The translations under genes and the position numbers were made by a program. DNA of 64,000 nt from Aureliella helgolandensis. GTDB taxonomy: Bacteria > Planctomycetota > Planctomycetia > Pirellulales > Pirellulaceae. The DNA lies in assembly GCF_007752135.1 (NCBI RefSeq), contig NZ_CP036298.1, forward strand, positions 5,890,859 to 5,954,858, written 5' to 3'. The notes under the pieces are model-generated. The model saw nothing but the letters and a program-made list of their open reading frames with translations, did no database searches and had not been told where the DNA came from. Numbering within the stretch: position 1 is the stretch's first letter; every line of letters starts with the position of its first letter. Of this stretch, positions 1 to 64,000 are shown one piece after another.

Positions 1-1
1 C

Positions 2-106
2 ACCGCCGATGGTGCGGTGGTTGCGGCAATCCTTCCGACTCGCGGGGCGGTGTACGATGTCGGCAAGCCGGTAAGAATGGCAGAAGAAGTTGGTGCTCCA
101 GCGTAG
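2..106 (+). CDS. C-terminal fragment of a gene cut by the window edge
   Basis: An open frame enters from the left edge and reads 34 codons to a TAG at 104-106. The peptide ends in TRGAVYDVGKPVRMAEEVGAPA. It has ordinary composition and no stop until the end, which fits the tail of a plus-strand gene whose body lies outside the window. I do not recognise the family and the fragment is too short to assign a function. Confidence 0.45.
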   Translation, partial: TADGAVVAAILPTRGAVYDVGKPVRMAEEVGAPA

Positions 107-170
107 TGCTCGCAGCAATTTATGGGCTTCTAGCAAAACGCCCATTCCATCGCTAAGCCGTAGGACACCG

Positions 171-281
171 GCGGATTCCAAGCACAAACTGCCGCGTGAG
201 CAAGGAGGAGTGTCTGCTACAGGTTGATTGTGGGTGGCGTCTTCAGGGTGAAACCCAAAAACGCTCTCGAATCAACAAGCC
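171..281 (+). repeat. Dispersed ~110-bp intergenic element, copy R1
   Basis: This spacer holds the core CTGCCGCGTGAGCAAGGA (about 189-206), then CTACAGGTTGATTG, and ends near TCAACAAGCC (272-281). The same order of blocks occurs at 9733-9846, 45982-46090 and 61491-61605. The left terminal repeat is degenerate here. The copy lies downstream of the minus-strand gene that ends at 326. Confidence 0.6.
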
Positions 282-325
282 GTTGCTTGCCCGGCTTTAG
301 TCTTGCGATCTATCCCCGCGGTTCA

Positions 326-1357
326 TTACTGGAATTGGCCGGCGGAGGGCTGCTGTGCCGAACGCTGTGGAGGAGCCTGCCCAGATGCTGGATTCCCAGC
401 TTGCAAATCAGCTTGCGGAGGAATGTAGGGCTCTTCGACCACTTCCCAGTCATTTCCCAGCTTAGTGGGAATGAAGGATTTTCCAAATGCACCGGCAATT
501 GCATCCAGAACTCCATTCGATTTACGATTGGAGAATTGGTACACCTCGCGATGCTCTTGCGAAGGAGACCAGTTGGGTAGGAACACGATTAGAGCCATCG
601 GCAGCGAGTCATTGCGATCCAAGATCACTTGCACTCGCGAGTAGTTCCCGGCATCGTTGGCGCTCTTCGGCCAAACTTCGATCCACAGCTCGTTTTCGGG
701 GCGTCCTGCCGGAAATAGCGGACGAGCCCAGTAGCGTTGTTTGATCTCAGCCGCCTTGACACCAAACAGGAAAGGCAACGGGCTGCGGTAAACTTCCTTG
801 CCGCGACTTTCTGGGGAAAGTTGGATTCGGGTGGCCTTTTTCTCGTTGTGGTCTAGCACGTGAACCCACTCCCCATCGCAAATCCAATGCTCACCGTATG
901 GATGGGTAGGATCAACACGGTATTCATAGGGAGGCGTTTTTTTGGAAACTGTTTCCACTTTGTCCACACGGAATTCACCCTTGCCGGGATCCATAAACTT
1001 AATGAATCCGGTAGCTTGACTCATGTGAGCGTCTGGCAGATTGCCAGGATCAAACTGAAAGCGTTGAAATTCGCACTGATAGCGTTTGATGGCCGCAGTT
1101 CGTTGCTCCCACACCATCAAGACTTGGTCGAGAAACGACTGCTCTTGCTGCGATAGCTCAGGAAAGGGTTGTTGAGCGACTTGCGCAATGCCCGCCTGGA
1201 CCGCTTGCTCGGCGCTCATCAGAGGCACCCGCTGCTGTTGTTCACCTGCCGGTGGGGCAGCGACTTGCGCGATACAACACGCAGGGTTTACGAGAACACT
1301 AGTCGTTACGACGCTAACCCAAACGGTAAAGCGAATGGTATTCCTAATCATCTGCAT
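326..1357 (-). CDS. Secreted planctomycete protein, TIGR03009-like
   Basis: A 343-residue protein with an N-terminal signal segment (about residues 1-30, ending near CCIAQ), a Gln/Pro-rich linker, then a conserved-looking domain that begins around LSQQEQSFLDQVLMVWEQRTAAIKRY and contains ICDGEWVHVLDHNEKKATRIQL. That pattern (coiled start, tracking of outer strands, a lipoprotein-carrier-like beta sheet) matches the planctomycete-only family TIGR03009 as I know it. Its function is unknown. The C-terminus is Pro/Gln-rich. It starts at ATG 1357, with a second in-frame ATG two codons later. It stands alone, transcribed away from the hemolysin III-like gene. Confidence 0.75.
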   Translation of the reverse strand: MQMIRNTIRFTVWVSVVTTSVLVNPACCIAQVAAPPAGEQQQRVPLMSAEQAVQAGIAQVAQQPFPELSQQEQSFLDQVLMVWEQRTAAIKRYQCEFQRFQFDPGNLPDAHMSQATGFIKFMDPGKGEFRVDKVETVSKKTPPYEYRVDPTHPYGEHWICDGEWVHVLDHNEKKATRIQLSPESRGKEVYRSPLPFLFGVKAAEIKQRYWARPLFPAGRPENELWIEVWPKSANDAGNYSRVQVILDRNDSLPMALIVFLPNWSPSQEHREVYQFSNRKSNGVLDAIAGAFGKSFIPTKLGNDWEVVEEPYIPPQADLQAGNPASGQAPPQRSAQQPSAGQFQ

Positions 1358-1553
1358 CTTCCCTGACGCGATTTCACTAGTTGACTATTGCAGCAACTGC
1401 TGCTGGCCGACGGATAGTAGCAGGTGGTGTCGGAAGTCCCTAGATGAATTTCGACAATTCGAGCCATTTCAGCTCGCCGATCGCTACAAACTGCCTATGC
1501 TAGCACTCCAACCGCCTCAGCAAATTATCTAGACCGCCGTGAGAAACAATGCG

Positions 1554-2246
1554 ATGAGTTCAACCGCGGAAACCGGCCCCCCCAAGCAGCCCCAATCGAT
1601 CGACGAAGCAGTCGAAAAAGTCGATTATGTGAGCCTACGCGATGAAACGGCTAATGTCCTGACCCACGGGATCGGAGTTGTTTTAAGCCTAGTGGCCATG
1701 CTCTACTTCTGGAACTTGGCAGCCGACCAGCATCCTGGATTGCGTTGGTCCTGCGTGATCTTCACCATTTCCATGGCGACCGTCTACCTCTTTTCGACGC
1801 TCTCCCACGCCGTGCAGACGCCGCTGTGGCGGAACCGCATGAGAGCTTGGGACCAAGGCACAATCTATCTTCTAATTGTTGGCACCTACACTCCCTTTAT
1901 TTGGCAAGGAAGCCCCACTGGCTACCGCACCCTGCTGCTGGTTCTGGTCTGGACCGCGGGCCTTGCTGGCTTTTATTCCAAGGTATTGGCCAAACATCGC
2001 ATCAACGGCATTTCGACGGTGTCGTACGTCCTATTGGGATGGCTGCCCGCCATTCCCCTCTTTGCCCACACACCCTGGATTTGTTTCGGCTGGATGATAG
2101 GTGGTGGCGTGTGCTACTCGGCTGGCATCTTCTTCCTGATGCGGAGTCACCTCTTCACGTACGCGCATGCCATCTGGCACATCATGGTCATGCTGGGATC
2201 AGCCTGCCATTGCTACGCCATCTACCTATTACTGCAACGTATTTAG
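1554..2246 (+). CDS. Hemolysin III / PAQR-family membrane protein
   Basis: A protein of about 230 residues with seven hydrophobic segments, typical of the HlyIII/YqfA branch of PAQR proteins. The family motif region near the N-terminus reads RDETANVLTHGIG, a segment YLFSTLSHAV contains the conserved Ser and His, and the C-terminal part contains HAIWHIMVMLGSACHCYAI with the metal-binding His residues. PAQR proteins are inner-membrane metal-dependent hydrolase-like proteins; the bacterial role is poorly defined and a haemolytic function should not be assumed. The frame opens at GTG 1539; I prefer ATG 1554 (MSSTAETG), but the choice is uncertain because neither has a clear ribosome binding site. 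Confidence 0.85.
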   Translation: MSSTAETGPPKQPQSIDEAVEKVDYVSLRDETANVLTHGIGVVLSLVAMLYFWNLAADQHPGLRWSCVIFTISMATVYLFSTLSHAVQTPLWRNRMRAWDQGTIYLLIVGTYTPFIWQGSPTGYRTLLLVLVWTAGLAGFYSKVLAKHRINGISTVSYVLLGWLPAIPLFAHTPWICFGWMIGGGVCYSAGIFFLMRSHLFTYAHAIWHIMVMLGSACHCYAIYLLLQRI

Positions 2247-2412
2247 CGTGTCCAAAGGGGCCCAAACCACGCACTCCGTGGTGTCGACGCGAGGCAGCCC
2301 ATAGCGGCAACAGAGTGCTGCGTCCCCGCCAATGTCCATCCCCGCCTAAGTCACCGTGAGTGGTCAATTTTCTGCGGGCGCTGGATGCTACAGGACTTTA
2401 CAAGATTGGCAT

Positions 2413-3222
2413 TCACGGGGTTGGCAACCAGAGCTTGGCTGCTTGTCGAGATTGCCCCAGGATCTGCTCGTATTTGAGATGCTCGACATCCTGACCAACC
2501 ACTTCAATCTCGTAGAAGCCGCGGTAGCCGTTCTTCTGAAACGTCGAGACGATATTGGCTAGTGGAACGCGACCGTGCCCCAACAAACAACGATTTTGCT
2601 CACCGAGTGGCGCGTGCCGAGCATCTCCCAATTGCACGAGTCGCACGTAGGGCACAATTGATTCGAGCCACATCAGTGCCGCAGGATCCTGGGCAACATG
2701 GTAGCAGTCGAAGACAATCCCCAAGTGTGGATTGTCGATGCCTGCGATGATATCGAGACATTCCGGAATGGTATTTAGGAACGACCAATCGTAGGCACAG
2801 CCAACGTGCATGGGTTCCAGGGCCAACTGAACGCCGACCGCCTGAGCGGCTTCCGCCATGTGCCGCAGTGCAGTCCGAAGAATATTGTGTGCATGATTCC
2901 TGGTATGGCCAGCTCGTCCCCCGGTAATGACCGTCACAGTCTCAGCACCGATGTCGGCGGCTAACTGGATCGTATCGAAGGCATCGTGCATGCTCTCGCG
3001 GTAGCTACGCCCGTCGCTCCCAGTGAAGCCCCCCACCCAATGCAACGAGGAAATCCTTAACCCGTGCTCACGCAGCAGTTCGACTCCTTTCTCCTCACCA
3101 TAGTCGGCCAATTTCGGACGCCAAACTCCAATCGCTTCAAAGCCAGCTGCGTGATAGTTCAGCACATCTTCTTCAAAGGTCCACCGAAAAGTGGATAGTT
3201 CGTTGACTGAAAGTCGCAACAT
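2413..3222 (-). CDS. Sugar phosphate isomerase/epimerase (AP endonuclease 2-type TIM barrel)
   Basis: A protein of 269 residues from the preferred start MLRLSVNELSTFRWTFEEDV at 3222; the frame extends 31 codons further upstream, but that extension does not look like family sequence. It has the xylose-isomerase-like TIM-barrel pattern: a first strand and helix with FEAIGVWRPKL, LALEPMH with the metal-ligand Glu, GIVFDCYHVAQDP with Asp and His, LVQLGDARHAPLGEQNRCLLGHGRVPL, and FYEIEVVG near the end. Members isomerise or epimerise sugars or inositols; the substrate cannot be read from the sequence. It is a single gene with no operon partner. Confidence 0.8.
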   Translation of the reverse strand: MLRLSVNELSTFRWTFEEDVLNYHAAGFEAIGVWRPKLADYGEEKGVELLREHGLRISSLHWVGGFTGSDGRSYRESMHDAFDTIQLAADIGAETVTVITGGRAGHTRNHAHNILRTALRHMAEAAQAVGVQLALEPMHVGCAYDWSFLNTIPECLDIIAGIDNPHLGIVFDCYHVAQDPAALMWLESIVPYVRLVQLGDARHAPLGEQNRCLLGHGRVPLANIVSTFQKNGYRGFYEIEVVGQDVEHLKYEQILGQSRQAAKLWLPTP

Positions 3223-3456
3223 CCCTGCTACCGTTCGTCGAGTGTTAGTTGCCGAAAGCAAGCCGAAGAACCAAGACTCATGGTCGCCCCCAACTTGCTC
3301 GTCTACTGCAAACACAACCGCATTCGTGACTGGTTATATTTGCGAGTCGCATTTTGAGGAATCCAGCGCACAAAGTAAAGCGAACTAACCCATTCTATCC
3401 ACAAAAAAGTAACCTCGAAGCCTCTATGCTAGCAATTCCGAACTCCCTACTTCTGG

Positions 3457-3479
3457 AAAAAGGTGGCGGACACCTTCCT
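3457..3479. repeat. Degenerate copy of the 23-bp hairpin repeat
   Basis: Reads AAAAAGGTGGC then G then GACACCTTCCT, which differs at about four positions from the hairpin repeated at 11871-12635. It lies in the spacer between the isomerase and methyltransferase genes. Divergence of both arms suggests an old copy. Confidence 0.5.
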
Positions 3480-3557
3480 GGGCGAATGGGTTATTTACAA
3501 ACCCTCCATTTTAGCGCAAGGGTTACTCGCGAATCTCAGATGCAACACCTTGAATAA

Positions 3558-4439
3558 TTAAGGAGCGATTCCTCGGACGAAATAGCCCGCATCCAGCACT
3601 CGTCCGGCCAGATCCGTTAACCCCAAGCGGCCAACTGACAGATCGAGTGCGAGACCACTTGCCATCGCCTGCAGATCCTCATCAATCCAGCTTTGAATAT
3701 CCCATTCGTCAGGTTTTTCACTATGCCCCGTTACCAACAGTCGGGCTGTCTCCGTGGCTAACAATTGCAAACAATCGGCCAGCAGGGCAGGTAGATGCGA
3801 TTGCATATCCCACCGCACTCCACTGGGGCCATGCCCAAACGACGGTGGGTCCATCACCACGATGTCATAGCGGTTGCCGCGTTTAAGCTCGCGACGCACG
3901 AATTTTCGCGCATCCTCGACAATCCAACGGATGGGACGCTCCTGCAATTGACTAGCCTCCGCATTGCGTCTGGCCCAAGCAACAGCGGGAGAGGAGGCGT
4001 CGACATGCACAACTTCGATCCCGTGGGCAGCAAGCGCAAGCGTCGTGCCGCCCGTATAGCCAAACAAGTTGAGGGCTCGCAACGGGCGAGAGTAGGGCAG
4101 GGGAGCCTGTTGGGTGAGCCACTGCCAATTGACATGCTGCTCGGGAAAGAGGCCCACGTGGCCAAAGGGAGTCAGCTTTAGGCCGAACTCAATGTCCTGA
4201 TAGCGGGCTTCCCAAACTGGTAGCTCACGGGGCCCCGGTCCAATCGGCTTGCCACGCCGATCCAGCCGCAAGTCCGCTTTACTCCAGTCGACTTGCCCAT
4301 TGCGCTGGAAGCCTTCCGCAGCAGGGCAAGGCCGATCGAGAAGCTGCCCGCCTAGGCGTTCCAGCTTCCGACCACTCCCGAAATCGAGCAGTTGGTAGGA
4401 CTCGCGCGGCCACTGCCCCTCTGATTTAAAAACACTCAC
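3558..4439 (-). CDS. RlmI-like SAM-dependent rRNA methyltransferase without PUA domain
   Basis: A 293-residue class I methyltransferase related to the RlmI/RsmB-type (cytosine-C5) rRNA methyltransferases. Motif I is LFGYTGGTTLALAAHG (about residues 125-140), then EVVHVDASSPAVAWARRNA with the SAM-binding acidic residue, IVEDARKFVRREL, and the motif IV segment VMDPPSFGHG. The N-terminus goes straight into a short beta domain (LLDFGSGRKLERLGGQLLDRPCPAAEG) and lacks the PUA domain seen in full-length RlmI. It is 6 bp downstream of the SPFH gene and is probably co-transcribed with it. The exact rRNA target is unknown. Confidence 0.8.
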   Translation of the reverse strand: MSVFKSEGQWPRESYQLLDFGSGRKLERLGGQLLDRPCPAAEGFQRNGQVDWSKADLRLDRRGKPIGPGPRELPVWEARYQDIEFGLKLTPFGHVGLFPEQHVNWQWLTQQAPLPYSRPLRALNLFGYTGGTTLALAAHGIEVVHVDASSPAVAWARRNAEASQLQERPIRWIVEDARKFVRRELKRGNRYDIVVMDPPSFGHGPSGVRWDMQSHLPALLADCLQLLATETARLLVTGHSEKPDEWDIQSWIDEDLQAMASGLALDLSVGRLGLTDLAGRVLDAGYFVRGIAP

Positions 4440-4445
4440 TAGAGT

Positions 4446-5798
4446 TTAGCCGTTATCGACGCCGTAGAGTTGCTCTTCCATGCGATCGGCTTGCCAGGCA
4501 ATCGAAGTAATCGTGCGCGTTAGCTCCAAAGCGTCGGCCGTATCGACGAGCAGATTGGCCCGCAGTACCAAAAGATCGTTCCCTTCGGTGACTTGGATCG
4601 CAAAGGCACCATGAATAAGTTGCGCGTTGAATCGCAAGAGGGTAATTGCCTGCCCTGGTGAAAAACTGCCACATGAGGACCAGATGTTCATCACAGCATG
4701 GCCCGCATCATCTTGGCTTGAAAAATCAAGATGGACGCGTTGCTTACGGAGCGTCCCGACGGGCACAGTCAACGTCCACTGGCCCTCCGATGCTTCAATA
4801 TTCCACTGGGCGGAATCGGCCAATTGTCTCACCACGGTTTGCAGTCGTGAGACCGCATCGACGGGCGAGGCGAGTTGTGAAAAATCGAGCCCCACCGCGT
4901 TAGCGACGGAGCCAGTTGGCGGTGCTTGCTTCGGAGCAAATGCATCCACCGGAGCTGAAGCATTGGGTTGTTGCGCCTGCTGCATCATTCCCGGCAACAT
5001 CATGCCAATACCAGCCCCCATGCCTAGTTGGGCAGCACCAGCAGCGACACCTCCTCCAGCTCCAGACAGACCGTTGGCAGCTTGATAGAGGGTATAGGAT
5101 CTCATGTCACCGACCACGGTCATGCTCGATCTTGCGTCGATGGCCTTCTGCACTTCTTCCGGTGGCGAAACATTATTGATCACAAAATCGGTCAGCTCCA
5201 AACCGAATTTTTTGAACTGTCCGCCAATTTTGACGCGGGCTGCCGCAGACAACTCATCGAACTTGGCAGCCATTTGCAACAACCCCACATTGGCAGTTGC
5301 GAACAAATCGGACAGTCCCGACACGACCACGTCGCGTAGATAGTTGCCCACCTCTTCCGTCGTGACCTTGCCCTGCGTGCCGACTAATTCATTGATCAAC
5401 AAAGTTGCGTCTACGACACGGTAGGAATACTTACCAAATCCACGCAAACGCACGATGCCAAAATCGGGATCTTTCATCGTGATCGGTGAACGCGTTCCCC
5501 AACCCTGATCAATATAGCGATGCTTACCCACAAAATAGACACACGCTTGGAACGGTGATTTTTCCCAAGGGATCGTTAGTACGCGTCCAAGAATCGGGAT
5601 ATTCGCAGTCGTCAAGGTGTGACGCCCCGGACCAAAGCTGTCCATCGCGCGACCATCACGAAAAAAGACAGCTTCTTGGTTTTGCTGCACAATCAACTGG
5701 GCTCCCGACTGAATTGCAGCCGTTCCAAACTCGGGAACACGGGCCACCAGCGAACGGCCGGTTTGATCGATGTAGTCAATGACTTCCAAACGGAACAT
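4446..5798 (-). CDS. SPFH-domain protein (YdjI / virion-core-like)
   Basis: A 450-residue protein. Residues about 1-240 form an SPFH (stomatin/prohibitin/flotillin) domain with EFGTAAIQSGAQLIVQQNQEAVFFRDGRAMDSFGPGRHTL, the typical start of the cytosolic YdjI-type branch, followed by the helical LRDVVVSGLSDLF segment. A low-complexity Gly/Ala/Met/Pro linker (GAGGGVAAGAAQLGMGAGIG) leads to a C-terminal domain of about 140 residues (QTVVRQLADSAQWNIEASEGQWTLTVPVGTLRKQRVHLDFSS) that I do not recognise. There is no signal peptide or transmembrane segment, so it probably assembles on membranes from the cytoplasm. Neighbours are a small helical protein upstream and an rRNA methyltransferase downstream. 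YdjI-type SPFH proteins are linked to membrane stress; a role here is inference. Confidence 0.8.
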   Translation of the reverse strand: MFRLEVIDYIDQTGRSLVARVPEFGTAAIQSGAQLIVQQNQEAVFFRDGRAMDSFGPGRHTLTTANIPILGRVLTIPWEKSPFQACVYFVGKHRYIDQGWGTRSPITMKDPDFGIVRLRGFGKYSYRVVDATLLINELVGTQGKVTTEEVGNYLRDVVVSGLSDLFATANVGLLQMAAKFDELSAAARVKIGGQFKKFGLELTDFVINNVSPPEEVQKAIDARSSMTVVGDMRSYTLYQAANGLSGAGGGVAAGAAQLGMGAGIGMMLPGMMQQAQQPNASAPVDAFAPKQAPPTGSVANAVGLDFSQLASPVDAVSRLQTVVRQLADSAQWNIEASEGQWTLTVPVGTLRKQRVHLDFSSQDDAGHAVMNIWSSCGSFSPGQAITLLRFNAQLIHGAFAIQVTEGNDLLVLRANLLVDTADALELTRTITSIAWQADRMEEQLYGVDNG

Positions 5799-5869
5799 AA
5801 CAGGTCTCTAGATAGAAAGGAGCCGCGTGAAGTGGCGCAGAGAATTCAATACAGGACTGCCGCTCAGCG

Positions 5870-6370
5870 CTAAGCAGCTTTTAATAGCTCAGTGCGACGA
5901 TCGATCCGCGTCTGCAGTAGCGTCAGAACCTCGCGCATACCAGCGACGTCCAACTGCCCCGCATCTTCCGTCGCGGCGCGGGCGAATGCATCCAAACGAT
6001 CCACCAGCGAAACCATATTTTGGTCGAGCTCTACGATCTTTCCGAGGAGTTCGGCATCCACGGTGCGGCTATTGAACCACCCCGAATATCCCTCCACCGC
6101 AGCAGTCAAACGGTTTCGCGCTAGTTCCACCGACTGCCGAATTTCTTCAACCTTCAGGGGACTCTCTAAGTCGCCCCCCGCTACTGCATTGGCTCCCACT
6201 TGGTCCAGTGCAGCCTTGCAATCGTTCAATCGCTTAGAGAGAAACTCACGGGCTAAGCGATCATCCTGTCGGCGAGACTCTTGAGTACGATAAGCCCCAT
6301 ATCCGGGCAACAGCTGCAACAAATCGTTGAGTATGGAATCTTGGTCACTCACAGTGTTTTCCCTATGCAT
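5870..6370 (-). CDS. Helical hypothetical protein upstream of the SPFH gene
   Basis: A 166-residue soluble protein, mostly alpha-helical by composition, with heptad-like stretches (LAREFLSKRLNDCKAALDQVG, VEEIRQSVELARNRLTAAVEGYSGWFNSRTV, LGKIVELDQNMVSLVDRLDAFARAA). No enzyme motif is visible. It lies 71 bp upstream of the SPFH gene on the same strand and may be expressed with it, so it could be a cytosolic partner of the SPFH assembly; that is inference. I do not recognise the family. Start ATG 6370; an in-frame GTG eight codons later is possible. Confidence 0.6.
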   Translation of the reverse strand: MHRENTVSDQDSILNDLLQLLPGYGAYRTQESRRQDDRLAREFLSKRLNDCKAALDQVGANAVAGGDLESPLKVEEIRQSVELARNRLTAAVEGYSGWFNSRTVDAELLGKIVELDQNMVSLVDRLDAFARAATEDAGQLDVAGMREVLTLLQTRIDRRTELLKAA

Positions 6371-6432
6371 TTCTTGAGTACTGAGCTCTCGGGTAGGCCG
6401 CGGAACGGAGCCATTCCAACTACAACGCTAAA

Positions 6433-6921
6433 TCAATTCACCAACCTACCGTTGGGCTTAATAAATTTCCACTTGCTCTCGGGCGTCCCAGCCCGCTCAG
6501 GCATCTCAAGCTGTCCGGTGGCCCAAGCCCAGAAGAAGTCGGGCACACTTGGAAGTAGATCGTGCCGATCTAGTAATTCAGACGCGGTTAGCCACATCCA
6601 CTCGGACACTTCGGCGGGATTGGCAATGGGTTGGGAATTTTCATGCCGCTCCACGAGCACCCATTCTAGCAATGTTCCCCATGAAGTACGATTTTGGAAG
6701 ACATGTCGGACGGCGGTTGCATCGAGAGATAGCTCTTCCTTCAACTCGCGCACAATCGTTTCTTCCGGCTGCTCCCCGATCTCAATCGTCCCTCCCGCAA
6801 AGCAGAGCATATTGGGCGCGCGGACCAGACGGCTGCGACGAATCACTAAGAACTTTTCATCTTCCACTAAAACGGCAACCGCTCCATGCGACGGCTTCCT
6901 GCGAACACTCTTGCTCATCAA
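6433..6921 (-). CDS. Nudix hydrolase
   Basis: A 162-residue protein with a complete Nudix box, GGTIEIGEQPEETIVRELKE followed by ELSL (about residues 43-66), matching Gx5Ex7REUxEExGU except that the last G is replaced. The box binds Mg2+ and catalyses hydrolysis of nucleoside diphosphates linked to another moiety. The start MMSKSVRRKPSHGAVAVLVEDEKFLVIRR and the C-terminal DFFWAWATGQL are compatible with a small housekeeping or MutT-like enzyme, but the substrate cannot be assigned. It lies 48 bp downstream of the hydroxyacid dehydrogenase on the same strand. Confidence 0.85.
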   Translation of the reverse strand: MMSKSVRRKPSHGAVAVLVEDEKFLVIRRSRLVRAPNMLCFAGGTIEIGEQPEETIVRELKEELSLDATAVRHVFQNRTSWGTLLEWVLVERHENSQPIANPAEVSEWMWLTASELLDRHDLLPSVPDFFWAWATGQLEMPERAGTPESKWKFIKPNGRLVN

Positions 6922-6969
6922 ACACTCATTTCCGTTGCCATTCCACTACCGTTACCGAGTCCGACCATT

Positions 6970-7935
6970 CTACACTGCAAAAGGAAGTGGCGAACCTGCT
7001 AAACCGGCTAAAAGATTCCGGGCAGCGCGCTCTGCCATCGCATCGCGAGCCGCCAGGGTTGCACTTCCGATATGAGGCACCACTAGGCAATTGTCCAGTT
7101 TGAGCAGAGGATCGCTAGTTGGTAGCGGCTCAGGCGTGCAAACATCCAGCCCAGCTCCGAAAATCCGCCGCGTTCGCAAGGCCCCCTCTAAAGCCTCTTG
7201 ATCGACAATCTCGCCCCGCGCCGTATTCACCAGCACGGCCGTCGGCTTCATGAGCTCGAATTCCGCAGCGCCGATCAGATGTCGAGTCTCGGTGCTCAGG
7301 GGGACATGCAAACTGACAAAATCGCTATCTGCCAATAGTTCAGCAAGTGGCACATGGCGGCCACCAAGCTGGGCGTCGACCAGCGGCTTAGTAGTGCGTG
7401 CGGTGTAGCGCAGCTGCATCCCCCACCCACCGACCATACGCCTTGCAACCGCTTCGCCGATCCTGCCCATTCCGACGATCCCCAGCGTTTTGCCTTGGAG
7501 CTCTAACCCCATCCAGCCGAGCGGTTCCCAGGTTGTCCATTCGCCGCTACGAACGGCACGCTCGCCTTCCTTGAGTCGCCGTGCCACGGACAACAGCAAG
7601 GCGATGGCAATGTCCGCCGTAGCATCGGTCAACACGTCGGGAGTGTTGCCAACCGCAATCTGGCGATTTCGAGCTTCGGCAATCTCAATGTTGTTGTAAC
7701 CCACAGCAAAATTGCTGATGACTTTCAGGTTTGGGCCGGCCGCGTCGAGCACCTCCGCATCGATCCGATCACTTAAGAGACTCAGAATTCCTGCGCAGCC
7801 CTTAACACCTTCCAGCAATTCCTGGCGCGTCGGTGGCAACTCCCCGGCATGCTGCCGAAGCTCAGCATGCCCCTCTAACAACTGGGTGGCAATCGCAGGA
7901 AGCTGCCGCGCGATGTATACGATTGGTTTTGTCAT
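6970..7935 (-). CDS. D-2-hydroxyacid dehydrogenase (glyoxylate/hydroxypyruvate reductase type)
   Basis: A 321-residue NAD(P)-dependent dehydrogenase of the GhrB/SerA superfamily. The nucleotide-binding motif is GKTLGIVGMGRIGEAVARRM (about residues 147-166). The catalytic triad is visible as Arg in NTARGEIVD, Glu in LDVCTPEPLP and His in PHIGSAT. Members reduce glyoxylate or hydroxypyruvate, or oxidise other D-2-hydroxyacids. It sits 10 bp downstream of the Rrf2 regulator gene and forms the third gene of the cysH unit, so it is probably co-regulated with sulfate reduction; the metabolic link is not obvious. Confidence 0.88.
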   Translation of the reverse strand: MTKPIVYIARQLPAIATQLLEGHAELRQHAGELPPTRQELLEGVKGCAGILSLLSDRIDAEVLDAAGPNLKVISNFAVGYNNIEIAEARNRQIAVGNTPDVLTDATADIAIALLLSVARRLKEGERAVRSGEWTTWEPLGWMGLELQGKTLGIVGMGRIGEAVARRMVGGWGMQLRYTARTTKPLVDAQLGGRHVPLAELLADSDFVSLHVPLSTETRHLIGAAEFELMKPTAVLVNTARGEIVDQEALEGALRTRRIFGAGLDVCTPEPLPTSDPLLKLDNCLVVPHIGSATLAARDAMAERAARNLLAGLAGSPLPFAV

Positions 7936-7945
7936 GATTCACTTC

Positions 7946-8371
7946 TTAAATGTAGAACATGCTGTCGGCAGTGTCTTCAATTCGCAACAGCAAGTCCCCC
8001 AACGACACCCTTTTCAATGCGGCCAAGACCTGTCGATCCAGATCTTCCCAGATTTCCAGCACGACGCTCGACAGCTCACTCGTCGTTTCTCCGCAGCCAC
8101 TGGTTGAAGAGGCACCACACACCGCTTCGACAATTTCTGCAACCACGATTTGGTTCGGCATACGGCTGAGTTGAAATCCTCCGTTGGCCCCCCGCGTGCT
8201 CGTAATTAAGCCGGCCGCGCGAAGCTGCTGCATGATCTGCCCCAGGAACTGGCTGGGAATACCATGCTCGCCGGCAATCACTCGGGCAGGCAGCAGCTCA
8301 CGCTCCTCATATTTCTGCGCCAACGCCAACATCGCGAGCGTCGCGTAGTGTGCTTTAACAGGCAACTGCAT
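7946..8371 (-). CDS. Rrf2-family transcriptional regulator
   Basis: A 141-residue Rrf2 protein. The winged helix spans about residues 1-65 with the signature QLRAAGLITSTRGANGGFQLSRMPNQIVVAEIVEAV. It has the Cys positions used for Fe-S binding by IscR-like members, but with altered spacing (VCGASSTSGCGETT). It could be an Fe-S sensor like IscR or a cysteine-metabolism sensor like CymR; position right behind cysH favours control of sulfur assimilation. It starts 23 bp after cysH. An IscR/Rrf2-like operator lies at the cysH promoter (9321-9352), so the regulator probably controls its own operon. Confidence 0.88.
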   Translation of the reverse strand: MQLPVKAHYATLAMLALAQKYEERELLPARVIAGEHGIPSQFLGQIMQQLRAAGLITSTRGANGGFQLSRMPNQIVVAEIVEAVCGASSTSGCGETTSELSSVVLEIWEDLDRQVLAALKRVSLGDLLLRIEDTADSMFYI

Positions 8372-8394
8372 CGGTTGATTCTCCCTCTACAAAG

Positions 8395-9273
8395 CTAGTC
8401 GGAAGTATGCAAACCGCACTCGGTCTTAGCAAAACCACTCCAGCGCCCTGCCCGCTCGTCTTCGCCAGGCAATACGTTGCGGGTACAAGGAAAACAACCG
8501 ATACTGGTGTAACCTTGATCGTGCAATGGATTGTAAGGAATCTGTTCCTTTGAAATCAAACTCCAAACATCCTTCTTCGTCCAGTTGGCTAAGGGGGTGA
8601 CCTTCATCAAGCCGAATTTTTTGTCCCAGCCAACGATAGGAGCCTTCGCCCGATCGGGACTTTGGTCACGTCGAATGGCACTCGCCCAGGCAGTGTAGTC
8701 CAGTGCCGACTGCTCCAGCACCTTCAATTTTCGGTCTCGGCAACAACGCCCTGGATCATGGCTATAAACCGGGCCATTATTCACCCGCTCGTATTCCTCC
8801 ACCGACAACTCAGGTTGCTTCAGCTCGACTTCAATGCCGTAGCGCCGCTTGACCTCTTCTCTTAGTTCAAGCGTTTCTGCGAACTGATAACCGGTATCGA
8901 GATTGAAGACGGGAGTCTCTGGAGCGATCTCCGCCAGCATATGGATAATCGTCATCCCCTCGGGGCCAAAGGCAGTGGCCATCGCAAATTTGGGCGCAAA
9001 ACGGCCCACGGCCCACGCCAGCACTTCTTGGGGGGTAGCCGATTCCAAGCGTTGACTTTCGTGCTGCATCTCGGCTAAGAATTCTGGATCTGCGGTTCGC
9101 AAAGATGCCTGGGAAGGCTTGCGTCCGGTCTCCCCTCCTCCTGCAACCGCTACCGGAAGGGCCGGTGGCGGCGCACCGCGACTCGCCTGCAAATCTTGCA
9201 ATTCTTGTGTCGGATTGCTTGTAGGACGCTCCACGTTAGCCTCAACGGATAATGGTTTGGCAGACGAATTCAT
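8395..9273 (-). CDS. cysH: Adenylylsulfate (APS/PAPS) reductase
   Basis: Reduces activated sulfate to sulfite for cysteine synthesis, in the cytoplasm, with thioredoxin as donor. From ATG 9273 (MNSSAKPL) it has about 292 residues. After a variable N-terminal tail of about 70 residues comes FAPKFAMATAFGPEGMTIIHML (pyrophosphatase-like loop), FNLDTGYQFAETLEL, then CCRDRK, IGCFPC and the C-terminal catalytic ECGLH. The CC plus CxxC pair indicates the [4Fe-4S] type that normally uses APS. The frame extends to 9348, but that extension runs through the predicted -35/-10 region, so the shorter start is preferred. First gene of the operon with the Rrf2 regulator and hydroxyacid dehydrogenase. Confidence 0.92.
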   Translation of the reverse strand: MNSSAKPLSVEANVERPTSNPTQELQDLQASRGAPPPALPVAVAGGGETGRKPSQASLRTADPEFLAEMQHESQRLESATPQEVLAWAVGRFAPKFAMATAFGPEGMTIIHMLAEIAPETPVFNLDTGYQFAETLELREEVKRRYGIEVELKQPELSVEEYERVNNGPVYSHDPGRCCRDRKLKVLEQSALDYTAWASAIRRDQSPDRAKAPIVGWDKKFGLMKVTPLANWTKKDVWSLISKEQIPYNPLHDQGYTSIGCFPCTRNVLPGEDERAGRWSGFAKTECGLHTSD

Positions 9274-9320
9274 GACGATATCCAAGGTTCGACAGGTCGT
9301 CCCCATGGGTGCAGGCTCAA

Positions 9321-9352
9321 ATAATACTATTGCGACCATTTTAGTCAAGTAT
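9321..9352 (-). promoter_or_regulatory. cysH promoter overlapped by an IscR/Rrf2-like operator
   Basis: On the minus strand the sequence reads ATACTTGACTAAAATGGTC and then GCAATAGTATTAT. TTGACT (9343-9348) and TATTAT (9321-9326) are separated by 16 nt, a good sigma70-type pair, and would start transcription about 40 nt before ATG 9273. The first 19 bases match the E. coli IscR type-1 consensus (ATA-SYY-GACT-RWWWY-AGTC) at every position but one. The second half-site end is weaker. This suggests control of the operon by its own Rrf2 gene product. Confidence 0.65.
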
Positions 9353-9373
9353 CAATTTAAAGAGGCTATCGGT

Positions 9374-9732
9374 TGTGCAGCGTCCAAACCTTGAAACAGA
9401 AGGTGCGTTGCGCTGGAATCCACGGAAGTTCGATTTTTCAGCGGCGACGGAAGCCGCCCCTTCGCGCCCCACCGCAAAACATCTCGACGAAAAAGCATCT
9501 CGCTGCACGATCGGCTATCGAATTAGCAACTCGCTGCTTGAGCAAGAAAAAGGGGTGCCACTACAAGGCAATCAGGAGCACCACTTGCTCATGAAGACAA
9601 AGCTCGCACTTGAATCCATAGGCCGGTGCGCACGGCACAGACGCTTACCGCACCCACCGGATTGGGAGTGCTAGTATCACGGCAAGCCTCAAACCGGGAT
9701 TTACTCCCCATGCCCCATGCCCCAAGCCCTTC
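9374..9732. other. Spacer between cysH and thiL, no gene seen
   Basis: The gap between the cysH promoter and the ThiL gene is over 500 bp. Short open frames here lack start signals and family resemblance. A small stem AGCCC-TTC-GGGCT sits at about 9726-9738, at the left edge of repeat R2. I see nothing else that can be supported. Confidence 0.4.
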
Positions 9733-9846
9733 GGGCTGTTGAAATAGCAACCCGCCGCGTGAGCAAGGAAAGATAACCTCCGCTGCAAGGTAATTAAGGA
9801 TGCTACCTCCGCATTAAAATTCAAATTGCTATTAAATCAACAGCCC
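9733..9846 (+). repeat. Dispersed intergenic element, copy R2 with perfect terminal inverted repeats
   Basis: A 114-bp element that begins GGGCTGTTGA (9733-9742) and ends TCAACAGCCC (9837-9846), a perfect 10-bp terminal inverted repeat. The interior has the family core CCCGCCGCGTGAGCAAGGA, then CGCTGCAAGGTAATTAAGGA and GCTACCTCCGCA. It has no coding capacity, which fits a MITE or REP-like element. No obvious target-site duplication flanks it. It ends 51 bp after the thiL stop (the gene is read from the right). Confidence 0.75.
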
Positions 9847-9897
9847 GCTTTACGAAGAGTTCCCCAACCAACGCCGAGACACTCAATCGACAAGCCT

Positions 9898-10827
9898 TTA
9901 ACGTCCATGAACGTACCCCGAAGAGGTCAGCTGATGAATTTTTGCCCCCTGCCGAGACCACAACCCTGTACGGCTAGTGAAAGTCCCACAGACCAACGCT
10001 TGCTCGGCGCCCACCAAGGCTTGCAGGGGTGCTAAGTCCTCGGGCGCAACTGCCAGCAGCAGCTCAAAATCCTCGCCGTCCCCCAATGCGTGCTCAACTG
10101 GCAATTTTCCGTCGGTCCGCGAGAGCTCTTCGGCTTCGGGCGAGAAGGGAATTTTGTCCAGCTCCAACACGGCACCACAGTGCGAGGCATCGCACATCCG
10201 CAGAAGATCGACGCTCAACCCATCACTGATATCCATTGCAGCATGGATATCGATTTTCCCGTGCACCTTCTCAACCCAATCCAGCCGGGGGGTAAAATCG
10301 AGATGTTTCCCCAAAATGCTGCCCCCCAGAGGTCCCGTTACCACGATCAAGTCATCTTGCTTGGCGCCGCTGCGCGTCCAGACCTGGCCATCGGCGGCTT
10401 CGCCAATCGCCGTCATGTGCAATACCAACGGTCCATTCCAACAATTCGTATCGCCACCCGCCAACGCCACGCCATATTTTTCCGCAGCTTCGCAGACGCC
10501 TTCATAAATTTCTGCCGCCAACAAATCGGTCTGCTCTGCCTCCTCAGAATTCGGCAAGCACATGGACAGAAACAGCGAAGTGGGGCGTGCGGCCATGGCA
10601 GCCAAGTCACTCAAGTTAACGCCAACCAACTTATGCCCAATCCGCTTGGGGTCGACTTGATCCAAGTGAAAATGGACGCCGTCCATGAGGGAATCGGCAG
10701 TAACAACCGTATCCAACCCACTAGCCGCCAATACGGCCGCATCATCGCCTATTCCCAATTTGACTTGCGGCAGGCGTCGAGCTCGCATCTTGGCCCACGC
10801 TACAAAGGACTGTTCCACAGACTGCAT
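9898..10827 (-). CDS. thiL: Thiamine-monophosphate kinase
   Basis: Phosphorylates thiamine monophosphate to thiamine diphosphate, the last step of cofactor synthesis, in the cytoplasm. The 309-residue length is usual. Features of the AIRS/PurM-like fold are GIGDDAAVLAASG (about residues 25-37), VVTADSLMDGVHFHLD with metal ligands, VNLSDLAAMAARP, ALAGGDTNCW, and MDISDGLSVDLLRM near the middle, then HALGDGEDFELLLAV. It is divergent from nagB, with a 266-bp gap. No TPP riboswitch is recognisable near it. Confidence 0.95.
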   Translation of the reverse strand: MQSVEQSFVAWAKMRARRLPQVKLGIGDDAAVLAASGLDTVVTADSLMDGVHFHLDQVDPKRIGHKLVGVNLSDLAAMAARPTSLFLSMCLPNSEEAEQTDLLAAEIYEGVCEAAEKYGVALAGGDTNCWNGPLVLHMTAIGEAADGQVWTRSGAKQDDLIVVTGPLGGSILGKHLDFTPRLDWVEKVHGKIDIHAAMDISDGLSVDLLRMCDASHCGAVLELDKIPFSPEAEELSRTDGKLPVEHALGDGEDFELLLAVAPEDLAPLQALVGAEQALVCGTFTSRTGLWSRQGAKIHQLTSSGYVHGR

Positions 10828-11093
10828 TCCCTAAAAAGTCGAGTGACGGCACACACCGGAATCACGGAAGGTAAGAGCACCACATTCTAGTGGGCGCTTT
10901 TAGAATCTTGCACCGCTGGAAGAAAAAAACTTCATCTCGGCCTAGCCTCCCGATCACGTTAACCGTTCGTGACGTTGGCCAACATGTCGACTACAATCGC
11001 AGCATTCGTATGATCGCAGTGCTGCAGAACACGGACCTCTCAGCCCTCTGCGATCCCCTCCGACGATGATCAATTATTTCGAGCTGACTATCG

Positions 11094-11897
11094 ATGCGCG
11101 TTGTGATACTCAAAAATGCTGAGCAGATAAGTTGCCGAGCTGCGGATGTTTTCGGCCAGCTAATCCAGGCCCGTCCAGCCGCGGTGCTCGGCTTGGCCAC
11201 AGGGGGCACCCCCCTAGGAACCTACCGAGAGCTCATTCGAAGATATCGAGCTGGAGAAATCAGCTTCTCCCAAGTCACGACGTTCAATCTGGACGAGTAC
11301 GTTGGCCTCCCACGAGACCATTCGCAGTCGTACCACACGTTTATGCACGAGAACCTATTCAGCCAAGCAGATTTCGATACCGACAACTGCCACCTGCCCG
11401 ATGGAAGTTGCGTCGATCCCGCGCAGGCGGGAGTCGATTACGAACAGAAAATTGCAGCGGCTGGAGGCATCGACCTTCAATTGCTTGGGATCGGGACCGA
11501 CGGTCACATCGCCTTTAACGAACCAGGTTCGTCACTGGCCAGTCGCACACGGCTGAAAGCACTCACCGAGCAGACCCGCAGCGACAACGCTCGTTTTTTT
11601 GAGTCGATCGACGAAGTGCCTCGCCTGGCGATCACGATGGGCATTGGTTCCATTTTGGACACGCAGCGAATTGTGCTCTTAGCCAACGGCGCCGGCAAGG
11701 CCGACGCGGTCCAAGCCTTGGTGGAAGGTCCCGTGACCGCCCAAGTTCCCGCCTCGGCGCTTCAGCTGCACCCCCACGTCACCATCCTGCTCGACGAAGC
11801 GGCTGCGACCAAACTGTCGCGCATCGACTACTACCGCCACGTCGAAACCCTTCAACGCCAGCTAGAAACAAAAAAGGTGTCCGACACCTTTTTGTAA
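11094..11897 (+). CDS. nagB: Glucosamine-6-phosphate deaminase
   Basis: Converts glucosamine 6-phosphate to fructose 6-phosphate and ammonia in amino-sugar catabolism. 267 residues, as in E. coli. Motifs are LGLATGGTPLGTYREL (sugar-phosphate loop), TFNLDEYVGL with the catalytic Asp, LLGIGTDGHIAFNEPGSSL with Asp/His/Glu of the active site, and ITMGIGSILDTQRIVLLANGAGKA. The last eight residues, KKVSDTFL, are encoded by a 23-bp hairpin repeat (11871-11893) and the stop follows directly, so the native C-terminus was replaced or extended by the repeat. Codons from about residue 62 on are duplicated in tandem downstream. Confidence 0.93.
   Translation: MRVVILKNAEQISCRAADVFGQLIQARPAAVLGLATGGTPLGTYRELIRRYRAGEISFSQVTTFNLDEYVGLPRDHSQSYHTFMHENLFSQADFDTDNCHLPDGSCVDPAQAGVDYEQKIAAAGGIDLQLLGIGTDGHIAFNEPGSSLASRTRLKALTEQTRSDNARFFESIDEVPRLAITMGIGSILDTQRIVLLANGAGKADAVQALVEGPVTAQVPASALQLHPHVTILLDEAAATKLSRIDYYRHVETLQRQLETKKVSDTFL
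11871..11893. repeat. 23-bp hairpin repeat, copy A (end of nagB)
   Basis: Arms AAAAAGGTGTC and GACACCTTTTT pair perfectly around a single C. On either strand it gives a GC stem followed by T residues, so it could act as a bidirectional terminator. It encodes the KKVSDTF tail of NagB. Confidence 0.85.
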
Positions 11898-11930
11898 AAC
11901 GGGGCAACCTACCAAACCTCCTATTCCACC

Positions 11931-11953
11931 AAAAAGGTGTCCGACACCTTTTT
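11931..11953. repeat. 23-bp hairpin repeat, copy B
   Basis: Same 11-1-11 hairpin as copy A, 37 bp after it. It marks the right end of the first duplication unit. Confidence 0.85.
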
Positions 11954-11959
11954 GATTTC

Positions 11960-12579
11960 CGACGTTCAATCTGGACGAGTACGTTGGCCTCCCACGAGAC
12001 CATTCGCAGTCGTACCACACGTTTATGCACGAGAACCTATTCAGCCAAGCAGATTTCGATACCGACAACTGCCACCTGCCCGATGGAAGTTGCGTCGATC
12101 CCGCGCAGGCGGGAGTCGATTACGAACAGAAAATTGCAGCGGCTGGAGGCATCGACCTTCAATTGCTTGGGATCGGGACCGACGGTCACATCGCCTTTAA
12201 CGAACCAGGTTCGTCACTGGCCAGTCGCACACGGCTGAAAGCACTCACCGAGCAGACCCGCAGCGACAACGCTCGTTTTTTTGAGTCGATCGACGAAGTG
12301 CCTCGCCTGGCGATCACGATGGGCATTGGTTCCATTTTGGACACGCAGCGAATTGTGCTCTTAGCCAACGGCGCCGGCAAGGCCGACGCGGTCCAAGCCT
12401 TGGTGGAAGGTCCCGTGACCGCCCAAGTTCCCGCCTCGGCGCTTCAGCTGCACCCCCACGTCACCATCCTGCTCGACGAAGCGGCTGCGACCAAACTGTC
12501 GCGCATCGACTACTACCGCCACGTCGAAACCCTTCAACGCCAGCTAGAAACAAAAAAGGTGTCCGACACCTTTTTGTAA
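11960..12579 (+). pseudogene. nagB: Truncated second copy of nagB
   Basis: Second duplication unit. It repeats nagB from about codon 62 to its stop, with identical sequence. An in-frame TGA (11953-11955) lies just upstream and the first ATG is internal (12025, MHENLF), so the N-terminal third, including the sugar-phosphate loop, is missing. There is no obvious promoter. It is almost certainly non-functional, although it could supply sequence for recombination with the intact gene. Confidence 0.88.
12553..12575. repeat. 23-bp hairpin repeat, copy C
   Basis: Duplicated version of copy A, at the end of the truncated nagB copy. Confidence 0.85.
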
Positions 12580-12602
12580 AACGGGGCAACCTACCAAACC
12601 TC

Positions 12603-13736
12603 CTATTCCACCAAAAAGGTGTCCGACACCTTTTTGATTTCGAGTAGGTTGGCGGGTGTGATTCCATCGAGTATTCGGAGTTCCTTCAATTCCGCAAGCA
12701 CTTTGACACCTTGTTCACTCAGGTCGCTGCTGTCCATTGCCAAGCAACACAAATGCTCGAGATGCGATAGTTCGCGGGCTAGGGAATCGTTGACGACTCC
12801 TCGAATTAGGACCACCTGCAGGGTTGGATTGTTCGCAATCAACTCTACTAACTTCGATTGCTCTCCTTGGCTGTGCACCCTCGCTTCCAGCGTATGAGGC
12901 TCGCCATGCTCGTAGTATATTTCGGCGGACCACACGGGACCTTTTTGATGCTTTCTGGCGTATGGTTCAAGCTCTCCGAAATTATAGCGATCGACACTCC
13001 TGGCAACATCTCGGTATTCGAACGACTGATAGGGAACCACAGTCGCCTTCATGTCAGCGATCGGCGGCACGGTCGACAACTTATGGAGCACAATCGAGTC
13101 CGCATCAGAAGACAATGCTCTAATCGATCCATCCCCATTGCAGACTTGAAACTCGCCTCCCCAAAGAATTTGATCGCTGCGGTGGTCAGACGCGATTTCG
13201 TTCAATGGACGCCAGTTATAGGGGTAAGCCCAAGGCTGAAATCGTTGACTAATCTCACCAACTAGCCATGTGTGCTTGGAACCGTCTACGAGCTGTTCTA
13301 GGCGGACCGAACTTTTAGAGTGCATGATGTTGGGATTCGCCAAGTAATGGATGAGTGCAAAATCGTCTGTTGTTGAAAGCGAGTCTATCTGTGGGTTGAT
13401 GGTCGTCGCATAGACGTCTCCAAACAGATACTTATTGAACGGGTGCTTCCAACCGTATCGCATATCAATTCGGCTGTAGAGCGAACTGGCTTCAATATAG
13501 GGCGTTGTGCGCGTGAACCAACCATGCTTCGGTCCTGTAGGATCGTAGTCCGCTCCCATTGGGAATTGCTTGTGGGCGTCCAGGTAGTTGTGGCAAGCCA
13601 AACCGATCTGCTTCAAATTGTTGGAAGACTGCATGCGGCGTGCTCCGGTGCGTGCCATTTCAATTGGTGGGAGAAATAGTAAAACCAATACTAGTAAACA
13701 GACCATCGTCACTACAGTATTTCGCTTCTTCCTCAT
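12603..13736 (-). CDS. DUF1559-type membrane protein fused to a leucine-rich-repeat-like tail
   Basis: About 377 residues from ATG 13736 ([13 protein letters not shown]). A single hydrophobic N-terminal segment ([17 protein letters not shown]) is followed by [35 protein letters not shown], the classic DUF1559 start of planctomycetes, and by WLVGEISQ and [11 protein letters not shown] near the domain end. The last 90 residues are unusual: [41 protein letters not shown] and [14 protein letters not shown] look like leucine-rich repeats. The final residues [10 protein letters not shown] come from hairpin copy D, so this gene and nagB both carry repeat-derived tails. Function unknown; probably anchored in the membrane and exposed outside the cytoplasm. 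Confidence 0.75.
12613..12635. repeat. 23-bp hairpin repeat, copy D (end of the DUF1559 gene)
   Basis: Duplicated version of copy B. It encodes the last residues of the minus-strand DUF1559-LRR protein, which stops at 12603. Confidence 0.85.
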
Positions 13737-13878
13737 GTCGCCACTCCGCAGCGTCTGTGTCACATGCCCCCCCCTAACATAGCACCTTAGCCAACCAGCC
13801 ACATTGTTCCATGCCCTTCCAGACAAGCTCCCCAAGAGGTGCGGCGAATACCCACCCAGCCACCCTAAAACACGCATT

Positions 13879-13911
13879 CCCCCATAAAGGTGTCCGACAC
13901 CTTTATGGGGG
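13879..13911. repeat. Long hairpin repeat, copy E (16-bp perfect arms)
   Basis: Same central GGTGTC-C-GACACC as copies A-D, but the arms extend to 16 bp (CCCCCATAAAGGTGTC and its complement) around one C. It lies in the spacer between the divergent DUF1559-LRR and recQ genes. The outer arms differ from copies A-D yet still pair, which implies co-variation or selection for pairing. Confidence 0.85.
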
Positions 13912-14000
13912 CATAGGGGGTTTGGCAACCGGCCTAAGCTCAACGAAAGGACGTTGTAATTACCACACAGTCGTCTCCTAGCGATGAAGCAGGGTGTGTC

Positions 14001-15422
14001 TTGCAGGCCTGCTTTGGCTTCACAGCGTTCCAAGGCTCGCAGGCTGCGATTATCGAGCGCGTGCTGAACGGACAGCATGCACTGGTCATCATGCCGACCG
14101 GGGCGGGTAAGTCGCTCTGCTTCCAAGTGCCAGCCCTAGTCTGGTCGCGCCGACGCGATCCTCAGGAGCGGCCACTGACTTTAGTACTCTCTCCTCTCAT
14201 CGCGCTGATGAAAGACCAAGTGGACGCGCTTCGCCGGCGTGGCATCGATGCCGCTTTCATCAACTCCTCACTCACGGGCGATGAACGGAGAGCACGCTAC
14301 ACAGCGCTCGCCGCTGGTGAGTTTGAAATTCTCTATGTTACGCCCGAAAGATTTCAGAAACCCGATTTTCGCCAAGCGTTGGCCGCTCGCAGAATTGCGT
14401 TATTAGCCGTTGACGAAGCGCACTGCATTAGCCAGTGGGGGCACGATTTCCGACCAGACTACACGCGCGTCGCAGAGATTCGGGAAAGCCTAGGGAACCC
14501 CTGCACGATCGCCCTTACCGCCACGGCTACGGTTGCGGTGCAACGCGATATCATCCGCCAGCTGGGTTTAGCACCCGATCAGATTCAAATCTTCCACTCC
14601 GGCATTGAACGTCCCAACCTCCGACTCGACGTCGCTGAGGTCTGGGGGGAAAGTGACAAACTCGAACATATTCGCAGTGTTTTTGAACGCACCCCAGGCA
14701 CGGGCATCCTGTACTTTACGCTGATCAAAACACTCATGCGTTTCAGCGAGATCTTTGATGACAAACGCTTGCCACACCTGGTCTATCACGGGGACTTACC
14801 AAGAAACCAGCGCCGGCGGGTTCAAGAGCAATTTATCGAAGAGCCAGAGCACTTGGTGTTGGCCACCAACGCGTTTGGTATGGGAATCGACAAGTCAGAC
14901 ATTCGCTTTGTGATCCATGCCGACCTCCCCGGTTCGCTGGAATCGTACTACCAAGAAATTGGGCGCGCCGGCCGCGATGGGCTCCCGGCTGAATGCATCT
15001 TGCTCTATGACCAAGCCGACCTAGCAACGCACATGGAATTCCTGCGGTGGAGCAACCCCGACGCAGACTTCTACGCCCGACTTCACGATTTCCTGAAGCA
15101 TGAAACCGAGTCGATTAATGCCTTCGGACTTGAATGGCTGCGGGAACGTTTGCATGCCAAACAAAAACACGATCGACGACTGGAAACAGCTCTTGGGATG
15201 ATGATGCGCTACGACGTGATCGAAGGCACTCTCAACCCGCTACACATCAATCACATCCACGACTTGCCCATAGCGCTGCGGGACTCAAACGCATTGGCTG
15301 CCAAACTCGAACGCGACCAACGCAAACTTTTGCACTTGGTCCAGTACGTCAAGCTAGACGGGGACCGTCAACAATACCTAAACGACTACTTCATGCACGA
15401 GGAAGAGACGTCGGCCGAATAG
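14001..15422 (+). CDS. recQ: RecQ-family ATP-dependent DNA helicase, short form
   Basis: A 3'-5' DNA helicase. 473 residues: motif 0/[21 protein letters not shown] and [12 protein letters not shown] (Walker A), DEAH box [20 protein letters not shown], motif III LTATAT, motif [24 protein letters not shown] and [12 protein letters not shown]. After the helicase core there is only a short tail, where the E. coli enzyme has a Zn-binding/RQC region and an HRDC domain; the Cys ligands of the Zn site are not visible. The only plausible start in frame is TTG 14001, which aligns well with the E. coli N-terminus; an in-frame stop at 13935 limits any extension. Confidence 0.85.
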
Positions 15423-15519
15423 TCGAATCGTATTGCGCACTTCATCTGCTTGCCGCCCAAATTGCAGAAGCCCCGTTTGCAGAAGTGGTGCTAGCTCGCA
15501 GGCTGCCCCCATAACCGCG

Positions 15520-15573
15520 CTGTAGCAGCGTCGATCTAGCCTTGCTCACGCGGCGGGTTACGATTGTGGCGAG
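15520..15573 (-). repeat. 54-bp direct repeat, copy 1 (remnant of the dispersed element)
   Basis: This block recurs at 15659-15712 with two differences (T/C). In reverse orientation it contains CCCGCCGCGTGAGCAAGG, the core of the ~110-bp dispersed element, preceded by ATCGTAA where R2 has ATAGCAA. Confidence 0.75.
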
Positions 15574-15658
15574 ACTGCGGCGGTCGCTGCGTCTTGCCAA
15601 GCACTGCCCTGATCAAACAAGCTATAAATCCAACTCGCCCCTAGCCCCCGTATCCGCA

Positions 15659-15712
15659 CTGCAGCAGCGTCGATCTAGCCTTGCTCACGCGGCGGGCTAC
15701 GATTGTGGCGAG
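15659..15712 (-). repeat. 54-bp direct repeat, copy 2 (remnant of the dispersed element)
   Basis: Second copy, 139 bp after the first in the same orientation. It ends 60 bp before the stop of korB, which is transcribed towards it. Confidence 0.75.
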
Positions 15713-15772
15713 TGCTGCGTGGAGCTTCTTAGGGAGTGGCTGACGTGGGTGATTGCCTCTTGGGATCTGCCG

Positions 15773-16786
15773 TTATTCGACGTCCCAGGTCTCGCCACTG
15801 GCGAAGAGTTTGACGAGATCGCCAGCCCCCTTCTTTTCCACTGCAGTATTGAGCTGCCCACGCACTTGATCTTCAAAGATCCCTTTTTCGACGTCGCGGA
15901 AGACACCGATGGGCTCAGGCATTTCTGGATGTCGCATCTTGGCCAAGATATGGACGAGAGCGGTGTCCGCTTGCTCGTCATGAAACAGCAGATCATCATG
16001 CGAAATGCCGGTGGACAAGTCGACGACCTCGGGGCGCAGGCCATTGAGTCGCACCCCCTTATCTCGGTTCTTACCAAAAATCATGGGCTTGCCATGCTCA
16101 AGTTCCAGTGTCGTATCGGCACGGGTCGCCTTGTCTTGGGCGTAGCTGAACGCTCCATCATTGAAGACATTGCAGTTCTGGTAGACTTCGACCAGCGAGG
16201 TGCCGCGGTGCTGAGCAGCCCGGTAGAGTGTCGCAGCCAAGTGCTTGATATTGCTATCCACGCTGCGCGCTATAAAGCCAGCTTCGGCGCCGAGGGCGAC
16301 GGATATTGGATTGAGCGGATGGTCGACCGACCCCATGGGAGTACTCTTGGTAACTTGCCCCTCTGGACTGGTCGGCGAGTACTGCCCCTTGGTCAAGCCA
16401 TAGATGCGATTGTTGAACAACACCATCGTGACATCCACATTGCGACGCAACATGTGAATGAAGTGGTTTCCACCGATGCTCAGCGAATCACCGTCACCGG
16501 TAATCACGAAGACTTTGAGATCGGGTCGGGTAACGCGCAGACCGGTGGCGAACGCGGGTGCGCGACCATGGATGCTATGCATCCCATAGGTATTCATGTA
16601 GTACGGAAAGCGGCTGGAGCAACCGATGCCTGAGATAAAGACAATTTGCTCCTGCGGCAACCCGAGGTCGGGTAGCATCTTCTTCATCTGCGCCAGGATC
16701 GAATAATCGCCGCACCCAGGGCACCAACGGATGTCTTGATCGCTAGCGAAATCAGAGGCCTTCAGAACCGGCAATTCACTACTCAT
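15773..16786 (-). CDS. korB: 2-oxoacid:ferredoxin oxidoreductase, beta subunit
   Basis: TPP-binding subunit of a 2-oxoglutarate (or related 2-oxoacid):ferredoxin oxidoreductase. 337 residues. Fe-S ligands are visible in RWCPGCGDYS, SGIGCSSR and YQNCNVFND; the TPP/Mg site is ITGDGDSLSIGGNHFIHMLRRNVDVTMVLFNNRIYGLTKGQYSPTS. Paired with korA 56 bp upstream. The complex oxidatively decarboxylates the 2-oxoacid to the acyl-CoA and reduces ferredoxin, or runs in reverse. A TAG/ATG start at 16786 (MSSELPVLKASDF) is well placed. Confidence 0.93.
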   Translation of the reverse strand: MSSELPVLKASDFASDQDIRWCPGCGDYSILAQMKKMLPDLGLPQEQIVFISGIGCSSRFPYYMNTYGMHSIHGRAPAFATGLRVTRPDLKVFVITGDGDSLSIGGNHFIHMLRRNVDVTMVLFNNRIYGLTKGQYSPTSPEGQVTKSTPMGSVDHPLNPISVALGAEAGFIARSVDSNIKHLAATLYRAAQHRGTSLVEVYQNCNVFNDGAFSYAQDKATRADTTLELEHGKPMIFGKNRDKGVRLNGLRPEVVDLSTGISHDDLLFHDEQADTALVHILAKMRHPEMPEPIGVFRDVEKGIFEDQVRGQLNTAVEKKGAGDLVKLFASGETWDVE

Positions 16787-16842
16787 AATGTCTCAATACT
16801 CTTTTATCGTTGAACTACAGATGTGGCGGTTGGCTGCGCAGA

Positions 16843-18744
16843 TTAACCCGCTTTGGATTCGCACAGCTTGTTGGATTCGGTCGCGGCCATTTCACAGATT
16901 TTGTCGAGCAGTTCGCTTACCGAAAACGGCTTGCCCTGCACCTTGTTGTATCCAATGGCATCAACTAAGAAGCGATCGCGAATCAACATTCGCAACTGCC
17001 CCATATTCAACTCAGGCACAAGCACCTGTTCGTATCGACTGAGAATCTCGCCCAAGTTTGCAGGGAACGGATTCATGTGCCTCAAATGGCAATGAGCCAC
17101 ACTCAAACCCGCGTCCATGGCTTTGGTCACCGCAGTATGGCAGGCTCCATAGGTTCCCCCCCAGGACAGAACCAACAGCTCGCCAGACTCCGGCCCGTTG
17201 ACCTTCTGAGGCGGAATCACCCTGGCAATGTTGGCAACTTTTTGAGCCCGAGTCTTTACCATCTTCTCATGGTTGTCTGGGTCGTAGCTCACATTGCCGG
17301 TCCCGTCTTGCTTCTCCAGGCCGCCGACGCGGTGCATGAGGTTGGGAGTTCCGGGAATTGCCCAGGGACGCGCCAAATTGCGATCGCGAGCATACGGCCA
17401 AAACTCATCGCCATGATTGAACTCGGTGGGGTGCTCAATAGAGATGGGATCCATGGCCGCAATATCCGGCACTCTCCAGGGCTCCGCGCCGTTGGCGATA
17501 TAGCCATCCGAGAGGATGACCACCGGAACCATGAATTGCGTGGCGATCCGCCACGCCTCAATCGCGGTATCGAAACAATCTCCGGGACTTTGCGCGGCCA
17601 AAACTGGAATGGGAGCCTCGCCGTTGCGACCATGCAACATTTGCAACAGGTCCGCTTGTTCGGTCTTCGTGGGCAGGCCCGTGCTGGGGCCACCGCGTTG
17701 AACGTTGATGACCAACAACGGCAATTCGATCATGACCGCCAGCCCCATGGCTTCTGCCTTGAGGGCAATACCAGGACCACTGCTGGTCGTCACAGCCATG
17801 GAGCCACCGTAGGCTGCTCCGATGGCCGCACAGACGGCTGCGATTTCGTCCTCAGCTTGGACGGTGCACACGCCGTAGTTTTTGAACTTGCACAATTCGT
17901 GCAAAATGTCACTCGCGGGAGTGATCGGGTAGGAGCCGTAGAACAACTCTTTTTTGCTGAGGTTGGCAGCCGTCATTAAGCCCCAAGCTAGGGCTTGGTT
18001 GCCCATGATGTTGCGGTACTTGCCAGGTGGCAGCTCAGCTTTCTCCACTTGATACGACGTGCCGAGCAATTCCGTTGTCTCACCGAACGCCCAACCGGCC
18101 TTGAGCGCTCGCTCATTGGCTTCTTGAACTTCCGGCAGTCGCGAGAACTTGGCCTTGATGAATCGCATGGTGGCATCCATGTCGCGTCCATACAACCAAT
18201 AAACCATTCCCATAGCAAAAAAGTTGCGGCAGCGGTCGGCCTCTTTCATGCTCAACCCAAGCTCAGCCACGGCAGTCCGAGTCAGCTTCGTCATGGGAAC
18301 CTTGGCCAGCCGATAATTCTCGGTCCAGGGCTCCTCCAAGGGGTTGGTGCTCAGATTTGCCAGCTTGAGGTCTTTAGCCTCGAAGCTGTCCTCATCGACG
18401 ATCAACAGGCCGCCCGGTCGCAAATCGCTAAGATTGGTCACCAGAGCGGCTGGATTCATGGCTACGAGAGCATCCAGCGTGTCCCCTGGGGTGTGCACCT
18501 CATGGGCCGCAAACTGGACCTGGAACCCGCTTACCCCGGCACGCGTTCCACGCGGTGCGCGAATCTCTGCAGGAAAGTCTGGAAAAGTCGCGACGTCGTT
18601 ACCAGCCAGCGCCGACGTATTGGTCAGCTGCGTCCCCAGTAACTGCATGCCATCGCCGGAGTCTCCAGCTAACCGGACAGTTATACCACTAACAACTTCA
18701 ACAAGCTTGTTGGATTGGACGGGCGGCGGGGTATCGGTCGACAT
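16843..18744 (-). CDS. korA: 2-oxoacid:ferredoxin oxidoreductase, fused gamma-alpha subunit
   Basis: A 633-residue subunit. Residues about 15-190 are the gamma (CoA-side) domain with GITVRLAGDSGDGMQLLG and FPDFPAEIRAPRGTRAGVSGFQ; the rest is the alpha/pyrimidine-binding part with YPITPASDILHEL, VQAEDEIAAVCAAIGAAYGG, TTSSGPGIALKAEAMG and VQRGGPSTGLPTKTEQADL. The gamma-alpha fusion with a separate beta subunit is the usual KorAB form of aerobic and many planctomycete bacteria. Transcribed first, korB follows. The sequence cannot distinguish 2-oxoglutarate from other 2-oxoacids. Confidence 0.93.
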   Translation of the reverse strand: MSTDTPPPVQSNKLVEVVSGITVRLAGDSGDGMQLLGTQLTNTSALAGNDVATFPDFPAEIRAPRGTRAGVSGFQVQFAAHEVHTPGDTLDALVAMNPAALVTNLSDLRPGGLLIVDEDSFEAKDLKLANLSTNPLEEPWTENYRLAKVPMTKLTRTAVAELGLSMKEADRCRNFFAMGMVYWLYGRDMDATMRFIKAKFSRLPEVQEANERALKAGWAFGETTELLGTSYQVEKAELPPGKYRNIMGNQALAWGLMTAANLSKKELFYGSYPITPASDILHELCKFKNYGVCTVQAEDEIAAVCAAIGAAYGGSMAVTTSSGPGIALKAEAMGLAVMIELPLLVINVQRGGPSTGLPTKTEQADLLQMLHGRNGEAPIPVLAAQSPGDCFDTAIEAWRIATQFMVPVVILSDGYIANGAEPWRVPDIAAMDPISIEHPTEFNHGDEFWPYARDRNLARPWAIPGTPNLMHRVGGLEKQDGTGNVSYDPDNHEKMVKTRAQKVANIARVIPPQKVNGPESGELLVLSWGGTYGACHTAVTKAMDAGLSVAHCHLRHMNPFPANLGEILSRYEQVLVPELNMGQLRMLIRDRFLVDAIGYNKVQGKPFSVSELLDKICEMAATESNKLCESKAG

Positions 18745-18909
18745 TCAAAGAGGGCCTATGAAGGAATCGTTTTCAAGAACGTGGTAAGGCCGCAGTGGCT
18801 GTTGGCAGCGATTTTGCGGGTTGCATGGGTTATATCGAATATTCCACCCAGCCAAGACCACTCAAATTCTACAAATGCAGAACCGTTTGGGTATGGCTTT
18901 CTTCCCAAT

Positions 18910-18944
18910 TTACCGGGGCAATTCCCATGAAATCGCCCCGGTAA
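18910..18944 (-). terminator. Stem-loop just after pgk
   Basis: TTACCGGGGC (18910-18919) pairs perfectly with GCCCCGGTAA (18935-18944) around a 15-nt loop, starting 18 bp beyond the pgk stop. There is no T-run on the minus strand, so it may be a factor-assisted terminator or an mRNA 3' stabiliser. Confidence 0.5.
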
Positions 18945-18962
18945 CGCAAATGAGTCAGCAAA

Positions 18963-20150
18963 TCAGGCGTTATCGAGCAGTTCGACAGCCGCAAATTTGT
19001 TGCCTTCTAACATCGCTAGACTGGCACCTCCCCCAGTACTGACGTGGCTGACCTGGTCGGCGAAGCCCAATTGTTCGACGGCGGCGGCTGAGTCCCCACC
19101 ACCTATAATGCTGGTGGCCGAACTATCGGCAATCGCCTGCGCAACGGCCTTGGTTCCCTCGTCGAAGGGAGGCATCTCAAAAACGCCCATCGGTCCATTC
19201 CAAACAACCGTCTGGGCACTTTTCAGCAGCTCGGCGTATTTCTTCGCGGTTGCCGGGCCAATATCGAGGCCCTCCCAGCCGTCGGGAATTTCCCCTGCAG
19301 CGACCACTTGCTTGTTGCAGTCGCTTGAAAAATCGTCGCCGCAATGCGTATCCGTAGGCAAAACCAGCTTATCCCCCCCTTTCGCGATCAACTCCTTAGC
19401 CAATTCCACCTTATCCGCCTCTACGAGACTCTTGCCGGTCTTGCCACCCTGGGCCAAGGAGAAGGTGTAGGCCATTGCACCGCCAATCAGCACGTGATCG
19501 CAAATGCCCAGCAAGTTGCTGATCACGTTGATCTTGTCACTGACCTTTGCACCGCCCAAAATTGCGACAAAAGGCCGCTTGGGCTGAGAAATCGTGTCGC
19601 TCAAATACTCGATTTCTTTGGCGACCAAGAAGCCCACCACCTTGGGCTTACCTGCCATCGCTTCGGGGACAGCGACCATCGATGCATCGGTCCGGTGGCA
19701 GGTACCGAAGGCATCGTTGCAGTACACGTCTGCCCAACCCGCCAGAGCAGCAGCAAACGCAGCGTCGCCAGACTTCTCGCCGGCGTTGAACCGCACATTC
19801 TCCAGCACGGCCACGTCACCATCACTCAGCGCCTTAATTTTGGCTTCGGCTTCAGGCCCAACGGTATCTGCAGCAAAGGCGACCGACTTCCCCAACAGCT
19901 CCCCGAGCCGCTTGGCGACGCCCTCCAACGTGTACTTGGGCTCGGGACCATTTCCCTTGGGACGACCTAGATGGCTCATCAAAACGAGCTTGCCGCCCCG
20001 TTTGATCACCGATTCAATGGAGGGCAGTGCCATGCGGATACGACGATCATCGGTAATCGCTCCCGAGTCGTCTTGTGGCACGTTGAAGTCCACGCGCATC
20101 AGCACAACTTTGCCCTTGGGATCGATATCAGCAATTGTTTTCTTGGCCAT
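18963..20150 (-). CDS. pgk: Phosphoglycerate kinase
   Basis: Glycolytic/gluconeogenic kinase that transfers phosphate between 1,3-bisphosphoglycerate and ADP. About 395 residues from ATG 20150 ([14 protein letters not shown]); the 19-residue upstream extension is not family-like. Motifs: [87 protein letters not shown], and the nucleotide loop [15 protein letters not shown], followed by [15 protein letters not shown]. Normal length. Stands alone between the kor genes and the ribose regulator. Confidence 0.96.
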
Positions 20151-20316
20151 AGCTCTTGAGTTCGTTTGGAGTGTGGGGATGGAATGGATCAAGCCTACAC
20201 TTGGCAATTATCGACAGACTCCAGGCTCTGTCGAGTAGCCCACTGCGCAGGACGGGTGCCACCTAGCGGGCGCCCATCCCCCGCTTAGCCCCCAGATGGC
20301 TGTGTGGGACGTCAGC

Positions 20317-20345
20317 TTTACCGTGGCGTCCACTAGGTTTAGAAT
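20317..20345 (+). promoter_or_regulatory. Predicted promoter of the ribose operon
   Basis: TTTACC (20317-20322) and TAGAAT (20340-20345) are 17 nt apart, matching the sigma70 consensus at 4 and 5 of 6 positions. The predicted start of transcription falls inside the operator palindrome that follows. Confidence 0.45.
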
Positions 20346-20350
20346 CGGGA

Positions 20351-20366
20351 GCACAATCGATTGTGC
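20351..20366. promoter_or_regulatory. LacI-family operator, perfect 16-bp palindrome
   Basis: GCACAATCGATTGTGC is a perfect palindrome with the central CG typical of LacI/PurR-family operators. It sits 28 bp before the TTG start of the LacI gene and at the predicted transcription start, where bound repressor would block initiation. It is therefore the likely autoregulatory site of the whole operon. Confidence 0.75.
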
Positions 20367-20394
20367 CTTCCTCCCCGTTTGAGGCCACGCCGCC

Positions 20395-21417
20395 TTGCCT
20401 ATCACTCTCCGCAAAGTCGCCGAAGCAGCTGGCGTGAGCGTCTCGGTCGCTTCCCGCGCCCTCAACGGACATGCCAAGTCGTACCGCATCAGCCAGGGTA
20501 CGGAAGAGCGCGTCAAGCATACCGCTCGCCAGCTGGGCTTTCGCCCCAATCAACCGGCCCGCGCCCTGAGGTTGCAAAAGACCGGCCTGATCGGCGTGGT
20601 CGTCCCCGACTTGGCAAACCCGTTTTTTGCCTCCATCTCCCGCGCGGTGACCTTAGCCGCCGAGTCGGAAGACTACTGCGTTATCGTGGGAGATAGCCGC
20701 GAAGACACGCGACACGAAATCCGCTTGTTGAAACAACTTCAAGATCGGCAGGTCGAGGCGTTGGTAGTCTGTCCAGTGGGTCAACAGTACAGGCACTTGC
20801 TGGAAATCCAGCAACATGGCACGCCAATCGTCCTAGCCGATCGCACGTTCCCCCACGTGGAGTTGACGCAGGTCACTTCACAGCATCAACGGGGCGCCGA
20901 AAAAGCAATGCGTCTACTGACGAGTCATGGACATCGCGTGATCGGCGTCCTGCAAGGCTTGCCGGGAACTCTTCCCAACACGCAGCGATTGCAAGGGCAC
21001 CGGGCAGGATTGAAGCGAGTCGGCATCGCGATCGATCCGACGCTCATCGCCGGCCATAACTTCAACGAGTCGTCGGGTTACCAAGCTACGCGAGCCCTCT
21101 TAACACAACGTCCCGACATCACGGCCCTTTTCGCATTGAGTACGCCCAACGCTATGGGAGGCCTGCGCGCTGCCCAGGAAATGGGCCGCAAGGTTGCCCA
21201 AGATTTATCCCTCATCGCCTTCGATGATTCCCCCTACGCCGATTTGATGCAAGTTCCACTTACGACCGTGTGCCAGGATGTAGAACAGATCGGACAACTG
21301 GCCGCCTCCCTAATCATGCAGGCACTCCCTCCCCATCTCCCTCCCTCAATTACACGGCACGATGTCCAGGTTCGTGTCATTCAACGAGACTCCATCACCA
21401 AGGTATTCCATTCATGA
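20395..21417 (+). CDS. LacI-family transcriptional regulator of the ribose/nucleoside operon
   Basis: A 340-residue repressor. The helix-turn-helix and hinge are at residues about 3-60 (TLRKVAEAAGVSVSVASRALNGHAKSY, then LGFRPNQPARALRLQKTGLIGVVVPDLANPFFASI), followed by a periplasmic-binding-protein-like ligand domain ending LIAFDDSPYADLMQVPLTTVCQDVEQIG. The start is TTG 20395; no ATG exists nearby in frame. Its stop overlaps the next start (ATGA). The first gene of a six-gene operon, and probably autoregulated through the palindrome at 20351. The effector is likely ribose or a nucleoside, by context. Confidence 0.92.
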   Translation: MPITLRKVAEAAGVSVSVASRALNGHAKSYRISQGTEERVKHTARQLGFRPNQPARALRLQKTGLIGVVVPDLANPFFASISRAVTLAAESEDYCVIVGDSREDTRHEIRLLKQLQDRQVEALVVCPVGQQYRHLLEIQQHGTPIVLADRTFPHVELTQVTSQHQRGAEKAMRLLTSHGHRVIGVLQGLPGTLPNTQRLQGHRAGLKRVGIAIDPTLIAGHNFNESSGYQATRALLTQRPDITALFALSTPNAMGGLRAAQEMGRKVAQDLSLIAFDDSPYADLMQVPLTTVCQDVEQIGQLAASLIMQALPPHLPPSITRHDVQVRVIQRDSITKVFHS

Positions 21418-22481
21418 AATTTCACGTCCCACTTGCGGTTGCAATGCTATCCGCCTCTTGGATTCTGCAAGCGCCACTGCTTGCCCAGGCCCCCCCAGCC
21501 CAACCGGTCCCGTTCATCTTTGACACCGACATTGGGAACGATTGCGACGACGTCCTGGCGATGGGGGTGATTCACGCGTTGCAAACTCGCGGCGAATGTG
21601 AGTTGCTGGCCGTTACGATCACCAAAGACCATGAATTGGCAGCCGCATTTACCGACGCGGTCAACACTTTCTATGGACGGGGTGACATCCCTATCGGAGT
21701 TTGTCGCAGCGGTGTCACCAGCGAGCCCGGTTCATTCAATGTGTTGGCGGCGCAACAAGACGATGGAGACGACCGCTACCCACATGATTTGCGTAGTGGC
21801 CAGGATGCGCCCGATGCCGTCGCACTCTTGCGGCAAACGCTCGCGTCCCAGGCAGACGGAAGCGTGGTGATTGCGCAAGTCGGCTTCTCGACCAACCTCG
21901 CCAATCTGCTGAAATCGCAACCCGATAACTACAGTCCGCTCAGTGGCGTAGAACTGGTCCAACGCAAAGTCCGCCTGCTGTCGCTCATGGCGGGCGCGTT
22001 CGAAAAAATCCCCGGCAAGGATGGGCAGCGGGACGATCATAAAGAATACAATATCGTCAAGGACATCCCAGCCGCTCAATGGCTGGCCGCGGAGTGGCCT
22101 ACGCCGACCGTGTGGAGCGGTTATGAGATTGGTTTGAACCTAACCTATCCGCATGAGAGTATCCTGCAAGACTACAACTACGTCGACCATCACCCACTCT
22201 CCGAAGCCTACACCTTATATAATCCACCACCCCACAACCGGCCAACCTGGGATTTGACCTCCGTGCTACAGGCGATTCGCCCAGACCGGAATTACTTCGA
22301 TCTGTCTCCCCCGGGTCGCGTCAGCGTCGCAGACGATGGTCTGACAACTTTCCAGAATGATGCGGACGGGCGAGACCGCTATTTGATTCTACGCGAAGCG
22401 CAAAAAGGCCGCGCTAGCGAAGCGCTCGTGCAACTGTCCAGCCAGCCTCCAGCCAACTTCCCGGAAGGCGACAGCCAGTGA
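21414..22481 (+). CDS. Exported nucleoside hydrolase-like protein
   Basis: About 355 residues. A signal peptide is clear (MKFHVPLAVAMLSASWILQAPLLAQA). The mature domain opens with FIFDTDIGNDCDDVLAMGV, the Asp-rich Ca-binding motif of inosine-uridine-preferring nucleoside hydrolases in a variant spelling, and continues with LLAVTITKD, DAVNTFYGRGDIPIGV, VVIAQVGFSTNLANLL and WLAAEWPTPTVWSGYEIG. The enzyme would split nucleosides into base and ribose outside the cytoplasm. ATG 21414 overlaps the lacI stop (ATGA), so translation is coupled. Followed by ribokinase and a ribose-type ABC transporter, which fits uptake of the released ribose. Confidence 0.87.
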   Translation: MKFHVPLAVAMLSASWILQAPLLAQAPPAQPVPFIFDTDIGNDCDDVLAMGVIHALQTRGECELLAVTITKDHELAAAFTDAVNTFYGRGDIPIGVCRSGVTSEPGSFNVLAAQQDDGDDRYPHDLRSGQDAPDAVALLRQTLASQADGSVVIAQVGFSTNLANLLKSQPDNYSPLSGVELVQRKVRLLSLMAGAFEKIPGKDGQRDDHKEYNIVKDIPAAQWLAAEWPTPTVWSGYEIGLNLTYPHESILQDYNYVDHHPLSEAYTLYNPPPHNRPTWDLTSVLQAIRPDRNYFDLSPPGRVSVADDGLTTFQNDADGRDRYLILREAQKGRASEALVQLSSQPPANFPEGDSQ

Positions 22482-23422
22482 ACAACGAGAACACGGGGCC
22501 CATAGAACCAATCATTGCCGTTTGTGGGTCCATCAATATGGATCTCGTCGTGCGGTGTCAGGCCCTGCCGGTCGTGGGACAAACGGTGACTGCCGAATCA
22601 GCGACTGAAGTCTGCGGGGGAAAGGGTGCCAACCAAGCGGTCGCGGCCGCCAAGGCGGGTGGCAAAGTCACGCTGATCGGCCGCGTCGGTGACGACGCAT
22701 TTGCCAATCGACTAATCACCAACCTGCATCAACAGCGGGTTGGCTGTGACCGCGTGAGTGCCACCAGCAATTGCGCCAGTGGCCTAGCTATCGTCGCCGT
22801 GGAAGACTCAGGACACAACGCAATCATGCTCGTGCCTGGCGCTAATGGGCACGTTTCGCTAGAGGATATTCAAGCCAACCAATCGGCGATTGCCGGCGCC
22901 AGTGTATTGCTGCTGCAACTGGAAATCCCTACGGCAAGTGTGCTAGCAGCAATACGCATCGCCCGGGATGCGGGTGTGCGGTGCGTACTCGACCCTGCCC
23001 CCGTTTGCCAGGACTGGACCGACGAACTGCTGCAAGTCGACTTGGTCTGCCCCAACGAGACCGAGGCGGCTGCCATTACCGGCTTGCCCGTCGCGACTCT
23101 GGCCGAAGCCGAAACCGCGGCTAGACAGCTTCAGCAGCGGGGGGCCAGGCACGTGATCATCACGCTTGGTGAGCGCGGTGTCCTAGTGCTATTTGGCAAG
23201 GAATTGCACCACGTCCAAGCCACGCCCATTCGCCCCGTCGACACGACGGCTGCTGGAGATGCATTTGCCGGCGCTCTCAGTGTTCGCTGGGCAGAAACCG
23301 ATGATCTATTGGAAGCCGTCCGATTCGCCAGTGTCGCAGGCGCCCTGGCTGCCACACGACCTGGTGCCCAACCCAGCCTCGCCAGTCGCCATGAAATCGA
23401 ATCCCTGAGGAATCCCACATGA
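22478..23422 (+). CDS. rbsK: Ribokinase
   Basis: PfkB-family sugar kinase, 314 residues, phosphorylating ribose to ribose 5-phosphate. N-terminal AVCGSINMDLVVRCQALPVVGQTV and GGKGANQAVAAAKAGG form the sugar site; LQLEIPTASVLAAIRIARDAG, VDLVCPNETEAAAITG and the C-terminal signature PVDTTAAGDAFAGALSV with the catalytic Asp are all present. It starts at GTG 22478, overlapping the previous stop (GTGA), and its own stop overlaps the next ATG. The tight coupling implies a single mRNA. Confidence 0.94.
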   Translation: MNNENTGPIEPIIAVCGSINMDLVVRCQALPVVGQTVTAESATEVCGGKGANQAVAAAKAGGKVTLIGRVGDDAFANRLITNLHQQRVGCDRVSATSNCASGLAIVAVEDSGHNAIMLVPGANGHVSLEDIQANQSAIAGASVLLLQLEIPTASVLAAIRIARDAGVRCVLDPAPVCQDWTDELLQVDLVCPNETEAAAITGLPVATLAEAETAARQLQQRGARHVIITLGERGVLVLFGKELHHVQATPIRPVDTTAAGDAFAGALSVRWAETDDLLEAVRFASVAGALAATRPGAQPSLASRHEIESLRNPT

Positions 23423-24387
23423 AACGCTACGTTTCACTACTCAATCTCGTCCTGTTTGCCTGTGCAGCGGCCGGCTGCACTCAAGCCAATCCAACGAATT
23501 CAGCCGCAGAGGCTGCCGATGACAAGCCCAAAATCGCGCTGATCATGAAGTCGCTGGCCAACGAATTCTTTTCCACAATGGCCGACGGTGCAACACAACA
23601 TCAACAAGCCAATGCAGATCAATACAACTTGGTCGTCAATGGCATTAAGGACGAACGTGACATTTCGCGTCAAGTAGCACTGGTGCAAGAGATGGCAGCC
23701 AGCGGTGTGGATGCCATAGTAATCGCCCCCGCCGATTCTCAAGCGCTCGTGCCCGCATTGCGGCGTGCCATGCAGGAGGGCATCGTCGTGGTGAATATTG
23801 ACAATCGGCTCGACCACGAAATGCTCACCAAGGAAGGACTTGAGGTTCCGTTCGTCGGCCCGGACAACCAGGCAGGCGCCCAAGCCGTCGGAGAGTTGCT
23901 GGCTGGAAATCTGACTCGCGGCGATGCGGTTGCAATCCTTGAGGGGTTGCAAACATCCGAAAACGGTCAAGCTCGAAAGGCTGGTTTTGAAGCAGCCATG
24001 CTTGCCGCCGGGATGAAAATCGTCGATAGCCAGTCGGCTCAATGGGAAATGTCCAAAGCCAACGAAGTCGCTTCGTCCATGCTCAGCGAACACCCTGAGA
24101 TCAAGGCAATTCTGGCCGCCAATGACAACATGGCGATGGGAGCCATCGCGGCGGCTAAAAGCGTTGGTCGCCATGAAGATCTGCTCATTGTTGGGTTCGA
24201 CAATATCGCCGCCGTACAAGACGCGATCCGCGCGGGCAAAGTCCTCGCCACGGCAGACCAGCATGGAGATCAATTAGCCGTCTATGGCATTGAAAAAGCT
24301 TTGGAGCTCCTGCGGGAACCGACCGCAATTGTCGCGGACGTTGAAACTCCCGTCGACTTGGTCACGGTAGACACACTGAGCAAGTAA
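23419..24387 (+). CDS. rbsB: Ribose-type ABC transporter, substrate-binding lipoprotein
   Basis: Periplasmic sugar-binding protein of the RbsB/CUT2 family, 322 residues. The signal peptide ends in a lipobox-like CAAAGC (MKRYVSLLNLVLFACAAAGCTQ), so it is probably a lipoprotein. The mature protein begins KPKIALIMKSLANEFFSTMADGATQHQ and contains GIKDERDISRQVALVQEMAASGVDAIVIAPADSQ and VGFDNIAAVQDAIRAGKVLATADQ, the hallmark of the family. ATG 23419 overlaps the rbsK stop. It delivers ribose (by context) to the downstream permease. Confidence 0.92.
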   Translation: MKRYVSLLNLVLFACAAAGCTQANPTNSAAEAADDKPKIALIMKSLANEFFSTMADGATQHQQANADQYNLVVNGIKDERDISRQVALVQEMAASGVDAIVIAPADSQALVPALRRAMQEGIVVVNIDNRLDHEMLTKEGLEVPFVGPDNQAGAQAVGELLAGNLTRGDAVAILEGLQTSENGQARKAGFEAAMLAAGMKIVDSQSAQWEMSKANEVASSMLSEHPEIKAILAANDNMAMGAIAAAKSVGRHEDLLIVGFDNIAAVQDAIRAGKVLATADQHGDQLAVYGIEKALELLREPTAIVADVETPVDLVTVDTLSK

Positions 24388-24417
24388 GCTCACAGCCTCA
24401 AAGTGCGTTGACACTCA

Positions 24418-25929
24418 ATGACGATTCTATTCAAAGCGACGAATCTGACCAAACGCTACGGGCCGGTAACGGTACTCGACGGCGCGGAGTTGGACGTACG
24501 GTATGGAGAGATTCATGCGCTGCTGGGAGCCAACGGTGCTGGCAAGAGCACTCTCTGCAAAATTATCGCGGGACTCGTGCCTGCTAGCACTGGTGAAATG
24601 ACACTTGCCGGCGCGGACTATCAACCGGCGAACAAGCAGGCTGCCGAGAACGCCGGAATTGAAATCGTTCAGCAAGAGTTGAATCAAATCGCGACGCTTA
24701 CGGTCGCTGAAAATATCCTGCTCACACGAATGCCACGCATCGCTGGCGTCATTCGGCGACAGGAACTCGCCTCACGTGCTCGTCGCGCCCTAGATCGTTT
24801 TGGCCTGCACGATATTGCCGCTGATGCGATCGTCGGTACGCTGGGAGTCGGTCGACAGCAGATGATCGAAATTGCAACGGCACTCGATCGGAGTTGCCAG
24901 TTACTGATTTTGGATGAACCAACAGCTGCACTCAGCTCCGGAGAGACACAACGGTTGTTTGAGTGCTTGCACTCACTCCGCACCGCGGGGATCGGGATCA
25001 TCTACATCAGCCACCGCTTGGACGAAGTGGCTCAAATGGCTGATCGTGTGACGGTCCTGCGTGATGGTAAAACGGTTGCCACGCGTGATACCCGCGCACT
25101 TTCTACTGAACAGATGGTCGCACTGATGAGTGGGGACGAGGCGCAGGTTCAAGCGGACTTTCAATCGCATGCCACGGAATCCGTTGCATTTCGGGCCCAC
25201 CAGATCTCTGGAGGGATTGTCCAAGCAGTCAACTTCGCGGTCCATCGTGGTGAACGCCTGGGTATCGCTGGCTTAGTGGGCTCAGGACGTACCGAACTGT
25301 TACGCCTTCTATTCGGCGCCGAGACCGCTGAAACGGGAACAGTGCAAGTCGGGGAAGCCCAGCCAACGCGTTGTAAGCATCCGCGCCAAGCGGTCGTGGC
25401 TGGATTGGCCATGGTAACTGAAGATCGCAAGCAAAACGGACTGCTGCTCCATCAATCGATTCGCGTCAATACGACGCTCAGCGCCTTGGGTACCCATTTT
25501 GCCTCACTCGGCATACTGCGCCGCCGCAGGGAGTGCGCTGCGACGGCAGAGCGGGTCGAACAACTGGAGACGCGGTGCAACAATATCGAACAAGCGGTCG
25601 CGACTCTTAGCGGCGGCAATCAACAAAAAGTTGCTGTTTCCAAATGGCTGATTCGCGATGCACAAGTATTTCTCTTTGACGAGCCGACGCGGGGCATTGA
25701 TGTCTCCGCCCGACGGCGGATCTACCGTCTGGTCGATTCCCTCGCCGCAGCCGGCAAGTCCATCATTATTGTTAGTAGTGATTTGGAGGAGTTGATGGAG
25801 ACCTGTGATCGTATCGGAGTCATGTCCAACGGAAGATGGGTCCACGAATTTACACGCCCAAATTGGTCGAGCGATCAAATCATGCAATCTGCCTTCTCAG
25901 CTTACCTAGCCACAGAGGCCATCGCGTGA
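24418..25929 (+). CDS. rbsA: Ribose-type ABC transporter, ATP-binding protein
   Basis: Double ATPase subunit, 503 residues. First domain: Walker A GANGAGKSTLC, LSSGETQRLFECL after a shortened signature, Walker B LLILDEPTAAL. Second domain: degenerate Walker A GLVGSGRTELLRLL, signature LSGGNQQKVAVSKWL, Walker B VFLFDEPTRGIDV. This is the usual CUT2 arrangement. The first signature region (GVGRQQMIEIATAL) is as in RbsA. A 30-bp gap separates it from the binding protein; its stop overlaps the start of rbsC (GTGA). Confidence 0.94.
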   Translation: MTILFKATNLTKRYGPVTVLDGAELDVRYGEIHALLGANGAGKSTLCKIIAGLVPASTGEMTLAGADYQPANKQAAENAGIEIVQQELNQIATLTVAENILLTRMPRIAGVIRRQELASRARRALDRFGLHDIAADAIVGTLGVGRQQMIEIATALDRSCQLLILDEPTAALSSGETQRLFECLHSLRTAGIGIIYISHRLDEVAQMADRVTVLRDGKTVATRDTRALSTEQMVALMSGDEAQVQADFQSHATESVAFRAHQISGGIVQAVNFAVHRGERLGIAGLVGSGRTELLRLLFGAETAETGTVQVGEAQPTRCKHPRQAVVAGLAMVTEDRKQNGLLLHQSIRVNTTLSALGTHFASLGILRRRRECAATAERVEQLETRCNNIEQAVATLSGGNQQKVAVSKWLIRDAQVFLFDEPTRGIDVSARRRIYRLVDSLAAAGKSIIIVSSDLEELMETCDRIGVMSNGRWVHEFTRPNWSSDQIMQSAFSAYLATEAIA

Positions 25930-26885
25930 CCGCGAAATACATCCATTCAAGCCTCTTGCAATACGCGGGCCTGTTGACCGCTTTACTGCTTCTGTGCCTG
26001 TTCTTCAGCGTGCAAACGGAAAGTTTTTTTCAGATTGGTACCGCCAGGCTCATTGCCAACCAAATTCCGGAATTGACCCTAGTGGCTGTCGGCATGACCT
26101 TGGTGCTCGTCATCGGCCAGATCGATCTTTCGGTCGGCAGTGTCATGGCCCTGGCGGGTGCGGTGTTGGGCGTTTTGATGGCCAAGTACGATTGGCCACT
26201 GTGGTCAGCGATACTCGCTAGCCTGCTGAGCGGTGCCGCCTGCGGCTTGGTGACTGGCGTTATTTCGGTAGGGTTTCGCATTCCCTCCTTTATTGTCTCG
26301 CTGGGTATGCTAGAGATTGCACGTGGTGCGACCCGCCGGCTGCTCGATTCCAACACGCTCACAATTGGGTCGGACATTGCCATCGTCAGCGAGCCGATCC
26401 AGGGGGTGGGATTGTCGCCAGCGTTCCTATTGGCCATCACCGCGGTCCTCGCGGTGCAATTCTTTTTAACGCGGACGGTATTTGGGCGGTACTGCATTGC
26501 GATTGGTACCAACGCCGAAGCGGTGCGCATGTCTGGTATTCGCACCGCCCCAATCGCAATTGGAGTCTTCACCCTGAGCGGGTTGTTGTGCGGTCTAGCA
26601 GGCTTGGCCCCCACGTCACTGATGGAAGCCGCCGACCCTGGAGCGGGCATTGGCATCGAGTTGTCCGCCATAGCGGCGTGTGTGATTGGAGGCACAAGTC
26701 TGATGGGAGGCCGCGGCAATGCCATCAGCACATTCCTAGGAGTCCTCGTAATCGCCGTCCTGCAAACGGGCCTGAGTCGCATGTCGGTAGAAGACGCCAA
26801 CAAGCAGATTGTGACGGGAGTCGTCATCATCATCGCAGTTTTAATCGACACGCTCCGTCGTCGATGGGACACTTCGTCAGTGTAG
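25926..26885 (+). CDS. rbsC: Ribose-type ABC transporter, permease
   Basis: Inner-membrane permease, about 319 residues, with 8-10 hydrophobic segments. Family motifs include LVAVGMTLVLVIGQIDLSVGSVMALAGAVL, FRIPSFIVSLGMLEIARGATR, FGRYCIAIGTNAEAVRMSGI and GGTSLMGGRGNAISTFLGVLVIAVLQTGL. It starts at GTG 25926 by overlap with the rbsA stop; longer frames upstream are in the wrong reading of rbsA. It is the last gene of the operon, and no strong terminator is visible after 26885. Confidence 0.93.
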   Translation: MTAKYIHSSLLQYAGLLTALLLLCLFFSVQTESFFQIGTARLIANQIPELTLVAVGMTLVLVIGQIDLSVGSVMALAGAVLGVLMAKYDWPLWSAILASLLSGAACGLVTGVISVGFRIPSFIVSLGMLEIARGATRRLLDSNTLTIGSDIAIVSEPIQGVGLSPAFLLAITAVLAVQFFLTRTVFGRYCIAIGTNAEAVRMSGIRTAPIAIGVFTLSGLLCGLAGLAPTSLMEAADPGAGIGIELSAIAACVIGGTSLMGGRGNAISTFLGVLVIAVLQTGLSRMSVEDANKQIVTGVVIIIAVLIDTLRRRWDTSSV

Positions 26886-27220
26886 AAGCCGAAGGATCGG
26901 GCGGTTGGACCTTGCAGCCAGCCGAAGAGCTCCCGGGTTCGCATCCGTCCGCGTTCGCAACCGCCATTCGCCAGCTGGAAACAAATCGCTTGAGGCTCGC
27001 CGCTTAAACCGCGTTTGCCAGTTCAAGGTCCCCGGAATCGCATTACAGAAGAAACCACACCTGCCTCGCTTACCGACAAGTGGTTTAAGAGCGTTTTCAG
27101 TCTTAACGCGGAAGTAGCACCGAAAGTCCCTTGGACTGGCAACTACCTATCCTTGCTCACGCAGCGACTTGCTTTTCCCTAAGTCGTCACGCGGTGGGGT
27201 GCAATTCTTGGTTGAGCAAG
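26886..27220. other. Spacer with a reversed remnant of the dispersed element (R7)
   Basis: No gene is supported here. At about 27138-27180, on the minus strand, CGCTGCGTGAGCAAGGATAGGTAG matches the core of the dispersed intergenic element, and AAAAGCAAGT precedes it. Nothing else stands out. Confidence 0.5.
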
Positions 27221-27700
27221 CTACCCCTTGGCTGCATTTCGAGCATGGGCGATGCGGATCAGCCGCACTCCTTGCTGTCCAGCTTCCAGGGTATCGATCC
27301 AATCGACCTGTTGCCAGTGGTAACGCACCTGCAAGCGACGAATCTCACCTGACAAGAGCGTATCCTGCGCCACGCGCAGCTGCGCTGCGGCAGTGGCTCG
27401 CGACGCTGTCGCACGCTGTGCATTCGCCCCGCGCTGCATCAGTAGGATGTCTGAGCCCAGCGTTTCAATATCCGAAAAGAGCTGCCGCACCTGCTCCTCA
27501 GACAAAAAAGCTTCGCGCATCGGTGGCAGTTGCGATAAATCCATACCGTCGTGGTTGACCGGCTCGGGCACCGGCTGCAAGCCTGCTGCCGCGGCCCCGA
27601 TCGCCGTCTGAGGACTTGTGCTCGAAGCTTCTACGTCAGGGCGGGGGGGAACTCGCAATCGGAACCAGTCGCGCCGCGAGACTTGAGGTTTGTCGGTCAT
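27221..27700 (-). CDS. Unknown protein at the end of the nap operon
   Basis: A 159-residue protein, 7 bp after the napB-like gene and so probably co-transcribed. It starts MTDKPQVSRRDWFRLRVPPRP, has a Pro/Ser/Ala-rich linker, then DLSQLPPMREAFLSEEQVRQLFSDIETLGSDILLMQRGANAQRATASRATAAAQLRVAQDTLLSGEIRRLQVRYHW. No cofactor motif or membrane segment is visible. I do not recognise the family. Position suggests an accessory role in nitrate reductase assembly or regulation, which is inference. Confidence 0.65.
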   Translation of the reverse strand: MTDKPQVSRRDWFRLRVPPRPDVEASSTSPQTAIGAAAAGLQPVPEPVNHDGMDLSQLPPMREAFLSEEQVRQLFSDIETLGSDILLMQRGANAQRATASRATAAAQLRVAQDTLLSGEIRRLQVRYHWQQVDWIDTLEAGQQGVRLIRIAHARNAAKG

Positions 27701-27707
27701 GATCCGG

Positions 27708-28496
27708 TCATTCTTTGATCTGAGGGGCGGGCAAGAACTGAGGAACCTCGGCCAATAAGGTTTGGTCCAAACTGGCCGATGGTGCGTGACATTGCTGGCA
27801 ATTGCTCCTCCATGGATGGGTCGAGCGTATGCCTTGCAAGCCAGCGTATCCGTGACAACTCATGCAGTTGGATCGCATCCAGGTCGAATGTGGAATTTGG
27901 GGCGGGGCTTCCGGATAGGCGCGCGGTCCCGCTGTGGGCGCTGCCAACCCTTCAAACTCATTCTCGCGAAAGGCGACCGACTGCAGATGCAGTGCATTGC
28001 TTTCGACATGGCACTGGGTGCAATTGGCCAACATTGTGTGAGACATGCGTGGAATCCGCAGCGATTGAGTCTTGGCTCCCTGCCCATGACAGGCCACACA
28101 GGCGGAATCCGACCGTTGGTCAATGGGATGAGGCACCGTTGGTGGCGCCCCATTGAAGGCGCGATTCTCTGCACGGCGTTGAAGTGCCGCGAACTTCTCT
28201 TCAGGCTTGATCGCCACTTCGGCCAACGGTTCAACGTTGGATTTGAGTCCGATGAGGCTCGACTGACGCCGAAATTTCCGCGTCGCCTCCGCCATGTCGC
28301 TGTAGCGAGTTGCAGTAATCACGCCTGCCTCCAAGCTGGCAGCATGATGCATCTTTTTTTCGTCGATCCGCAATGGCGATGTCGATTGCGGCGAGTGCAT
28401 GGGAGCCTGGAGACCGGTGAAGTAACCGGCCACCGCCAACGAAACGACCACTAGCGCGATCAATGAAGCTGCGTTCGACCTTTTGTCTACACTCAT
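27708..28496 (-). CDS. napB: Tetrahaem NapB-like cytochrome c
   Basis: Electron-transfer subunit for the nitrate reductase, 262 residues, with a single N-terminal hydrophobic anchor (LIALVVVSLAVAGYFTG). Four haem-c motifs are present: CVACH and CTQCH (about residues 135-160), then CMSCH and CQQCH (about 215-235). The second pair sits in a recognisable NapB domain (FEGLAAPTAGPRAYPEAPPQIPHSTWMRSNC, GLQGIRSTHPWRSNC). Standard NapB has two haems, so the first pair (PHPIDQRSDSACVACH, IPRMSHTMLANCTQCH) looks like a diverged internal duplication. 2 bp after napA, co-transcribed. Confidence 0.85.
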   Translation of the reverse strand: MSVDKRSNAASLIALVVVSLAVAGYFTGLQAPMHSPQSTSPLRIDEKKMHHAASLEAGVITATRYSDMAEATRKFRRQSSLIGLKSNVEPLAEVAIKPEEKFAALQRRAENRAFNGAPPTVPHPIDQRSDSACVACHGQGAKTQSLRIPRMSHTMLANCTQCHVESNALHLQSVAFRENEFEGLAAPTAGPRAYPEAPPQIPHSTWMRSNCMSCHGYAGLQGIRSTHPWRSNCQQCHAPSASLDQTLLAEVPQFLPAPQIKE

Positions 28497-28498
28497 GG

Positions 28499-30931
28499 CT
28501 ACACCTTGCGAATCCGAACGGCCGACTTCTTGTAATCAGGCTGCTTTGAGAATGGGTCGACCGCGTCCAGCGTCAGGTCGTTCACCAACAGTGTTTCGTC
28601 AAAGAATGGAATGAACACCGTGCCACGCGGCGGCTGGCCACGTCCATCAATCCACACCGGAATCTCCAACGAACCTCGACGGGATTCGATCTGCACGCGA
28701 TGACCATTCTGCAACCCGTACTCGGCTGCGTCTTCCGCATTCATTTCCACGTAGCCGCCCGGCATGGCTCGGCTAAGCTCGGGAACACGCCGAGTCATCG
28801 AGCCGGTATGCCAATGCTCGAGCACTCGCCCGGTGCAGAGCATGAAAGGAAATTCCTTGTCGGGCACCTCGGCGGGCGGAATCCAGGGATGAAACCAAAT
28901 CTGGGCTCGATCGTCATGCGTAGAGGAGTGATAAAACTGAATCTTCTTGCCCTCCTCAACGTAGGGATCGTATCCCTCGGAGAATCGAAAATGCGTTTCG
29001 CGCCACTCTCCATCACGTTCCACCACCGGCCAGCGGAGACCGCGCGCCTTGACGTACTCGCTGTAAGGTGCAAGATCCTTGTGCTTCAGCCGGCTGAATT
29101 GCCGATATTCATCGAATAGCCGTTCATCGACGTTGATGTCGTAGTAATGCTCCCATTGCCAGATGGGGACCGGCTCGCCATCCGCAGCCATCTCGAACAG
29201 GAAGCGTCCCTCGCGATCCTGCATGCCATCCATATCGCGTTGGAATAACTCGTAAGCTAGCGCAATTGTCTGCCAGCAGTCATCGCGAGCCTCCCCGGGA
29301 GGATCCACCATTTTGAACCACTGTTGCGTGCGGCGTTCCGAATTGCCAACGACACCGTTCTTCTCAACCCACATTGCTGAGGGGAGGATCAAGTCGGCCA
29401 AGCGGGTCGTCGCAGTCGGGTAGACGTCGCTGACGATCAAGAATTTGTCCTTGAGCGCCTCTCGATTCTGTTCTTTAGGGTTGAACAATTTATTCAAATT
29501 GGGCAGCGTCTGACCGGGGTTTGTGACCTGCACCCAAATCGTGCCAATATCGCCCCCCTGGTCGGTTGGCGTGCAGAAGCTCTCCCACATTTCGACCGTG
29601 TGATAGCCCGGCGTCGGGCTGATACGACCCGGTGGCACGTTCCAGAAACCTTCCGACTGTTGCCGATGCTCTTCATTAGTAACAACTCGCCCTCCAGGCA
29701 GAGCGTGGGACAGCGTCCCAACTTCGCGGACGGTGCCGCAGGCGGATGGCTGCCCGGTAAGGCTGGTGGGTGCGTTGCCAGGAGTGCCGAAATGCCCACT
29801 CAGTAAATGCACTCCGTGAACCATCGAATTGATGGCGGTACCGCGAGTGTGCTGGTTCATGCCCATGCACCACAGCGATGTGATCTTCAACTCTGGATTT
29901 CCGAACAAATCGCCCAGTAGTCGGATTTGCTCTGCGGGCACCCCCGACATCTCTTCAACGCGTTCGGGCGTATACGATTCGAGGGATTTTTTATAATCCT
30001 CGAAAGAAATTGCTTTGCCATGAAGATTGGGATTCTCATCGTCCGGCGCTTTGAAGCTGCAGAAGGATTCCACGAACTTGCGGTCGTAGGTTCCATTCTT
30101 AATCAACAGGTGAGCAATGCCGTTGGCGATGGCCAGGTCTCCATGGCCTTTCATTTCCAGATAGTGCTGACAGGCGTCGGTCGTCCGCGTGCGCCGCGTG
30201 CCGATATCGATGAGGGTGACTTCCTCCCCTCGGCTGCGACGGTCAATCACGCGCGAGAAGAGCACCGGGTGCATTTCCGCCGGGTTGTTTCCCCACATAA
30301 TAAGCACGTCGCAGGCATCCAGGTCATCGTAGCAACCAGCCGGTTCATCGACGCCGTAGGTGGCTAAAAATCCCGTAACGGCCGAAGCCATGCACAGGCG
30401 GGCATTGGGATCGATGTGATTATTCGACAAGCCCCCCTTCATGAACTTCTGCGCGGCGTAGCCCTCCGGGATAGTCCACTGCCCGGAACCGTAGAATGCA
30501 AACCGCTCAGGAGCTGCCTCAATGCGGTCAGCGATCACTCCGATGGCTTCATCCCAGCTGATTTCGCGATACCCCTCGCCATCTCGCAGTAGCGGCTTGG
30601 TCAAACGGTCCTTGCCATACAACGCCGATCCAACGTGGTAGCCTTTCACGCATAGCAGCCCCTTGTTGACCTCCGCGTTGCGATCCCCGGCAACGGCGAC
30701 CACCTTTCCTCCCTGAACTCCCACCTGCACATGACAGCCGGTGCCACAAAACCGACAAGGTGCCTTATCCCATGCAACTCCCTCACGAGGCTCCGCCGCC
30801 AAGATCGGTAGGGAGTAATCGGAGCCACAAGTAACGGCAGTCGCTGCCGCCATCGCAGACGCTTTAATAAATTGCCGTCGTTGGACGCTGGAAGCTGCCG
30901 GAAGAGGGCTGCTCATATTTGGCTCGTTCAC
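28499..30931 (-). CDS. napA: Periplasmic nitrate reductase catalytic subunit
   Basis: Molybdopterin enzyme that reduces nitrate to nitrite in the periplasm, about 810 residues. A Tat signal is present (QRRQFIKASAMAAATA, residues 17-32). The [4Fe-4S] ligands are APCRFCGTGC and CVKG; the Mo ligand is the Cys of NARLCMAS; other Nap segments are WGNNPAEMHPVLFSRV, SLWCMGMNQHTRGTAINSMVHGVHLLSGHFG and GRVLEHWHTGSMTRRV. The frame starts at GTG 30931, which shares its G with the TAG stop of napD; ATG 30916 (MSSPLP) is the alternative. Transcribed as napD-napA-napB-unknown. Confidence 0.95.
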   Translation of the reverse strand: MNEPNMSSPLPAASSVQRRQFIKASAMAAATAVTCGSDYSLPILAAEPREGVAWDKAPCRFCGTGCHVQVGVQGGKVVAVAGDRNAEVNKGLLCVKGYHVGSALYGKDRLTKPLLRDGEGYREISWDEAIGVIADRIEAAPERFAFYGSGQWTIPEGYAAQKFMKGGLSNNHIDPNARLCMASAVTGFLATYGVDEPAGCYDDLDACDVLIMWGNNPAEMHPVLFSRVIDRRSRGEEVTLIDIGTRRTRTTDACQHYLEMKGHGDLAIANGIAHLLIKNGTYDRKFVESFCSFKAPDDENPNLHGKAISFEDYKKSLESYTPERVEEMSGVPAEQIRLLGDLFGNPELKITSLWCMGMNQHTRGTAINSMVHGVHLLSGHFGTPGNAPTSLTGQPSACGTVREVGTLSHALPGGRVVTNEEHRQQSEGFWNVPPGRISPTPGYHTVEMWESFCTPTDQGGDIGTIWVQVTNPGQTLPNLNKLFNPKEQNREALKDKFLIVSDVYPTATTRLADLILPSAMWVEKNGVVGNSERRTQQWFKMVDPPGEARDDCWQTIALAYELFQRDMDGMQDREGRFLFEMAADGEPVPIWQWEHYYDINVDERLFDEYRQFSRLKHKDLAPYSEYVKARGLRWPVVERDGEWRETHFRFSEGYDPYVEEGKKIQFYHSSTHDDRAQIWFHPWIPPAEVPDKEFPFMLCTGRVLEHWHTGSMTRRVPELSRAMPGGYVEMNAEDAAEYGLQNGHRVQIESRRGSLEIPVWIDGRGQPPRGTVFIPFFDETLLVNDLTLDAVDPFSKQPDYKKSAVRIRKV

Positions 30932-31215
30932 TAGTTGATTCCTTCAGTCGCAGGCGCAAGGGATTCGTCAGGCTCATTTTCAAAGTGAACAAACACAATA
31001 TCGACCAACGCTACCCCCTCGCACGCTTGCATTCGCCGCGTGATCTCTTCAAGGGCATTCGGAGAAGACGAATCGATCGTGATTGGAATTCGATTCCCAG
31101 AGGCGACAGTTTCCCCGACTTCGACATCCGGCATCTGGGAAATCTCGTGGATGATCTCCTGCCTGGGCCTTACGCGCTCTTCAAGCGTGGCGACGACACT
31201 TGCGATCATGGTCAT
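30931..31215 (-). CDS. napD: NapA maturation chaperone
   Basis: A 94-residue protein of the NapD type that binds the Tat signal of NapA and holds it back until the Mo cofactor is in. It has the expected ferredoxin-like pattern: MTMIASVVATLEERVRPRQEIIHEISQMPDVEV, then VALVDIVFVHFENE with strand-forming hydrophobics. Its stop overlaps the napA start by one base. It is the first gene of the nap operon, facing the divergent cytochrome gene. Confidence 0.85.
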   Translation of the reverse strand: MTMIASVVATLEERVRPRQEIIHEISQMPDVEVGETVASGNRIPITIDSSSPNALEEITRRMQACEGVALVDIVFVHFENEPDESLAPATEGIN

Positions 31216-31244
31216 CCCTTCCTCAAATCCGAAAGAGTTCCGTC

Positions 31245-31297
31245 GATCGCAATCGCGACAACACTTGTCGGGTTAAAAATCACTCGCGATTGCAATC
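31245..31297. promoter_or_regulatory. Divergent nap promoter region with a 14-bp inverted repeat
   Basis: GATCGCAATCGCGA (31245-31258) and TCGCGATTGCAATC (31284-31297) form an inverted repeat with one mismatch, separated by 25 bp, exactly between the two divergent nap transcription units. A TATACA box (31311-31316) lies 15 nt beyond a TTGCAA (31290-31295) inside the right arm. This looks like a regulator binding site shared by both operons. The regulator is not recognisable from the motif; it is not a classic FNR box. Confidence 0.5.
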
Positions 31298-31523
31298 CTA
31301 CATGCAAAAGTATACATTCATTAGCATGAGCCGGTCAACTGCGGCCAGAGCAGATGAGCAACGGTCTGTGGTTCTGCCCTACAGCTGGCAAAGATCCCCC
31401 GAATCATCGACATGTAAACGCACCCCATCAGCCACGAAAGCATGCGTGAACTTGCAAATCCTCCAACAAAACGACGGTAATGCCAACGTCGAACAACACT
31501 GCCCTTCACGGTGGCTAAGGTCA

Positions 31524-32165
31524 ATGGTTGTGGCTATGATCTGCTTGGCAATCGCCTGCGATGATTCTGCATCTCCCGAAACGGAAACGAAGAACGCATC
31601 TAAGGCCTCAGCGAATGAAACCGGAGAGCAGCCCGCACCGCTTCTTGCAACTGGCGAATCCCAGAATCCAGCAACTAGGTTTGCGGTTTCGATCCGTAAG
31701 CCACTCGGCCCGCCGAAGGTTTCCACGGGCTTGCAAGACATGCATGGAAACCTCGTGCTAGCGGCCTGTTCAACCTGCCACACGACGCGCCCGCCCAATC
31801 ATCAGAACAAGCTGGCGAAGGACTTGGATGAATTCCACTCCGAGATGCAATTCTCCCACGGCACGATCAGCTGTCTTTCCTGCCACAATGAACGCGACTA
31901 CGACGCCTTGAAATTGGCGGACGGAAGCCGGGTTGAATACGCCGACGTGATGCTGCTTTGCGCCCAGTGCCACGGCCCACAGATGACCGCCTATCAGCAC
32001 GGGGCACACGGCGGGATGACTGGATACTGGGATCTAGCTCGCGGCCCACAAATAAAGAACAACTGCATCGACTGCCACGATCCCCACGCCCCGAAGTTCC
32101 CTTCGATGCAGCCCACTTTCAAACCCCAGGATCGATTCCTCGACCCGCCAAGGACAGACCATTGA
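31524..32165 (+). CDS. Tetrahaem cytochrome c lipoprotein of the nap locus
   Basis: About 213 residues from the preferred ATG 31524 (MVVAMICLAIACDDS), which gives a lipobox with Cys12. The frame opens further upstream, but that part is not protein-like and runs through the divergent promoter. Four haem-c motifs are present: CSTCH, CLSCH, CAQCH and CIDCH, with His-rich spacers (HNQNK, SHGT, YQHGAHGGM) that may supply second ligands. Its stop overlaps the start of the Fe-S gene (TTGA). It likely carries electrons from the quinol-oxidising NrfD-type module to NapB/NapA. Confidence 0.78.
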   Translation: MVVAMICLAIACDDSASPETETKNASKASANETGEQPAPLLATGESQNPATRFAVSIRKPLGPPKVSTGLQDMHGNLVLAACSTCHTTRPPNHQNKLAKDLDEFHSEMQFSHGTISCLSCHNERDYDALKLADGSRVEYADVMLLCAQCHGPQMTAYQHGAHGGMTGYWDLARGPQIKNNCIDCHDPHAPKFPSMQPTFKPQDRFLDPPRTDH

Positions 32166-33133
32166 CTGCTGACGATAACGCAGACCTCCACCAAAGTTCG
32201 CCAGAGCCTAGCCGCCTCTTGCCGATCCTGAATCAGCCTGCAACACGTCGTACAGCTTTGAAAGCTGCCGGCGCAGCGCTTGGGTTAGCAGCCTTCGGAA
32301 AAGCGGTTTCACCTCTGTGGAGCATCCCCGAGAATGTGTCGGTGGACGAATTCCTGCAACAGCATTACAAGGAACTCTCCGACACGGACAAGCAGAAAGT
32401 CTTTGCGCGACTCGAAAGCGAAACCCAACAGAAGCTTGGCGTCGAGATCACGATCTCCGATCCGCCACCAATCCCTGGGGTGCGCTATGGGTATGCCATC
32501 AACCTCAGCAAATGCAATGGAAATGGCGCATGCATGGAGGCTTGCAATAAGGAGAACAATCATCATCGCGGTGTCCAGCAATCGTACATTCGCGTCCTGG
32601 AACTGCCCAAGGGCACCATGGACATGGAGGCAGGGAACACCACCTACGATCATACGGTACCGCAAGACGACAAGTACTACATGCCGGTTCAGTGCCAGCA
32701 ATGCGATAACCCGCCCTGTGTGACGGTTTGTCCCGTTGAAGCCACTTGGAAAGAAGAGGATGGGATCGTCGTCGTTGACTACAACTGGTGCATTGGATGT
32801 CGTTATTGCGAAGCGGCCTGTCCCTACCATGCGCGACGCTTCAACTGGGAAGAGCCCGAGATTCCGAGCGATGAGATCAATCCGGATCAGGGCTACCTCT
32901 CGAACCGTGTTCGGCCTCAAGGCACAATGGAAAAATGCCATTTTTGCTTGCATCGTACCCGTGAAGGGCGCCTGCCCGCCTGTCTCGAGGCTTGCCCAAC
33001 CGGGGCTAGAGTGTTCGGAGATTTAAACGATCCCGAATCGAACATTAATTGGGTTTTGCAGAACAAACGAGTCTTCGTGCTGAAAGAAGAACTCGGCACT
33101 CAACCAAGTTTCTTCTATTTCTTTGATTCCTAA
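32162..33133 (+). CDS. 4Fe-4S electron-transfer protein, NrfC-like
   Basis: About 323 residues, starting at TTG 32162 by overlap with the upstream stop. An N-terminal Tat-like signal (ATRRTALKAAGAALGLAAFG) is followed by four cysteine clusters: CNGNGACMEACNKEN, CQQCDNPPCVTVCPVEAT, CIGCRYCEAACPYHARRF and CHFCLHRTREGRLPACLEACPTGA. This is the four-cluster ferredoxin pattern of NrfC/PsrB/DmsB-type subunits. With the NrfD-like protein downstream it forms a quinol dehydrogenase module. It replaces NapC or NapGH, which are not present here. Confidence 0.88.
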   Translation: MTADDNADLHQSSPEPSRLLPILNQPATRRTALKAAGAALGLAAFGKAVSPLWSIPENVSVDEFLQQHYKELSDTDKQKVFARLESETQQKLGVEITISDPPPIPGVRYGYAINLSKCNGNGACMEACNKENNHHRGVQQSYIRVLELPKGTMDMEAGNTTYDHTVPQDDKYYMPVQCQQCDNPPCVTVCPVEATWKEEDGIVVVDYNWCIGCRYCEAACPYHARRFNWEEPEIPSDEINPDQGYLSNRVRPQGTMEKCHFCLHRTREGRLPACLEACPTGARVFGDLNDPESNINWVLQNKRVFVLKEELGTQPSFFYFFDS

Positions 33134-33134
33134 A

Positions 33135-34421
33135 ATGTCTACTGCATCCGATCACTACCCAACACTCGATGACGCAGCCCACCCGATCCGTAGCTACCCT
33201 AAGTTTCTATGGTGGTGTCTGGGGCAAGCCACCAATGGCGGTTTACTCTTCTATCTCTGGATGTTCGTCCTGACGGCGATTGCTCTCGTCGGTGCGAATG
33301 CATGGTCGGTCCAAGTAGCCGAGGGCATGATCGTCACCAACATGACCGATCACGTGAGTTGGGGGCTGTACATCGCCAACTTCACCTTCATGGTCGGAGT
33401 GGCCGCTGGGGGAGTAATGATGGTCATCCCCGCCTACCTCTACCATGACAAGAAAATGCATGACGTGGTCGTCATTGGAGAGATGCTGGCGATTGCCGCA
33501 ATCTTGATGTGCCTGCTGTTCGTGCTGGTTGACCTGGGCCGCCCAGAACGGTTTTGGCACTTGATACCTGGCATCGGGCGATTCAATTGGCCCATGTCGA
33601 TGCTAACCTGGGACGTGATCGTCCTCAACGGCTACCTGTTGTTGAATTTGCACATTTGCGGCTACCTGCTCTATATGCAATTTCTCGGCCGCAGGCCGAA
33701 TCAAGCGTGGTACCTGCCCTTCGTGTGGGTCTCCATCTTTTGGGCAATTTCGATCCATACCGTTACCGCCTTTCTCTACTGTGGACTGGGCGGACGTCCC
33801 TTTTGGAATACAGCGTTGCTCGCACCACGCTTCCTAGCGAGTGCATTTGTGGCTGGTCCTGCCTTCATTCTAATCCTGTTCTCCTGCATTCATCGCGCGG
33901 CAGGCGTCAAGATCGATGATGGACCCAAGCGATTGCTGATCAACATCATTCGCGTCACCGCGCTCGTCAATCTCCTGATGGTGATTTCCGAAGTCTTCAC
34001 TGAATTCTATACTGGCGGCGGACACACCGCTTCCGCGCGCTACCTGTTCCTTGGCCTGCACGGTCACAACGCACTCGTTCCATGGATTTGGACCGCAGTC
34101 GCCTTCGATGTACTTTCCACGGGGTTATTCCTCTCACCACTGGTATTTCGCTATTCCAAAGTCCTAATCGCCGCATGTGCGATGGCCTTTGTTGGCGCCT
34201 GGATCGAAAAGGGAATGGGGCTCATCGTTCCTGGGTTCATCCCCAGCACCTTGCATGAAATCGTCGAGTACACCCCCAGCCTGACAGAGTGGAAGGTTAG
34301 TGCAGGTATTTGGGCAGTAGGCTTGATGACGCTCACCATTTTGCTCAAGATGTGGATCACCGTCTTTTCAACGCGCCCCAGCCTCTCCCACGAGTCCCCC
34401 GCAAGCGATCAACCAGCTTAA
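33135..34421 (+). CDS. NrfD/PsrC-family membrane quinol oxidoreductase subunit
   Basis: About 428 residues from ATG 33135 (MSTASDHY), 1 bp after the Fe-S gene stop. Eight to ten hydrophobic segments are visible. Typical NrfD/PsrC features include SWGLYIANFTFMVGVAAGGVMMVIPAYLY, LGRPERFWHLIPGIGRFNWPMSMLTWD, and HTVTAFLYCGLGGRPFWNTALLAPRFLASAFVAGPAFI. It would oxidise quinol in the inner membrane and pass electrons to the Fe-S protein. The last residues (STRPSLSHESPASDQPA) are hydrophilic. Confidence 0.88.
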   Translation: MSTASDHYPTLDDAAHPIRSYPKFLWWCLGQATNGGLLFYLWMFVLTAIALVGANAWSVQVAEGMIVTNMTDHVSWGLYIANFTFMVGVAAGGVMMVIPAYLYHDKKMHDVVVIGEMLAIAAILMCLLFVLVDLGRPERFWHLIPGIGRFNWPMSMLTWDVIVLNGYLLLNLHICGYLLYMQFLGRRPNQAWYLPFVWVSIFWAISIHTVTAFLYCGLGGRPFWNTALLAPRFLASAFVAGPAFILILFSCIHRAAGVKIDDGPKRLLINIIRVTALVNLLMVISEVFTEFYTGGGHTASARYLFLGLHGHNALVPWIWTAVAFDVLSTGLFLSPLVFRYSKVLIAACAMAFVGAWIEKGMGLIVPGFIPSTLHEIVEYTPSLTEWKVSAGIWAVGLMTLTILLKMWITVFSTRPSLSHESPASDQPA

Positions 34422-34537
34422 AGGGTTATTCCGGACGATGCTCTATCCAGCCTGGATTCGTTGAGACAGGATCCCATTTCCGTGCACCGACACGTCGACG
34501 TGGGGCGACCAAACTCTAGGGGACAATCCCATTCGCA

Positions 34538-35794
34538 TTGTACGGAAAGCATCAGATGCAACGAGCCAACAGCAACCTGCACCGCCGTGGATTCACCAGC
34601 CTTCATCGCCTGCAACTTGTCACTCCTGTTCCACTTCGCAGTCCACGCAGTGCAGCCCATCCTCGCGCGAGCGCGCAAGTGCTCCTTCGACTGCTGGCCT
34701 GGGGGATCCTCTGCGGTTGTGCCAATCTGAGCTCGGGCCAAGACAGCTCGGGCCAAGACAGCTCGGTGCAGGACAGCTCGGCCCCAGCCATCGTCACGCT
34801 CGACTCAGTACCTTCCGTCCGTGAGGCAATTGAGGAAACGGAACCGCTAGCGGGCGAGTTCTCTCCCCGCCAGGCGGCGATTTATCTCGATAGGGCTGCG
34901 CTGACATGGCAAAAAGAAAACCAGTGCGTAACCTGCCACACCAACATGCCCTACCTGTTTGCACGTCCAGCCCTCTCCTCGGTGCAGCCCGATTCGGGTG
35001 AAGTACGCGAATTCTTCGAGCAATACCGAACGGTGCGTTGGAAAGAGAAAGGTCCCACCGAGAATCAAGGGTTCTGGCCAATCGTCGTCGGTGCCGGACT
35101 GACCTTTCATGATATCCAGACCACTGGAAAACTTAGCCAAGTTGCTCGCGATGTTTTGGAGTTGATGTGGACTGCTCAACGTGCCGATGGCGGTTGGAGA
35201 TGGCCCCATTGCGATTATGCGCCGATGGAAATTGACGATCATTACGGAGTGACCCTTGCGGCCCTAGCCGTGGGAATCGCCCCCGACGGCTATGCCGAGA
35301 GCCCATCCGCCCAAGCTGGTTTGGCAAAGCTTCGCATGTATTTAAAAAACAACCCGCCCAAATCGTTGCACCACCGGGCCATGCTTGCTTGGTGCTCGCT
35401 TCGCATCACGGGTATCGCTAGCGACGAAGAGCGCGCCGCCACGCTGAAGCAGCTGCTCGAAATCCAACTCCCTGATGGCGGCTGGTCGACCGCAGGCTTC
35501 CTAACCGACTGGAAGGGGCTCGAGCGCGACGACGGTCAACCACTCGACATTCAAACAAGCGATGCCTACGGCACTGGTCTAGTCATCGTCCTGAGTCGAG
35601 AATTGGGCGTTCCTGCGGACGACCCGCGACTCCAACGCGGTATTGAGTGGTTGCTATCGAATCAACGCAGTAGCGGAAAATGGTTCACCCGTTCACCGGT
35701 CAATGATGCTGGGAATCTCATTTCCAATACCGGCAGCGCACTCGCCATACTAGCCCTTCAAGCGTGCGGAGAACTCCCCGGCTGGCCTTTTTAG
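34538..35794 (+). CDS. Secreted lipoprotein with haem-c motif and prenyltransferase/squalene-cyclase-like repeats
   Basis: Up to 418 residues; the frame opens at 34538, but the lipoprotein signal (LLRLLAWGILCGCANL) lies some 50 residues in, so the true start may be further downstream at a non-ATG codon. After a repeated SSGQD linker comes QKENQCVTCHTNMPYLFARPAL, containing one CxxCH motif, then an alpha/alpha toroid with QW-like motifs: AQRADGGWRWPHCD, LPDGGWSTAGF and NQRSSGKWFTRS. The family resembles planctomycete prenyltransferase/squalene oxidase-repeat proteins. Function unknown; it follows the nap genes by 116 bp but need not belong to them. Confidence 0.7.
   Translation: MYGKHQMQRANSNLHRRGFTSLHRLQLVTPVPLRSPRSAAHPRASAQVLLRLLAWGILCGCANLSSGQDSSGQDSSVQDSSAPAIVTLDSVPSVREAIEETEPLAGEFSPRQAAIYLDRAALTWQKENQCVTCHTNMPYLFARPALSSVQPDSGEVREFFEQYRTVRWKEKGPTENQGFWPIVVGAGLTFHDIQTTGKLSQVARDVLELMWTAQRADGGWRWPHCDYAPMEIDDHYGVTLAALAVGIAPDGYAESPSAQAGLAKLRMYLKNNPPKSLHHRAMLAWCSLRITGIASDEERAATLKQLLEIQLPDGGWSTAGFLTDWKGLERDDGQPLDIQTSDAYGTGLVIVLSRELGVPADDPRLQRGIEWLLSNQRSSGKWFTRSPVNDAGNLISNTGSALAILALQACGELPGWPF
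34730..34781 (+). repeat. 15-bp tandem repeat inside the lipoprotein gene
   Basis: AGCTCGGGCCAAGAC is present twice exactly (34730-34759), then once with two changes, then a partial AGCTCGG. It encodes the SSGQD linker. Its length is a multiple of three, so gain or loss keeps the frame. Confidence 0.85.
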
Positions 35795-36198
35795 TTGGCT
35801 ACGGTTGGGCAGCCGTTTTCAATCGCTAGCTGCCCCAAATCCCGATAGATTTCGCGGCTCTCTACAGGTTTCACAACGTGGGCCGTGAGATGCGATAGAA
35901 TGTAGCCGGTTGGTTAAGAACCGCCGGTCGAGCGTCACTGGCCATGCATCGAGCAGCAGGGCCCGCTGATTGGATTGCCTGTTTAGTTTCAGTGCCAACA
36001 TCGCACTTGGAATTGCGTCGTAGCAGCAACGACTTCGGCCTAGGCTGCGCGGCGGTTTGCACGGTCAACAAGTTGCGCAGCTACGACTGGCTCGCATCCC
36101 TGGGATCCCACCGAACTCCAGGATCGACTTCGAGAAGCTCCCTCCCGCCTCGGCGCCCCCACCCTTTCGCCACCGAACACTTTCTAGGACATCGAAGA
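35795..36198. other. Spacer before the sialidase gene
   Basis: No gene is supported here. A weak, reversed resemblance to the dispersed element core occurs at about 36017-36065 (GTAGCAGC, GCGCGGCGG). Open frames here are not protein-like. Confidence 0.35.
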
Positions 36199-37467
36199 AT
36201 GAACGCGGAAAATACGCGAAACGGCCACCGCAACCATTGCGCGAGGCTCGCTCTATTTTGTCTCTCAATGCTGATCGGTCTACCGAGTTCGGCCAGCTGG
36301 GGTGCAGACCCCTTAATTGCCTCTATCTCCAAGGAAACACTGTGGAAAAACCGAGATGGAAAATCACAAACGTGGTTTCATCCTCGGGTCTGCATGATGC
36401 CCGGCGATCAGGGACAACCCGTTGCCTTGATGACACTCCAGGCCATTGGAGGCTCAGACTACTTTGGGCAGGTGCATTGGTCGCTGTCGTCCGACCTAGG
36501 CAAAACCTGGAGCGAACCGGAACCGATCGCTGCCCTGGGACGAGATCCCATTCCTGGCCGCGCCGATGACCTGAGAGCTGCCGTGTGCGATGTCACCCCT
36601 CAATACCATCCACAATCCGATTCGGTACTAGCGCTGGGCCACGTCGTGTTTTACAAAGGTGAATACTTTGCCCGCAAAGAACAACTCGCACGGTACCCCG
36701 TCTACGTGACGCGGTCTAAGGATGGTACATGGTCCCATCGCAAAATCTTGGAATGGGATGACCCACGAGGTAGCCACATCTATTCAAACAACTGCGGACA
36801 ACGGGTCGTCCTCCCGAGTGGGGATGTGCAGATGTCATTCACCTTTGGCCCCCACGAAGAGAACCGGATGGTAGCGGGTGTCCTTACCAGCTTTGATGGA
36901 GACCTGCTGAAAATTAAGGAGGTAGGACCTCCGTTGCATAATCCGATAGGACGAGGGTTGCTGGAACCGAGCGTTACAGAGTTTGATGGACAGTTCTGGA
37001 TGACAATTCGGGCCGAGGACAATTACGGCTACGTCAGTGTTAGCGACGATGGCCTCAACTGGGCAGAAAAAACGGCTTGGGCCTGGGATGATGGGGAGCC
37101 TCTCGGCATGTCCACCACTCAGCAGCATTGGCTCAATCACAGCGACGGCCTATTCCTGGTCTACACGCGACAGGATGCGTCCAACGAGAACGTGCTCCGC
37201 TGGCGTTCGCCGCTCTGGATCGCCCAAGTCGACGTTGAGCGTCGCTGCTTGATCCGCTCAAGCGAGCAAGTGGTACTTCCTTTAGTTGGAGACGGCGTGG
37301 ATGCACCCGATCAAGTCGCGTTGATGGGGAATTTCAACGTCACGCATGCCAGCCCCAATGAGTCTTGGGTCACTGTCGGTGAGTGGCTACCACGCGATGG
37401 TTATCGAGGCGATGTATTGCTCGCTAGAATCCGCTGGAGCAAACCCAATCAGCTGCCGTTGTGGTAA
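36199..37467 (+). CDS. Sialidase-like (BNR/Asp-box) secreted protein
   Basis: About 422 residues from ATG 36199 (MNAENTRNGHRNHC) with a signal peptide (LALFCLSMLIGLPSSASWGAD). Asp-box-like segments include SSDLGKTWSEPEP (a good SxDxGxTW match) and VSDDGLNWAEKT (a degenerate one), and the fold is a predicted beta-propeller. The segment SQTWFHPRVCMMPGDQG near the N-terminus and RAEDNYGYVSVSDDG near the C-terminus fit planctomycete exo-alpha-sialidase-family proteins. The enzyme class is inferred; several such proteins are not true sialidases. It heads a cluster with a ceramidase-like and a sulfatase gene. Confidence 0.78.
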   Translation: MNAENTRNGHRNHCARLALFCLSMLIGLPSSASWGADPLIASISKETLWKNRDGKSQTWFHPRVCMMPGDQGQPVALMTLQAIGGSDYFGQVHWSLSSDLGKTWSEPEPIAALGRDPIPGRADDLRAAVCDVTPQYHPQSDSVLALGHVVFYKGEYFARKEQLARYPVYVTRSKDGTWSHRKILEWDDPRGSHIYSNNCGQRVVLPSGDVQMSFTFGPHEENRMVAGVLTSFDGDLLKIKEVGPPLHNPIGRGLLEPSVTEFDGQFWMTIRAEDNYGYVSVSDDGLNWAEKTAWAWDDGEPLGMSTTQQHWLNHSDGLFLVYTRQDASNENVLRWRSPLWIAQVDVERRCLIRSSEQVVLPLVGDGVDAPDQVALMGNFNVTHASPNESWVTVGEWLPRDGYRGDVLLARIRWSKPNQLPLW

Positions 37468-37563
37468 CCCCTGGAAAAGCAGACTTGGCAAACGGCGTGG
37501 ATGTAAGACGCACATACCTGCCGTCCTCGATTCCAAACTCACTCTCTCTCACGAGCATCTACC

Positions 37564-38973
37564 ATGCCCCCTCTCAATCGACGAAATTTCATTGCCGCTT
37601 CGGCAGTAAGTGCGACTGCCGGTCTCGCGGCGGTCCGCGCCCAGGGCTCTACCGGTCCGGGGAATCTCCATCTCGGGACTTTTCGCTTTGATGTAACGCC
37701 ACCGATGGGCCACTCTTTATGTGGTGGATGGATAACTCCCGTGGTCGGCGTCGATGATCCACTGGAAGCGATCGGCTATGTTCTCCTGGGCGCTGGCGAA
37801 CCGATCGTAGTATGCGTCGTCGACTGGACGGGGCTGTTGAATTCGGCTCACCTCGCTTGGCGCCAAGCACTGGCTGATGCTGCGGGTACAACCATCGAGC
37901 GCGTCACGGTTCATTGCGTACATCAACACAATGCACCATTCGCCTGCCTGGATGCCGAGGAAATAATACTCGAACAGGGTGATCTTCCGCATATTGTGGA
38001 GCTCGAGTTCTTCAACCGCTGCCTGGAGGCCGGCCGCACCGCTGTCGGCGAAGCACTTCAACGAACAACGCCGGTGACGCACGTTGCGCATCACCAAGCG
38101 CCGGTCGAAATGGTGGCTTCGAACCGTCGCATTATCGGCTTGACGGGGAAAGTCCAATCGCAACGCGGCAGCAGCTCCAAACGCGAGGACCAACAAGTCT
38201 TCCCCGAAGGCTTGATCGATCCCATGCTGAAAACCGTTGCGTTCTACAACCAAGACACCAAGTTGGTCGCTAGCCACTACTATGCGTGTCATCCTATGAG
38301 CTACTACGGAGATGGCCGTGTCAGTTCCGATTTCTGCGGGCTCGCGCGTAAACAGAGGCAGGCAGAAGAGCCACATTGCATGCACCTCTATTTCAATGGC
38401 TGTGGCGGTAACATTGGGGCCGGAAAGTACAATGACGGTTCCAAGGCAATGCGTCCCGTTCTGCGGGACCGGATGTACCGAGGTATGGTGGCGTCGGAGG
38501 AAAAACTGGATCCCCAAAGTATCGAATCGCTTTCATGGGAAACCCAGGACATCCTGCCACTCGTCAACACGAACCTTGCAGAAGACGCGCTGATGCGGCA
38601 AATTTCCGACCATGAGCAGAGCGTGGTGAATCGCAATCGCCCCGCCTATGCACTCGCTTGGCTTCGCCGCATCGCGAAGGGGCACCCCATCACCCTTAGT
38701 TCTTTGCACGTCAACGATATATCACTACTGCATCTCCCATCGGAGAGTTTTATTGAGTATCAGTTGCGAGCCCAAGCATCTGCACCTGGCCGTTTTGTAG
38801 CATGCGCAGCCTATGGAGACGGTGGCCCGTGGTATATTCCAACGAGCGACGCCTATCCGCAGGGTGGTTATGCAGTCAGTGTTGCATGGTGTGCGCCGGA
38901 CATCGACCCCACGTTATCCGGAGGTATAAGCGAGCTCTTGACGCGTGTTGAATCACCCAAAAACACACCTTAG
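37564..38973 (+). CDS. Neutral ceramidase-like secreted protein
   Basis: A 469-residue protein with a Tat signal (NRRNFIAASAVSATAGLAAVRAQ). The mature part begins HLGTFRFDVTPPMGHSLCGGW, the typical start of neutral/alkaline non-lysosomal ceramidase N-terminal domains, followed by VHCVHQHNAPF with Zn-ligand His residues, HYYACHPMSYYGDGRVSSDF with another His, and MHLYFNGCGGNIGAGKYND. The catalytic Ser segment of characterised ceramidases is not evident; GCGGNIGAG is the version often seen in planctomycete relatives. The substrate is therefore uncertain. 96 bp after the sialidase-like gene and 14 bp before the sulfatase. Confidence 0.82.
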   Translation: MPPLNRRNFIAASAVSATAGLAAVRAQGSTGPGNLHLGTFRFDVTPPMGHSLCGGWITPVVGVDDPLEAIGYVLLGAGEPIVVCVVDWTGLLNSAHLAWRQALADAAGTTIERVTVHCVHQHNAPFACLDAEEIILEQGDLPHIVELEFFNRCLEAGRTAVGEALQRTTPVTHVAHHQAPVEMVASNRRIIGLTGKVQSQRGSSSKREDQQVFPEGLIDPMLKTVAFYNQDTKLVASHYYACHPMSYYGDGRVSSDFCGLARKQRQAEEPHCMHLYFNGCGGNIGAGKYNDGSKAMRPVLRDRMYRGMVASEEKLDPQSIESLSWETQDILPLVNTNLAEDALMRQISDHEQSVVNRNRPAYALAWLRRIAKGHPITLSSLHVNDISLLHLPSESFIEYQLRAQASAPGRFVACAAYGDGGPWYIPTSDAYPQGGYAVSVAWCAPDIDPTLSGGISELLTRVESPKNTP

Positions 38974-38987
38974 GAAAGACGGATTCC

Positions 38988-40427
38988 ATGACACTTAGGA
39001 TGCGAGTTTTCGGCATTTTTGTGGTCTTGCTTCTAAGCTCTCGCGGAGAGGCCGCTGCACCGCCACTGAACTTCATCGTCCTCAATTGCGACAACTTAGG
39101 TTACGGCGACACCGAGCCATTCGGCTCAACTCTGCACCGCACTCCACATTTGAATCAAATGGCCACGGAAGGACGCCGCTTCACCCATTTCTATTCATCG
39201 GCTGGAGTCTGTACTCCGTCACGCGCTAGTTTGATGACCGGCTGCTACGCACAGCGAATCGGCATGCACGATAATCCACGTGACGGCTGGGTCCTGCGAC
39301 CTCTTTCGCGATACGGATTGAATCCGACTGAGGTCACAATTGCCGAGGTCCTGAAACGCCAGAACTATGCCACGGCCATCATCGGAAAATGGCATCTGGG
39401 GGATCAACCAGAATTTTTGCCCACGCGGCAGGGATTCGACTTTTTCTTCGGTATACCCTACAGCGACGACATGACCGAGCGGACTTGGAATACCGATGGC
39501 TCTCAGTGGCCACCGCTGCCGTTGATGCGCAACGAACGCGTCATCGAAGCTCCCTGTGACAGAACTACTTTAACACAACGCTACACCGCACAGGCCCTGG
39601 AATGGATTTCTGAAAATCAACAATCCCCCTTCTTTCTGTATCTTCCCCACGCGATGCCAGGCAGCACGGCACAACCCTATTCCAGCACTCAGTTTTCGGG
39701 GCAAAGTGCCAATGGGCCATGGGGCGATTCGGTCGAAGAACTGGATTGGTCGGTGGGACAGATCCTGGCGCATTTGAAAAAGCTCGATTTGGCATCCCGG
39801 ACATTAGTCATTTGGACGAGCGACAACGGCGCCCCGTCACTGCCCAATTCATTAAAGCGAGGATCCAATCTACCGCTGCACGGCCGTGGCTATAGTACCA
39901 GCGAAGGTGCTTTCCGCGTTCCGATGATCGCCTGGCTGCCTGGACGCATTCCAGCTGGAACCGAATGTGCAGAGTTGACAACGATGATGGATCTACTCCC
40001 CACCTTTGCCAAGCTTGCCACAGCAGACCATTCGTCCGATGCTCCCATCGATGGACTCGATATCGGGCCATTGCTCTTCGGAGCTTCCAATGCCCAGTCA
40101 CCACACGCCGCATTCTATTACTACGATGGTCCTCAGTTACAAGCGGTTCGCAGCGGCCCATGGAAACTCTTCCTGCCAATCCATCCCATTCGCCAGCATC
40201 CGCATCTAGCCCCCCACGCAGCACCATCACCACTGCTGTTCAATGTCGTGGAAGATGTTGGCTGCAAGCAGAATCAAGCGCTCCACTATCCTGAGATCGT
40301 GCAGCGGTTGGAGGGACTCGCCGAAGAGGCACGTAGAGAATTGGGAGACGCCGAGCGTCTAGGTGCAGGCAGACGGGAAAGAGGAGAATTGTCTAGCGAT
40401 AGCGTCCCGGTCGCTCAAACATTCTGA
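38988..40427 (+). CDS. Secreted arylsulfatase-family sulfatase
   Basis: A 479-residue sulfatase with a signal peptide (MTLRMRVFGIFVVLLLSSRGEAA). The sulfatase signature GVCTPSRASLMTG carries the Cys that is converted to formylglycine. Other motifs are LNCDNLGYGD near the N-terminus (Asn replacing the second Asp of the usual metal pair DDLGYGD), AIIGKWHLGDQPEFLPTRQGFD and VIWTSDNGAPS. It removes sulfate esters, probably from polysaccharides or lipids. It overlaps the convergent ABC ATPase gene by 13 bp at its 3' end. An anaerobic or aerobic maturase gene is not in the window. Confidence 0.92.
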   Translation: MTLRMRVFGIFVVLLLSSRGEAAAPPLNFIVLNCDNLGYGDTEPFGSTLHRTPHLNQMATEGRRFTHFYSSAGVCTPSRASLMTGCYAQRIGMHDNPRDGWVLRPLSRYGLNPTEVTIAEVLKRQNYATAIIGKWHLGDQPEFLPTRQGFDFFFGIPYSDDMTERTWNTDGSQWPPLPLMRNERVIEAPCDRTTLTQRYTAQALEWISENQQSPFFLYLPHAMPGSTAQPYSSTQFSGQSANGPWGDSVEELDWSVGQILAHLKKLDLASRTLVIWTSDNGAPSLPNSLKRGSNLPLHGRGYSTSEGAFRVPMIAWLPGRIPAGTECAELTTMMDLLPTFAKLATADHSSDAPIDGLDIGPLLFGASNAQSPHAAFYYYDGPQLQAVRSGPWKLFLPIHPIRQHPHLAPHAAPSPLLFNVVEDVGCKQNQALHYPEIVQRLEGLAEEARRELGDAERLGAGRRERGELSSDSVPVAQTF

Positions 40428-41932
40428 TGGGTAGCCGCTTCCATAATCTTCTGCTCTGTAGCCTCAGAGCGACTGAACTCTCCAGTCAGCTGGCCTTCGC
40501 AAAGCACCAGGATCCGATCGCTTACGGTCAACAGCTCAGGTAGCTCCGAACTGGTAACGATAATCGACATCCCCGCCTCTGCCAATTGCTCCATCAATCG
40601 ATACAACTCGGCTTTGGCTCCCACATCAACACCTCGCGTGGGATCGTCGAGCAACAGTATTTTGGGAGAGGTCATTAAGCAACGGCCAATAATGCACTTT
40701 TGCTGGTTGCCGCCACTCAAGCTGTGCATGGATGCCTGGATCCCATCCGTCTTGATCTGCAGTCGGTCTACCTGTTGCTGGGCAGCCAAACGCTCGCGGG
40801 CCGAGGAGACGATGCTGTACGACGCGAGTTCTCGCAGCGCGCACACGGTAATATTGTCGCGGACCGGAACATGCCCGAACAATCCAGAACGCTTGCGATC
40901 CTCGGTCACCATCGCTAGCCCAGCTTGCATCGCCTCGGCGGGATGGCGAAAGCTCTGCAGTTCACCATCGATTAAGATCTGCCCCGTAGGTGGAACGAAA
41001 CTCGCGCCGAACAGGCATTCTAGCAACTCGGTTCGTCCGGCCCCCATCAAGCCAGCAATTCCTAGGATTTCACCGCAGCGCAGCTCGAATTCAATTCCTT
41101 GCAATCGCCAGGGTTTGGAGTGTCCCGGCCAAGCAAGTCCAAGATTGCGTACGGCCAGCCGGACCGACCGTTCGCCTGTAGAAATTTGCCGGATTTGGCT
41201 CTGCTCCAACTCACGACCGACCATCAAGTGTGCGATTTCGCGTGGTGAAGTCTCTTGCCGATCAACAGTAGTGACGAATTTCCCATCACGCAGGACAGTA
41301 ATGCGGTCTGCCAAGCGGAAAACCTCGTCCATCTTGTGGGAAATATAGAGGATCGTGACGCCCCGCTGACGCAAGGTTTCAATAACCCCGTACAGGCGTG
41401 CGACTTCAGATTCCGTCAGGGCGCTCGTGGGCTCGTCCATGATCAAAATGGATGCATTGATCGACAGCGCTTTGGCAATTTCAATGATCTGCTGATCTCC
41501 AACTCGCAGCGTGCCTACCATTGCAGTGGGTGCAATATTTGATTCGAGCTCGGACAACAAACGCGCTGATTCGCGGTCCATGGCAGCTTGGTTGAGCATG
41601 CCCCAGGGCGATACGATCTCGCGTCCCAAAAAGATGTTGGCTGCGACCGAGAGCTGCTCAACGAGGTTCAATTCTTGATGAATAATGCTAACGCCAACCT
41701 GCTCAGCATCCCGCGTGTTCTGAAATTGTTGCCTTGCCCCTTCAATCCACAGCTCTCCCGCATAGTCGACGAGCACCCCAGAGAGAATCTTCATCAGCGT
41801 GCTCTTGCCAGCCCCGTTTTCCCCCATGACCGCATGCAGCTCTCCAGGCATGACGTCAAAGCTCACGTCGTCCAATGCTCGGACAGCGTTGAATTGCTTA
41901 CTAATACCGCGAATAGAAATAATCGGTTGCAT
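40415..41932 (-). CDS. Second sugar ABC transporter, ATP-binding protein (RbsA/MglA type)
   Basis: Double ATPase of the CUT2 family, 505 residues. Domain 1 has GENGAGKSTLMKILSG, LSINASILIMDEPTSAL; domain 2 has GLMGAGRTELLECLFG, LSGGNQQKCIIGRCL, ILLLDDPTRGVDVG. The conserved VTEDRKRSGLF segment is present. It is the last gene of a four-gene minus-strand unit: Gfo/Idh/MocA oxidoreductase, binding protein, permease, ATPase. The sugar is unknown. Ends convergent with the sulfatase. Confidence 0.92.
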   Translation of the reverse strand: MQPIISIRGISKQFNAVRALDDVSFDVMPGELHAVMGENGAGKSTLMKILSGVLVDYAGELWIEGARQQFQNTRDAEQVGVSIIHQELNLVEQLSVAANIFLGREIVSPWGMLNQAAMDRESARLLSELESNIAPTAMVGTLRVGDQQIIEIAKALSINASILIMDEPTSALTESEVARLYGVIETLRQRGVTILYISHKMDEVFRLADRITVLRDGKFVTTVDRQETSPREIAHLMVGRELEQSQIRQISTGERSVRLAVRNLGLAWPGHSKPWRLQGIEFELRCGEILGIAGLMGAGRTELLECLFGASFVPPTGQILIDGELQSFRHPAEAMQAGLAMVTEDRKRSGLFGHVPVRDNITVCALRELASYSIVSSARERLAAQQQVDRLQIKTDGIQASMHSLSGGNQQKCIIGRCLMTSPKILLLDDPTRGVDVGAKAELYRLMEQLAEAGMSIIVTSSELPELLTVSDRILVLCEGQLTGEFSRSEATEQKIMEAATHQNV

Positions 41933-41943
41933 GCTGGGATGGC

Positions 41944-43149
41944 CTATTGGGTTCGGCGCATTTCAAGTGCACCACGGACAACCAACAGTCCACCTACCAG
42001 GATTCCGCAGAGGAATGGATAAGCGGGATGGAACCACGGTTTCTCACGGAAGAACAAAACGCACGCGAGGCCCGCCAGCAAGCTGAGAATGGGCACGGAC
42101 GCCCAACCGATCGGAGTGCTGAAGAAAGTGCGTCGCGCGAGCACCGCTCCACGCTGGCTGAACGTGACCGCCAAGACCACCACAATGCCAACGATCATGC
42201 CTTCGTAAACGTCAGCACCGGTCCCGACAATTTTATTGACGGCATCAATGACGGTCCGCAAAAAAAGACACCCGAGCACCGTGCCTGGAATTGTTCCCAC
42301 GCCACCTGACAAGGCACAGCCTCCGATCACAGCTGCAGCAATGGCGTTGAGCTCATAGCCACGAGCTAGGATATCGGGCTTGGCCGAGCCTTGATCCGCG
42401 AAGTAGACGATGCCGACCATCGCAGCCGACACGCTACCGATCACATAGGCCAGCCATTTCAAACGATCGGTTCGAATTCCGCTCAACCGTGCTGCAGCCT
42501 CATTGCCCCCCATGGCATGCAGATGTCGGCCAATTACGGTTCGGCTCATCAAAAACCACAGCAACACGGCAAATACCAGAAAGACGATTGCCACAGTGGT
42601 CACGTCTTTGAGCGAGTCGCGGAGAGCCAGATCGGGAAAGTCGATTTGAGACCGATTTCCAGTTACCGCCAACACCAAGCCTCTTCCGAAACTCCTCAAG
42701 CCGACCATCGTAGCCAGAGTCGCGATGAAGGGTGGCAGACCAACGCTGGTAATTAACCAAGCATTCAGGGTGCCTACCATTGCTCCGGCCAGGAGTGTCC
42801 CAAGGATGGAGACCACCACCACCCATGTTTGGATTTCCCCAGCCCGAAACCCTTCGGGGTCGACCAACATGAGCAGGCTGCTAAATACGGTGGCGCTGAG
42901 AGCGATCACCGAACCGCTCGATAAATCGATCCCTCCGGAAATGATGATCACCGCACTCCCTAAGGCAAAAAAACCTAGGAACACAGTATTGCGAACAATC
43001 AATTCAGCCGTGCTGCCTGGATTATTCAAATAGGTGCGTCCGGGATCCAGCCCGATGGTGACCACCAAGACGATCAACCAAGCTAAGATCAGCTTCGCTT
43101 CTACAGTGGAAAAGATCCGTTTGAACAAACTACTATTGGCTGGGCTCAC
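41944..43149 (-). CDS. Second sugar ABC transporter, permease with extended C-terminus
   Basis: RbsC-type permease, 401 residues. Family motifs are FFALGSAVIIISGGIDLSSGSVIALSATVF, PPFIATLATMVGLRSFGRGLVLAV, IGRHLHAMGGNEAAARLSGI and GGCALSGGVGTIPGTVLGCLFLRTVIDAVNKIVG. Typical members have about 320-340 residues; this one has an extra C-terminal part with two more hydrophobic segments (TPIGWASVPILSLLAGLACVLFFRE, FLCGILVGGLLVVRGAL). Starts 340 bp after the binding-protein gene. Confidence 0.9.
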   Translation of the reverse strand: MSPANSSLFKRIFSTVEAKLILAWLIVLVVTIGLDPGRTYLNNPGSTAELIVRNTVFLGFFALGSAVIIISGGIDLSSGSVIALSATVFSSLLMLVDPEGFRAGEIQTWVVVVSILGTLLAGAMVGTLNAWLITSVGLPPFIATLATMVGLRSFGRGLVLAVTGNRSQIDFPDLALRDSLKDVTTVAIVFLVFAVLLWFLMSRTVIGRHLHAMGGNEAAARLSGIRTDRLKWLAYVIGSVSAAMVGIVYFADQGSAKPDILARGYELNAIAAAVIGGCALSGGVGTIPGTVLGCLFLRTVIDAVNKIVGTGADVYEGMIVGIVVVLAVTFSQRGAVLARRTFFSTPIGWASVPILSLLAGLACVLFFREKPWFHPAYPFLCGILVGGLLVVRGALEMRRTQ

Positions 43150-43490
43150 AAACTTGGTCTCAATCGGTCAGGCATTTCAAAAGGTATTCCACCACGATCG
43201 GAAGTCCTGGGACCTTATCGTTCAACTTCCTTTTTTCGATTCGGAGTGGCACTGGCAAGACCTGGGAACGTCTTTATGGCCAACTGGCACGCTCGCCAAC
43301 AAGGATGCTTCCAGTGCCACCAAGTCCGCTAGAGCGCCATGTTTTTTTGTTCGCAATCCGCAGCCCGCTGCTCAACGTACGACCGGCTCAACGTACGACC
43401 GGCTCAACGTACAAGCTGCCGAGGCTTGGCCCCAACGGCAGAGGCTCGACGGCACTAGCATGCAACGCTCCAATTGAGCTCGGCAATGCA
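43150..43490. other. Spacer between binding protein and permease with a 16-bp tandem repeat
   Basis: A long gap for an ABC operon. GCTCAACGTACGACCG occurs twice exactly (43370-43385, 43386-43401) followed by a partial copy to 43412. No gene is visible. It may hold an internal promoter or an attenuator that sets binding protein above membrane components. Confidence 0.55.
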
Positions 43491-44597
43491 CTAGGAACTC
43501 GTCAAATTGTATTCCTTCAGCCACTCTTGGAATTCACCGATCGAAAGGAACTCGACTCCAGAACCGAACTCATCGAACATCTCAGCGGTCAGAGGAGAGC
43601 CTGAAGTGGGAACGACGACCTTAAGTCCTGTATCCAAGACATCGCCGCCTGGCTGTCCCATATTGGGAAACATTTCCTGCACAGTTGTCTCATCACCGGT
43701 CAGCTTGGCAAATGCATAGCGCACCGCTTCGTATCCCATGCCAAATGGATTTTGAACCACCATGACATCAATCATTCCTTCGCCCATTTGTTGAATGGCG
43801 AGCTGCTCGGCATCAAAGGTAACGACAGCGAATCGATCGCGAAGTCCCTTCTCTTTCACCACGTCGACAATCGCAGGCGCGTTGTACGACCAAATTCCAG
43901 CCAGGACGTTCAATTCTGGATAGCGATCAATCACATCGCGAACATTATCACGAGCGCGTCCACGATCGGTTTCGTCGAGCTTGCGTTCCTTCTGCGTGAA
44001 CCACCCCTCCGTGGCCATCGAGAAGCCGTCCATGCGTTGGACGGCGTTTTGCTGACTATCAAATCCGACGAACTGAACGTAGCTGCCACCCTGTGGCTTC
44101 AGATTCTTGGCGGCAGTCCCCAGGACCCGTCCACCACTGATATTGTCGGTGCCAACGTAGAATTCACGAATGGATTTGAAACGTTCATCGAGGTCGCTAT
44201 CGAAACAACCAATAATGATGCCCTTTTCGTGCAGGTTCTTGAGCTCATCGGCAATGGCGGGATTGGTGGCAGACACCGGCGAAATGATCACCGCCGCAAT
44301 ATCCCCTTGAGTTCCGTACTGTCGCAGTTTTTCGATCTGCCCCTGCTCAGCGTTTTCATTGGAATCCATGCCAGCTGAATAACCTGCTTCAGCTAGGTTT
44401 AGATCCTCAGCAGCTTGAGCAATTCCGGCACGAGCGGCGTCCCAAAAGGGAGAATCGGTGTTATTGAGCAGCACGATCCGCTTGGTGCCGCTCCCGCCTG
44501 TGGCAGCAGACTTGGACGAACCGGACGGCTCGCAGCCAACCGTAGCGAACAACAGAGCAACTGCAGTCAATGTAGCGATGGATTGAAAGGGTCGCAT
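43491..44597 (-). CDS. Second sugar ABC transporter, substrate-binding lipoprotein
   Basis: About 368 residues from ATG 44597 (MRPFQSIATLTAVALLFATVGCEPSG) with a lipobox VGC. The family body starts KRIVLLNNTDSPFWDAARAGIAQAAEDLNL, continues ENAEQGQIEKLRQYGTQGDIAAVIISPVSATNPAIADEL and VNVLAGIWSYNAPAIVDVVKEKGL-like segments. It belongs to periplasmic-binding-protein type 1 CUT2 receptors. A 140-bp gap separates it from the oxidoreductase upstream. Substrate unknown, likely a sugar or a polyol by neighbours. Confidence 0.9.
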   Translation of the reverse strand: MRPFQSIATLTAVALLFATVGCEPSGSSKSAATGGSGTKRIVLLNNTDSPFWDAARAGIAQAAEDLNLAEAGYSAGMDSNENAEQGQIEKLRQYGTQGDIAAVIISPVSATNPAIADELKNLHEKGIIIGCFDSDLDERFKSIREFYVGTDNISGGRVLGTAAKNLKPQGGSYVQFVGFDSQQNAVQRMDGFSMATEGWFTQKERKLDETDRGRARDNVRDVIDRYPELNVLAGIWSYNAPAIVDVVKEKGLRDRFAVVTFDAEQLAIQQMGEGMIDVMVVQNPFGMGYEAVRYAFAKLTGDETTVQEMFPNMGQPGGDVLDTGLKVVVPTSGSPLTAEMFDEFGSGVEFLSIGEFQEWLKEYNLTSS

Positions 44598-44736
44598 TCC
44601 GGGACCTTTGGCAAGATGAGCTAGCGGTGCGCAAAACAACATTCCGTGCTGCGAAGGGCTGTTTCCAGCACTTGCAACGCGAAGATTCTAAATTGTCCGC
44701 CGTCGACATACAAGCGACCGACACGGCGCTTCGCGG

Positions 44737-45786
44737 CTATTGCCCGAGAACGACTTTCTGCCCAGTCCGCGCACTCTTATAGATCGCCAAGATGAGTTCG
44801 ACACTCCGTCGTCCCTCGTGACCATCAATGATCGGTGGCCGTTGCTCCTCGATGGCTAACAGAAAATCACGAAACAATTCGGCATGGGCATGGTGGCCAA
44901 TGGCCGCTGGATCAGCCGCTCCGCCTCCCGTCTTCGTCCGCCCCTGCATCTCCTCCCGCAACTGCTCGTCTTCGGGAGTTGGCTCAGCGAACTCCCATTT
45001 GACAATGTCTTCCTCCTCCAAGACGGCCATTCCCTTGGAACCAGAGATCTCAATCTTCTTGAGCGACCCCGGATAACCAGCCGTCGTCGCTTCGATGACA
45101 CCTAAAGCTCCATTGGCAAATCGAATGGTCGCGGTGGCCACGTCCTCGACTTCAATCCGATCGTGAGCCAACGTGGCAGTGTGTGCCATCACTTCGACCG
45201 CAGGTCCCATGAGCCACAGCAGCAAGTCGACGCTATGGATCGCTTGATTCATCAAGGCGCCGCCACCGTCCAGCGCCCAAGTGCCACGCCACGCACCACT
45301 GTCGTAGTACTCCTGCGTGCGGAACCATTTGACATAGGCATCCCCGAGCGCGAGCGTTCCAAAACGTCCTGCTTCCACTGCCTGCTTCATCAACTGGCTA
45401 GCGCGGTGAAAACGCGATGGGAAGATGGTAGCCAGCTGAACGTTCGCTTGCTTGCACGCCTCGATCATGGCGTCGCACCGCTCTGGAGTTACGTCCAGCG
45501 GCTTTTCCACAATCACATGCTTGCCTGCCCGAGCAGCGGCAATGCAGGGTTCCATGTGCGCCCCGCTGGGGGAACAAATGGTAACGATGTCGAGGTCCTC
45601 ACGAGCGAGCATCGCATCGAGATCGGTGTAGACGTCTCCGCCGAACTCAGCCGACAAGGCTTCCGCCTTGGGCGCCGTCCGATTGTAGCAAGCGACCAAC
45701 TTAGCTCCTGGGATATCTGCGATGGCCCGAGCGTGAAAGTTAGCGATCATCCCACATCCGATTATTCCAAAGCCCTTGGGCATCAT
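44737..45786 (-). CDS. Gfo/Idh/MocA-family oxidoreductase
   Basis: A 349-residue NAD(P)-dependent oxidoreductase. The N-terminal Rossmann motif is GFGIIGCGMIANFHARAIAD, followed by VTICSPSGAHMEPCIAAARAGKHVIVEKPLDVTPERC with the catalytic EKP, and later HSVDLLLWLMGPAVEVMAHTATLAHDRI. It probably oxidises the sugar or sugar acid imported by the downstream ABC system. ATG 45786 and ATG 45783 are adjacent; AGGAGA lies at the distance that best suits the second. It leads the minus-strand operon. Confidence 0.88.
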   Translation of the reverse strand: MMPKGFGIIGCGMIANFHARAIADIPGAKLVACYNRTAPKAEALSAEFGGDVYTDLDAMLAREDLDIVTICSPSGAHMEPCIAAARAGKHVIVEKPLDVTPERCDAMIEACKQANVQLATIFPSRFHRASQLMKQAVEAGRFGTLALGDAYVKWFRTQEYYDSGAWRGTWALDGGGALMNQAIHSVDLLLWLMGPAVEVMAHTATLAHDRIEVEDVATATIRFANGALGVIEATTAGYPGSLKKIEISGSKGMAVLEEEDIVKWEFAEPTPEDEQLREEMQGRTKTGGGAADPAAIGHHAHAELFRDFLLAIEEQRPPIIDGHEGRRSVELILAIYKSARTGQKVVLGQ

Positions 45787-46465
45787 TCTCTCCTGATTAA
45801 CTGAGTCCTGGTGGCATGGCTAAAAAGCATTCCGCCACGTGAAAGCTTATCGATCCCGCAATGCGCCACACCATCGCTCGTTGGTACGGTCAGCTGTGGC
45901 GTAGCGGCTGGTCGACATTGTAACTCGCCATATAACGACGGTTTGAAAACGGTTGGTTGAAATAGTCCCCCGCCGCCTGACGGGCTGTTAAAATCCTACC
46001 CCGCTGCGTGAGCAAGGACAGGTGGTTCCCCCTACAGGGCAATTACGGACGCTACCGTCGCAGTAAACTTGCTAGCGCTCTCAACGCGGCAGCCGCGTGA
46101 GGATCCGGATAGTGCCTGCAGCAACACGCTTTTGGGGAGCACTTCCCTCCGGATAAAACTGGAAACGCGCTGACACCCACCAGTCGGCAGCTAAGACAGC
46201 TCGGTTGCTGCGGCATTGCGATTCGCAAATGTGATTTGGAAGATGATGCTAGCGTGGCAATGGAATAGGGAATCGAGGTTACCCCGCCATCATGATTCCG
46301 CGTAGTCGCTGCCCACTCCGTCGGAATGCAACTGGAACGAGCGGCTCCAGGAGACCATCAGTGGCGCGTGGCAAGCCCAATTCGACTCGTCCTAACACCG
46401 GCGGTGTATTGAACTCACTGTCCGATCCGGGGCGACGCGTAAATAAAATCTTAAACGCACATGGC
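45787..46465. other. Long spacer with dispersed element R3, no gene seen
   Basis: About 680 bp between the oxidoreductase and RNase D genes. It holds copy R3 of the dispersed element (45982-46090). Open frames within it show no family likeness and are not supported by start signals. Confidence 0.45.
45982..46090 (+). repeat. Dispersed intergenic element, copy R3
   Basis: Starts GGGCTGTTAA (45982-45991), contains CCGCTGCGTGAGCAAGGACAG, CTACAGGGCAATTACGGA and GCTACCGTCGCAGTAAA, and ends TCAACGCGGC (46081-46090). The right terminal repeat is degenerate compared with R2. Same length class. Confidence 0.7.
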
Positions 46466-47656
46466 CTAATGAGCGTCACAGAGTCCCAGTGGCATTTCAT
46501 CCTTGGGATCCACGACACACAAAGCTCGCTTACCGGTGAAAATATGGTACAAGGGCTCGCCCACCAATTCGGCACGCCACCCCCTGAGCAACTGCGGAAA
46601 CTCCTCGTCCGATTCGGTCAGCCGGGCACCGTCTAACCAGTACCCCGCTAAACGCCCCACGTCGTCGCTCGTTCCCACAATCGCAGGTGCAATATTGTTG
46701 GTCCGACAAAGATAGGACATGGCTGCCGTCAAGAATTGCTGCAAAAGAGCCGGGGGCCGAGCGCGCTTGCTTTGACCAATCCAGGGTGCAACCGGAGCCG
46801 GTAGTTTGGCACCACGCGTGACGCAATCTGCGATCTCGGGAAGAAAGCGTTGAAATCCACTGTGATGCAACCCGCGAATGTGCGCAATCTTGGCCGGGTC
46901 CGACGATCCCCGCTTGGCGAGCTCCACAATCAAATCATCGCGCAACACACGCCGCGCTGGCATGTCTTTCAATTGCGCACGCTGGTCGCGCCACAACCAC
47001 AATTCACGCACAATGGACAATTGCTTACCATGCAGCGATTGGATCCCTGACAGCTTGAACCACCCCTCTTGCTCCTGCGTCTGGATCAAGTTGTCCTGAC
47101 GCCTCGCCAATTCATCTTCCAACCATCGCAGCCTCCCAGCCGCAATCAACTGTTCTGTCAAAGCATCGTACAGAAGTGGTAAATGCAGCACATCCAAAGC
47201 GGCATATTCGAGTTGTGCTCGCGTCAGGGGACGCTTACGCCAGTCTGTGCGGGTCTCCCCCTTGGGGACGTTTTCCCCCAGCAGACGGTGCAAGAGCTTG
47301 CCGTAAGATGCCGGGTATTCTCCCCCCATCAATCCAAGGGCAACCTGCACGTCGAATAGTTTAGGAACGGCCATGCCTGTGGCGCGGTGCGCAAACAGAA
47401 TTTCCTCGCGTCCAGCATGCACGATCACCGTGCGAGCCGGGTCGAGCAAGGCTTGCCACACGGAGGAGATATCATCGATCGTCTTCGGATCGACGATAAA
47501 AACGGCCTCCCGTGTCGAGACCTGCAATAGACAGAGATCGGGACGGTAGCAATCCTCAGCAACAAACTCGGTGTCGATGCCAACTAGATCTACCGCAGTT
47601 ATCGCATCCACTACCGACTGAAGCTGATCATTTTCGTTTATAAGCGTATAATTCAC
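46466..47656 (-). CDS. rnd: Ribonuclease D
   Basis: A 3'-5' exoribonuclease involved in tRNA 3'-end processing, 396 residues, starting at GTG 47656. The DEDD exonuclease motifs are VDLVGIDTEFVAEDCYRPDLCLLQVS, VHAGREEILFAHRATG, LFDVQVALGLMG and YAALDVLHLPLLYDAL. After the exonuclease comes HRDC-type helical sequence (LPARRVLRDDLIVELAKRGSSDP, LRGLHHSGFQRFLPEIADC). The C-terminal part is compatible with a second HRDC. It stands alone, preceded by a 307-bp AT-rich spacer. Confidence 0.92.
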   Translation of the reverse strand: MNYTLINENDQLQSVVDAITAVDLVGIDTEFVAEDCYRPDLCLLQVSTREAVFIVDPKTIDDISSVWQALLDPARTVIVHAGREEILFAHRATGMAVPKLFDVQVALGLMGGEYPASYGKLLHRLLGENVPKGETRTDWRKRPLTRAQLEYAALDVLHLPLLYDALTEQLIAAGRLRWLEDELARRQDNLIQTQEQEGWFKLSGIQSLHGKQLSIVRELWLWRDQRAQLKDMPARRVLRDDLIVELAKRGSSDPAKIAHIRGLHHSGFQRFLPEIADCVTRGAKLPAPVAPWIGQSKRARPPALLQQFLTAAMSYLCRTNNIAPAIVGTSDDVGRLAGYWLDGARLTESDEEFPQLLRGWRAELVGEPLYHIFTGKRALCVVDPKDEMPLGLCDAH

Positions 47657-47963
47657 GCGAGAGTACAGCCAATTACTTTAATGCCAAGCGCTAGCGATTC
47701 CTTGGGAATTGCCTACGCACGATACCGATGAGCTCAACGACCATCAATGACGCGCTCCCAGCGCTAATATAAACTCCGCCCCCCTCAACAGCAGGGGAGC
47801 AACGAGCTCGACTCGTTCCAATAGGCGATCGTCGCCTAAGAATCGTTAGTCGACTGGTTTGTTGGCTATCTATTGCCAAATTTCATGCTATCAATTGCAA
47901 ACCAGGCCTCCTATTAAACCCGCACCATGGGTTACTGCCAAGCTACCCTAATCCCAACTCCTG
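47657..47963. other. Divergent spacer between RNase D and MfnB genes
   Basis: AT-rich spacer holding the promoters for both divergent genes. No repeat or open frame of note is seen. Confidence 0.4.
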
Positions 47964-48749
47964 ATGTTCCCTATGGCAGACACCAGTTCCAATCACCTTC
48001 CCGGTCGTTCATTATTTAGTGGTCGCTGGGCGGCTGATGCTCTTCCGCGACTCTTAGTCAGCGTGCGAGACGCCAGCGAAGCCCGCATGGCTCGCCGAGC
48101 AGGCGTGGATTGGATCGACCTCAAAAACCCTGACAGTGGATCGCTTGGAGCACCCGAACTAGCCACATCCCAAGCGGTGGCACAGGAACTTGCCGATTTC
48201 CCCTGCCGCAGCATCGCTTTGGGGGAGTTGGCCGATTTGGATCTCGCGGCGAGCCACTCCTCCGCCAATGTCCGTGAAATGGCGGAAGGTTTTCCGATCG
48301 CCAAAGTCGGTCTTGCGCGGCTTGGGCAGTCTACGGCGTGGCAAACTGCCTTCCGCGCATTGGCCCGCCTACTTACTCCGGAAACGGCACTAGTCCCGGT
48401 GATTTACGCAGATTATCAAGCGTGTGATTCGCCGAGTCCCAAGGCGGTCCTGGAGCTCATTGCAGAGATCCAGGCCCCTTACCTGTTGATCGATACGTTT
48501 CACAAGGCAGGACAAACCGTTTTCGATTCCTTGGGGCGGTCCGAACTCCTGGAAATCGTCCAACAGGCATCCGCCAGCGATTGCCACACGGTTCTCGCCG
48601 GTTCGCTGCAGACCCCGGACCACGCCACCTACCAAATGCTGTCAATTTCCGCAGTGGCCGTTCGTGGCGCCGTCTGTCACACAGATCGCCGAAGTGCCCT
48701 GTGCGAAAAGAAATTGAATCTTTGGGTCAGCGAGTTTGCATCCGCGTAG
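47964..48749 (+). CDS. mfnB: MfnB-type (5-formylfuran-3-yl)methyl phosphate synthase
   Basis: A 261-residue protein of the DUF556/MfnB family. MfnB makes the furan precursor of methanofuran from glyceraldehyde 3-phosphate. Conserved segments are LLVSVRDASEARMARRAGVDWIDLKNPDSGSLGAPEL, with the catalytic Lys in DLKNP, and PYLLIDTFHKAGQTVFDSLG with the second Lys. In planctomycetes this enzyme serves the tetrahydromethanopterin/methanofuran-linked C1 pathway; no other C1 gene is visible in this window. It starts at ATG 47964 (a second ATG at 47973 is possible). Confidence 0.82.
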   Translation: MFPMADTSSNHLPGRSLFSGRWAADALPRLLVSVRDASEARMARRAGVDWIDLKNPDSGSLGAPELATSQAVAQELADFPCRSIALGELADLDLAASHSSANVREMAEGFPIAKVGLARLGQSTAWQTAFRALARLLTPETALVPVIYADYQACDSPSPKAVLELIAEIQAPYLLIDTFHKAGQTVFDSLGRSELLEIVQQASASDCHTVLAGSLQTPDHATYQMLSISAVAVRGAVCHTDRRSALCEKKLNLWVSEFASA

Positions 48750-48828
48750 CAGCGGGTTGGCGAAAGCGATAGAATACAGCCAGAGGCTTTGCTATTCTTA
48801 GTACAACTCCTTGGAAACCCGGCTCACC

Positions 48829-49107
48829 ATGTCCTCCAGCCCACCACGCGAACCACTCTCCGCCCTGATTCGCCAAGACACCAAAGTTGTCGGAGCAATC
48901 TGCTTGCCGGAAGAAGACGTCCAAGAATTCATCGACCAATTCAACAACTGCTATGGCCCGATGCGAATGTGTATCGAGCGCCCAAAATTTGGTCCCAAAG
49001 CACCAGCGGTGTTGATCCCAGTTGGAGCCAACTTCCGCAAGCCACTGCGAGCCCCGATCGCGTCCGTTCGACACACGTTCGAAATCCGCACACAGCCCGA
49101 AGCGTAA
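48829..49107 (+). CDS. Small conserved hypothetical protein
   Basis: A 92-residue protein from ATG 48829 (MSSSPPREPLSALIRQDTKVVGAICLPEEDVQEFIDQF). It is acidic, with a likely alpha/beta fold (CIERPKFGPKAPAVLIPVG). No signal peptide or known motif is visible. It follows mfnB by 79 bp. Codon use and hydrophobic pattern look like coding sequence, but I do not recognise the family. Confidence 0.5.
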   Translation: MSSSPPREPLSALIRQDTKVVGAICLPEEDVQEFIDQFNNCYGPMRMCIERPKFGPKAPAVLIPVGANFRKPLRAPIASVRHTFEIRTQPEA

Positions 49108-49132
49108 CCGCTTGTGCAAACAGTTCCGCCGC

Positions 49133-49265
49133 CGCTGATTGAAATAGCAAACTGCTGCGTCAGAGATTATTAATCGAGTTGCAGTCTCAATTCCAATGCG
49201 AAACTCGCATCCCAAGTCGAAACGCAGCAGTGTCCAATCCAGCCTTGCCCGCCGGCGGCAAACAC
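49133..49265. repeat. Degenerate copies of the dispersed element (R5, both orientations)
   Basis: At 49136-49160 the plus strand reads CTGATTGAAATAGCAAACTGCTGCGT, the left end and core of the element. At 49224-49260 the minus strand resembles the 15520 remnant (GCAGCAG, CCAGCCTTGC, CGGCGG). These are partial, decayed copies. Confidence 0.4.
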
Positions 49266-49378
49266 TATCAGCCAGCCGGTGCCTAAGAACAGGTGGCTGC
49301 CGCTCAACGCAAGTTCGGGGCACTGCCACCTGGCTGAAATTCAAACTGCCCTTCAGTCCACAAGCCGCTCGACGCGGA

Positions 49379-50824
49379 TCACGGCAAAGGGATGTCTCTG
49401 AGCTGATACTGCACGGTTTGCTGCGTAATTGCTGCTGGTGATTCATAAACCAATCGGTAATCATCTGGGTCGCCGTTGATCTGAAACAGGTAGGCGATCC
49501 CCGCAGCATTCGGTTGCGTGGCATAGGTTTGCAGGCCGACATTCTCCTGGCGTTGCTCATTGGCGTCCAATAAATACGCTTCGTTGGACATGATCCATCC
49601 ACGAAAGGAGTCGAGCGCACCTTGAGAGTCCCCGAACTGCACCATCAGGCGCATTTCGTGGACGGCACCATTGCGGCGTGCGCCTTCGAGGGTCACCGTT
49701 ACGTCGCCGAACTTCTCGGTTTGCCGCGTTCCATTGGCAAAGTTTTTAAAGATGTACTGATGCCTTTCTCCTGGAACGGCCATGACAAACTCACCTTGCA
49801 CATTCGACAGGCTTCGTTCCGATCGAGGCGGGCGCTGCAACTGCACATCCACTTGCGTCGAACAGCCACCGAGGTTGAGTGAAAACTCTGGTGCGGCTGC
49901 TGGATTGGCGGCCTGCAATTCGGTGGCCTCGCCGGCCGTCCCCTGCAAGGACTTCCTTGGCACCCGCATAAAAATGGGCTTCAGCCGCGGCTCCCAACTC
50001 ACCAGAAACGAAAATTCCAACATGCCGTCTGCCCCTCCCCCCAGCGGAAGAGAAGTGCGTGTGGAAAGAGCATCGATACGGAATGGCCCAGTTTGAAAGG
50101 GCTGGACACGAACTCCGGAATCCTCCGAATCCTCAGCCTCCAGATTGCCACGCACCCCCAGAACCAACAGGTCTTCGGTCGTGCTGAAAGAACGGATTCT
50201 CAGTTTGGCTTGCTGCATCACCTGCTCGACGGCTTCCCAGAACGTAACACCGTCACACGTCAACTCTACCTGCCGCCCCTCTCCCTCTCCTTGGAGTTCG
50301 ATCGGATTTTGGGTCTGCTCTGAAATCTGCTTCAACGCGTCCCCCACACTGTATGCCCCACGAAGTGTTACCCGTGAAGCTTTGAAGAACGATTCAACTT
50401 CGACGCCCTGCAACGCGGTCCGAATCCTTTCTAAGCGAATCTTGAGTTCACCGGAAGTGCGCGGCGTTACCGCAGGCAAGTCCGGCAGGATTGAACTCCC
50501 CATTTCTACCAACTTGCGTTCGGCAGTGTCGCGATCAATCAACTGATTCGCCTCGAGTTGCCGCACCCACTTGCGAACTAACGCGGCGTCGGCCTGGGTC
50601 GGAGGTACTGCTGACGGAGTTACCGCTGGCGAAGGGGTTTCGGGGGTTGGCGTGCCGGCGGCTGGAATGGCCTCCGGCTCTGATGCCAGAGGCTTCTCCT
50701 GAGCCCAACCACGGAAGGATGTGTGGTCCTCAATTCCCAAGAAACCAGCGAGCAAGAGGATGAAAAACTTAAAACCATTTCCCAATCGCGCTCCGAGGCG
50801 CCTTCCCAAAACCTGGATCATCAC
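49379..50824 (-). CDS. Secreted planctomycete protein with an STN-like domain
   Basis: A 481-residue exported protein. N-terminal hydrophobic segment (NGFKFFILLLAGFLGI), a Pro/Thr-rich linker, a helical part (VRKWVRQLEANQLIDRDTAERKLVEMGSSILP), then VTLRGAYSVGDALKQISEQTQNPIEL and VTFWEAVEQVMQQAKLRIRS, which resemble secretin/TonB short N-terminal domains. A beta-rich C-terminal half follows. I recognise the general type as common in planctomycetes but no function is known. Two start codons adjacent (MM). Confidence 0.65.
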   Translation of the reverse strand: MMIQVLGRRLGARLGNGFKFFILLLAGFLGIEDHTSFRGWAQEKPLASEPEAIPAAGTPTPETPSPAVTPSAVPPTQADAALVRKWVRQLEANQLIDRDTAERKLVEMGSSILPDLPAVTPRTSGELKIRLERIRTALQGVEVESFFKASRVTLRGAYSVGDALKQISEQTQNPIELQGEGEGRQVELTCDGVTFWEAVEQVMQQAKLRIRSFSTTEDLLVLGVRGNLEAEDSEDSGVRVQPFQTGPFRIDALSTRTSLPLGGGADGMLEFSFLVSWEPRLKPIFMRVPRKSLQGTAGEATELQAANPAAAPEFSLNLGGCSTQVDVQLQRPPRSERSLSNVQGEFVMAVPGERHQYIFKNFANGTRQTEKFGDVTVTLEGARRNGAVHEMRLMVQFGDSQGALDSFRGWIMSNEAYLLDANEQRQENVGLQTYATQPNAAGIAYLFQINGDPDDYRLVYESPAAITQQTVQYQLRDIPLP

Positions 50825-50945
50825 GACAAAACCGTCAAAAGAGGATTATCCGGACGCGAAGTCAAACCTGTTGTAGCCTAACACGCTCTGCCCCCTCTAC
50901 GCCACTGTGCTGGAACCTAGACTTCCGTCAAAAGGACAGCCATTC

Positions 50946-52049
50946 ATGCAGCTCGCACCAAAATCTTGTGTTTCCCGATGCCTCCGTCACTGCATGCTTG
51001 CCGGCGGTGCCTTACTAAGCAGCGCCTCGGCCACTCAAGCTCAAGCCCCTCAGGTCTTAGAGCTCGAGACACGCACCGCTACTGTTCGCGGACTTCCCAT
51101 CCACTGGACCTCCTTAGAGGCGGTCATCTTAGAGTCCTCCGGGCGTATGCATCTACTCGACCAAGCAGTTGTCGAGAGCTACCAATTGCAGTCCGAGACC
51201 TTCCAGCCACAAGCCTTGATAGCGGCGCGAAGTGAACTCCAGTTTCAAATGGGGCGCAGTTTTGAAACCATCATTGCAGGGCCCTATGTCATCGCGGCAC
51301 CGCGCGGGCAAGCCGAACGTTGGCGCGATAGATTCCTGGCACTGTTGGCCGGATACTCGCGGTATTTCCAAGTTCGAGGCACAACTGTCCGCAAACCCGA
51401 TTTCCCGCTTCCCGTGATTGTCTGCCGCAACCGCCAGGAATTCCTTCGAATGTCCGCTTTTGAAGGCGACGGAGCTACGGGCAATGTCGTCGGCAGCTAC
51501 TTCCCACGATCCAATCGGTGCCTGCTCTACCAACTGCCGGGAACCCAAGGGACCAACTGGGAGGAGACCGAAGCGACGATCGTGCACGAAGCAGTTCACC
51601 AATTGGCCTACAACACGGGCCTCCACGAACGCCTATTTGCCAACCCGCTATGGTGCGTCGAAGGGCTGGCCTGCATGTTCGAAACCCCCGCTGTGTACGA
51701 CCTGAGCGTCAGTCAAAGTTCCATCGCCAATCGCATGAATCCCGGTCTCGCACGGATTTTCCGGGAGGAGTTCCAGGAGACCGCCATCTTGGATGCTGCC
51801 ATACGCGATTTGATCGTCCGCGACGACTTTTTTAGAAAAAAGCCGGAAGCCGCCTACGCGTTGGCTTGGGCGCTGACCTTCTACCTTTCCGAGCGACTTC
51901 CCGGCGAGTATCAAAAACTCTTAAGATCGCAGACCCAACATGGTTTCGGCGAATACACTGCCGGCCAGCGCATGCAAGACTTTCGCGCTGCAATTTCGAT
52001 GGACCCCAGGATGTTGGCCATCCAGATGCAACGCCTGCTAGCCGAATAG
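50946..52049 (+). CDS. DUF1570 protein with a zincin-like HExxH motif
   Basis: About 367 residues from ATG 50946 (MQLAPKSCVSR) with a signal peptide ending near ATQAQA. The motif ETEATIVHEAVHQLAYNTGL is a HExxH zinc-protease-like site, followed by NPLWCVEGLACMFETP, where the conserved Glu of gluzincin-type or DUF1570 proteins would lie. The upstream VIVCRNRQEFLRMSAF and GSYFPRSNRCLLYQL segments are typical of the DUF1570 family. It may be an extracellular peptidase, but activity is unproven. A GC-rich hairpin follows 14 bp after its stop. Confidence 0.82.
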   Translation: MQLAPKSCVSRCLRHCMLAGGALLSSASATQAQAPQVLELETRTATVRGLPIHWTSLEAVILESSGRMHLLDQAVVESYQLQSETFQPQALIAARSELQFQMGRSFETIIAGPYVIAAPRGQAERWRDRFLALLAGYSRYFQVRGTTVRKPDFPLPVIVCRNRQEFLRMSAFEGDGATGNVVGSYFPRSNRCLLYQLPGTQGTNWEETEATIVHEAVHQLAYNTGLHERLFANPLWCVEGLACMFETPAVYDLSVSQSSIANRMNPGLARIFREEFQETAILDAAIRDLIVRDDFFRKKPEAAYALAWALTFYLSERLPGEYQKLLRSQTQHGFGEYTAGQRMQDFRAAISMDPRMLAIQMQRLLAE

Positions 52050-52062
52050 CGCGCCCCCCAAA

Positions 52063-52085
52063 GTAGCACGGGCCCCCGGCCCGTG
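52063..52085. repeat. GTAGCA-type GC-rich hairpin repeat
   Basis: GTAG followed by CACGGGCC-CCC-GGCCCGTG (stem 52067-52085, 8-bp perfect arms). Related sequences occur at 54041-54065, and reversed at about 54322-54344 and 54434-54458. A second GTAGCACG starts at 52098. It lies just after the DUF1570 gene and may help to end transcription. Confidence 0.6.
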
Positions 52086-52251
52086 AATATTAGCCAAGTA
52101 GCACGCCCCCGCCGCGCGCCGCCCCCAATGCTTCGTGGAGACATGGCACTCGCCAGCCCCTCGCACTTTGCCACAAACCGCACCACAACCGGTTATACTG
52201 GTGGACCATTGGCCCGCAATCATTTTCCCACCCACATAAGTGCACATTCCC

Positions 52252-53148
52252 ATGCAGCGTCGAAGTTTCATGCTTAACGGTTCGCTCCTCCTGGCGTTAG
52301 CTGCGTCCAGTCCCTGCTTGGCCATTCCTCCCTTTAAGCGAGCGAAGCCAGGCCGAATGCGACTGAGTTTGGCAGCTTATTCCATGCGGCAGTATCTCCA
52401 GCCCAAGCCTGACGAGCCGCATAAAATGGACTTGTTCGACTTCGTCGACTATTGTCGCGAACAGGGGTTGGATGGCGCCGAGCTTACGAGCTACTACTTC
52501 CCAGAAGACGTGGATAACGACTACCTCGTGCGACTCAAGCAACATTGTCATGTGACGGGTATCACCATCACCGGTGGAGCAATTCGCAATGACTTCTGCA
52601 GCAACGACCCCGAAAAACTCGAAGCCAGTTTGGCCCACACTCGGCAATGGGTCGATCGCTATGCAATCCTGGGTGCACCGGCCATTCGCGTGTTCGCTGG
52701 CAATCAGCCCAAAGACGAAGAGTTGTCGGTCACGCTCGAGCGATGTGCGAAGACTTGCCAAAAGGCCTGCGACTACGCGGCCAGTAAAGGCGTTTTCTTG
52801 GCCTTGGAGAATCACGGCGGAGTCACCGCACACGCCAAAGATCTGCTTGAGATCGTTCGACAAGTCGAATCACCCGCACTGGGCATCAACTTTGACTCGG
52901 GCAATTTCCGCAGCGCTGCCGATCCCTATTCCGAATTGGTGAAAATTGCTCCGTATGCGGTCAACGCGCAGATCAAAGTCGAAATGCACATTGATGGCAA
53001 GACGGTGCCCGCCGATCTATCGCGAATCGTCCAGATTCTGCAAGACTCCGGTTACAGTGGATGGGTCGCTCTGGAATACGAAGCCCAAGAGAACCCCTTG
53101 GAAGCGATTCCCAAATGGTTGGGAGAACTCCGGCAGCGACTCTCCTAA
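52252..53148 (+). CDS. Secreted sugar phosphate isomerase/epimerase-like protein
   Basis: About 298 residues from ATG 52252 (MQRRSFMLNGSLLLALAASSPCLA), giving a Tat-type or Sec signal with RRSF. The TIM barrel follows: RMRLSLAAYSMRQYL, FDFVDYCREQGLDGAELTSYYFP, GVFLALENHGG with a metal ligand, LGINFDSGNFRSAADPYSELVKIAPYAVNAQIKVEM and YSGWVALEYEAQENPLEAI. Planctomycetes carry many such exported isomerase-like proteins of unknown substrate. Probably co-transcribed with the ThuA gene 68 bp downstream. Confidence 0.82.
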   Translation: MQRRSFMLNGSLLLALAASSPCLAIPPFKRAKPGRMRLSLAAYSMRQYLQPKPDEPHKMDLFDFVDYCREQGLDGAELTSYYFPEDVDNDYLVRLKQHCHVTGITITGGAIRNDFCSNDPEKLEASLAHTRQWVDRYAILGAPAIRVFAGNQPKDEELSVTLERCAKTCQKACDYAASKGVFLALENHGGVTAHAKDLLEIVRQVESPALGINFDSGNFRSAADPYSELVKIAPYAVNAQIKVEMHIDGKTVPADLSRIVQILQDSGYSGWVALEYEAQENPLEAIPKWLGELRQRLS

Positions 53149-53216
53149 ACCTGCGTCTCACCATCCTACCTCTCCTATTCACATCGACTCCTCATCCTTC
53201 AAGGAATCCCCGCAGC

Positions 53217-53999
53217 ATGCCATCCCATCGACACCCTCGCTTCCTGGCCGCCGCAGCAATTCTGGCCATTGGCCTATGTTCTGTCAGCCTCAGTATCGGG
53301 CAAAACTTATCAGCAGCAGAGCCTGTCAAGATCCTCCTCATCACCGGTGGCTGTTGCCACGATTATGATTATCAATCGAAAACAATTCAGGAAGCCTTCA
53401 AACAACACAAGATCGATGTGGAGTGGAAGGTTGTCCAAGAAGGGGGCAACGGCACGGAAGCAGAAATCAAACTCTACCAAGATCCCAAGTGGGCGGACGG
53501 ATTTGATGTAGTGATCCACAACGAATGCTTCGCCAATACCACCAGCGAAGAATACATCAAGCAAATCACGGAAGCTCACAAGAATGGAGTCAATGGCGTG
53601 GTCATCCACTGCGCCATGCACACCTATCGCGCTGCCGAGTTTGACGACTGGCGTGAATTCCTAGGCGTGACCAGTCGCAAGCATGAACACCAATCCAACT
53701 ATCCGGTGAAAGTGGTTGAACGCGACCATCCGATCATGAAGGGCTTTCCCAATGACTGGGTAACCCCCAAGGATGAGCTCTATATCATCGAAACGCTATG
53801 GCCCAACGCCAAGCCGCTAGCCACCTCGATCAGCGAGCAAACCGGCAGTTCCAATCCATGCTTCTGGGTGAACGAGTACGGCAAGTCGCGCGTGTTCGGA
53901 ACCACCTATGGCCACAGCAACGAGACCTTTGCCGACAAAACGTTCCAGCAGGCCTTAGTGCGCGGCACTCTGTGGGCCGCCGGCAAATTGCATGACTAA
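53217..53999 (+). CDS. ThuA-domain secreted protein
   Basis: About 260 residues from ATG 53217, with a signal peptide (FLAAAAILAIGLCSVSLSIGQ). The body has the ThuA/trehalose-utilisation-like glutaminase fold: VKILLITGGCCHDYDYQSKTIQEAF, FDVVIHNECFANTTSEEYIKQI, NGVVIHCAMHTYRAAEFDDWREFLG, and GKSRVFGTTYGHSNETF near the end. ThuA is linked to disaccharide use, but most planctomycete members are uncharacterised. Neighbouring isomerase-like gene supports a role in sugar breakdown. Confidence 0.85.
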   Translation: MPSHRHPRFLAAAAILAIGLCSVSLSIGQNLSAAEPVKILLITGGCCHDYDYQSKTIQEAFKQHKIDVEWKVVQEGGNGTEAEIKLYQDPKWADGFDVVIHNECFANTTSEEYIKQITEAHKNGVNGVVIHCAMHTYRAAEFDDWREFLGVTSRKHEHQSNYPVKVVERDHPIMKGFPNDWVTPKDELYIIETLWPNAKPLATSISEQTGSSNPCFWVNEYGKSRVFGTTYGHSNETFADKTFQQALVRGTLWAAGKLHD

Positions 54000-54598
54000 C
54001 GCTACCTCCAGCTTCCCCCCGTAGCATGTGTCACACACCCGTAGCATGGCCCCCCCGGGCCGTGCCCCCTGTCACTCCTAATTCCCCCCTCAACACTCCA
54101 CCCTACAGCTCCCGCTGCAACGCAGCAAAAGTCCCCTTTAAACGAACATGATTCTAAAGCAAAACTGCTATTTATCGTGCGTCCCAGTCCGGGGCTTGAC
54201 TTGAAGAAGCCGTCGTGGTCCCCCAAATCGAAACAGCCCCCCTCGCCCCGCCTCGGTACTCCGGAGAGATGGGGACGGAGGGTCAGAGGCTTGCCAGGCA
54301 ATTAGACGCAATATCCTCAATCACGGCCCGGGGCCATGCTACCTCCGTGCACGAAACAGCCTCCACCTGCTCCGGGGAGATGGGGGAAGGGGGGAAGAGA
54401 GCTTGCCAGGTAACTAGACGCAATATCCTCAATCACGGCCCGGGGGGCCATGCTACCTCCATGCCCGAAACAGGCTTCCCTCGCCCCGGTACTCCGGGGA
54501 GAAGGGGAGGGGGGGTGAGGGGCTTGCCAGGCAATTCGTCGCAACACCCCACCCCATATTGCCATCACCCCAGAGCAGCACTTGCTGGGATTCAAATC
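54000..54598. other. 600-bp GC-rich repeat spacer
   Basis: No gene is supported. The left part holds a GTAGCATG-type hairpin (54041-54065). The right part is a three-copy tandem repeat, listed separately. The frame that runs through it into the glycosyltransferase gene is not a real N-terminus. Confidence 0.6.
54231..54547. repeat. Three imperfect tandem copies of a ~115-bp GC-rich unit
   Basis: Copies begin at AAACAG at 54231, 54353 and 54468. Each has CTCCGGRGAGA and a G-rich run, then CTTGCCAGG; the first two end with ATCCTCAATCACGGCC and a GGCCATGCTACCTCC tail, the reverse of the GTAGCATG hairpin. The third copy stops at about 54547. Confidence 0.75.
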
Positions 54599-56332
54599 AT
54601 GCCGGCTAAATATCTCGGTTGCCTAGTCGTGATACTCTTCGGACAAGGGGCATTCTTGTGGTGCGCGACCACGCGTCTCAGTCCGACCGTTGACGAATAC
54701 CCGCATCTAGCGGCAGGGGTCGAATATTGGAATACCGGTACCACCGATTTGTATCGGGTCAATCCTCCACTAACGCGACTCTGGGCGACTTGGCCAGTGG
54801 CTCTCGGTGGATATCGCGTGCCGCAAACGGATTTCTTCGTTGCTAGCGGGAAGACGGCGCGCCACGAGTTCAGGCGCGGCCCCATGTTTGCCGAGGCCTA
54901 CGGTGAGCGTGCTTTCCAAGCGTTGGTGCTAGCCCGCCGCATGTGCATCCCGCTGGTGTTACTCGGAACGTTAGGGGTGTTTGCTCTCGCCGTGACGGCT
55001 ACCGGAAATCCGCAAGCCGCCTGCTTGGCCAGTGTCCTGTGGGGCTTCAACCCCATTGTGTTGGGCTACGGTCCGCTGCTTGGAACCGATATCCCTGCCG
55101 CGTGCGTGGGCGTGTGGGCCGTGTTTGCCGTCACGCACGCCTACCAATCCTCAAGACTCAGGGATGTTGTCTTGGCGGCAATTTGGGTAGGACTAGCCAT
55201 CGCCACCAAATTCACTTGGCTAATTCTATTTCCAGTAGCTGTCGTCGCCATCGGCATGGGCGTTCGCCGCAGCGCTCTCTCAGAGAAACTTTCCACACGG
55301 AGATGGCTTCGACCGCTGGGGGCAACTTGCATGTTCGCTTTCCTGGTGTGGGCCGTGGTGGCAACGGCGTACCGCTGGCAGAACTTGTTCATCCCTTTGC
55401 AGGACTTTGAATTCACCTCCCAGATGCTGGCCGGCCCGATCGAAGGCATGTCAGGAAACCGTTGGACAGGCACCCTCCTCGGAGCACTGCCCATTCCAAT
55501 CCCGGGCACCATGCTCGAGGGATTGGATTTGCAATGGCAAGATTTCGACACACCTCGCCCAGCCTTCCTGTGTGGGCAATGGCAGAGGGGAGGTTGGTAT
55601 TCCTACTATGCATTCGTGCTTTTGATGAAGATGCCGATCGGTTGGCTGCTGCTGCTGGCTGTAGCTGCCAAGTGGAGTTTTCGTTGGAACAGCCTGGCAC
55701 TCGCTTGCTGGGGAGTCATTGGCATTTGCTTTGTATTCGTCAGCTTGAAAACGAACATGAATCAGCATGGCCGCTATATCTGGCTCGTGCTCCCCGAGTT
55801 GGCTGTGGTCGCCGTCGCAGGATTCAATCAGTGGAATCGCATTTTGCGTAGCCTGGCCTGGATCGCAGCCGGGGAGGTCGTACTGACAAGCTGCCTTGTT
55901 TTCCCATTTGGTTTGTCGTTTACCAATCAACTATGGGGTGGTCCGCAAGCTGCATCGTCCCTCTTGGCAGACAGCAATGTCGACTGGGGACAGGGCTGGG
56001 TGGAAGTAGCCCGTTGGTCAAAACTCCCGAATGAAACGCACCTTCCCGTAGCCATTGTTCGTCCACATTGGGTGAATTTCGCCGCGCTAGGAATCGACAC
56101 GATTGAGCATTCGGACTTGTCGGACAAACAGCTGTCTGAGCTAGCCACCAACTCCACCGTCCTGGTGTTGGTCTCCATCGATTCACGCCAAATGCTCCAG
56201 AGCAATCGGACCATTCCTTGGATGGATGTCAATCCGCAGGTGCGAATTGGCTGCTGCGTGGAAGGCTATGAAATTTCACTCTCAAGCCTACAGACACTCG
56301 ACATTTTTTGGCTGCGCAAACCACCCCTTTGA
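54599..56332 (+). CDS. GT39-type membrane glycosyltransferase
   Basis: About 577 residues from ATG 54599 (MPAKYLGCLVVILFGQGAF). It has 9-11 hydrophobic segments and the first-loop acidic motif TVDEYPHLAAGVEYW, where GT-C enzymes carry the catalytic Asp/Glu. Other family-like parts are NPPLTRLWATWP, GERAFQALVLARRMCIPLVL and WGFNPIVLGYGPLLGTDIPAACVGVW. The C-terminal domain includes LLADSNVDWGQGWVEVARW. It would transfer a sugar from a lipid-linked donor to an extracytoplasmic acceptor (protein or lipid A-like). No partner genes are nearby. Confidence 0.82.
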   Translation: MPAKYLGCLVVILFGQGAFLWCATTRLSPTVDEYPHLAAGVEYWNTGTTDLYRVNPPLTRLWATWPVALGGYRVPQTDFFVASGKTARHEFRRGPMFAEAYGERAFQALVLARRMCIPLVLLGTLGVFALAVTATGNPQAACLASVLWGFNPIVLGYGPLLGTDIPAACVGVWAVFAVTHAYQSSRLRDVVLAAIWVGLAIATKFTWLILFPVAVVAIGMGVRRSALSEKLSTRRWLRPLGATCMFAFLVWAVVATAYRWQNLFIPLQDFEFTSQMLAGPIEGMSGNRWTGTLLGALPIPIPGTMLEGLDLQWQDFDTPRPAFLCGQWQRGGWYSYYAFVLLMKMPIGWLLLLAVAAKWSFRWNSLALACWGVIGICFVFVSLKTNMNQHGRYIWLVLPELAVVAVAGFNQWNRILRSLAWIAAGEVVLTSCLVFPFGLSFTNQLWGGPQAASSLLADSNVDWGQGWVEVARWSKLPNETHLPVAIVRPHWVNFAALGIDTIEHSDLSDKQLSELATNSTVLVLVSIDSRQMLQSNRTIPWMDVNPQVRIGCCVEGYEISLSSLQTLDIFWLRKPPL

Positions 56333-56455
56333 ACACCAGCCAACCACCCGACGACGCTGCCGGATCGATCGCCTTTTCTAAAAAGCAGGGAAAACCCTTG
56401 CCCCCCCCCCATTCCAACCTGATAACATCAACCACACAGGGGTCATGCCGGCAGG

Positions 56456-57577
56456 ATGAAGCCCAAGCAGAGTATGGGGATTGCGGTGAATCGATTCTTT
56501 GAGATTTTATCGGTTGTCTTGGGATCAGCGGGTGTCAGCTTGCTTTGCGTTTTCTGGTGGGGTCCCGGAAGTCCGCCAAGCGTTGAACAAGTACTTGCAC
56601 TCAACACCAAGACCTTAGACTTTGGTCTCCTCAGCATTCAGCAGCCAGGGGCGCAGACTCTAGAAATCACGAATCGATCGGGCGAGCCGATGGATTTTCG
56701 TATCGAGTTCGATTGCAATTGCACCACGGCCACTCCACCCACGGGACAGATCGCGGCAGGGCAAATCCAAACCGTTGACGTCACTTTCCTACCTGTGGCC
56801 ACCAACCAAGGAAACGCGATTTCCTCCGCGAGCCATGAATGCATCGTGAACTTTAGGACTTCTCAATTGGTTGCATCCCAGGCGGTAGAATTGGTTGCCT
56901 CGCTATACACTCCAGTTCTGTGGGATTCGGCCCGAGCGAAGCTTCGAAGCGAAGCACTGCTGGATGCGCCGTTTCAAATCGACCTCACGCTAGCCAGCGA
57001 TGTTGAGCGGATTGAAGTCATTTCGTCTCCCGAATTCCTTGAGATTGACGAAGTCTCAGCACCTCATCCAACCTTCCATGCCGTGTCGCTCCGCGGAACA
57101 ACGCGTTCCGGTACGGAAGTGGGAACGAAGGAAGGGAAAATAGTCCTGCGGGCCTTTCCCGTGCATAGCGTCGACCATGACGCTGCAGATCTAAGTGTTT
57201 TCACTCAAACAATTCACCTCTCGCTAACGCACACGACCACTCGCCCCTTCCGATTGAGTCGATCGATGCTCGAATCCGAACCAGGAATTCCAAGCAGACT
57301 AGCTGCAATCCCAAGTCCTCACATGCAGTCTGCCCAGATTCAATCCGCCACCTGCAGCGACGATAGTTGGGAGCTGTCAATTGGGGACAGCGGGGAACTG
57401 GTGGCAACTCCCCAAGTGATGTTGGACGACGAGCAATCCGATCCCGCTGTGTACTGCAAGTTGAAAGTGCTATGCGTTCATCTTGACTCTCATTCCGAAA
57501 TATTTGAATGCCACATCACACTATATCGAAAGGAGGAAGTTACGCCGACCCCCCGTGAATCTGAAACATTGAATTGA
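56456..57577 (+). CDS. DUF1573 protein with N-terminal membrane anchor
   Basis: A 373-residue protein starting MKPKQSMGIAVNRFFEILSVVLGSAGVSLLCVFWWG (membrane segment at about 15-36). The DUF1573 domain is LDFGLLSIQQPGAQTLEITNRSGEPMDFRIEFDCNCTTATPPTGQIAAGQIQTVDVTF in pieces, with the typical double-Cys segment and Ig-like strand pattern. A second beta-rich domain follows to the end. DUF1573 domains are common in planctomycetes and bacteroidetes envelopes; function unknown. It precedes a broken small gene and an anchored unknown protein, possibly as one unit. Confidence 0.78.
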   Translation: MKPKQSMGIAVNRFFEILSVVLGSAGVSLLCVFWWGPGSPPSVEQVLALNTKTLDFGLLSIQQPGAQTLEITNRSGEPMDFRIEFDCNCTTATPPTGQIAAGQIQTVDVTFLPVATNQGNAISSASHECIVNFRTSQLVASQAVELVASLYTPVLWDSARAKLRSEALLDAPFQIDLTLASDVERIEVISSPEFLEIDEVSAPHPTFHAVSLRGTTRSGTEVGTKEGKIVLRAFPVHSVDHDAADLSVFTQTIHLSLTHTTTRPFRLSRSMLESEPGIPSRLAAIPSPHMQSAQIQSATCSDDSWELSIGDSGELVATPQVMLDDEQSDPAVYCKLKVLCVHLDSHSEIFECHITLYRKEEVTPTPRESETLN

Positions 57578-57600
57578 TGAAGTCCCAACCGAAAGTAACA

Positions 57601-58005
57601 ATGAAAATGCGAACACTACAACTGACTTTAGTAGCGGCGATAACAGCGTTGGCAACCCTGCCATGTTAATCTGCAGCTTGCCTTGCGCTGTGCAATGATG
57701 GCACCGTGGAAGCCCAGGCTGTTCTGTGGCTCGACCCGGGTGCCACTCCTTATTGGCTATGTCAGGTCTACACCGATGCAGTCCGAGGTGACATTTACAT
57801 TACGAGTAAAGGTGAACCTGTTGAAAGGACAGCGGCAGGCGTACGCGCCTACGATTTCAATGCTCTTGAGAATTGCACACCAGCTTGTCAGGCGGCAACC
57901 ACTCCGATGCCAAGATTGCATTTGTTGCCGACTGCCTACGATCCACACGATTCGTGGGGAGTCGGGGAATTGCCGAACTACTATTGCAACGTCGAGGATC
58001 AGTGA
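57601..58005 (+). pseudogene. Small secreted Cys-rich protein interrupted by an in-frame stop
   Basis: ATG 57601 opens a good signal peptide, MKMRTLQLTLVAAITALATL, ending PC, then TAA (57667-57669). The same frame continues for 111 codons, SAACLALCNDGTVEAQAVLW and onward with many Cys, to TGA 58003-58005. The stop falls exactly where a signal cleavage site would be. GTG 57706 could restart a 99-residue remainder, but it would lack export. Either a recent nonsense mutation or a sequencing error explains this. I do not recognise the family. Confidence 0.7.
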
Positions 58006-58065
58006 AAACTGCTGTACTACTAAGCATTTGTCCTACATGTCTCCGCTGCGTTTAAAGGAAACACA

Positions 58066-59178
58066 ATGAAGCTGCTTACCTTGGCCCTTGGTGCAATACT
58101 GACCTGTGCTTTAGGGATTTCCGGACGACTCCTCGCAGACGAATTCTCCCTAACTCAACTTGCTGAGATGGATCCGGCAGAGACTGTCACGATCATTACG
58201 GAATCCTTAGAAAACACTGCCTCGGAACTTGAGGGGAAGACGATTGAGATTGATGTGCAGCAATCTGGAGTTATCAGGAAGCCTGCAACTGCGCGAATCA
58301 ACAACAAGCTCAAACTAATTACATCTCAAGAAAAATGCTTTGTGGAACACTTTATTAACGACCTCAAGAGGGCGATGATCTTTGATGGTAAAAAGACAAG
58401 CCGGTGCTACTTCAATCAAGCAGGGAAGCTCGACGAGGTGGCTATTTTCTGCAAAAACCCAAGCGTCATGCTTGAATTCCTCCCGTTTATCCAGGTAGGT
58501 AGGACGTCTGCATTTACTTACCGAGGCAACGAAGGAGGACTGGAAAATGTAGATCGGTTCATTGAGCGGGTCCTCCTTGCCCCCCCCCAGGCAAGGTCGA
58601 TAGACTGGCTAAACGAAGAAATAGATGGCAAGGGTCAGGTACTAGTTCAACGCACTGCAAAAGATCATCACTCCGGTACCATTATAGACGGGAAAGCAGA
58701 AACCAATTGTTATTTCGGGTACGTGAACAACACACTTGTCTTCCTTGGCAGAGATTCAGTATCTCAAGCACTCATCGACGATGGCGAATCAAAGCGCCTA
58801 CAACGGTCGAACATCAAACACGAAGTAGAGTATCAATCTTTCTCGGGATATTTATTGCCTAGTTCCTGGCGCCACGTCGTTCAGCTATCCATTCTCAACA
58901 TGGACGAAAGCCCAAGAGGCAAACCTACCATAGTACAAGATCTATCTTACAAAATCACCCAGTTTAAGATTCACGACACCTTCCCAACGGAATACTTGAA
59001 GCCACCTGTGATCGCAACTACCAAAGTTGTTGATAACTGTACTGCCAAGGTCGAAAGAGCAATCGCTCAGACGATTGAGGAAAATGCAGGCTGGCGGAAA
59101 TGGTGGCCACTCGCCGCTGGAGCAACTTGCCTCCTCCTCGCCGGTACTGTTTGGATCTGGAAGCGACGGCGTCCATGA
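58066..59178 (+). CDS. Unknown exported protein with C-terminal membrane anchor
   Basis: A 370-residue protein with a signal peptide (MKLLTLALGAILTCALGISGRLLAD) and a C-terminal hydrophobic segment followed by positive residues (WWPLAAGATCLLLAGTVWIWKRRRP). Between them lies a soluble domain with DPAETVTIITESLENTASELEGKTIEIDVQQSG and LKLITSQEKCFVEHFINDLKRAMIFDGKKTSRCYFNQAG. The layout is a sort of type I membrane protein facing the periplasm. Base composition is more AT-rich than its neighbours. I do not recognise the family. Confidence 0.6.
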   Translation: MKLLTLALGAILTCALGISGRLLADEFSLTQLAEMDPAETVTIITESLENTASELEGKTIEIDVQQSGVIRKPATARINNKLKLITSQEKCFVEHFINDLKRAMIFDGKKTSRCYFNQAGKLDEVAIFCKNPSVMLEFLPFIQVGRTSAFTYRGNEGGLENVDRFIERVLLAPPQARSIDWLNEEIDGKGQVLVQRTAKDHHSGTIIDGKAETNCYFGYVNNTLVFLGRDSVSQALIDDGESKRLQRSNIKHEVEYQSFSGYLLPSSWRHVVQLSILNMDESPRGKPTIVQDLSYKITQFKIHDTFPTEYLKPPVIATTKVVDNCTAKVERAIAQTIEENAGWRKWWPLAAGATCLLLAGTVWIWKRRRP

Positions 59179-59266
59179 GCAGAGCATGAGCATTCGCTCG
59201 ACAGCCAGTTGCCAGCGCGGACCACGCCAGCACAAGAGCTTTACCCTTCTTCGAAAGTTGACAGCC

Positions 59267-60190
59267 ATGCACATGCCAGCCAAGCGCACGGGGTTTACGA
59301 TCGTTGAACTGTTGACGGTCATCGGCATTATCTCCATCTTGATAGGCTTGCTGTTGCCTGCGATCCAATCCGCTCGTGAATCAGCTCGGAAGATGGATTG
59401 CATGAACCGCTTACGACAGATTGGCGTGGCAACTCACCATTTTGAATCTGCCTACCGAGCCTTTCCGGGGAATGGCTGGGGGTATCGCTGGCGGGCAGAT
59501 CCCAACCGGGGGATTGGCCCCCAACAGCCTGGTGGCTGGATCTTTCAAATCGCTGGCTTCTGTGAAATGCCCCTTCCAGCGTCGACTGCCATAGATCCCA
59601 TCGCCAGCTTGCACACCAGGACGGAACTGACTCGCTTGCCCTTCCCGCTCATGCGTTGCCCCAGCCGTCCCGGCAGTGAGCTGAGTTTGGCTAGTGTGGC
59701 GTCGACTCCTTACAATGCAACCTTTGTCGCATTGGTCGCCAAAACGGATTACGCAGCCAACGAAGGAAGCTACATCACCGACACCGACGGTGGTCCCAGA
59801 TCCTTGGCAGAGGGAGATCGACGGAGCTACCACTGGACCAACACCGATGCAGCCAATGGGGTTATTTATTTGAGAAGTCGCGTTCGAACCGCTTCCATCA
59901 CCGGCGGACTGTCCCAAACCTATTTGGCGGGAGAAAAACATGTTTCTTCGGCCAACTATTTTGATTCCCAAGATCCCGGTCACGATCAAAGCCTATTCTC
60001 CGGCGTGGATCTCGATTTAAACCGCTGGACATCCGAACCACCTCAACGCGATTCGCGGGATCAGCACACCCGCGCATTCGGATCGGCCCATCCATCCGGC
60101 TGCAACATGCTGCTCTGCGACGGAGCAGTCGCCACCGTCGACTATTCAATCGCCCCGGCGGTCCATCGCGAGCAGGGGACTCGGCAATAA
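59267..60190 (+). CDS. DUF1559 protein with pilin-like N-terminus
   Basis: About 307 residues from ATG 59267 (MHMPAKRTGFTIVELLTVIGIISILIGLLLPAIQSARESARKMDCMN in pieces). The GFTIVELL type-IV prepilin-like cleavage site is followed by RLRQIGVATHHFESAYRAFPGNG, the DUF1559 hallmark. The end has HPSGCNMLLCDGAVATVDYSI, the H-x-G-GCN...DG motif. Such proteins are exported and very numerous in planctomycetes; role unknown. Confidence 0.87.
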   Translation: MHMPAKRTGFTIVELLTVIGIISILIGLLLPAIQSARESARKMDCMNRLRQIGVATHHFESAYRAFPGNGWGYRWRADPNRGIGPQQPGGWIFQIAGFCEMPLPASTAIDPIASLHTRTELTRLPFPLMRCPSRPGSELSLASVASTPYNATFVALVAKTDYAANEGSYITDTDGGPRSLAEGDRRSYHWTNTDAANGVIYLRSRVRTASITGGLSQTYLAGEKHVSSANYFDSQDPGHDQSLFSGVDLDLNRWTSEPPQRDSRDQHTRAFGSAHPSGCNMLLCDGAVATVDYSIAPAVHREQGTRQ

Positions 60191-60304
60191 CGGGACAGAG
60201 AGAAGCGTGCTTGAGACGCGGCAGAAGGGGAGCACAACACCCTAACTAGCGTAGAGGCCTCCTTAGAATGAGAGACTCCCTCAACCCACAGGAGTCGCAG
60301 GTGC

Positions 60305-60338
60305 ACAAAAAAAGCCGTAGGAAGGTTCCTAACGGCTT
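60305..60338 (-). terminator. Rho-independent terminator of the lysine-rich protein gene
   Basis: On the minus strand AAGCCGTTAGGAA pairs with TTCCTACGGCTT (one bulged T) around CC, followed by a run of seven T. It begins about 54 bp after the stop of the gene at 60392. Confidence 0.85.
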
Positions 60339-60391
60339 GATGCAGTGTCGGCGATTCGAGAATCAAGGGTTACCAAGATCCTCACGGTGAG

Positions 60392-60706
60392 TTAGGTCAC
60401 CGCGACAGTGGCTTTGATTTTTTGAATGATATGCTCTTCTCCAGAGGCACTCATTAGCTTAGCAGCTCTCTTCTCCGCTTCAGCCTTCTTATCAAATTCA
60501 AACATCGCCACTCGCTTGAGGTCTTGGTTGAAGACGGCCCAATAGAGGCGAGTTCGACTCTCCACTTTGACTCGTCGCCGTGGTTTCGGCGCTTCGCCAT
60601 CAAGGGGCGCTTTCTTCACCGCTTTTACACGGGATGAGGCCTTGGCTCCGGAACGAGTTTTGGGCGGCACTTTGGATTTTACAGCAGTAGCAGCGCGACC
60701 GGCCAT
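60392..60706 (-). CDS. Small lysine/arginine-rich protein with a C-terminal alpha/beta part
   Basis: 104 residues from ATG 60706 (MAGRAATAVKSKVPPKT), with AGGAG at 60715-60719 giving a well-spaced ribosome binding site; the longer frame to 60766 is less likely. The N-terminal half is basic and disordered (KSKVPPKTRSGAKASSRVKAVKKAP, RRRVKVESR), histone-tail-like; the C-terminal half RLYWAVFNQDLKRVAMFEFDKKAEAEKRAAKLM looks folded. It may bind nucleic acid. A terminator follows. Confidence 0.7.
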   Translation of the reverse strand: MAGRAATAVKSKVPPKTRSGAKASSRVKAVKKAPLDGEAPKPRRRVKVESRTRLYWAVFNQDLKRVAMFEFDKKAEAEKRAAKLMSASGEEHIIQKIKATVAVT

Positions 60707-60766
60707 GCATGAAGCTCCTAAGAAGATATGGGAAAGAAAGATGAGATGCTGAAACACAAGGATCAA

Positions 60767-61490
60767 GCGGAATCCCTCCCGCAGAGCCGCTGTTACAACG
60801 GCCCTAGCGACTCATCTCGTCACCTACTCAACCTTCGTTGAATACGCAACTGAATAACTGTACAGGTAGTTGTCCACGGGGCACGTTCGACTGACCGAAA
60901 CCTCAGTCAACCTCTTCCATGTCCAGCCAAGTTGCGGATACCACATTCACAGGTGGGGCGCGGAAGTCAGCAAGCAATCATCGCTGCTGACCCAACGGCG
61001 AACTGAATGTTGATTTCTTACGAGTCCAAGCAGACTCACAATCCGTCACAGGTAGGTACTTCGTTAGCTTGACTGCGTTCTATTGTAATGCATCTCACAG
61101 AGATTTGACAGTACCAAGTGTCGAATTGAAAAATAGTTGCACTTTCCACGCCAATTAACGCTTGACAAATCCTTCCTCATAACCTCTCTAGGGCCCCCAC
61201 AACATGCAGCCATCTTGCACAGATACCTGCATCTGCACGCACGTCGTGACGACGCAATGCGATTGCTTCAAGGCCCGCTGATAGACACCGCAAAGTGCTA
61301 GCAGCTGTACCGCGCCATTCACGTTGGTACTCCCCCCTAGACTGAACCTGGGGAGCACACAAGTGTGTGCGCACGAAGTCTGCCAGCGGGGCCAGGCTTA
61401 AGAAGCGATCCACCCTGCTTTGACCGGTTGGTGGATTGGAGCGCACTGCCAGTTGCACTGTCGCGCGTTAAGCACTTTCCCTTGCTCACC
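60767..61490. other. Long spacer, no supported gene
   Basis: Over 700 bp with AT-rich stretches around 61060-61170 and no gene that I can support. An open frame at 61177-61458 on the minus strand shows no family likeness and has unusual composition. Confidence 0.4.
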
Positions 61491-61605
61491 GGGCTATTGA
61501 AATAGCAATCCGCTGCCTGAGCAAGGAAAGGTGATTGCCGCTACAGGCCAATTGGGGAAATCACCCATTTAGTAATAGCTAAACTTGCCATTGAATCAAC
61601 GAGCC
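61491..61605 (+). repeat. Dispersed intergenic element, copy R4
   Basis: Starts GGGCTATTGA (61491-61500), has AATAGCAATCCGCTGCCTGA then GCAAGGAAAGG, CGCTACAGGCCAATTGGGGA and AGTAATAGCTAAACTTGCCA, and ends TCAACGAGCC (61596-61605). Order and length match R2. Confidence 0.72.
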
Positions 61606-61702
61606 GTCCTGCAACGGGTTATACGCTTTCAACCAGCTGGGGCGCGCGGGGAACCAGGCTGTGTCCACCGATTTTCGGATAGGTTCTAAATGCGTTGGAG
61701 CG

Positions 61703-62005
61703 TTAGGGGCTGCTCGGTGGACGGCCCTTCCCTGATGCAATGTGCTGCTTCCGCCCCTCAGCGTATTGGTTCGATTGCGGATACTCCTCTTCCAACCAAC
61801 GCTGTAAATCGTCCGGCGACGGTGGCGAGTCTCCCATCCGGTCAACCAGCCGTCGCATGGCCGATCGGCACCAACCACACCCCGTCCCCGCGCTCTGGCA
61901 TTCCGACAGCTGGCTAGCAACACGAACGCGATGAATTCGCGCGTAGTTCATGACCTTCCGCCAACTCACGTGGAAACACAAACACAATTCATCATCAACT
62001 TGCAT
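61703..62005 (-). CDS. BFD-like [2Fe-2S] protein
   Basis: A 100-residue protein with the bacterioferritin-associated-ferredoxin-like domain: DDELCLCFHVSW with CxC and GTGCGWCRSAMRRLVDRM with CxxC, four Cys as expected for a [2Fe-2S] cluster. A short Pro/Ser-rich tail follows. Members release or shuttle iron or act as electron carriers. Its ATG (62005) overlaps the end of the peptidase gene by 11 bp, so translation is probably coupled. Why it is linked with an M20 peptidase is unclear. Confidence 0.8.
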   Translation of the reverse strand: MQVDDELCLCFHVSWRKVMNYARIHRVRVASQLSECQSAGTGCGWCRSAMRRLVDRMGDSPPSPDDLQRWLEEEYPQSNQYAEGRKQHIASGKGRPPSSP

Positions 62006-63170
62006 GATTGATCACATTCATCGCGATGCGACACGCGGCTAGGAAGTCAGGAATATCCAACGTCTCTTGATTGGTGTGCACGTTGCGTTGCCCGCATCCC
62101 ATCGTCACGGTTGGCACACCATGCTTGACGAGCCAATTCGCATCGACGCCACCATTGGAAATCGCCGTCTGTGGCTCTGCATCCAACGATTCAATGGCCG
62201 TCTTGGCGATCTGTACAGGAGGTGCATCTGCGTCGAGCAGAAAAGAATCATAGTCAACGCGTCTCTCGATCTGCGCCGCAACGGCCTGGCCGTTGCTACT
62301 GACCACTGCCGCTGCTGCAGATTCAAAAGCACTACAAATGGCATCGGCTATCTCGGTCCTAAACGCACTGTTGTGACTGCGTGCCTCTGCAGTGACTTCA
62401 ACGTGCTCGGCCACCACGTTGGTGGCCACTCCCCCCTGAACCGTCCCGATATTGCTCGTTCCGCTTCTTCCCTTCTTCTTGACTGCGCCGAGCCAACCCG
62501 CCCGGACTAGGCTTGAGATCGCCAGGGAGGCTGCATTGATCGCGCTGGCCCCCTGCTCGGGCGCCAGACCAGCATGGGCCGGCAAGCCTTGCAACTTAAT
62601 CCGCATCCGCTCTCCGCCAGTTGCACCGATCGTCATCTTATAGGGATTGCCACCATCGAAGTTAAATGCCATTGCAGGATTGCCGAGCTTCGAGACCGTC
62701 ATATTGCGACTTCCCTGCAATCCAATCTCTTCTTGCACAAAGAAGCAAAGCGTCAGCGGGGGATGTTCCTCGTTCCGTTCCAACGTCTCTAAGACGGCCA
62801 CCAGCACGGCGGCAACTCCAGCCCGATCATCCGCGCCTAACCCCGTGGTAGCTAGCGCTGAGCGAATTACTTGTCCGTCCCGCTTGGGACGACAGCCCAC
62901 GCAAATCGGCACGGTATCGAGATGCGCCGACAGCATGACCCGCGGAAGCTTCCTGTTCCCAGGCAGTTTGACGATCAAATTCCCAACTTCTCCCGGCAGG
63001 GGAGTGCGTTTGTGGGCCGTGTCGAAACTCATGGCCGATTCGGGAATGCCTGCATCCCGCAACACCTGCTGTACCACCGACGCGATCTGGGACTCCTCAC
63101 AGCTCTTGCCCTCTACCGCCATCAACTTCGTGACCAAATCAATCGCCCGCTTCTCATTCAATGGCCTCAT
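61995..63170 (-). CDS. M20-family metallopeptidase (PepT-like)
   Basis: About 391 residues from ATG 63170 (MRPLNEKRAIDLVTKLM), which has AGGAGG 5 bp upstream; two in-frame GTGs lie just before. Zinc-ligand motifs are visible: MLSAHLDTVPICVG, TTGLGADDRAGVAAVLVA, FFVQEEIGLQGSRN, FNFDGGNPY and the C-terminal QRNVHTNQETLDI. The dimerisation (lid) domain lies between (GLPAHAGLAPEQGASAINAAS). It probably cleaves small peptides in the cytoplasm. The substrate is uncertain. Confidence 0.9.
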   Translation of the reverse strand: MRPLNEKRAIDLVTKLMAVEGKSCEESQIASVVQQVLRDAGIPESAMSFDTAHKRTPLPGEVGNLIVKLPGNRKLPRVMLSAHLDTVPICVGCRPKRDGQVIRSALATTGLGADDRAGVAAVLVAVLETLERNEEHPPLTLCFFVQEEIGLQGSRNMTVSKLGNPAMAFNFDGGNPYKMTIGATGGERMRIKLQGLPAHAGLAPEQGASAINAASLAISSLVRAGWLGAVKKKGRSGTSNIGTVQGGVATNVVAEHVEVTAEARSHNSAFRTEIADAICSAFESAAAAVVSSNGQAVAAQIERRVDYDSFLLDADAPPVQIAKTAIESLDAEPQTAISNGGVDANWLVKHGVPTVTMGCGQRNVHTNQETLDIPDFLAACRIAMNVINHAS

Positions 63171-63175
63171 CACCA

Positions 63176-63181
63176 CCTCCT
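63176..63181 (-). promoter_or_regulatory. Strong Shine-Dalgarno of the M20 peptidase gene
   Basis: AGGAGG on the minus strand, 5 nt before ATG 63170. It is unusually strong for this window and decides the start over the upstream GTG codons. Confidence 0.7.
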
Positions 63182-63183
63182 TA

Positions 63184-63477
63184 AATGAACTTTCAATGAA
63201 CTTTACCTTCCTCTCCTACAAACCACCTCGCCATGGTGCGAAAACCGTGCTTAACTATCCTCCACAAGACTTAAGGGAGTGCCTAGCCCCATAGCAACGA
63301 AGCCTACTTTCATGGCAGCGGGTTTTCCGAATTCTGGTTACGGACTCCCTAAGGAAACCAGCAAAGCAACTAAACACGCCATTAAACAAAGAATACCGCT
63401 AGCTAACGAAAATGGCATAGCCTTTGCTGATTTGAAACCCGTGTTACTTCATAACGCTTCGCAAAGAGTTCAATTCG
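63184..63477. other. Spacer before the small membrane protein
   Basis: About 300 bp between the divergent peptidase and membrane-protein genes. A 68-codon open frame here is not supported. Nothing else is seen. Confidence 0.35.
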
Positions 63478-63912
63478 ATGAATAACTTTCGCGCCCTGAC
63501 GCTCCCCGCCCTACCATCGTACCTGCCAATTACTTTAAATGATGTTGGGCGTCTGGTGGAGCGTTGCGTGTGCAGCCCCTGGGCTTTGCTGCTCTGTAAA
63601 CTGACGATCGGAATCGTTTCCGCCTATGACATTCACCAAACTGTAAAGTATGTGGAGTACCTGCCACAGATGGAGTTGAATCCGTTTGGACGTTGGATGA
63701 TGTCCTTGGACACAGGTCCTACCTGTAGGTTGCAGCAAACAGCTTGCTTTATTACCGCGAAATTCGCCGGCAATTTCCTCTGCTTGGCCCTTCTGGAAAT
63801 ACTTGCCTCCTGGAAGAAACATATTGCCACGGGAGTTGCCATCCCGGTCGCCGCCTTTCAACTCGGCTTGCTAGTTTTCTTAATCTGCGCGAACGGACCG
63901 GGAGGCGACTAA
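63478..63912 (+). CDS. Small hypothetical membrane protein
   Basis: A 144-residue protein from ATG 63478 (MNNFRALTLPALPSYLPITLNDVGRL) with three hydrophobic segments (ALLLCKLTIGIVSAY, ACFITAKFAGNFLCLALLEILASW, ATGVAIPVAAFQLGLLVFLICAN). The conserved-looking part YDIHQTVKYVEYLPQMELNPFGRWMM resembles small planctomycete membrane proteins, but I do not recognise the family. Its TAA overlaps the stop of a minus-strand gene. Confidence 0.6.
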   Translation: MNNFRALTLPALPSYLPITLNDVGRLVERCVCSPWALLLCKLTIGIVSAYDIHQTVKYVEYLPQMELNPFGRWMMSLDTGPTCRLQQTACFITAKFAGNFLCLALLEILASWKKHIATGVAIPVAAFQLGLLVFLICANGPGGD

Positions 63913-64000
63913 TCGGATTCCAACAAGTGCTGCCTCAGAAACTCGGCCCGGCGGCGGCGGCCGTAGGGAGTTTCGGCGGCGCCATGCCCCGCGCCAGGCA
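63909..64000 (-). CDS. C-terminal fragment of a minus-strand gene cut by the window edge
   Basis: On the minus strand an open frame enters from the right edge and reads GAGHGAAETPYGRRRRAEFL, ending RQHLLESD before TAG (63909-63911). Composition is protein-like (no low complexity apart from four Arg). The end overlaps the plus-strand gene by 4 bases. Family not recognisable. Confidence 0.45.
   Translation of the reverse strand, partial: PGAGHGAAETPYGRRRRAEFLRQHLLESD

What the first reader, a model, noticed from the sequence alone, without database searches (positions are those of the whole stretch)
171..61605. A dispersed ~110-bp intergenic element with terminal inverted repeats
Copies R1 (171-281), R2 (9733-9846), R3 (45982-46090) and R4 (61491-61605) share block order: GGGCTGTTGA-like left end, a GCCGCGTGAGCAAGGA core, a CTACAGG-AATTA block and a TCAACAGCCC-like right end. 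R2 keeps a perfect 10-bp terminal inverted repeat. Decayed or partial copies occur at 15520-15573, 15659-15712, 27138-27180 and 49133-49265, in both orientations. All lie between genes. This looks like a MITE or REP-type family, non-coding and moved in trans.
Basis: seen in the sequence. Interest (0 to 1): 0.75.

Follow-up and report, generated by a model that had tools for sequence, protein, structure and literature searches.

The report
Self-nesting MITE with IS1182-type ends
The window contains copies of a 116-base parasitic DNA element that codes for nothing, most likely moves with a borrowed IS1182-type transposase, and often lands at one fixed spot inside other copies of itself, so that copies pile up inside one another.

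Summary
R1-R4 belong to a genome-wide non-coding family: 268 core sites (<=1 mismatch; reversed-pattern control 0) in 8.44 Mb. The intact element is 116 bp (C-GGGCTGTTGA...TCAACAGCCC-G), with 11-bp TIRs and a 4-bp target duplication (exact in 40 of 70): a MITE, not a bare REP. Of 29 copies chosen only by similarity to R2, 21 carry the family core at a junction (13 on both sides concordantly): insertion at nt 28-31 (GC^GTGA^GC) of another copy. No transposase with these ends was found in this genome. An IS1182-family IS in a genome of the same family (three identical 1795-bp copies) has the same 15-bp end CGGGCTGTTGATTTA and 4-bp duplications, at palindrome centres. Relatives carry mostly 117-118-bp MITEs with these ends around about four dissimilar hairpins. 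A second IS1182-family IS (17 copies here, 3-bp duplication) sits two bases away in the same core (15 of 17). IS1182-type MITEs and hairpin targeting are in print; the self-carried landing site, differing hairpin cargo at near-constant length and a second IS on the same site were not seen in the papers searched.

The parts
9732..9847 (+). R2: intact 116-bp element, perfect 11-bp TIRs CGGGCTGTTGA/TCAACAGCCCG; flanks CCTT / CTTT (CTT shared; no family core at either side)
9759..9762 (+). GTGA inside R2 (element nt 28-31), the place at which other copies are inserted in family members elsewhere in the genome
   Evidence: direct reading
171..281 (+). R1: diverged copy, left TIR decayed, right end TCAACAAGCC
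   Evidence: E=3e-13
9513..9622 (+).
   Evidence: E=3.9e-16
15492..15566 (-). Partial diverged copy; repeated with its surroundings at 15642-15705
   Evidence: E=3.9e-13
15642..15705 (-). Partial diverged copy, second of the pair
   Evidence: E=7.5e-10
27081..27177 (-).
   Evidence: E=9.2e-20
35965..36070 (-). Weak diverged copy overlapping the listed start of a long ORF (35944-37467)
   Evidence: E=2.8e-7
45952..45980 (+). Left fragment (nt about 3-31) of another copy, ending at the landing site where R3 begins
   Evidence: searches (E=3.9; 45956-45980, E=0.056): weak by score, supported by abutting R3
45981..46090 (+). R3: copy apparently nested in that fragment; right TIR decayed
   Evidence: E=1.8e-22
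49139..49163 (+). Left fragment of an outer copy (nest at 49139-49364)
   Evidence: (E=0.17): weak by score, supported by position
49167..49266 (-). Inner copy in inverted orientation within the outer copy
   Evidence: E=5.9e-5
49285..49364 (+). Right part of the outer copy
   Evidence: E=4.9e-9
61491..61605 (+). R4: diverged copy; its left flank CCCTTGCTCAC is the inverted core of another copy (61443-61505, weak), so it looks nested in inverted orientation
   Evidence: E=8.1e-22; outer fragment E=0.0034

Best explanation
The repeats are a MITE family: non-autonomous 116-bp elements with 11-bp TIRs, moved in trans by an IS1182-family (DDE) transposase that makes 4-bp target duplications. The element carries a favoured target in its own REP-like core (nt 28-31, GTGA, within GC-NNNN-GC), so each insertion brings a new landing site and most copies of the youngest set lie inside other copies, in either orientation, as nested clusters. 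Shown: family, TIRs, duplication, repeated use of that site, and an IS with matching ends in a relative. Inferred: that an IS1182-family enzyme moved these copies; that its source was lost from this genome, was transient, or is IS-A acting across families; and that the target is chosen as the centre of a palindrome (clear for some autonomous ISs, weak for the MITEs).
For: Duplication: exact 4 bp in 40 of 70 and >=3/4 in 56 of 70 own elements; other lengths 0-3 of 70. Nesting: of copies L001-L030, 21 of 29 have the family core at a junction, 13 of them on both sides in one orientation, 8 on one side or discordant (rows; L022 dropped because one TIR is incomplete); over 70 elements 50 on any side and 34 on both. 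Profile hits 1-31, 1-116, 28-116 abut in series, so nt 28-31 are duplicated. Uninterrupted cores serve as empty sites. Partner: IS in G162, three identical 1795-bp copies, 18-bp TIR CGGGCTGTTGATTTATTC, duplications GTAA, TTAC, TGAC, NCBIfam IS1182 312.5 bits, cut-off 270; own MITE right end matches it at 17 of 18 bases, left end at 14 of 18. Neorhodopirellula pilleata (G157) has an IS1182-family IS with TIR CGGGCTGTCGGTTTAG and CTAG duplication in a genome with 301 CGGGCTGTTGAWWW ends. Eight ISs with 4-bp duplication pair 7.1 of 12 flanking positions against 4.45 at random sites, z 4.4.
Against: No IS with these ends was found in this genome: TIR scans for exact 11-bp ends, DUF772 (17 hits, all at IS-A copies), N. 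pilleata transposase (0 at E<=1e-60, only 3 of 47 candidates scored). Only three transposase domains (PF01609, PF05598, PF01797) were searched here. G162, which has the matching IS, shows no 116-118-bp MITE in 400 kb sampled. The palindrome signal of the eight ISs comes from four sites in G162 and G163 (9-10 pairs); the other four score 4-7, the N. pilleata IS 4. MITE sites: own non-nested 5.4 of 12 against 4.5 (z 2.2, N=16); relatives 4.9 (z 1.3, N=35), and there a register slid by one base scores higher (4.5 against 4.1 of 10). Shuffling right flanks gave no excess. 14 of 70 own elements have fewer than 3 of 4 duplicated bases. The left TIR departs from the IS after base 11.
Confidence: 0.8

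Rival explanations
1. The elements are REP/REPIN sequences spread by a RAYT (Y1, HUH) transposase.
For: They carry the arm TAACCCGNNGCGTGAGCRAGGRA, which in relatives is part of a REP-like hairpin; the genome has seven Y1_Tnp matches, six above the cut-off.
Against: A 4-bp target duplication and 11-bp TIRs are not expected of Y1 transposition (established knowledge, recalled). Of the seven Y1 loci (about 1.5 kb flank each) only L206 has a family hit, about 1.2 kb from the gene.
Confidence: 0.06
2. IS-A, the IS1182-family IS of this genome, itself moves the MITE across families.
For: Resident in 17 copies, the seven proteins listed identical to the query at 100% after rounding; IS1182 family like the G162 IS; TIR partly similar (TAGGCTGTGAA against CGGGCTGTTGA); same target core (15 of 17). 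Three MITE copies match my typed consensus at 99-100%, so a source existed recently.
Against: IS-A duplicates 3 bp (exact in 15 of 17), not 4, at nt 23-25 rather than 28-31; only part of the TIR is shared. N. pilleata and G159 have many ends but no IS-A-like match at E<=1e-30 in the listing.
Confidence: 0.15
3. Copies spread mainly by recombination or gene conversion among intergenic repeats, not by transposition.
For: Tandem arrays with 119-, 121- and 241-bp periods; 14 of 70 elements have unequal flanks; one-sided nests suggest later exchange.
Against: Exact 4-bp duplications with precise ends at sites without the family core (L006, L011, L014, L017, L018, L030).
Confidence: 0.05
4. A structured RNA or regulatory motif conserved in place.
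For: The typed consensus folds better than shuffles (z -4.15 and -3.59 for the two strands), mainly through the TIRs; nearly all copies are outside long ORFs.
Against: No Rfam match in the window; six interiors without TIRs have z of only -0.5 to -1.9; no match at E<=1e-5 in 14 genomes of the same genus, several of them incomplete.
Confidence: 0.02

Closest known systems
IS1182-derived MITEs of Methanosarcina acetivorans (partner ISMac2; PMC3852290, one table passage seen)
   Same: Short non-coding elements assigned to an IS1182-family partner; one listed with values I read as 26-bp IR and 4-bp direct repeat
   Different: 160 and 169 bp; the passage seen says nothing of hairpin cargo, nesting or a self-carried target
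IS1272/TnSha1, IS1182 family, hairpin targeting (PMC4923244, passages seen)
   Same: IS1182-family element inserting in palindromes with little primary sequence specificity
   Different: There insertion deletes part of the stem-loop and makes no duplication; here 4 bp (3 bp for IS-A) are duplicated
ISs inserted in REPs: IS1397 and others (PMC1525189, start of abstract and two passages seen); ISPpu9 (PMC8450116, start of abstract in listing)
   Same: Mobile elements that use abundant extragenic palindromes as landing sites
   Different: The words IS1182 and MITE do not occur in PMC1525189; no element carrying its own target in what I saw
GTAG REPs, REPtrons and TIRtrons (PMC3733652, passages seen)
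   Same: Palindromic intergenic repeats, also in Planctomycetes; TIR-flanked relatives
   Different: Associated with Y1 tyrosine transposases
ISPse1, IS1182 family (PMC3281130, passages seen)
   Same: Table row I read as 16/16-bp IRs and 4-bp duplication
   Different: An autonomous IS of Paracoccus

Membership tests
MITE | Short, non-coding, terminal inverted repeats | tested here: met
   Of 85 TIR pairs 60-160 bp apart (TIRs selected with <=1 mismatch) 70 span 112-120 bp and 57 are exactly 116 bp
MITE | Target-site duplication of fixed length | tested here: met
   4 bp exact in 40 of 70; other lengths 0-3 of 70
MITE | Autonomous IS with matching ends | tested here: met
   In G162; not found in the own genome
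MITE of the IS1182 family | Partner transposase above the IS1182 cut-off | tested here: met
   312.5 bits against 270
MITE of the IS1182 family | Movement by that transposase | not testable with these tools
   Needs a transposition assay
IS1182-type hairpin targeting | Insertion at the centre of a palindrome | tested here: inconclusive
   Clear for 4 of 8 autonomous ISs; weak for own non-nested MITE sites (z 2.2) and not significant for relatives' MITE sites (z 1.3)
REP/REPIN | Complete short hairpin with GTAG-type tag | tested here: not met
   Own elements keep one arm and read GTAA; several relatives' loci have the full hairpin
REP/REPIN | Associated RAYT flanked by the repeat | tested here: not met
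   One of seven Y1 loci has a copy, about 1.2 kb away on one side
Known Rfam RNA | Match above gathering score | tested here: not met
   0 matches in the window

The most novel reading that the evidence does not exclude
A system of MITEs in several Pirellulaceae genera in which one pair of ends and a near-fixed length (116-118 bp, about 11 DNA turns) is kept while the interior is swapped among dissimilar genomic hairpins. The cargo is of the palindromic kind that IS1182 transposases use as landing sites, so each MITE is a mobile landing pad for itself and for other ISs.
Probability: 0.4. Interest if true: 0.75.

Novelty: new variant of a known kind. Interest (0 to 1): 0.55.

Why it matters
It gives a natural case of a transposon family that carries a favoured target of its own, which steers new insertions into other copies and away from genes. 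It makes two questions testable: how IS1182-type transposases recognise their targets (sequence or palindrome; 3-bp or 4-bp duplication), and why minimal elements keep one length while their interior differs.

Tried and rejected
RAYT origin: rejected for the target duplications. Partner among other ISs of this genome: IS-A (TIR TAGGCTGTGAA, 3-bp duplication), the 470-aa family (ends read in L087 only), the 445-aa family (TIR TTCGACTTTCGCAC) and a 1.8-kb IS (TIR TAGTGTCTGTCC) do not have the MITE ends; for the single 461-aa transposase L098 and the fragment L100 no ends were determined. Transposase families other than PF01609, PF05598 and PF01797 were not searched in this genome. Long TIR pairs in relatives: G159 C159 and C199, G157 401631-404318, and of the 14 loci listed the nine that I read (L417; L403, L355, L361, L393, L406, L405, L366, L388): only L355 held a transposase, the rest are ordinary genes between MITEs, MITE halves or chance ends. 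The five others (L340, L348, L363, L378, L395) were not read for ORFs, but tblastn of the L355 transposase over all 459 loci found no other close relative. Plasmid records: no match. Target pairing tested by shuffling right flanks gave no signal; the random-site control is weak for MITEs and clear only for part of the autonomous ISs. Literature: no description of this family in what I saw of searches (two listed no paper); I opened passages of five papers and saw the rest as listings; the library holds open-access PMC papers only.

Biases: own elements come from several pulls. L001-L030 were chosen by similarity to R2 only; one search selected in part for nested left ends, so 50 of 70 is inflated and 21 of 29 is the fairer figure. 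Loci were fetched with a pattern containing CTAG, so CTAG among their duplications is inflated; in L301-L320, fetched by place at TIR positions, 4 of 7 exact duplications are CTAG (rows). Eight own-genome rows were mislabelled as relatives and dropped (65 to 57 rows). For IS-A-like targets 15 of the 22 relatives' rows were used and 2 of these dropped for unequal triplets.
Full report
WHAT IS THERE. The window lies at 5,890,859-5,954,858 of an 8.44-Mb single-contig genome. R1-R4 and the partial copies are present as described. A family profile finds 11 segments in the window at E<1e-3 and none at E<=1 in the reversed window. The core GCCGCGTGAGCAAGGA occurs 142+126 times with at most one mismatch (control 0+0); the TIR-plus-core pattern 78+71 times with at most two (control 0+0). 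In 904 kb of contiguous sequence 59 profile hits were found, 30 on the + strand, 2 with midpoint in an ORF of >=200 aa (ORF cover about 75%). Simple extrapolation gives about 550 copies and fragments in the genome (inference; nested pieces count apart).

ANATOMY. Aligned copies have sharp ends, C-GGGCTGTTGA ... TCAACAGCCC-G, 116 bp. Of 85 own TIR pairs 60-160 bp apart (<=1 mismatch per TIR), 70 span 112-120 bp and 57 are exactly 116; most of the rest are 146-151 bp, many of them an outer end paired with an inner one. The 4 bp outside are duplicated: exact in 40 of 70, at least 3 of 4 in 56 of 70; lengths 2, 3 and 5-8 give 0-3 of 70. Examples without the family core at the junction are CAAA, TATA, TTGA, TATC and TTAA. 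Own interiors form two 8-mer clusters (68 and 2 of 70); examples of the two subfamilies are clearly related (z 17.8).

SELF-TARGETING. Many insertions lie in another copy at one position. In the 29 copies chosen by similarity to R2 alone, 21 have the family core at a junction: 13 on both sides in one orientation, 8 on one side or discordantly (rows). Over all 70, 50 have it on at least one side and 34 on both, in both orientations (this set is enriched for nested ends). Profile hits 1-31, 1-116 and 28-116 abut repeatedly, so nt 28-31 (GTGA or variant) is the duplicated target. In the window R3, R4 and the inner copy at 49167-49266 appear nested, though the outer fragments of R3 and R4 score weakly; R2 is not nested. 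Which copy is older was not measured.

PARTNER. The whole genome was scanned for the exact 11-bp end not followed by MITE sequence. The hits that I read are MITE variants, MITEs broken by IS-A, nested ends, and a few without such structure; for the reversed-pattern control gave 1+10 hits against 14+12. DUF772 gave 17 hits, all at the IS-A copies. A search of 396 genomes of the order with the N. pilleata transposase found matches at E<=1e-60 in 8. In one, G162, three identical 1795-bp copies have 18-bp ends CGGGCTGTTGATTTATTC and duplications GTAA, TTAC and TGAC; the protein is IS1182 family (312.5 bits, cut-off 270). Two of the three sites read as 8-bp perfect stems with the duplicated 4 bp as loop, the third as a stem with one G-T pair. 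The right end of the own MITE agrees with this IS at 17 of 18 bases, the left at 14 of 18. N. pilleata Pla100 (Pirellulaceae; taken to be G157 because two contig lengths agree) has one IS1182-family IS among the loci seen, with CGGGCTGTCGGTTTAG ends and CTAG duplication.

RELATIVES. The full element at E<=1e-5 was seen only in the own genome of 241 in the family (3 candidates scored per genome); four others match 30-42 bases of the left part. TIR-plus-core occurs in 9 of 240, the own one included. In a number of the 22 loci read there the core is one arm of a complete hairpin; others are truncated or composite. Many ends CGGGCTGTTGAWWW occur in G157 (301) and G159 (65). In relatives' loci 57 elements of 112-121 bp were collected; 55 are 117 or 118 bp and 35 have an exact 4-bp duplication. 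Their interiors form nine 8-mer clusters, which local alignment of one example each merges to about four groups: the GCGTGAGCRAGGGA hairpin (related to ours), GTTTAACGGCAAGCCG, a GAGCCG/TTAGCCG group, and GTACGACGGACTTCC. Between groups most scores are at the level of shuffles, but a few reach z 2-3.5, so dissimilar is safer than unrelated. Six relatives' interiors fold as strong hairpins (z -4.7 to -11.7); six own interiors do not (z -0.5 to -1.9). So ends and length are kept while the hairpin differs. Why the length is kept is not shown; end-to-end phasing in a small transpososome is my guess.

A SECOND USER OF THE SAME SITE. IS-A (about 1.5 kb, IS1182 family, 333 bits) is inserted as AACCCGCY|IS|GCYGCG, duplicating nt 23-25; 15 of 17 copies lie in the repeat core, L108 and L110 do not; 15 of 17 triplets are exact. 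Pairing round the IS-A sites is 5.65 of 12 (z 2.8). Relatives of IS-A in other genomes (12 of 239 have matches, own included) often sit in local repeats or palindromes; 13 of 15 examined have an exact triplet and pair 7.2 of 12 flanking positions against 4.4 at random sites (z 5.7), but six of these are copies of one IS in G170, so they are not independent.

MECHANISM AND STATUS. Shown: a TIR element with 4-bp duplication, landing often at one site in its own kind; an IS1182-family IS with the same end elsewhere; some IS1182-type elements at centres of palindromes. Inferred: that such a transposase moved these copies. Not shown: any movement, and where the source is now. For MITE sites the palindrome signal is weak (own non-nested z 2.2, N=16; own nested z 4.8, N=24, all one kind of site; relatives z 1.3, N=35, with a one-base slide scoring higher), and four of the eight autonomous ISs show little pairing, so sequence (GC-NNNN-GC, CTAG) may matter as much as structure. 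Recent movement is likely, since three copies match the typed consensus at 99-100%.

WHAT IS KNOWN. IS1182-family MITEs (ISMac2, PMC3852290, a table passage), a 4-bp duplication for an IS1182 element (ISPse1, PMC3281130, passages), hairpin targeting by IS1272 (PMC4923244, passages), ISs in REPs (PMC1525189, abstract start and passages) and REPs in Planctomycetes (PMC3733652, passages) are in print. I saw no description of this family, of a MITE nesting in its own core, or of differing hairpin cargo in searches. Verdict: a real MITE family, a new variant of a known kind.

Noticed in passing
window 11278-12641: A 682-bp segment is repeated exactly in tandem (11278-11959 and 11960-12641), with two AAAAAGGTGTCCGACACCTTTTTG-like palindromes in each copy.
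   Followed up: no
L087-L097 (own genome): A 470-aa DDE_Tnp_1 IS (482 aa in two) in 11 copies; in L087, the one whose ends were read, it is bordered by GGTGTCGGACACC-like palindromes resembling the window repeat above, so another IS may be tied to another palindrome family.
   Followed up: partly
L123 and L124 (2.33 and 2.365 Mb of own genome): Tandem arrays of diverged family members with 121- and 119-bp periods; one unit of the second array is split by another element at the landing site.
   Followed up: partly
L069 345-1526: A tandem array of about 241-bp units between two TIR ends, with ORFs of 110-146 aa running through the repeats.
   Followed up: no
L358, L378, L424, L446, L448, L450, L459: Pairs of MITE ends joined by a single CTAG in relatives (7 of 7 junctions with 0-12 bp between; loci were fetched with a CTAG pattern); this makes a near-perfect palindrome and could be a fresh target or a dimer. 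The own-genome sample had four junctions, with 2 or 8 bp between.
   Followed up: no
L417 2068-3706: Two MITE-like elements on either side of a gene in Rhodopirellula maiorica, with CTAG outside both; the gene looks like a desaturase (recalled, not searched).
   Followed up: no
own genome 5957567-5957905: A Y1_Tnp (RAYT-like) gene about 2.7 kb beyond the right end of the window, without a family copy in the 3.3-kb locus.
   Followed up: partly
window 54246-54549: Three imperfect 71-nt repeats 112 and 121 bp apart inside a long ORF (54215-56332).
   Followed up: no
L342: The 19-base end CTAGCGGGCTGTTGATTTA also occurs once in a record titled Candidatus Kuenenia stuttgartiensis (a metagenome-assembled genome), possibly outside the Pirellulaceae or a binning error.
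   Followed up: no
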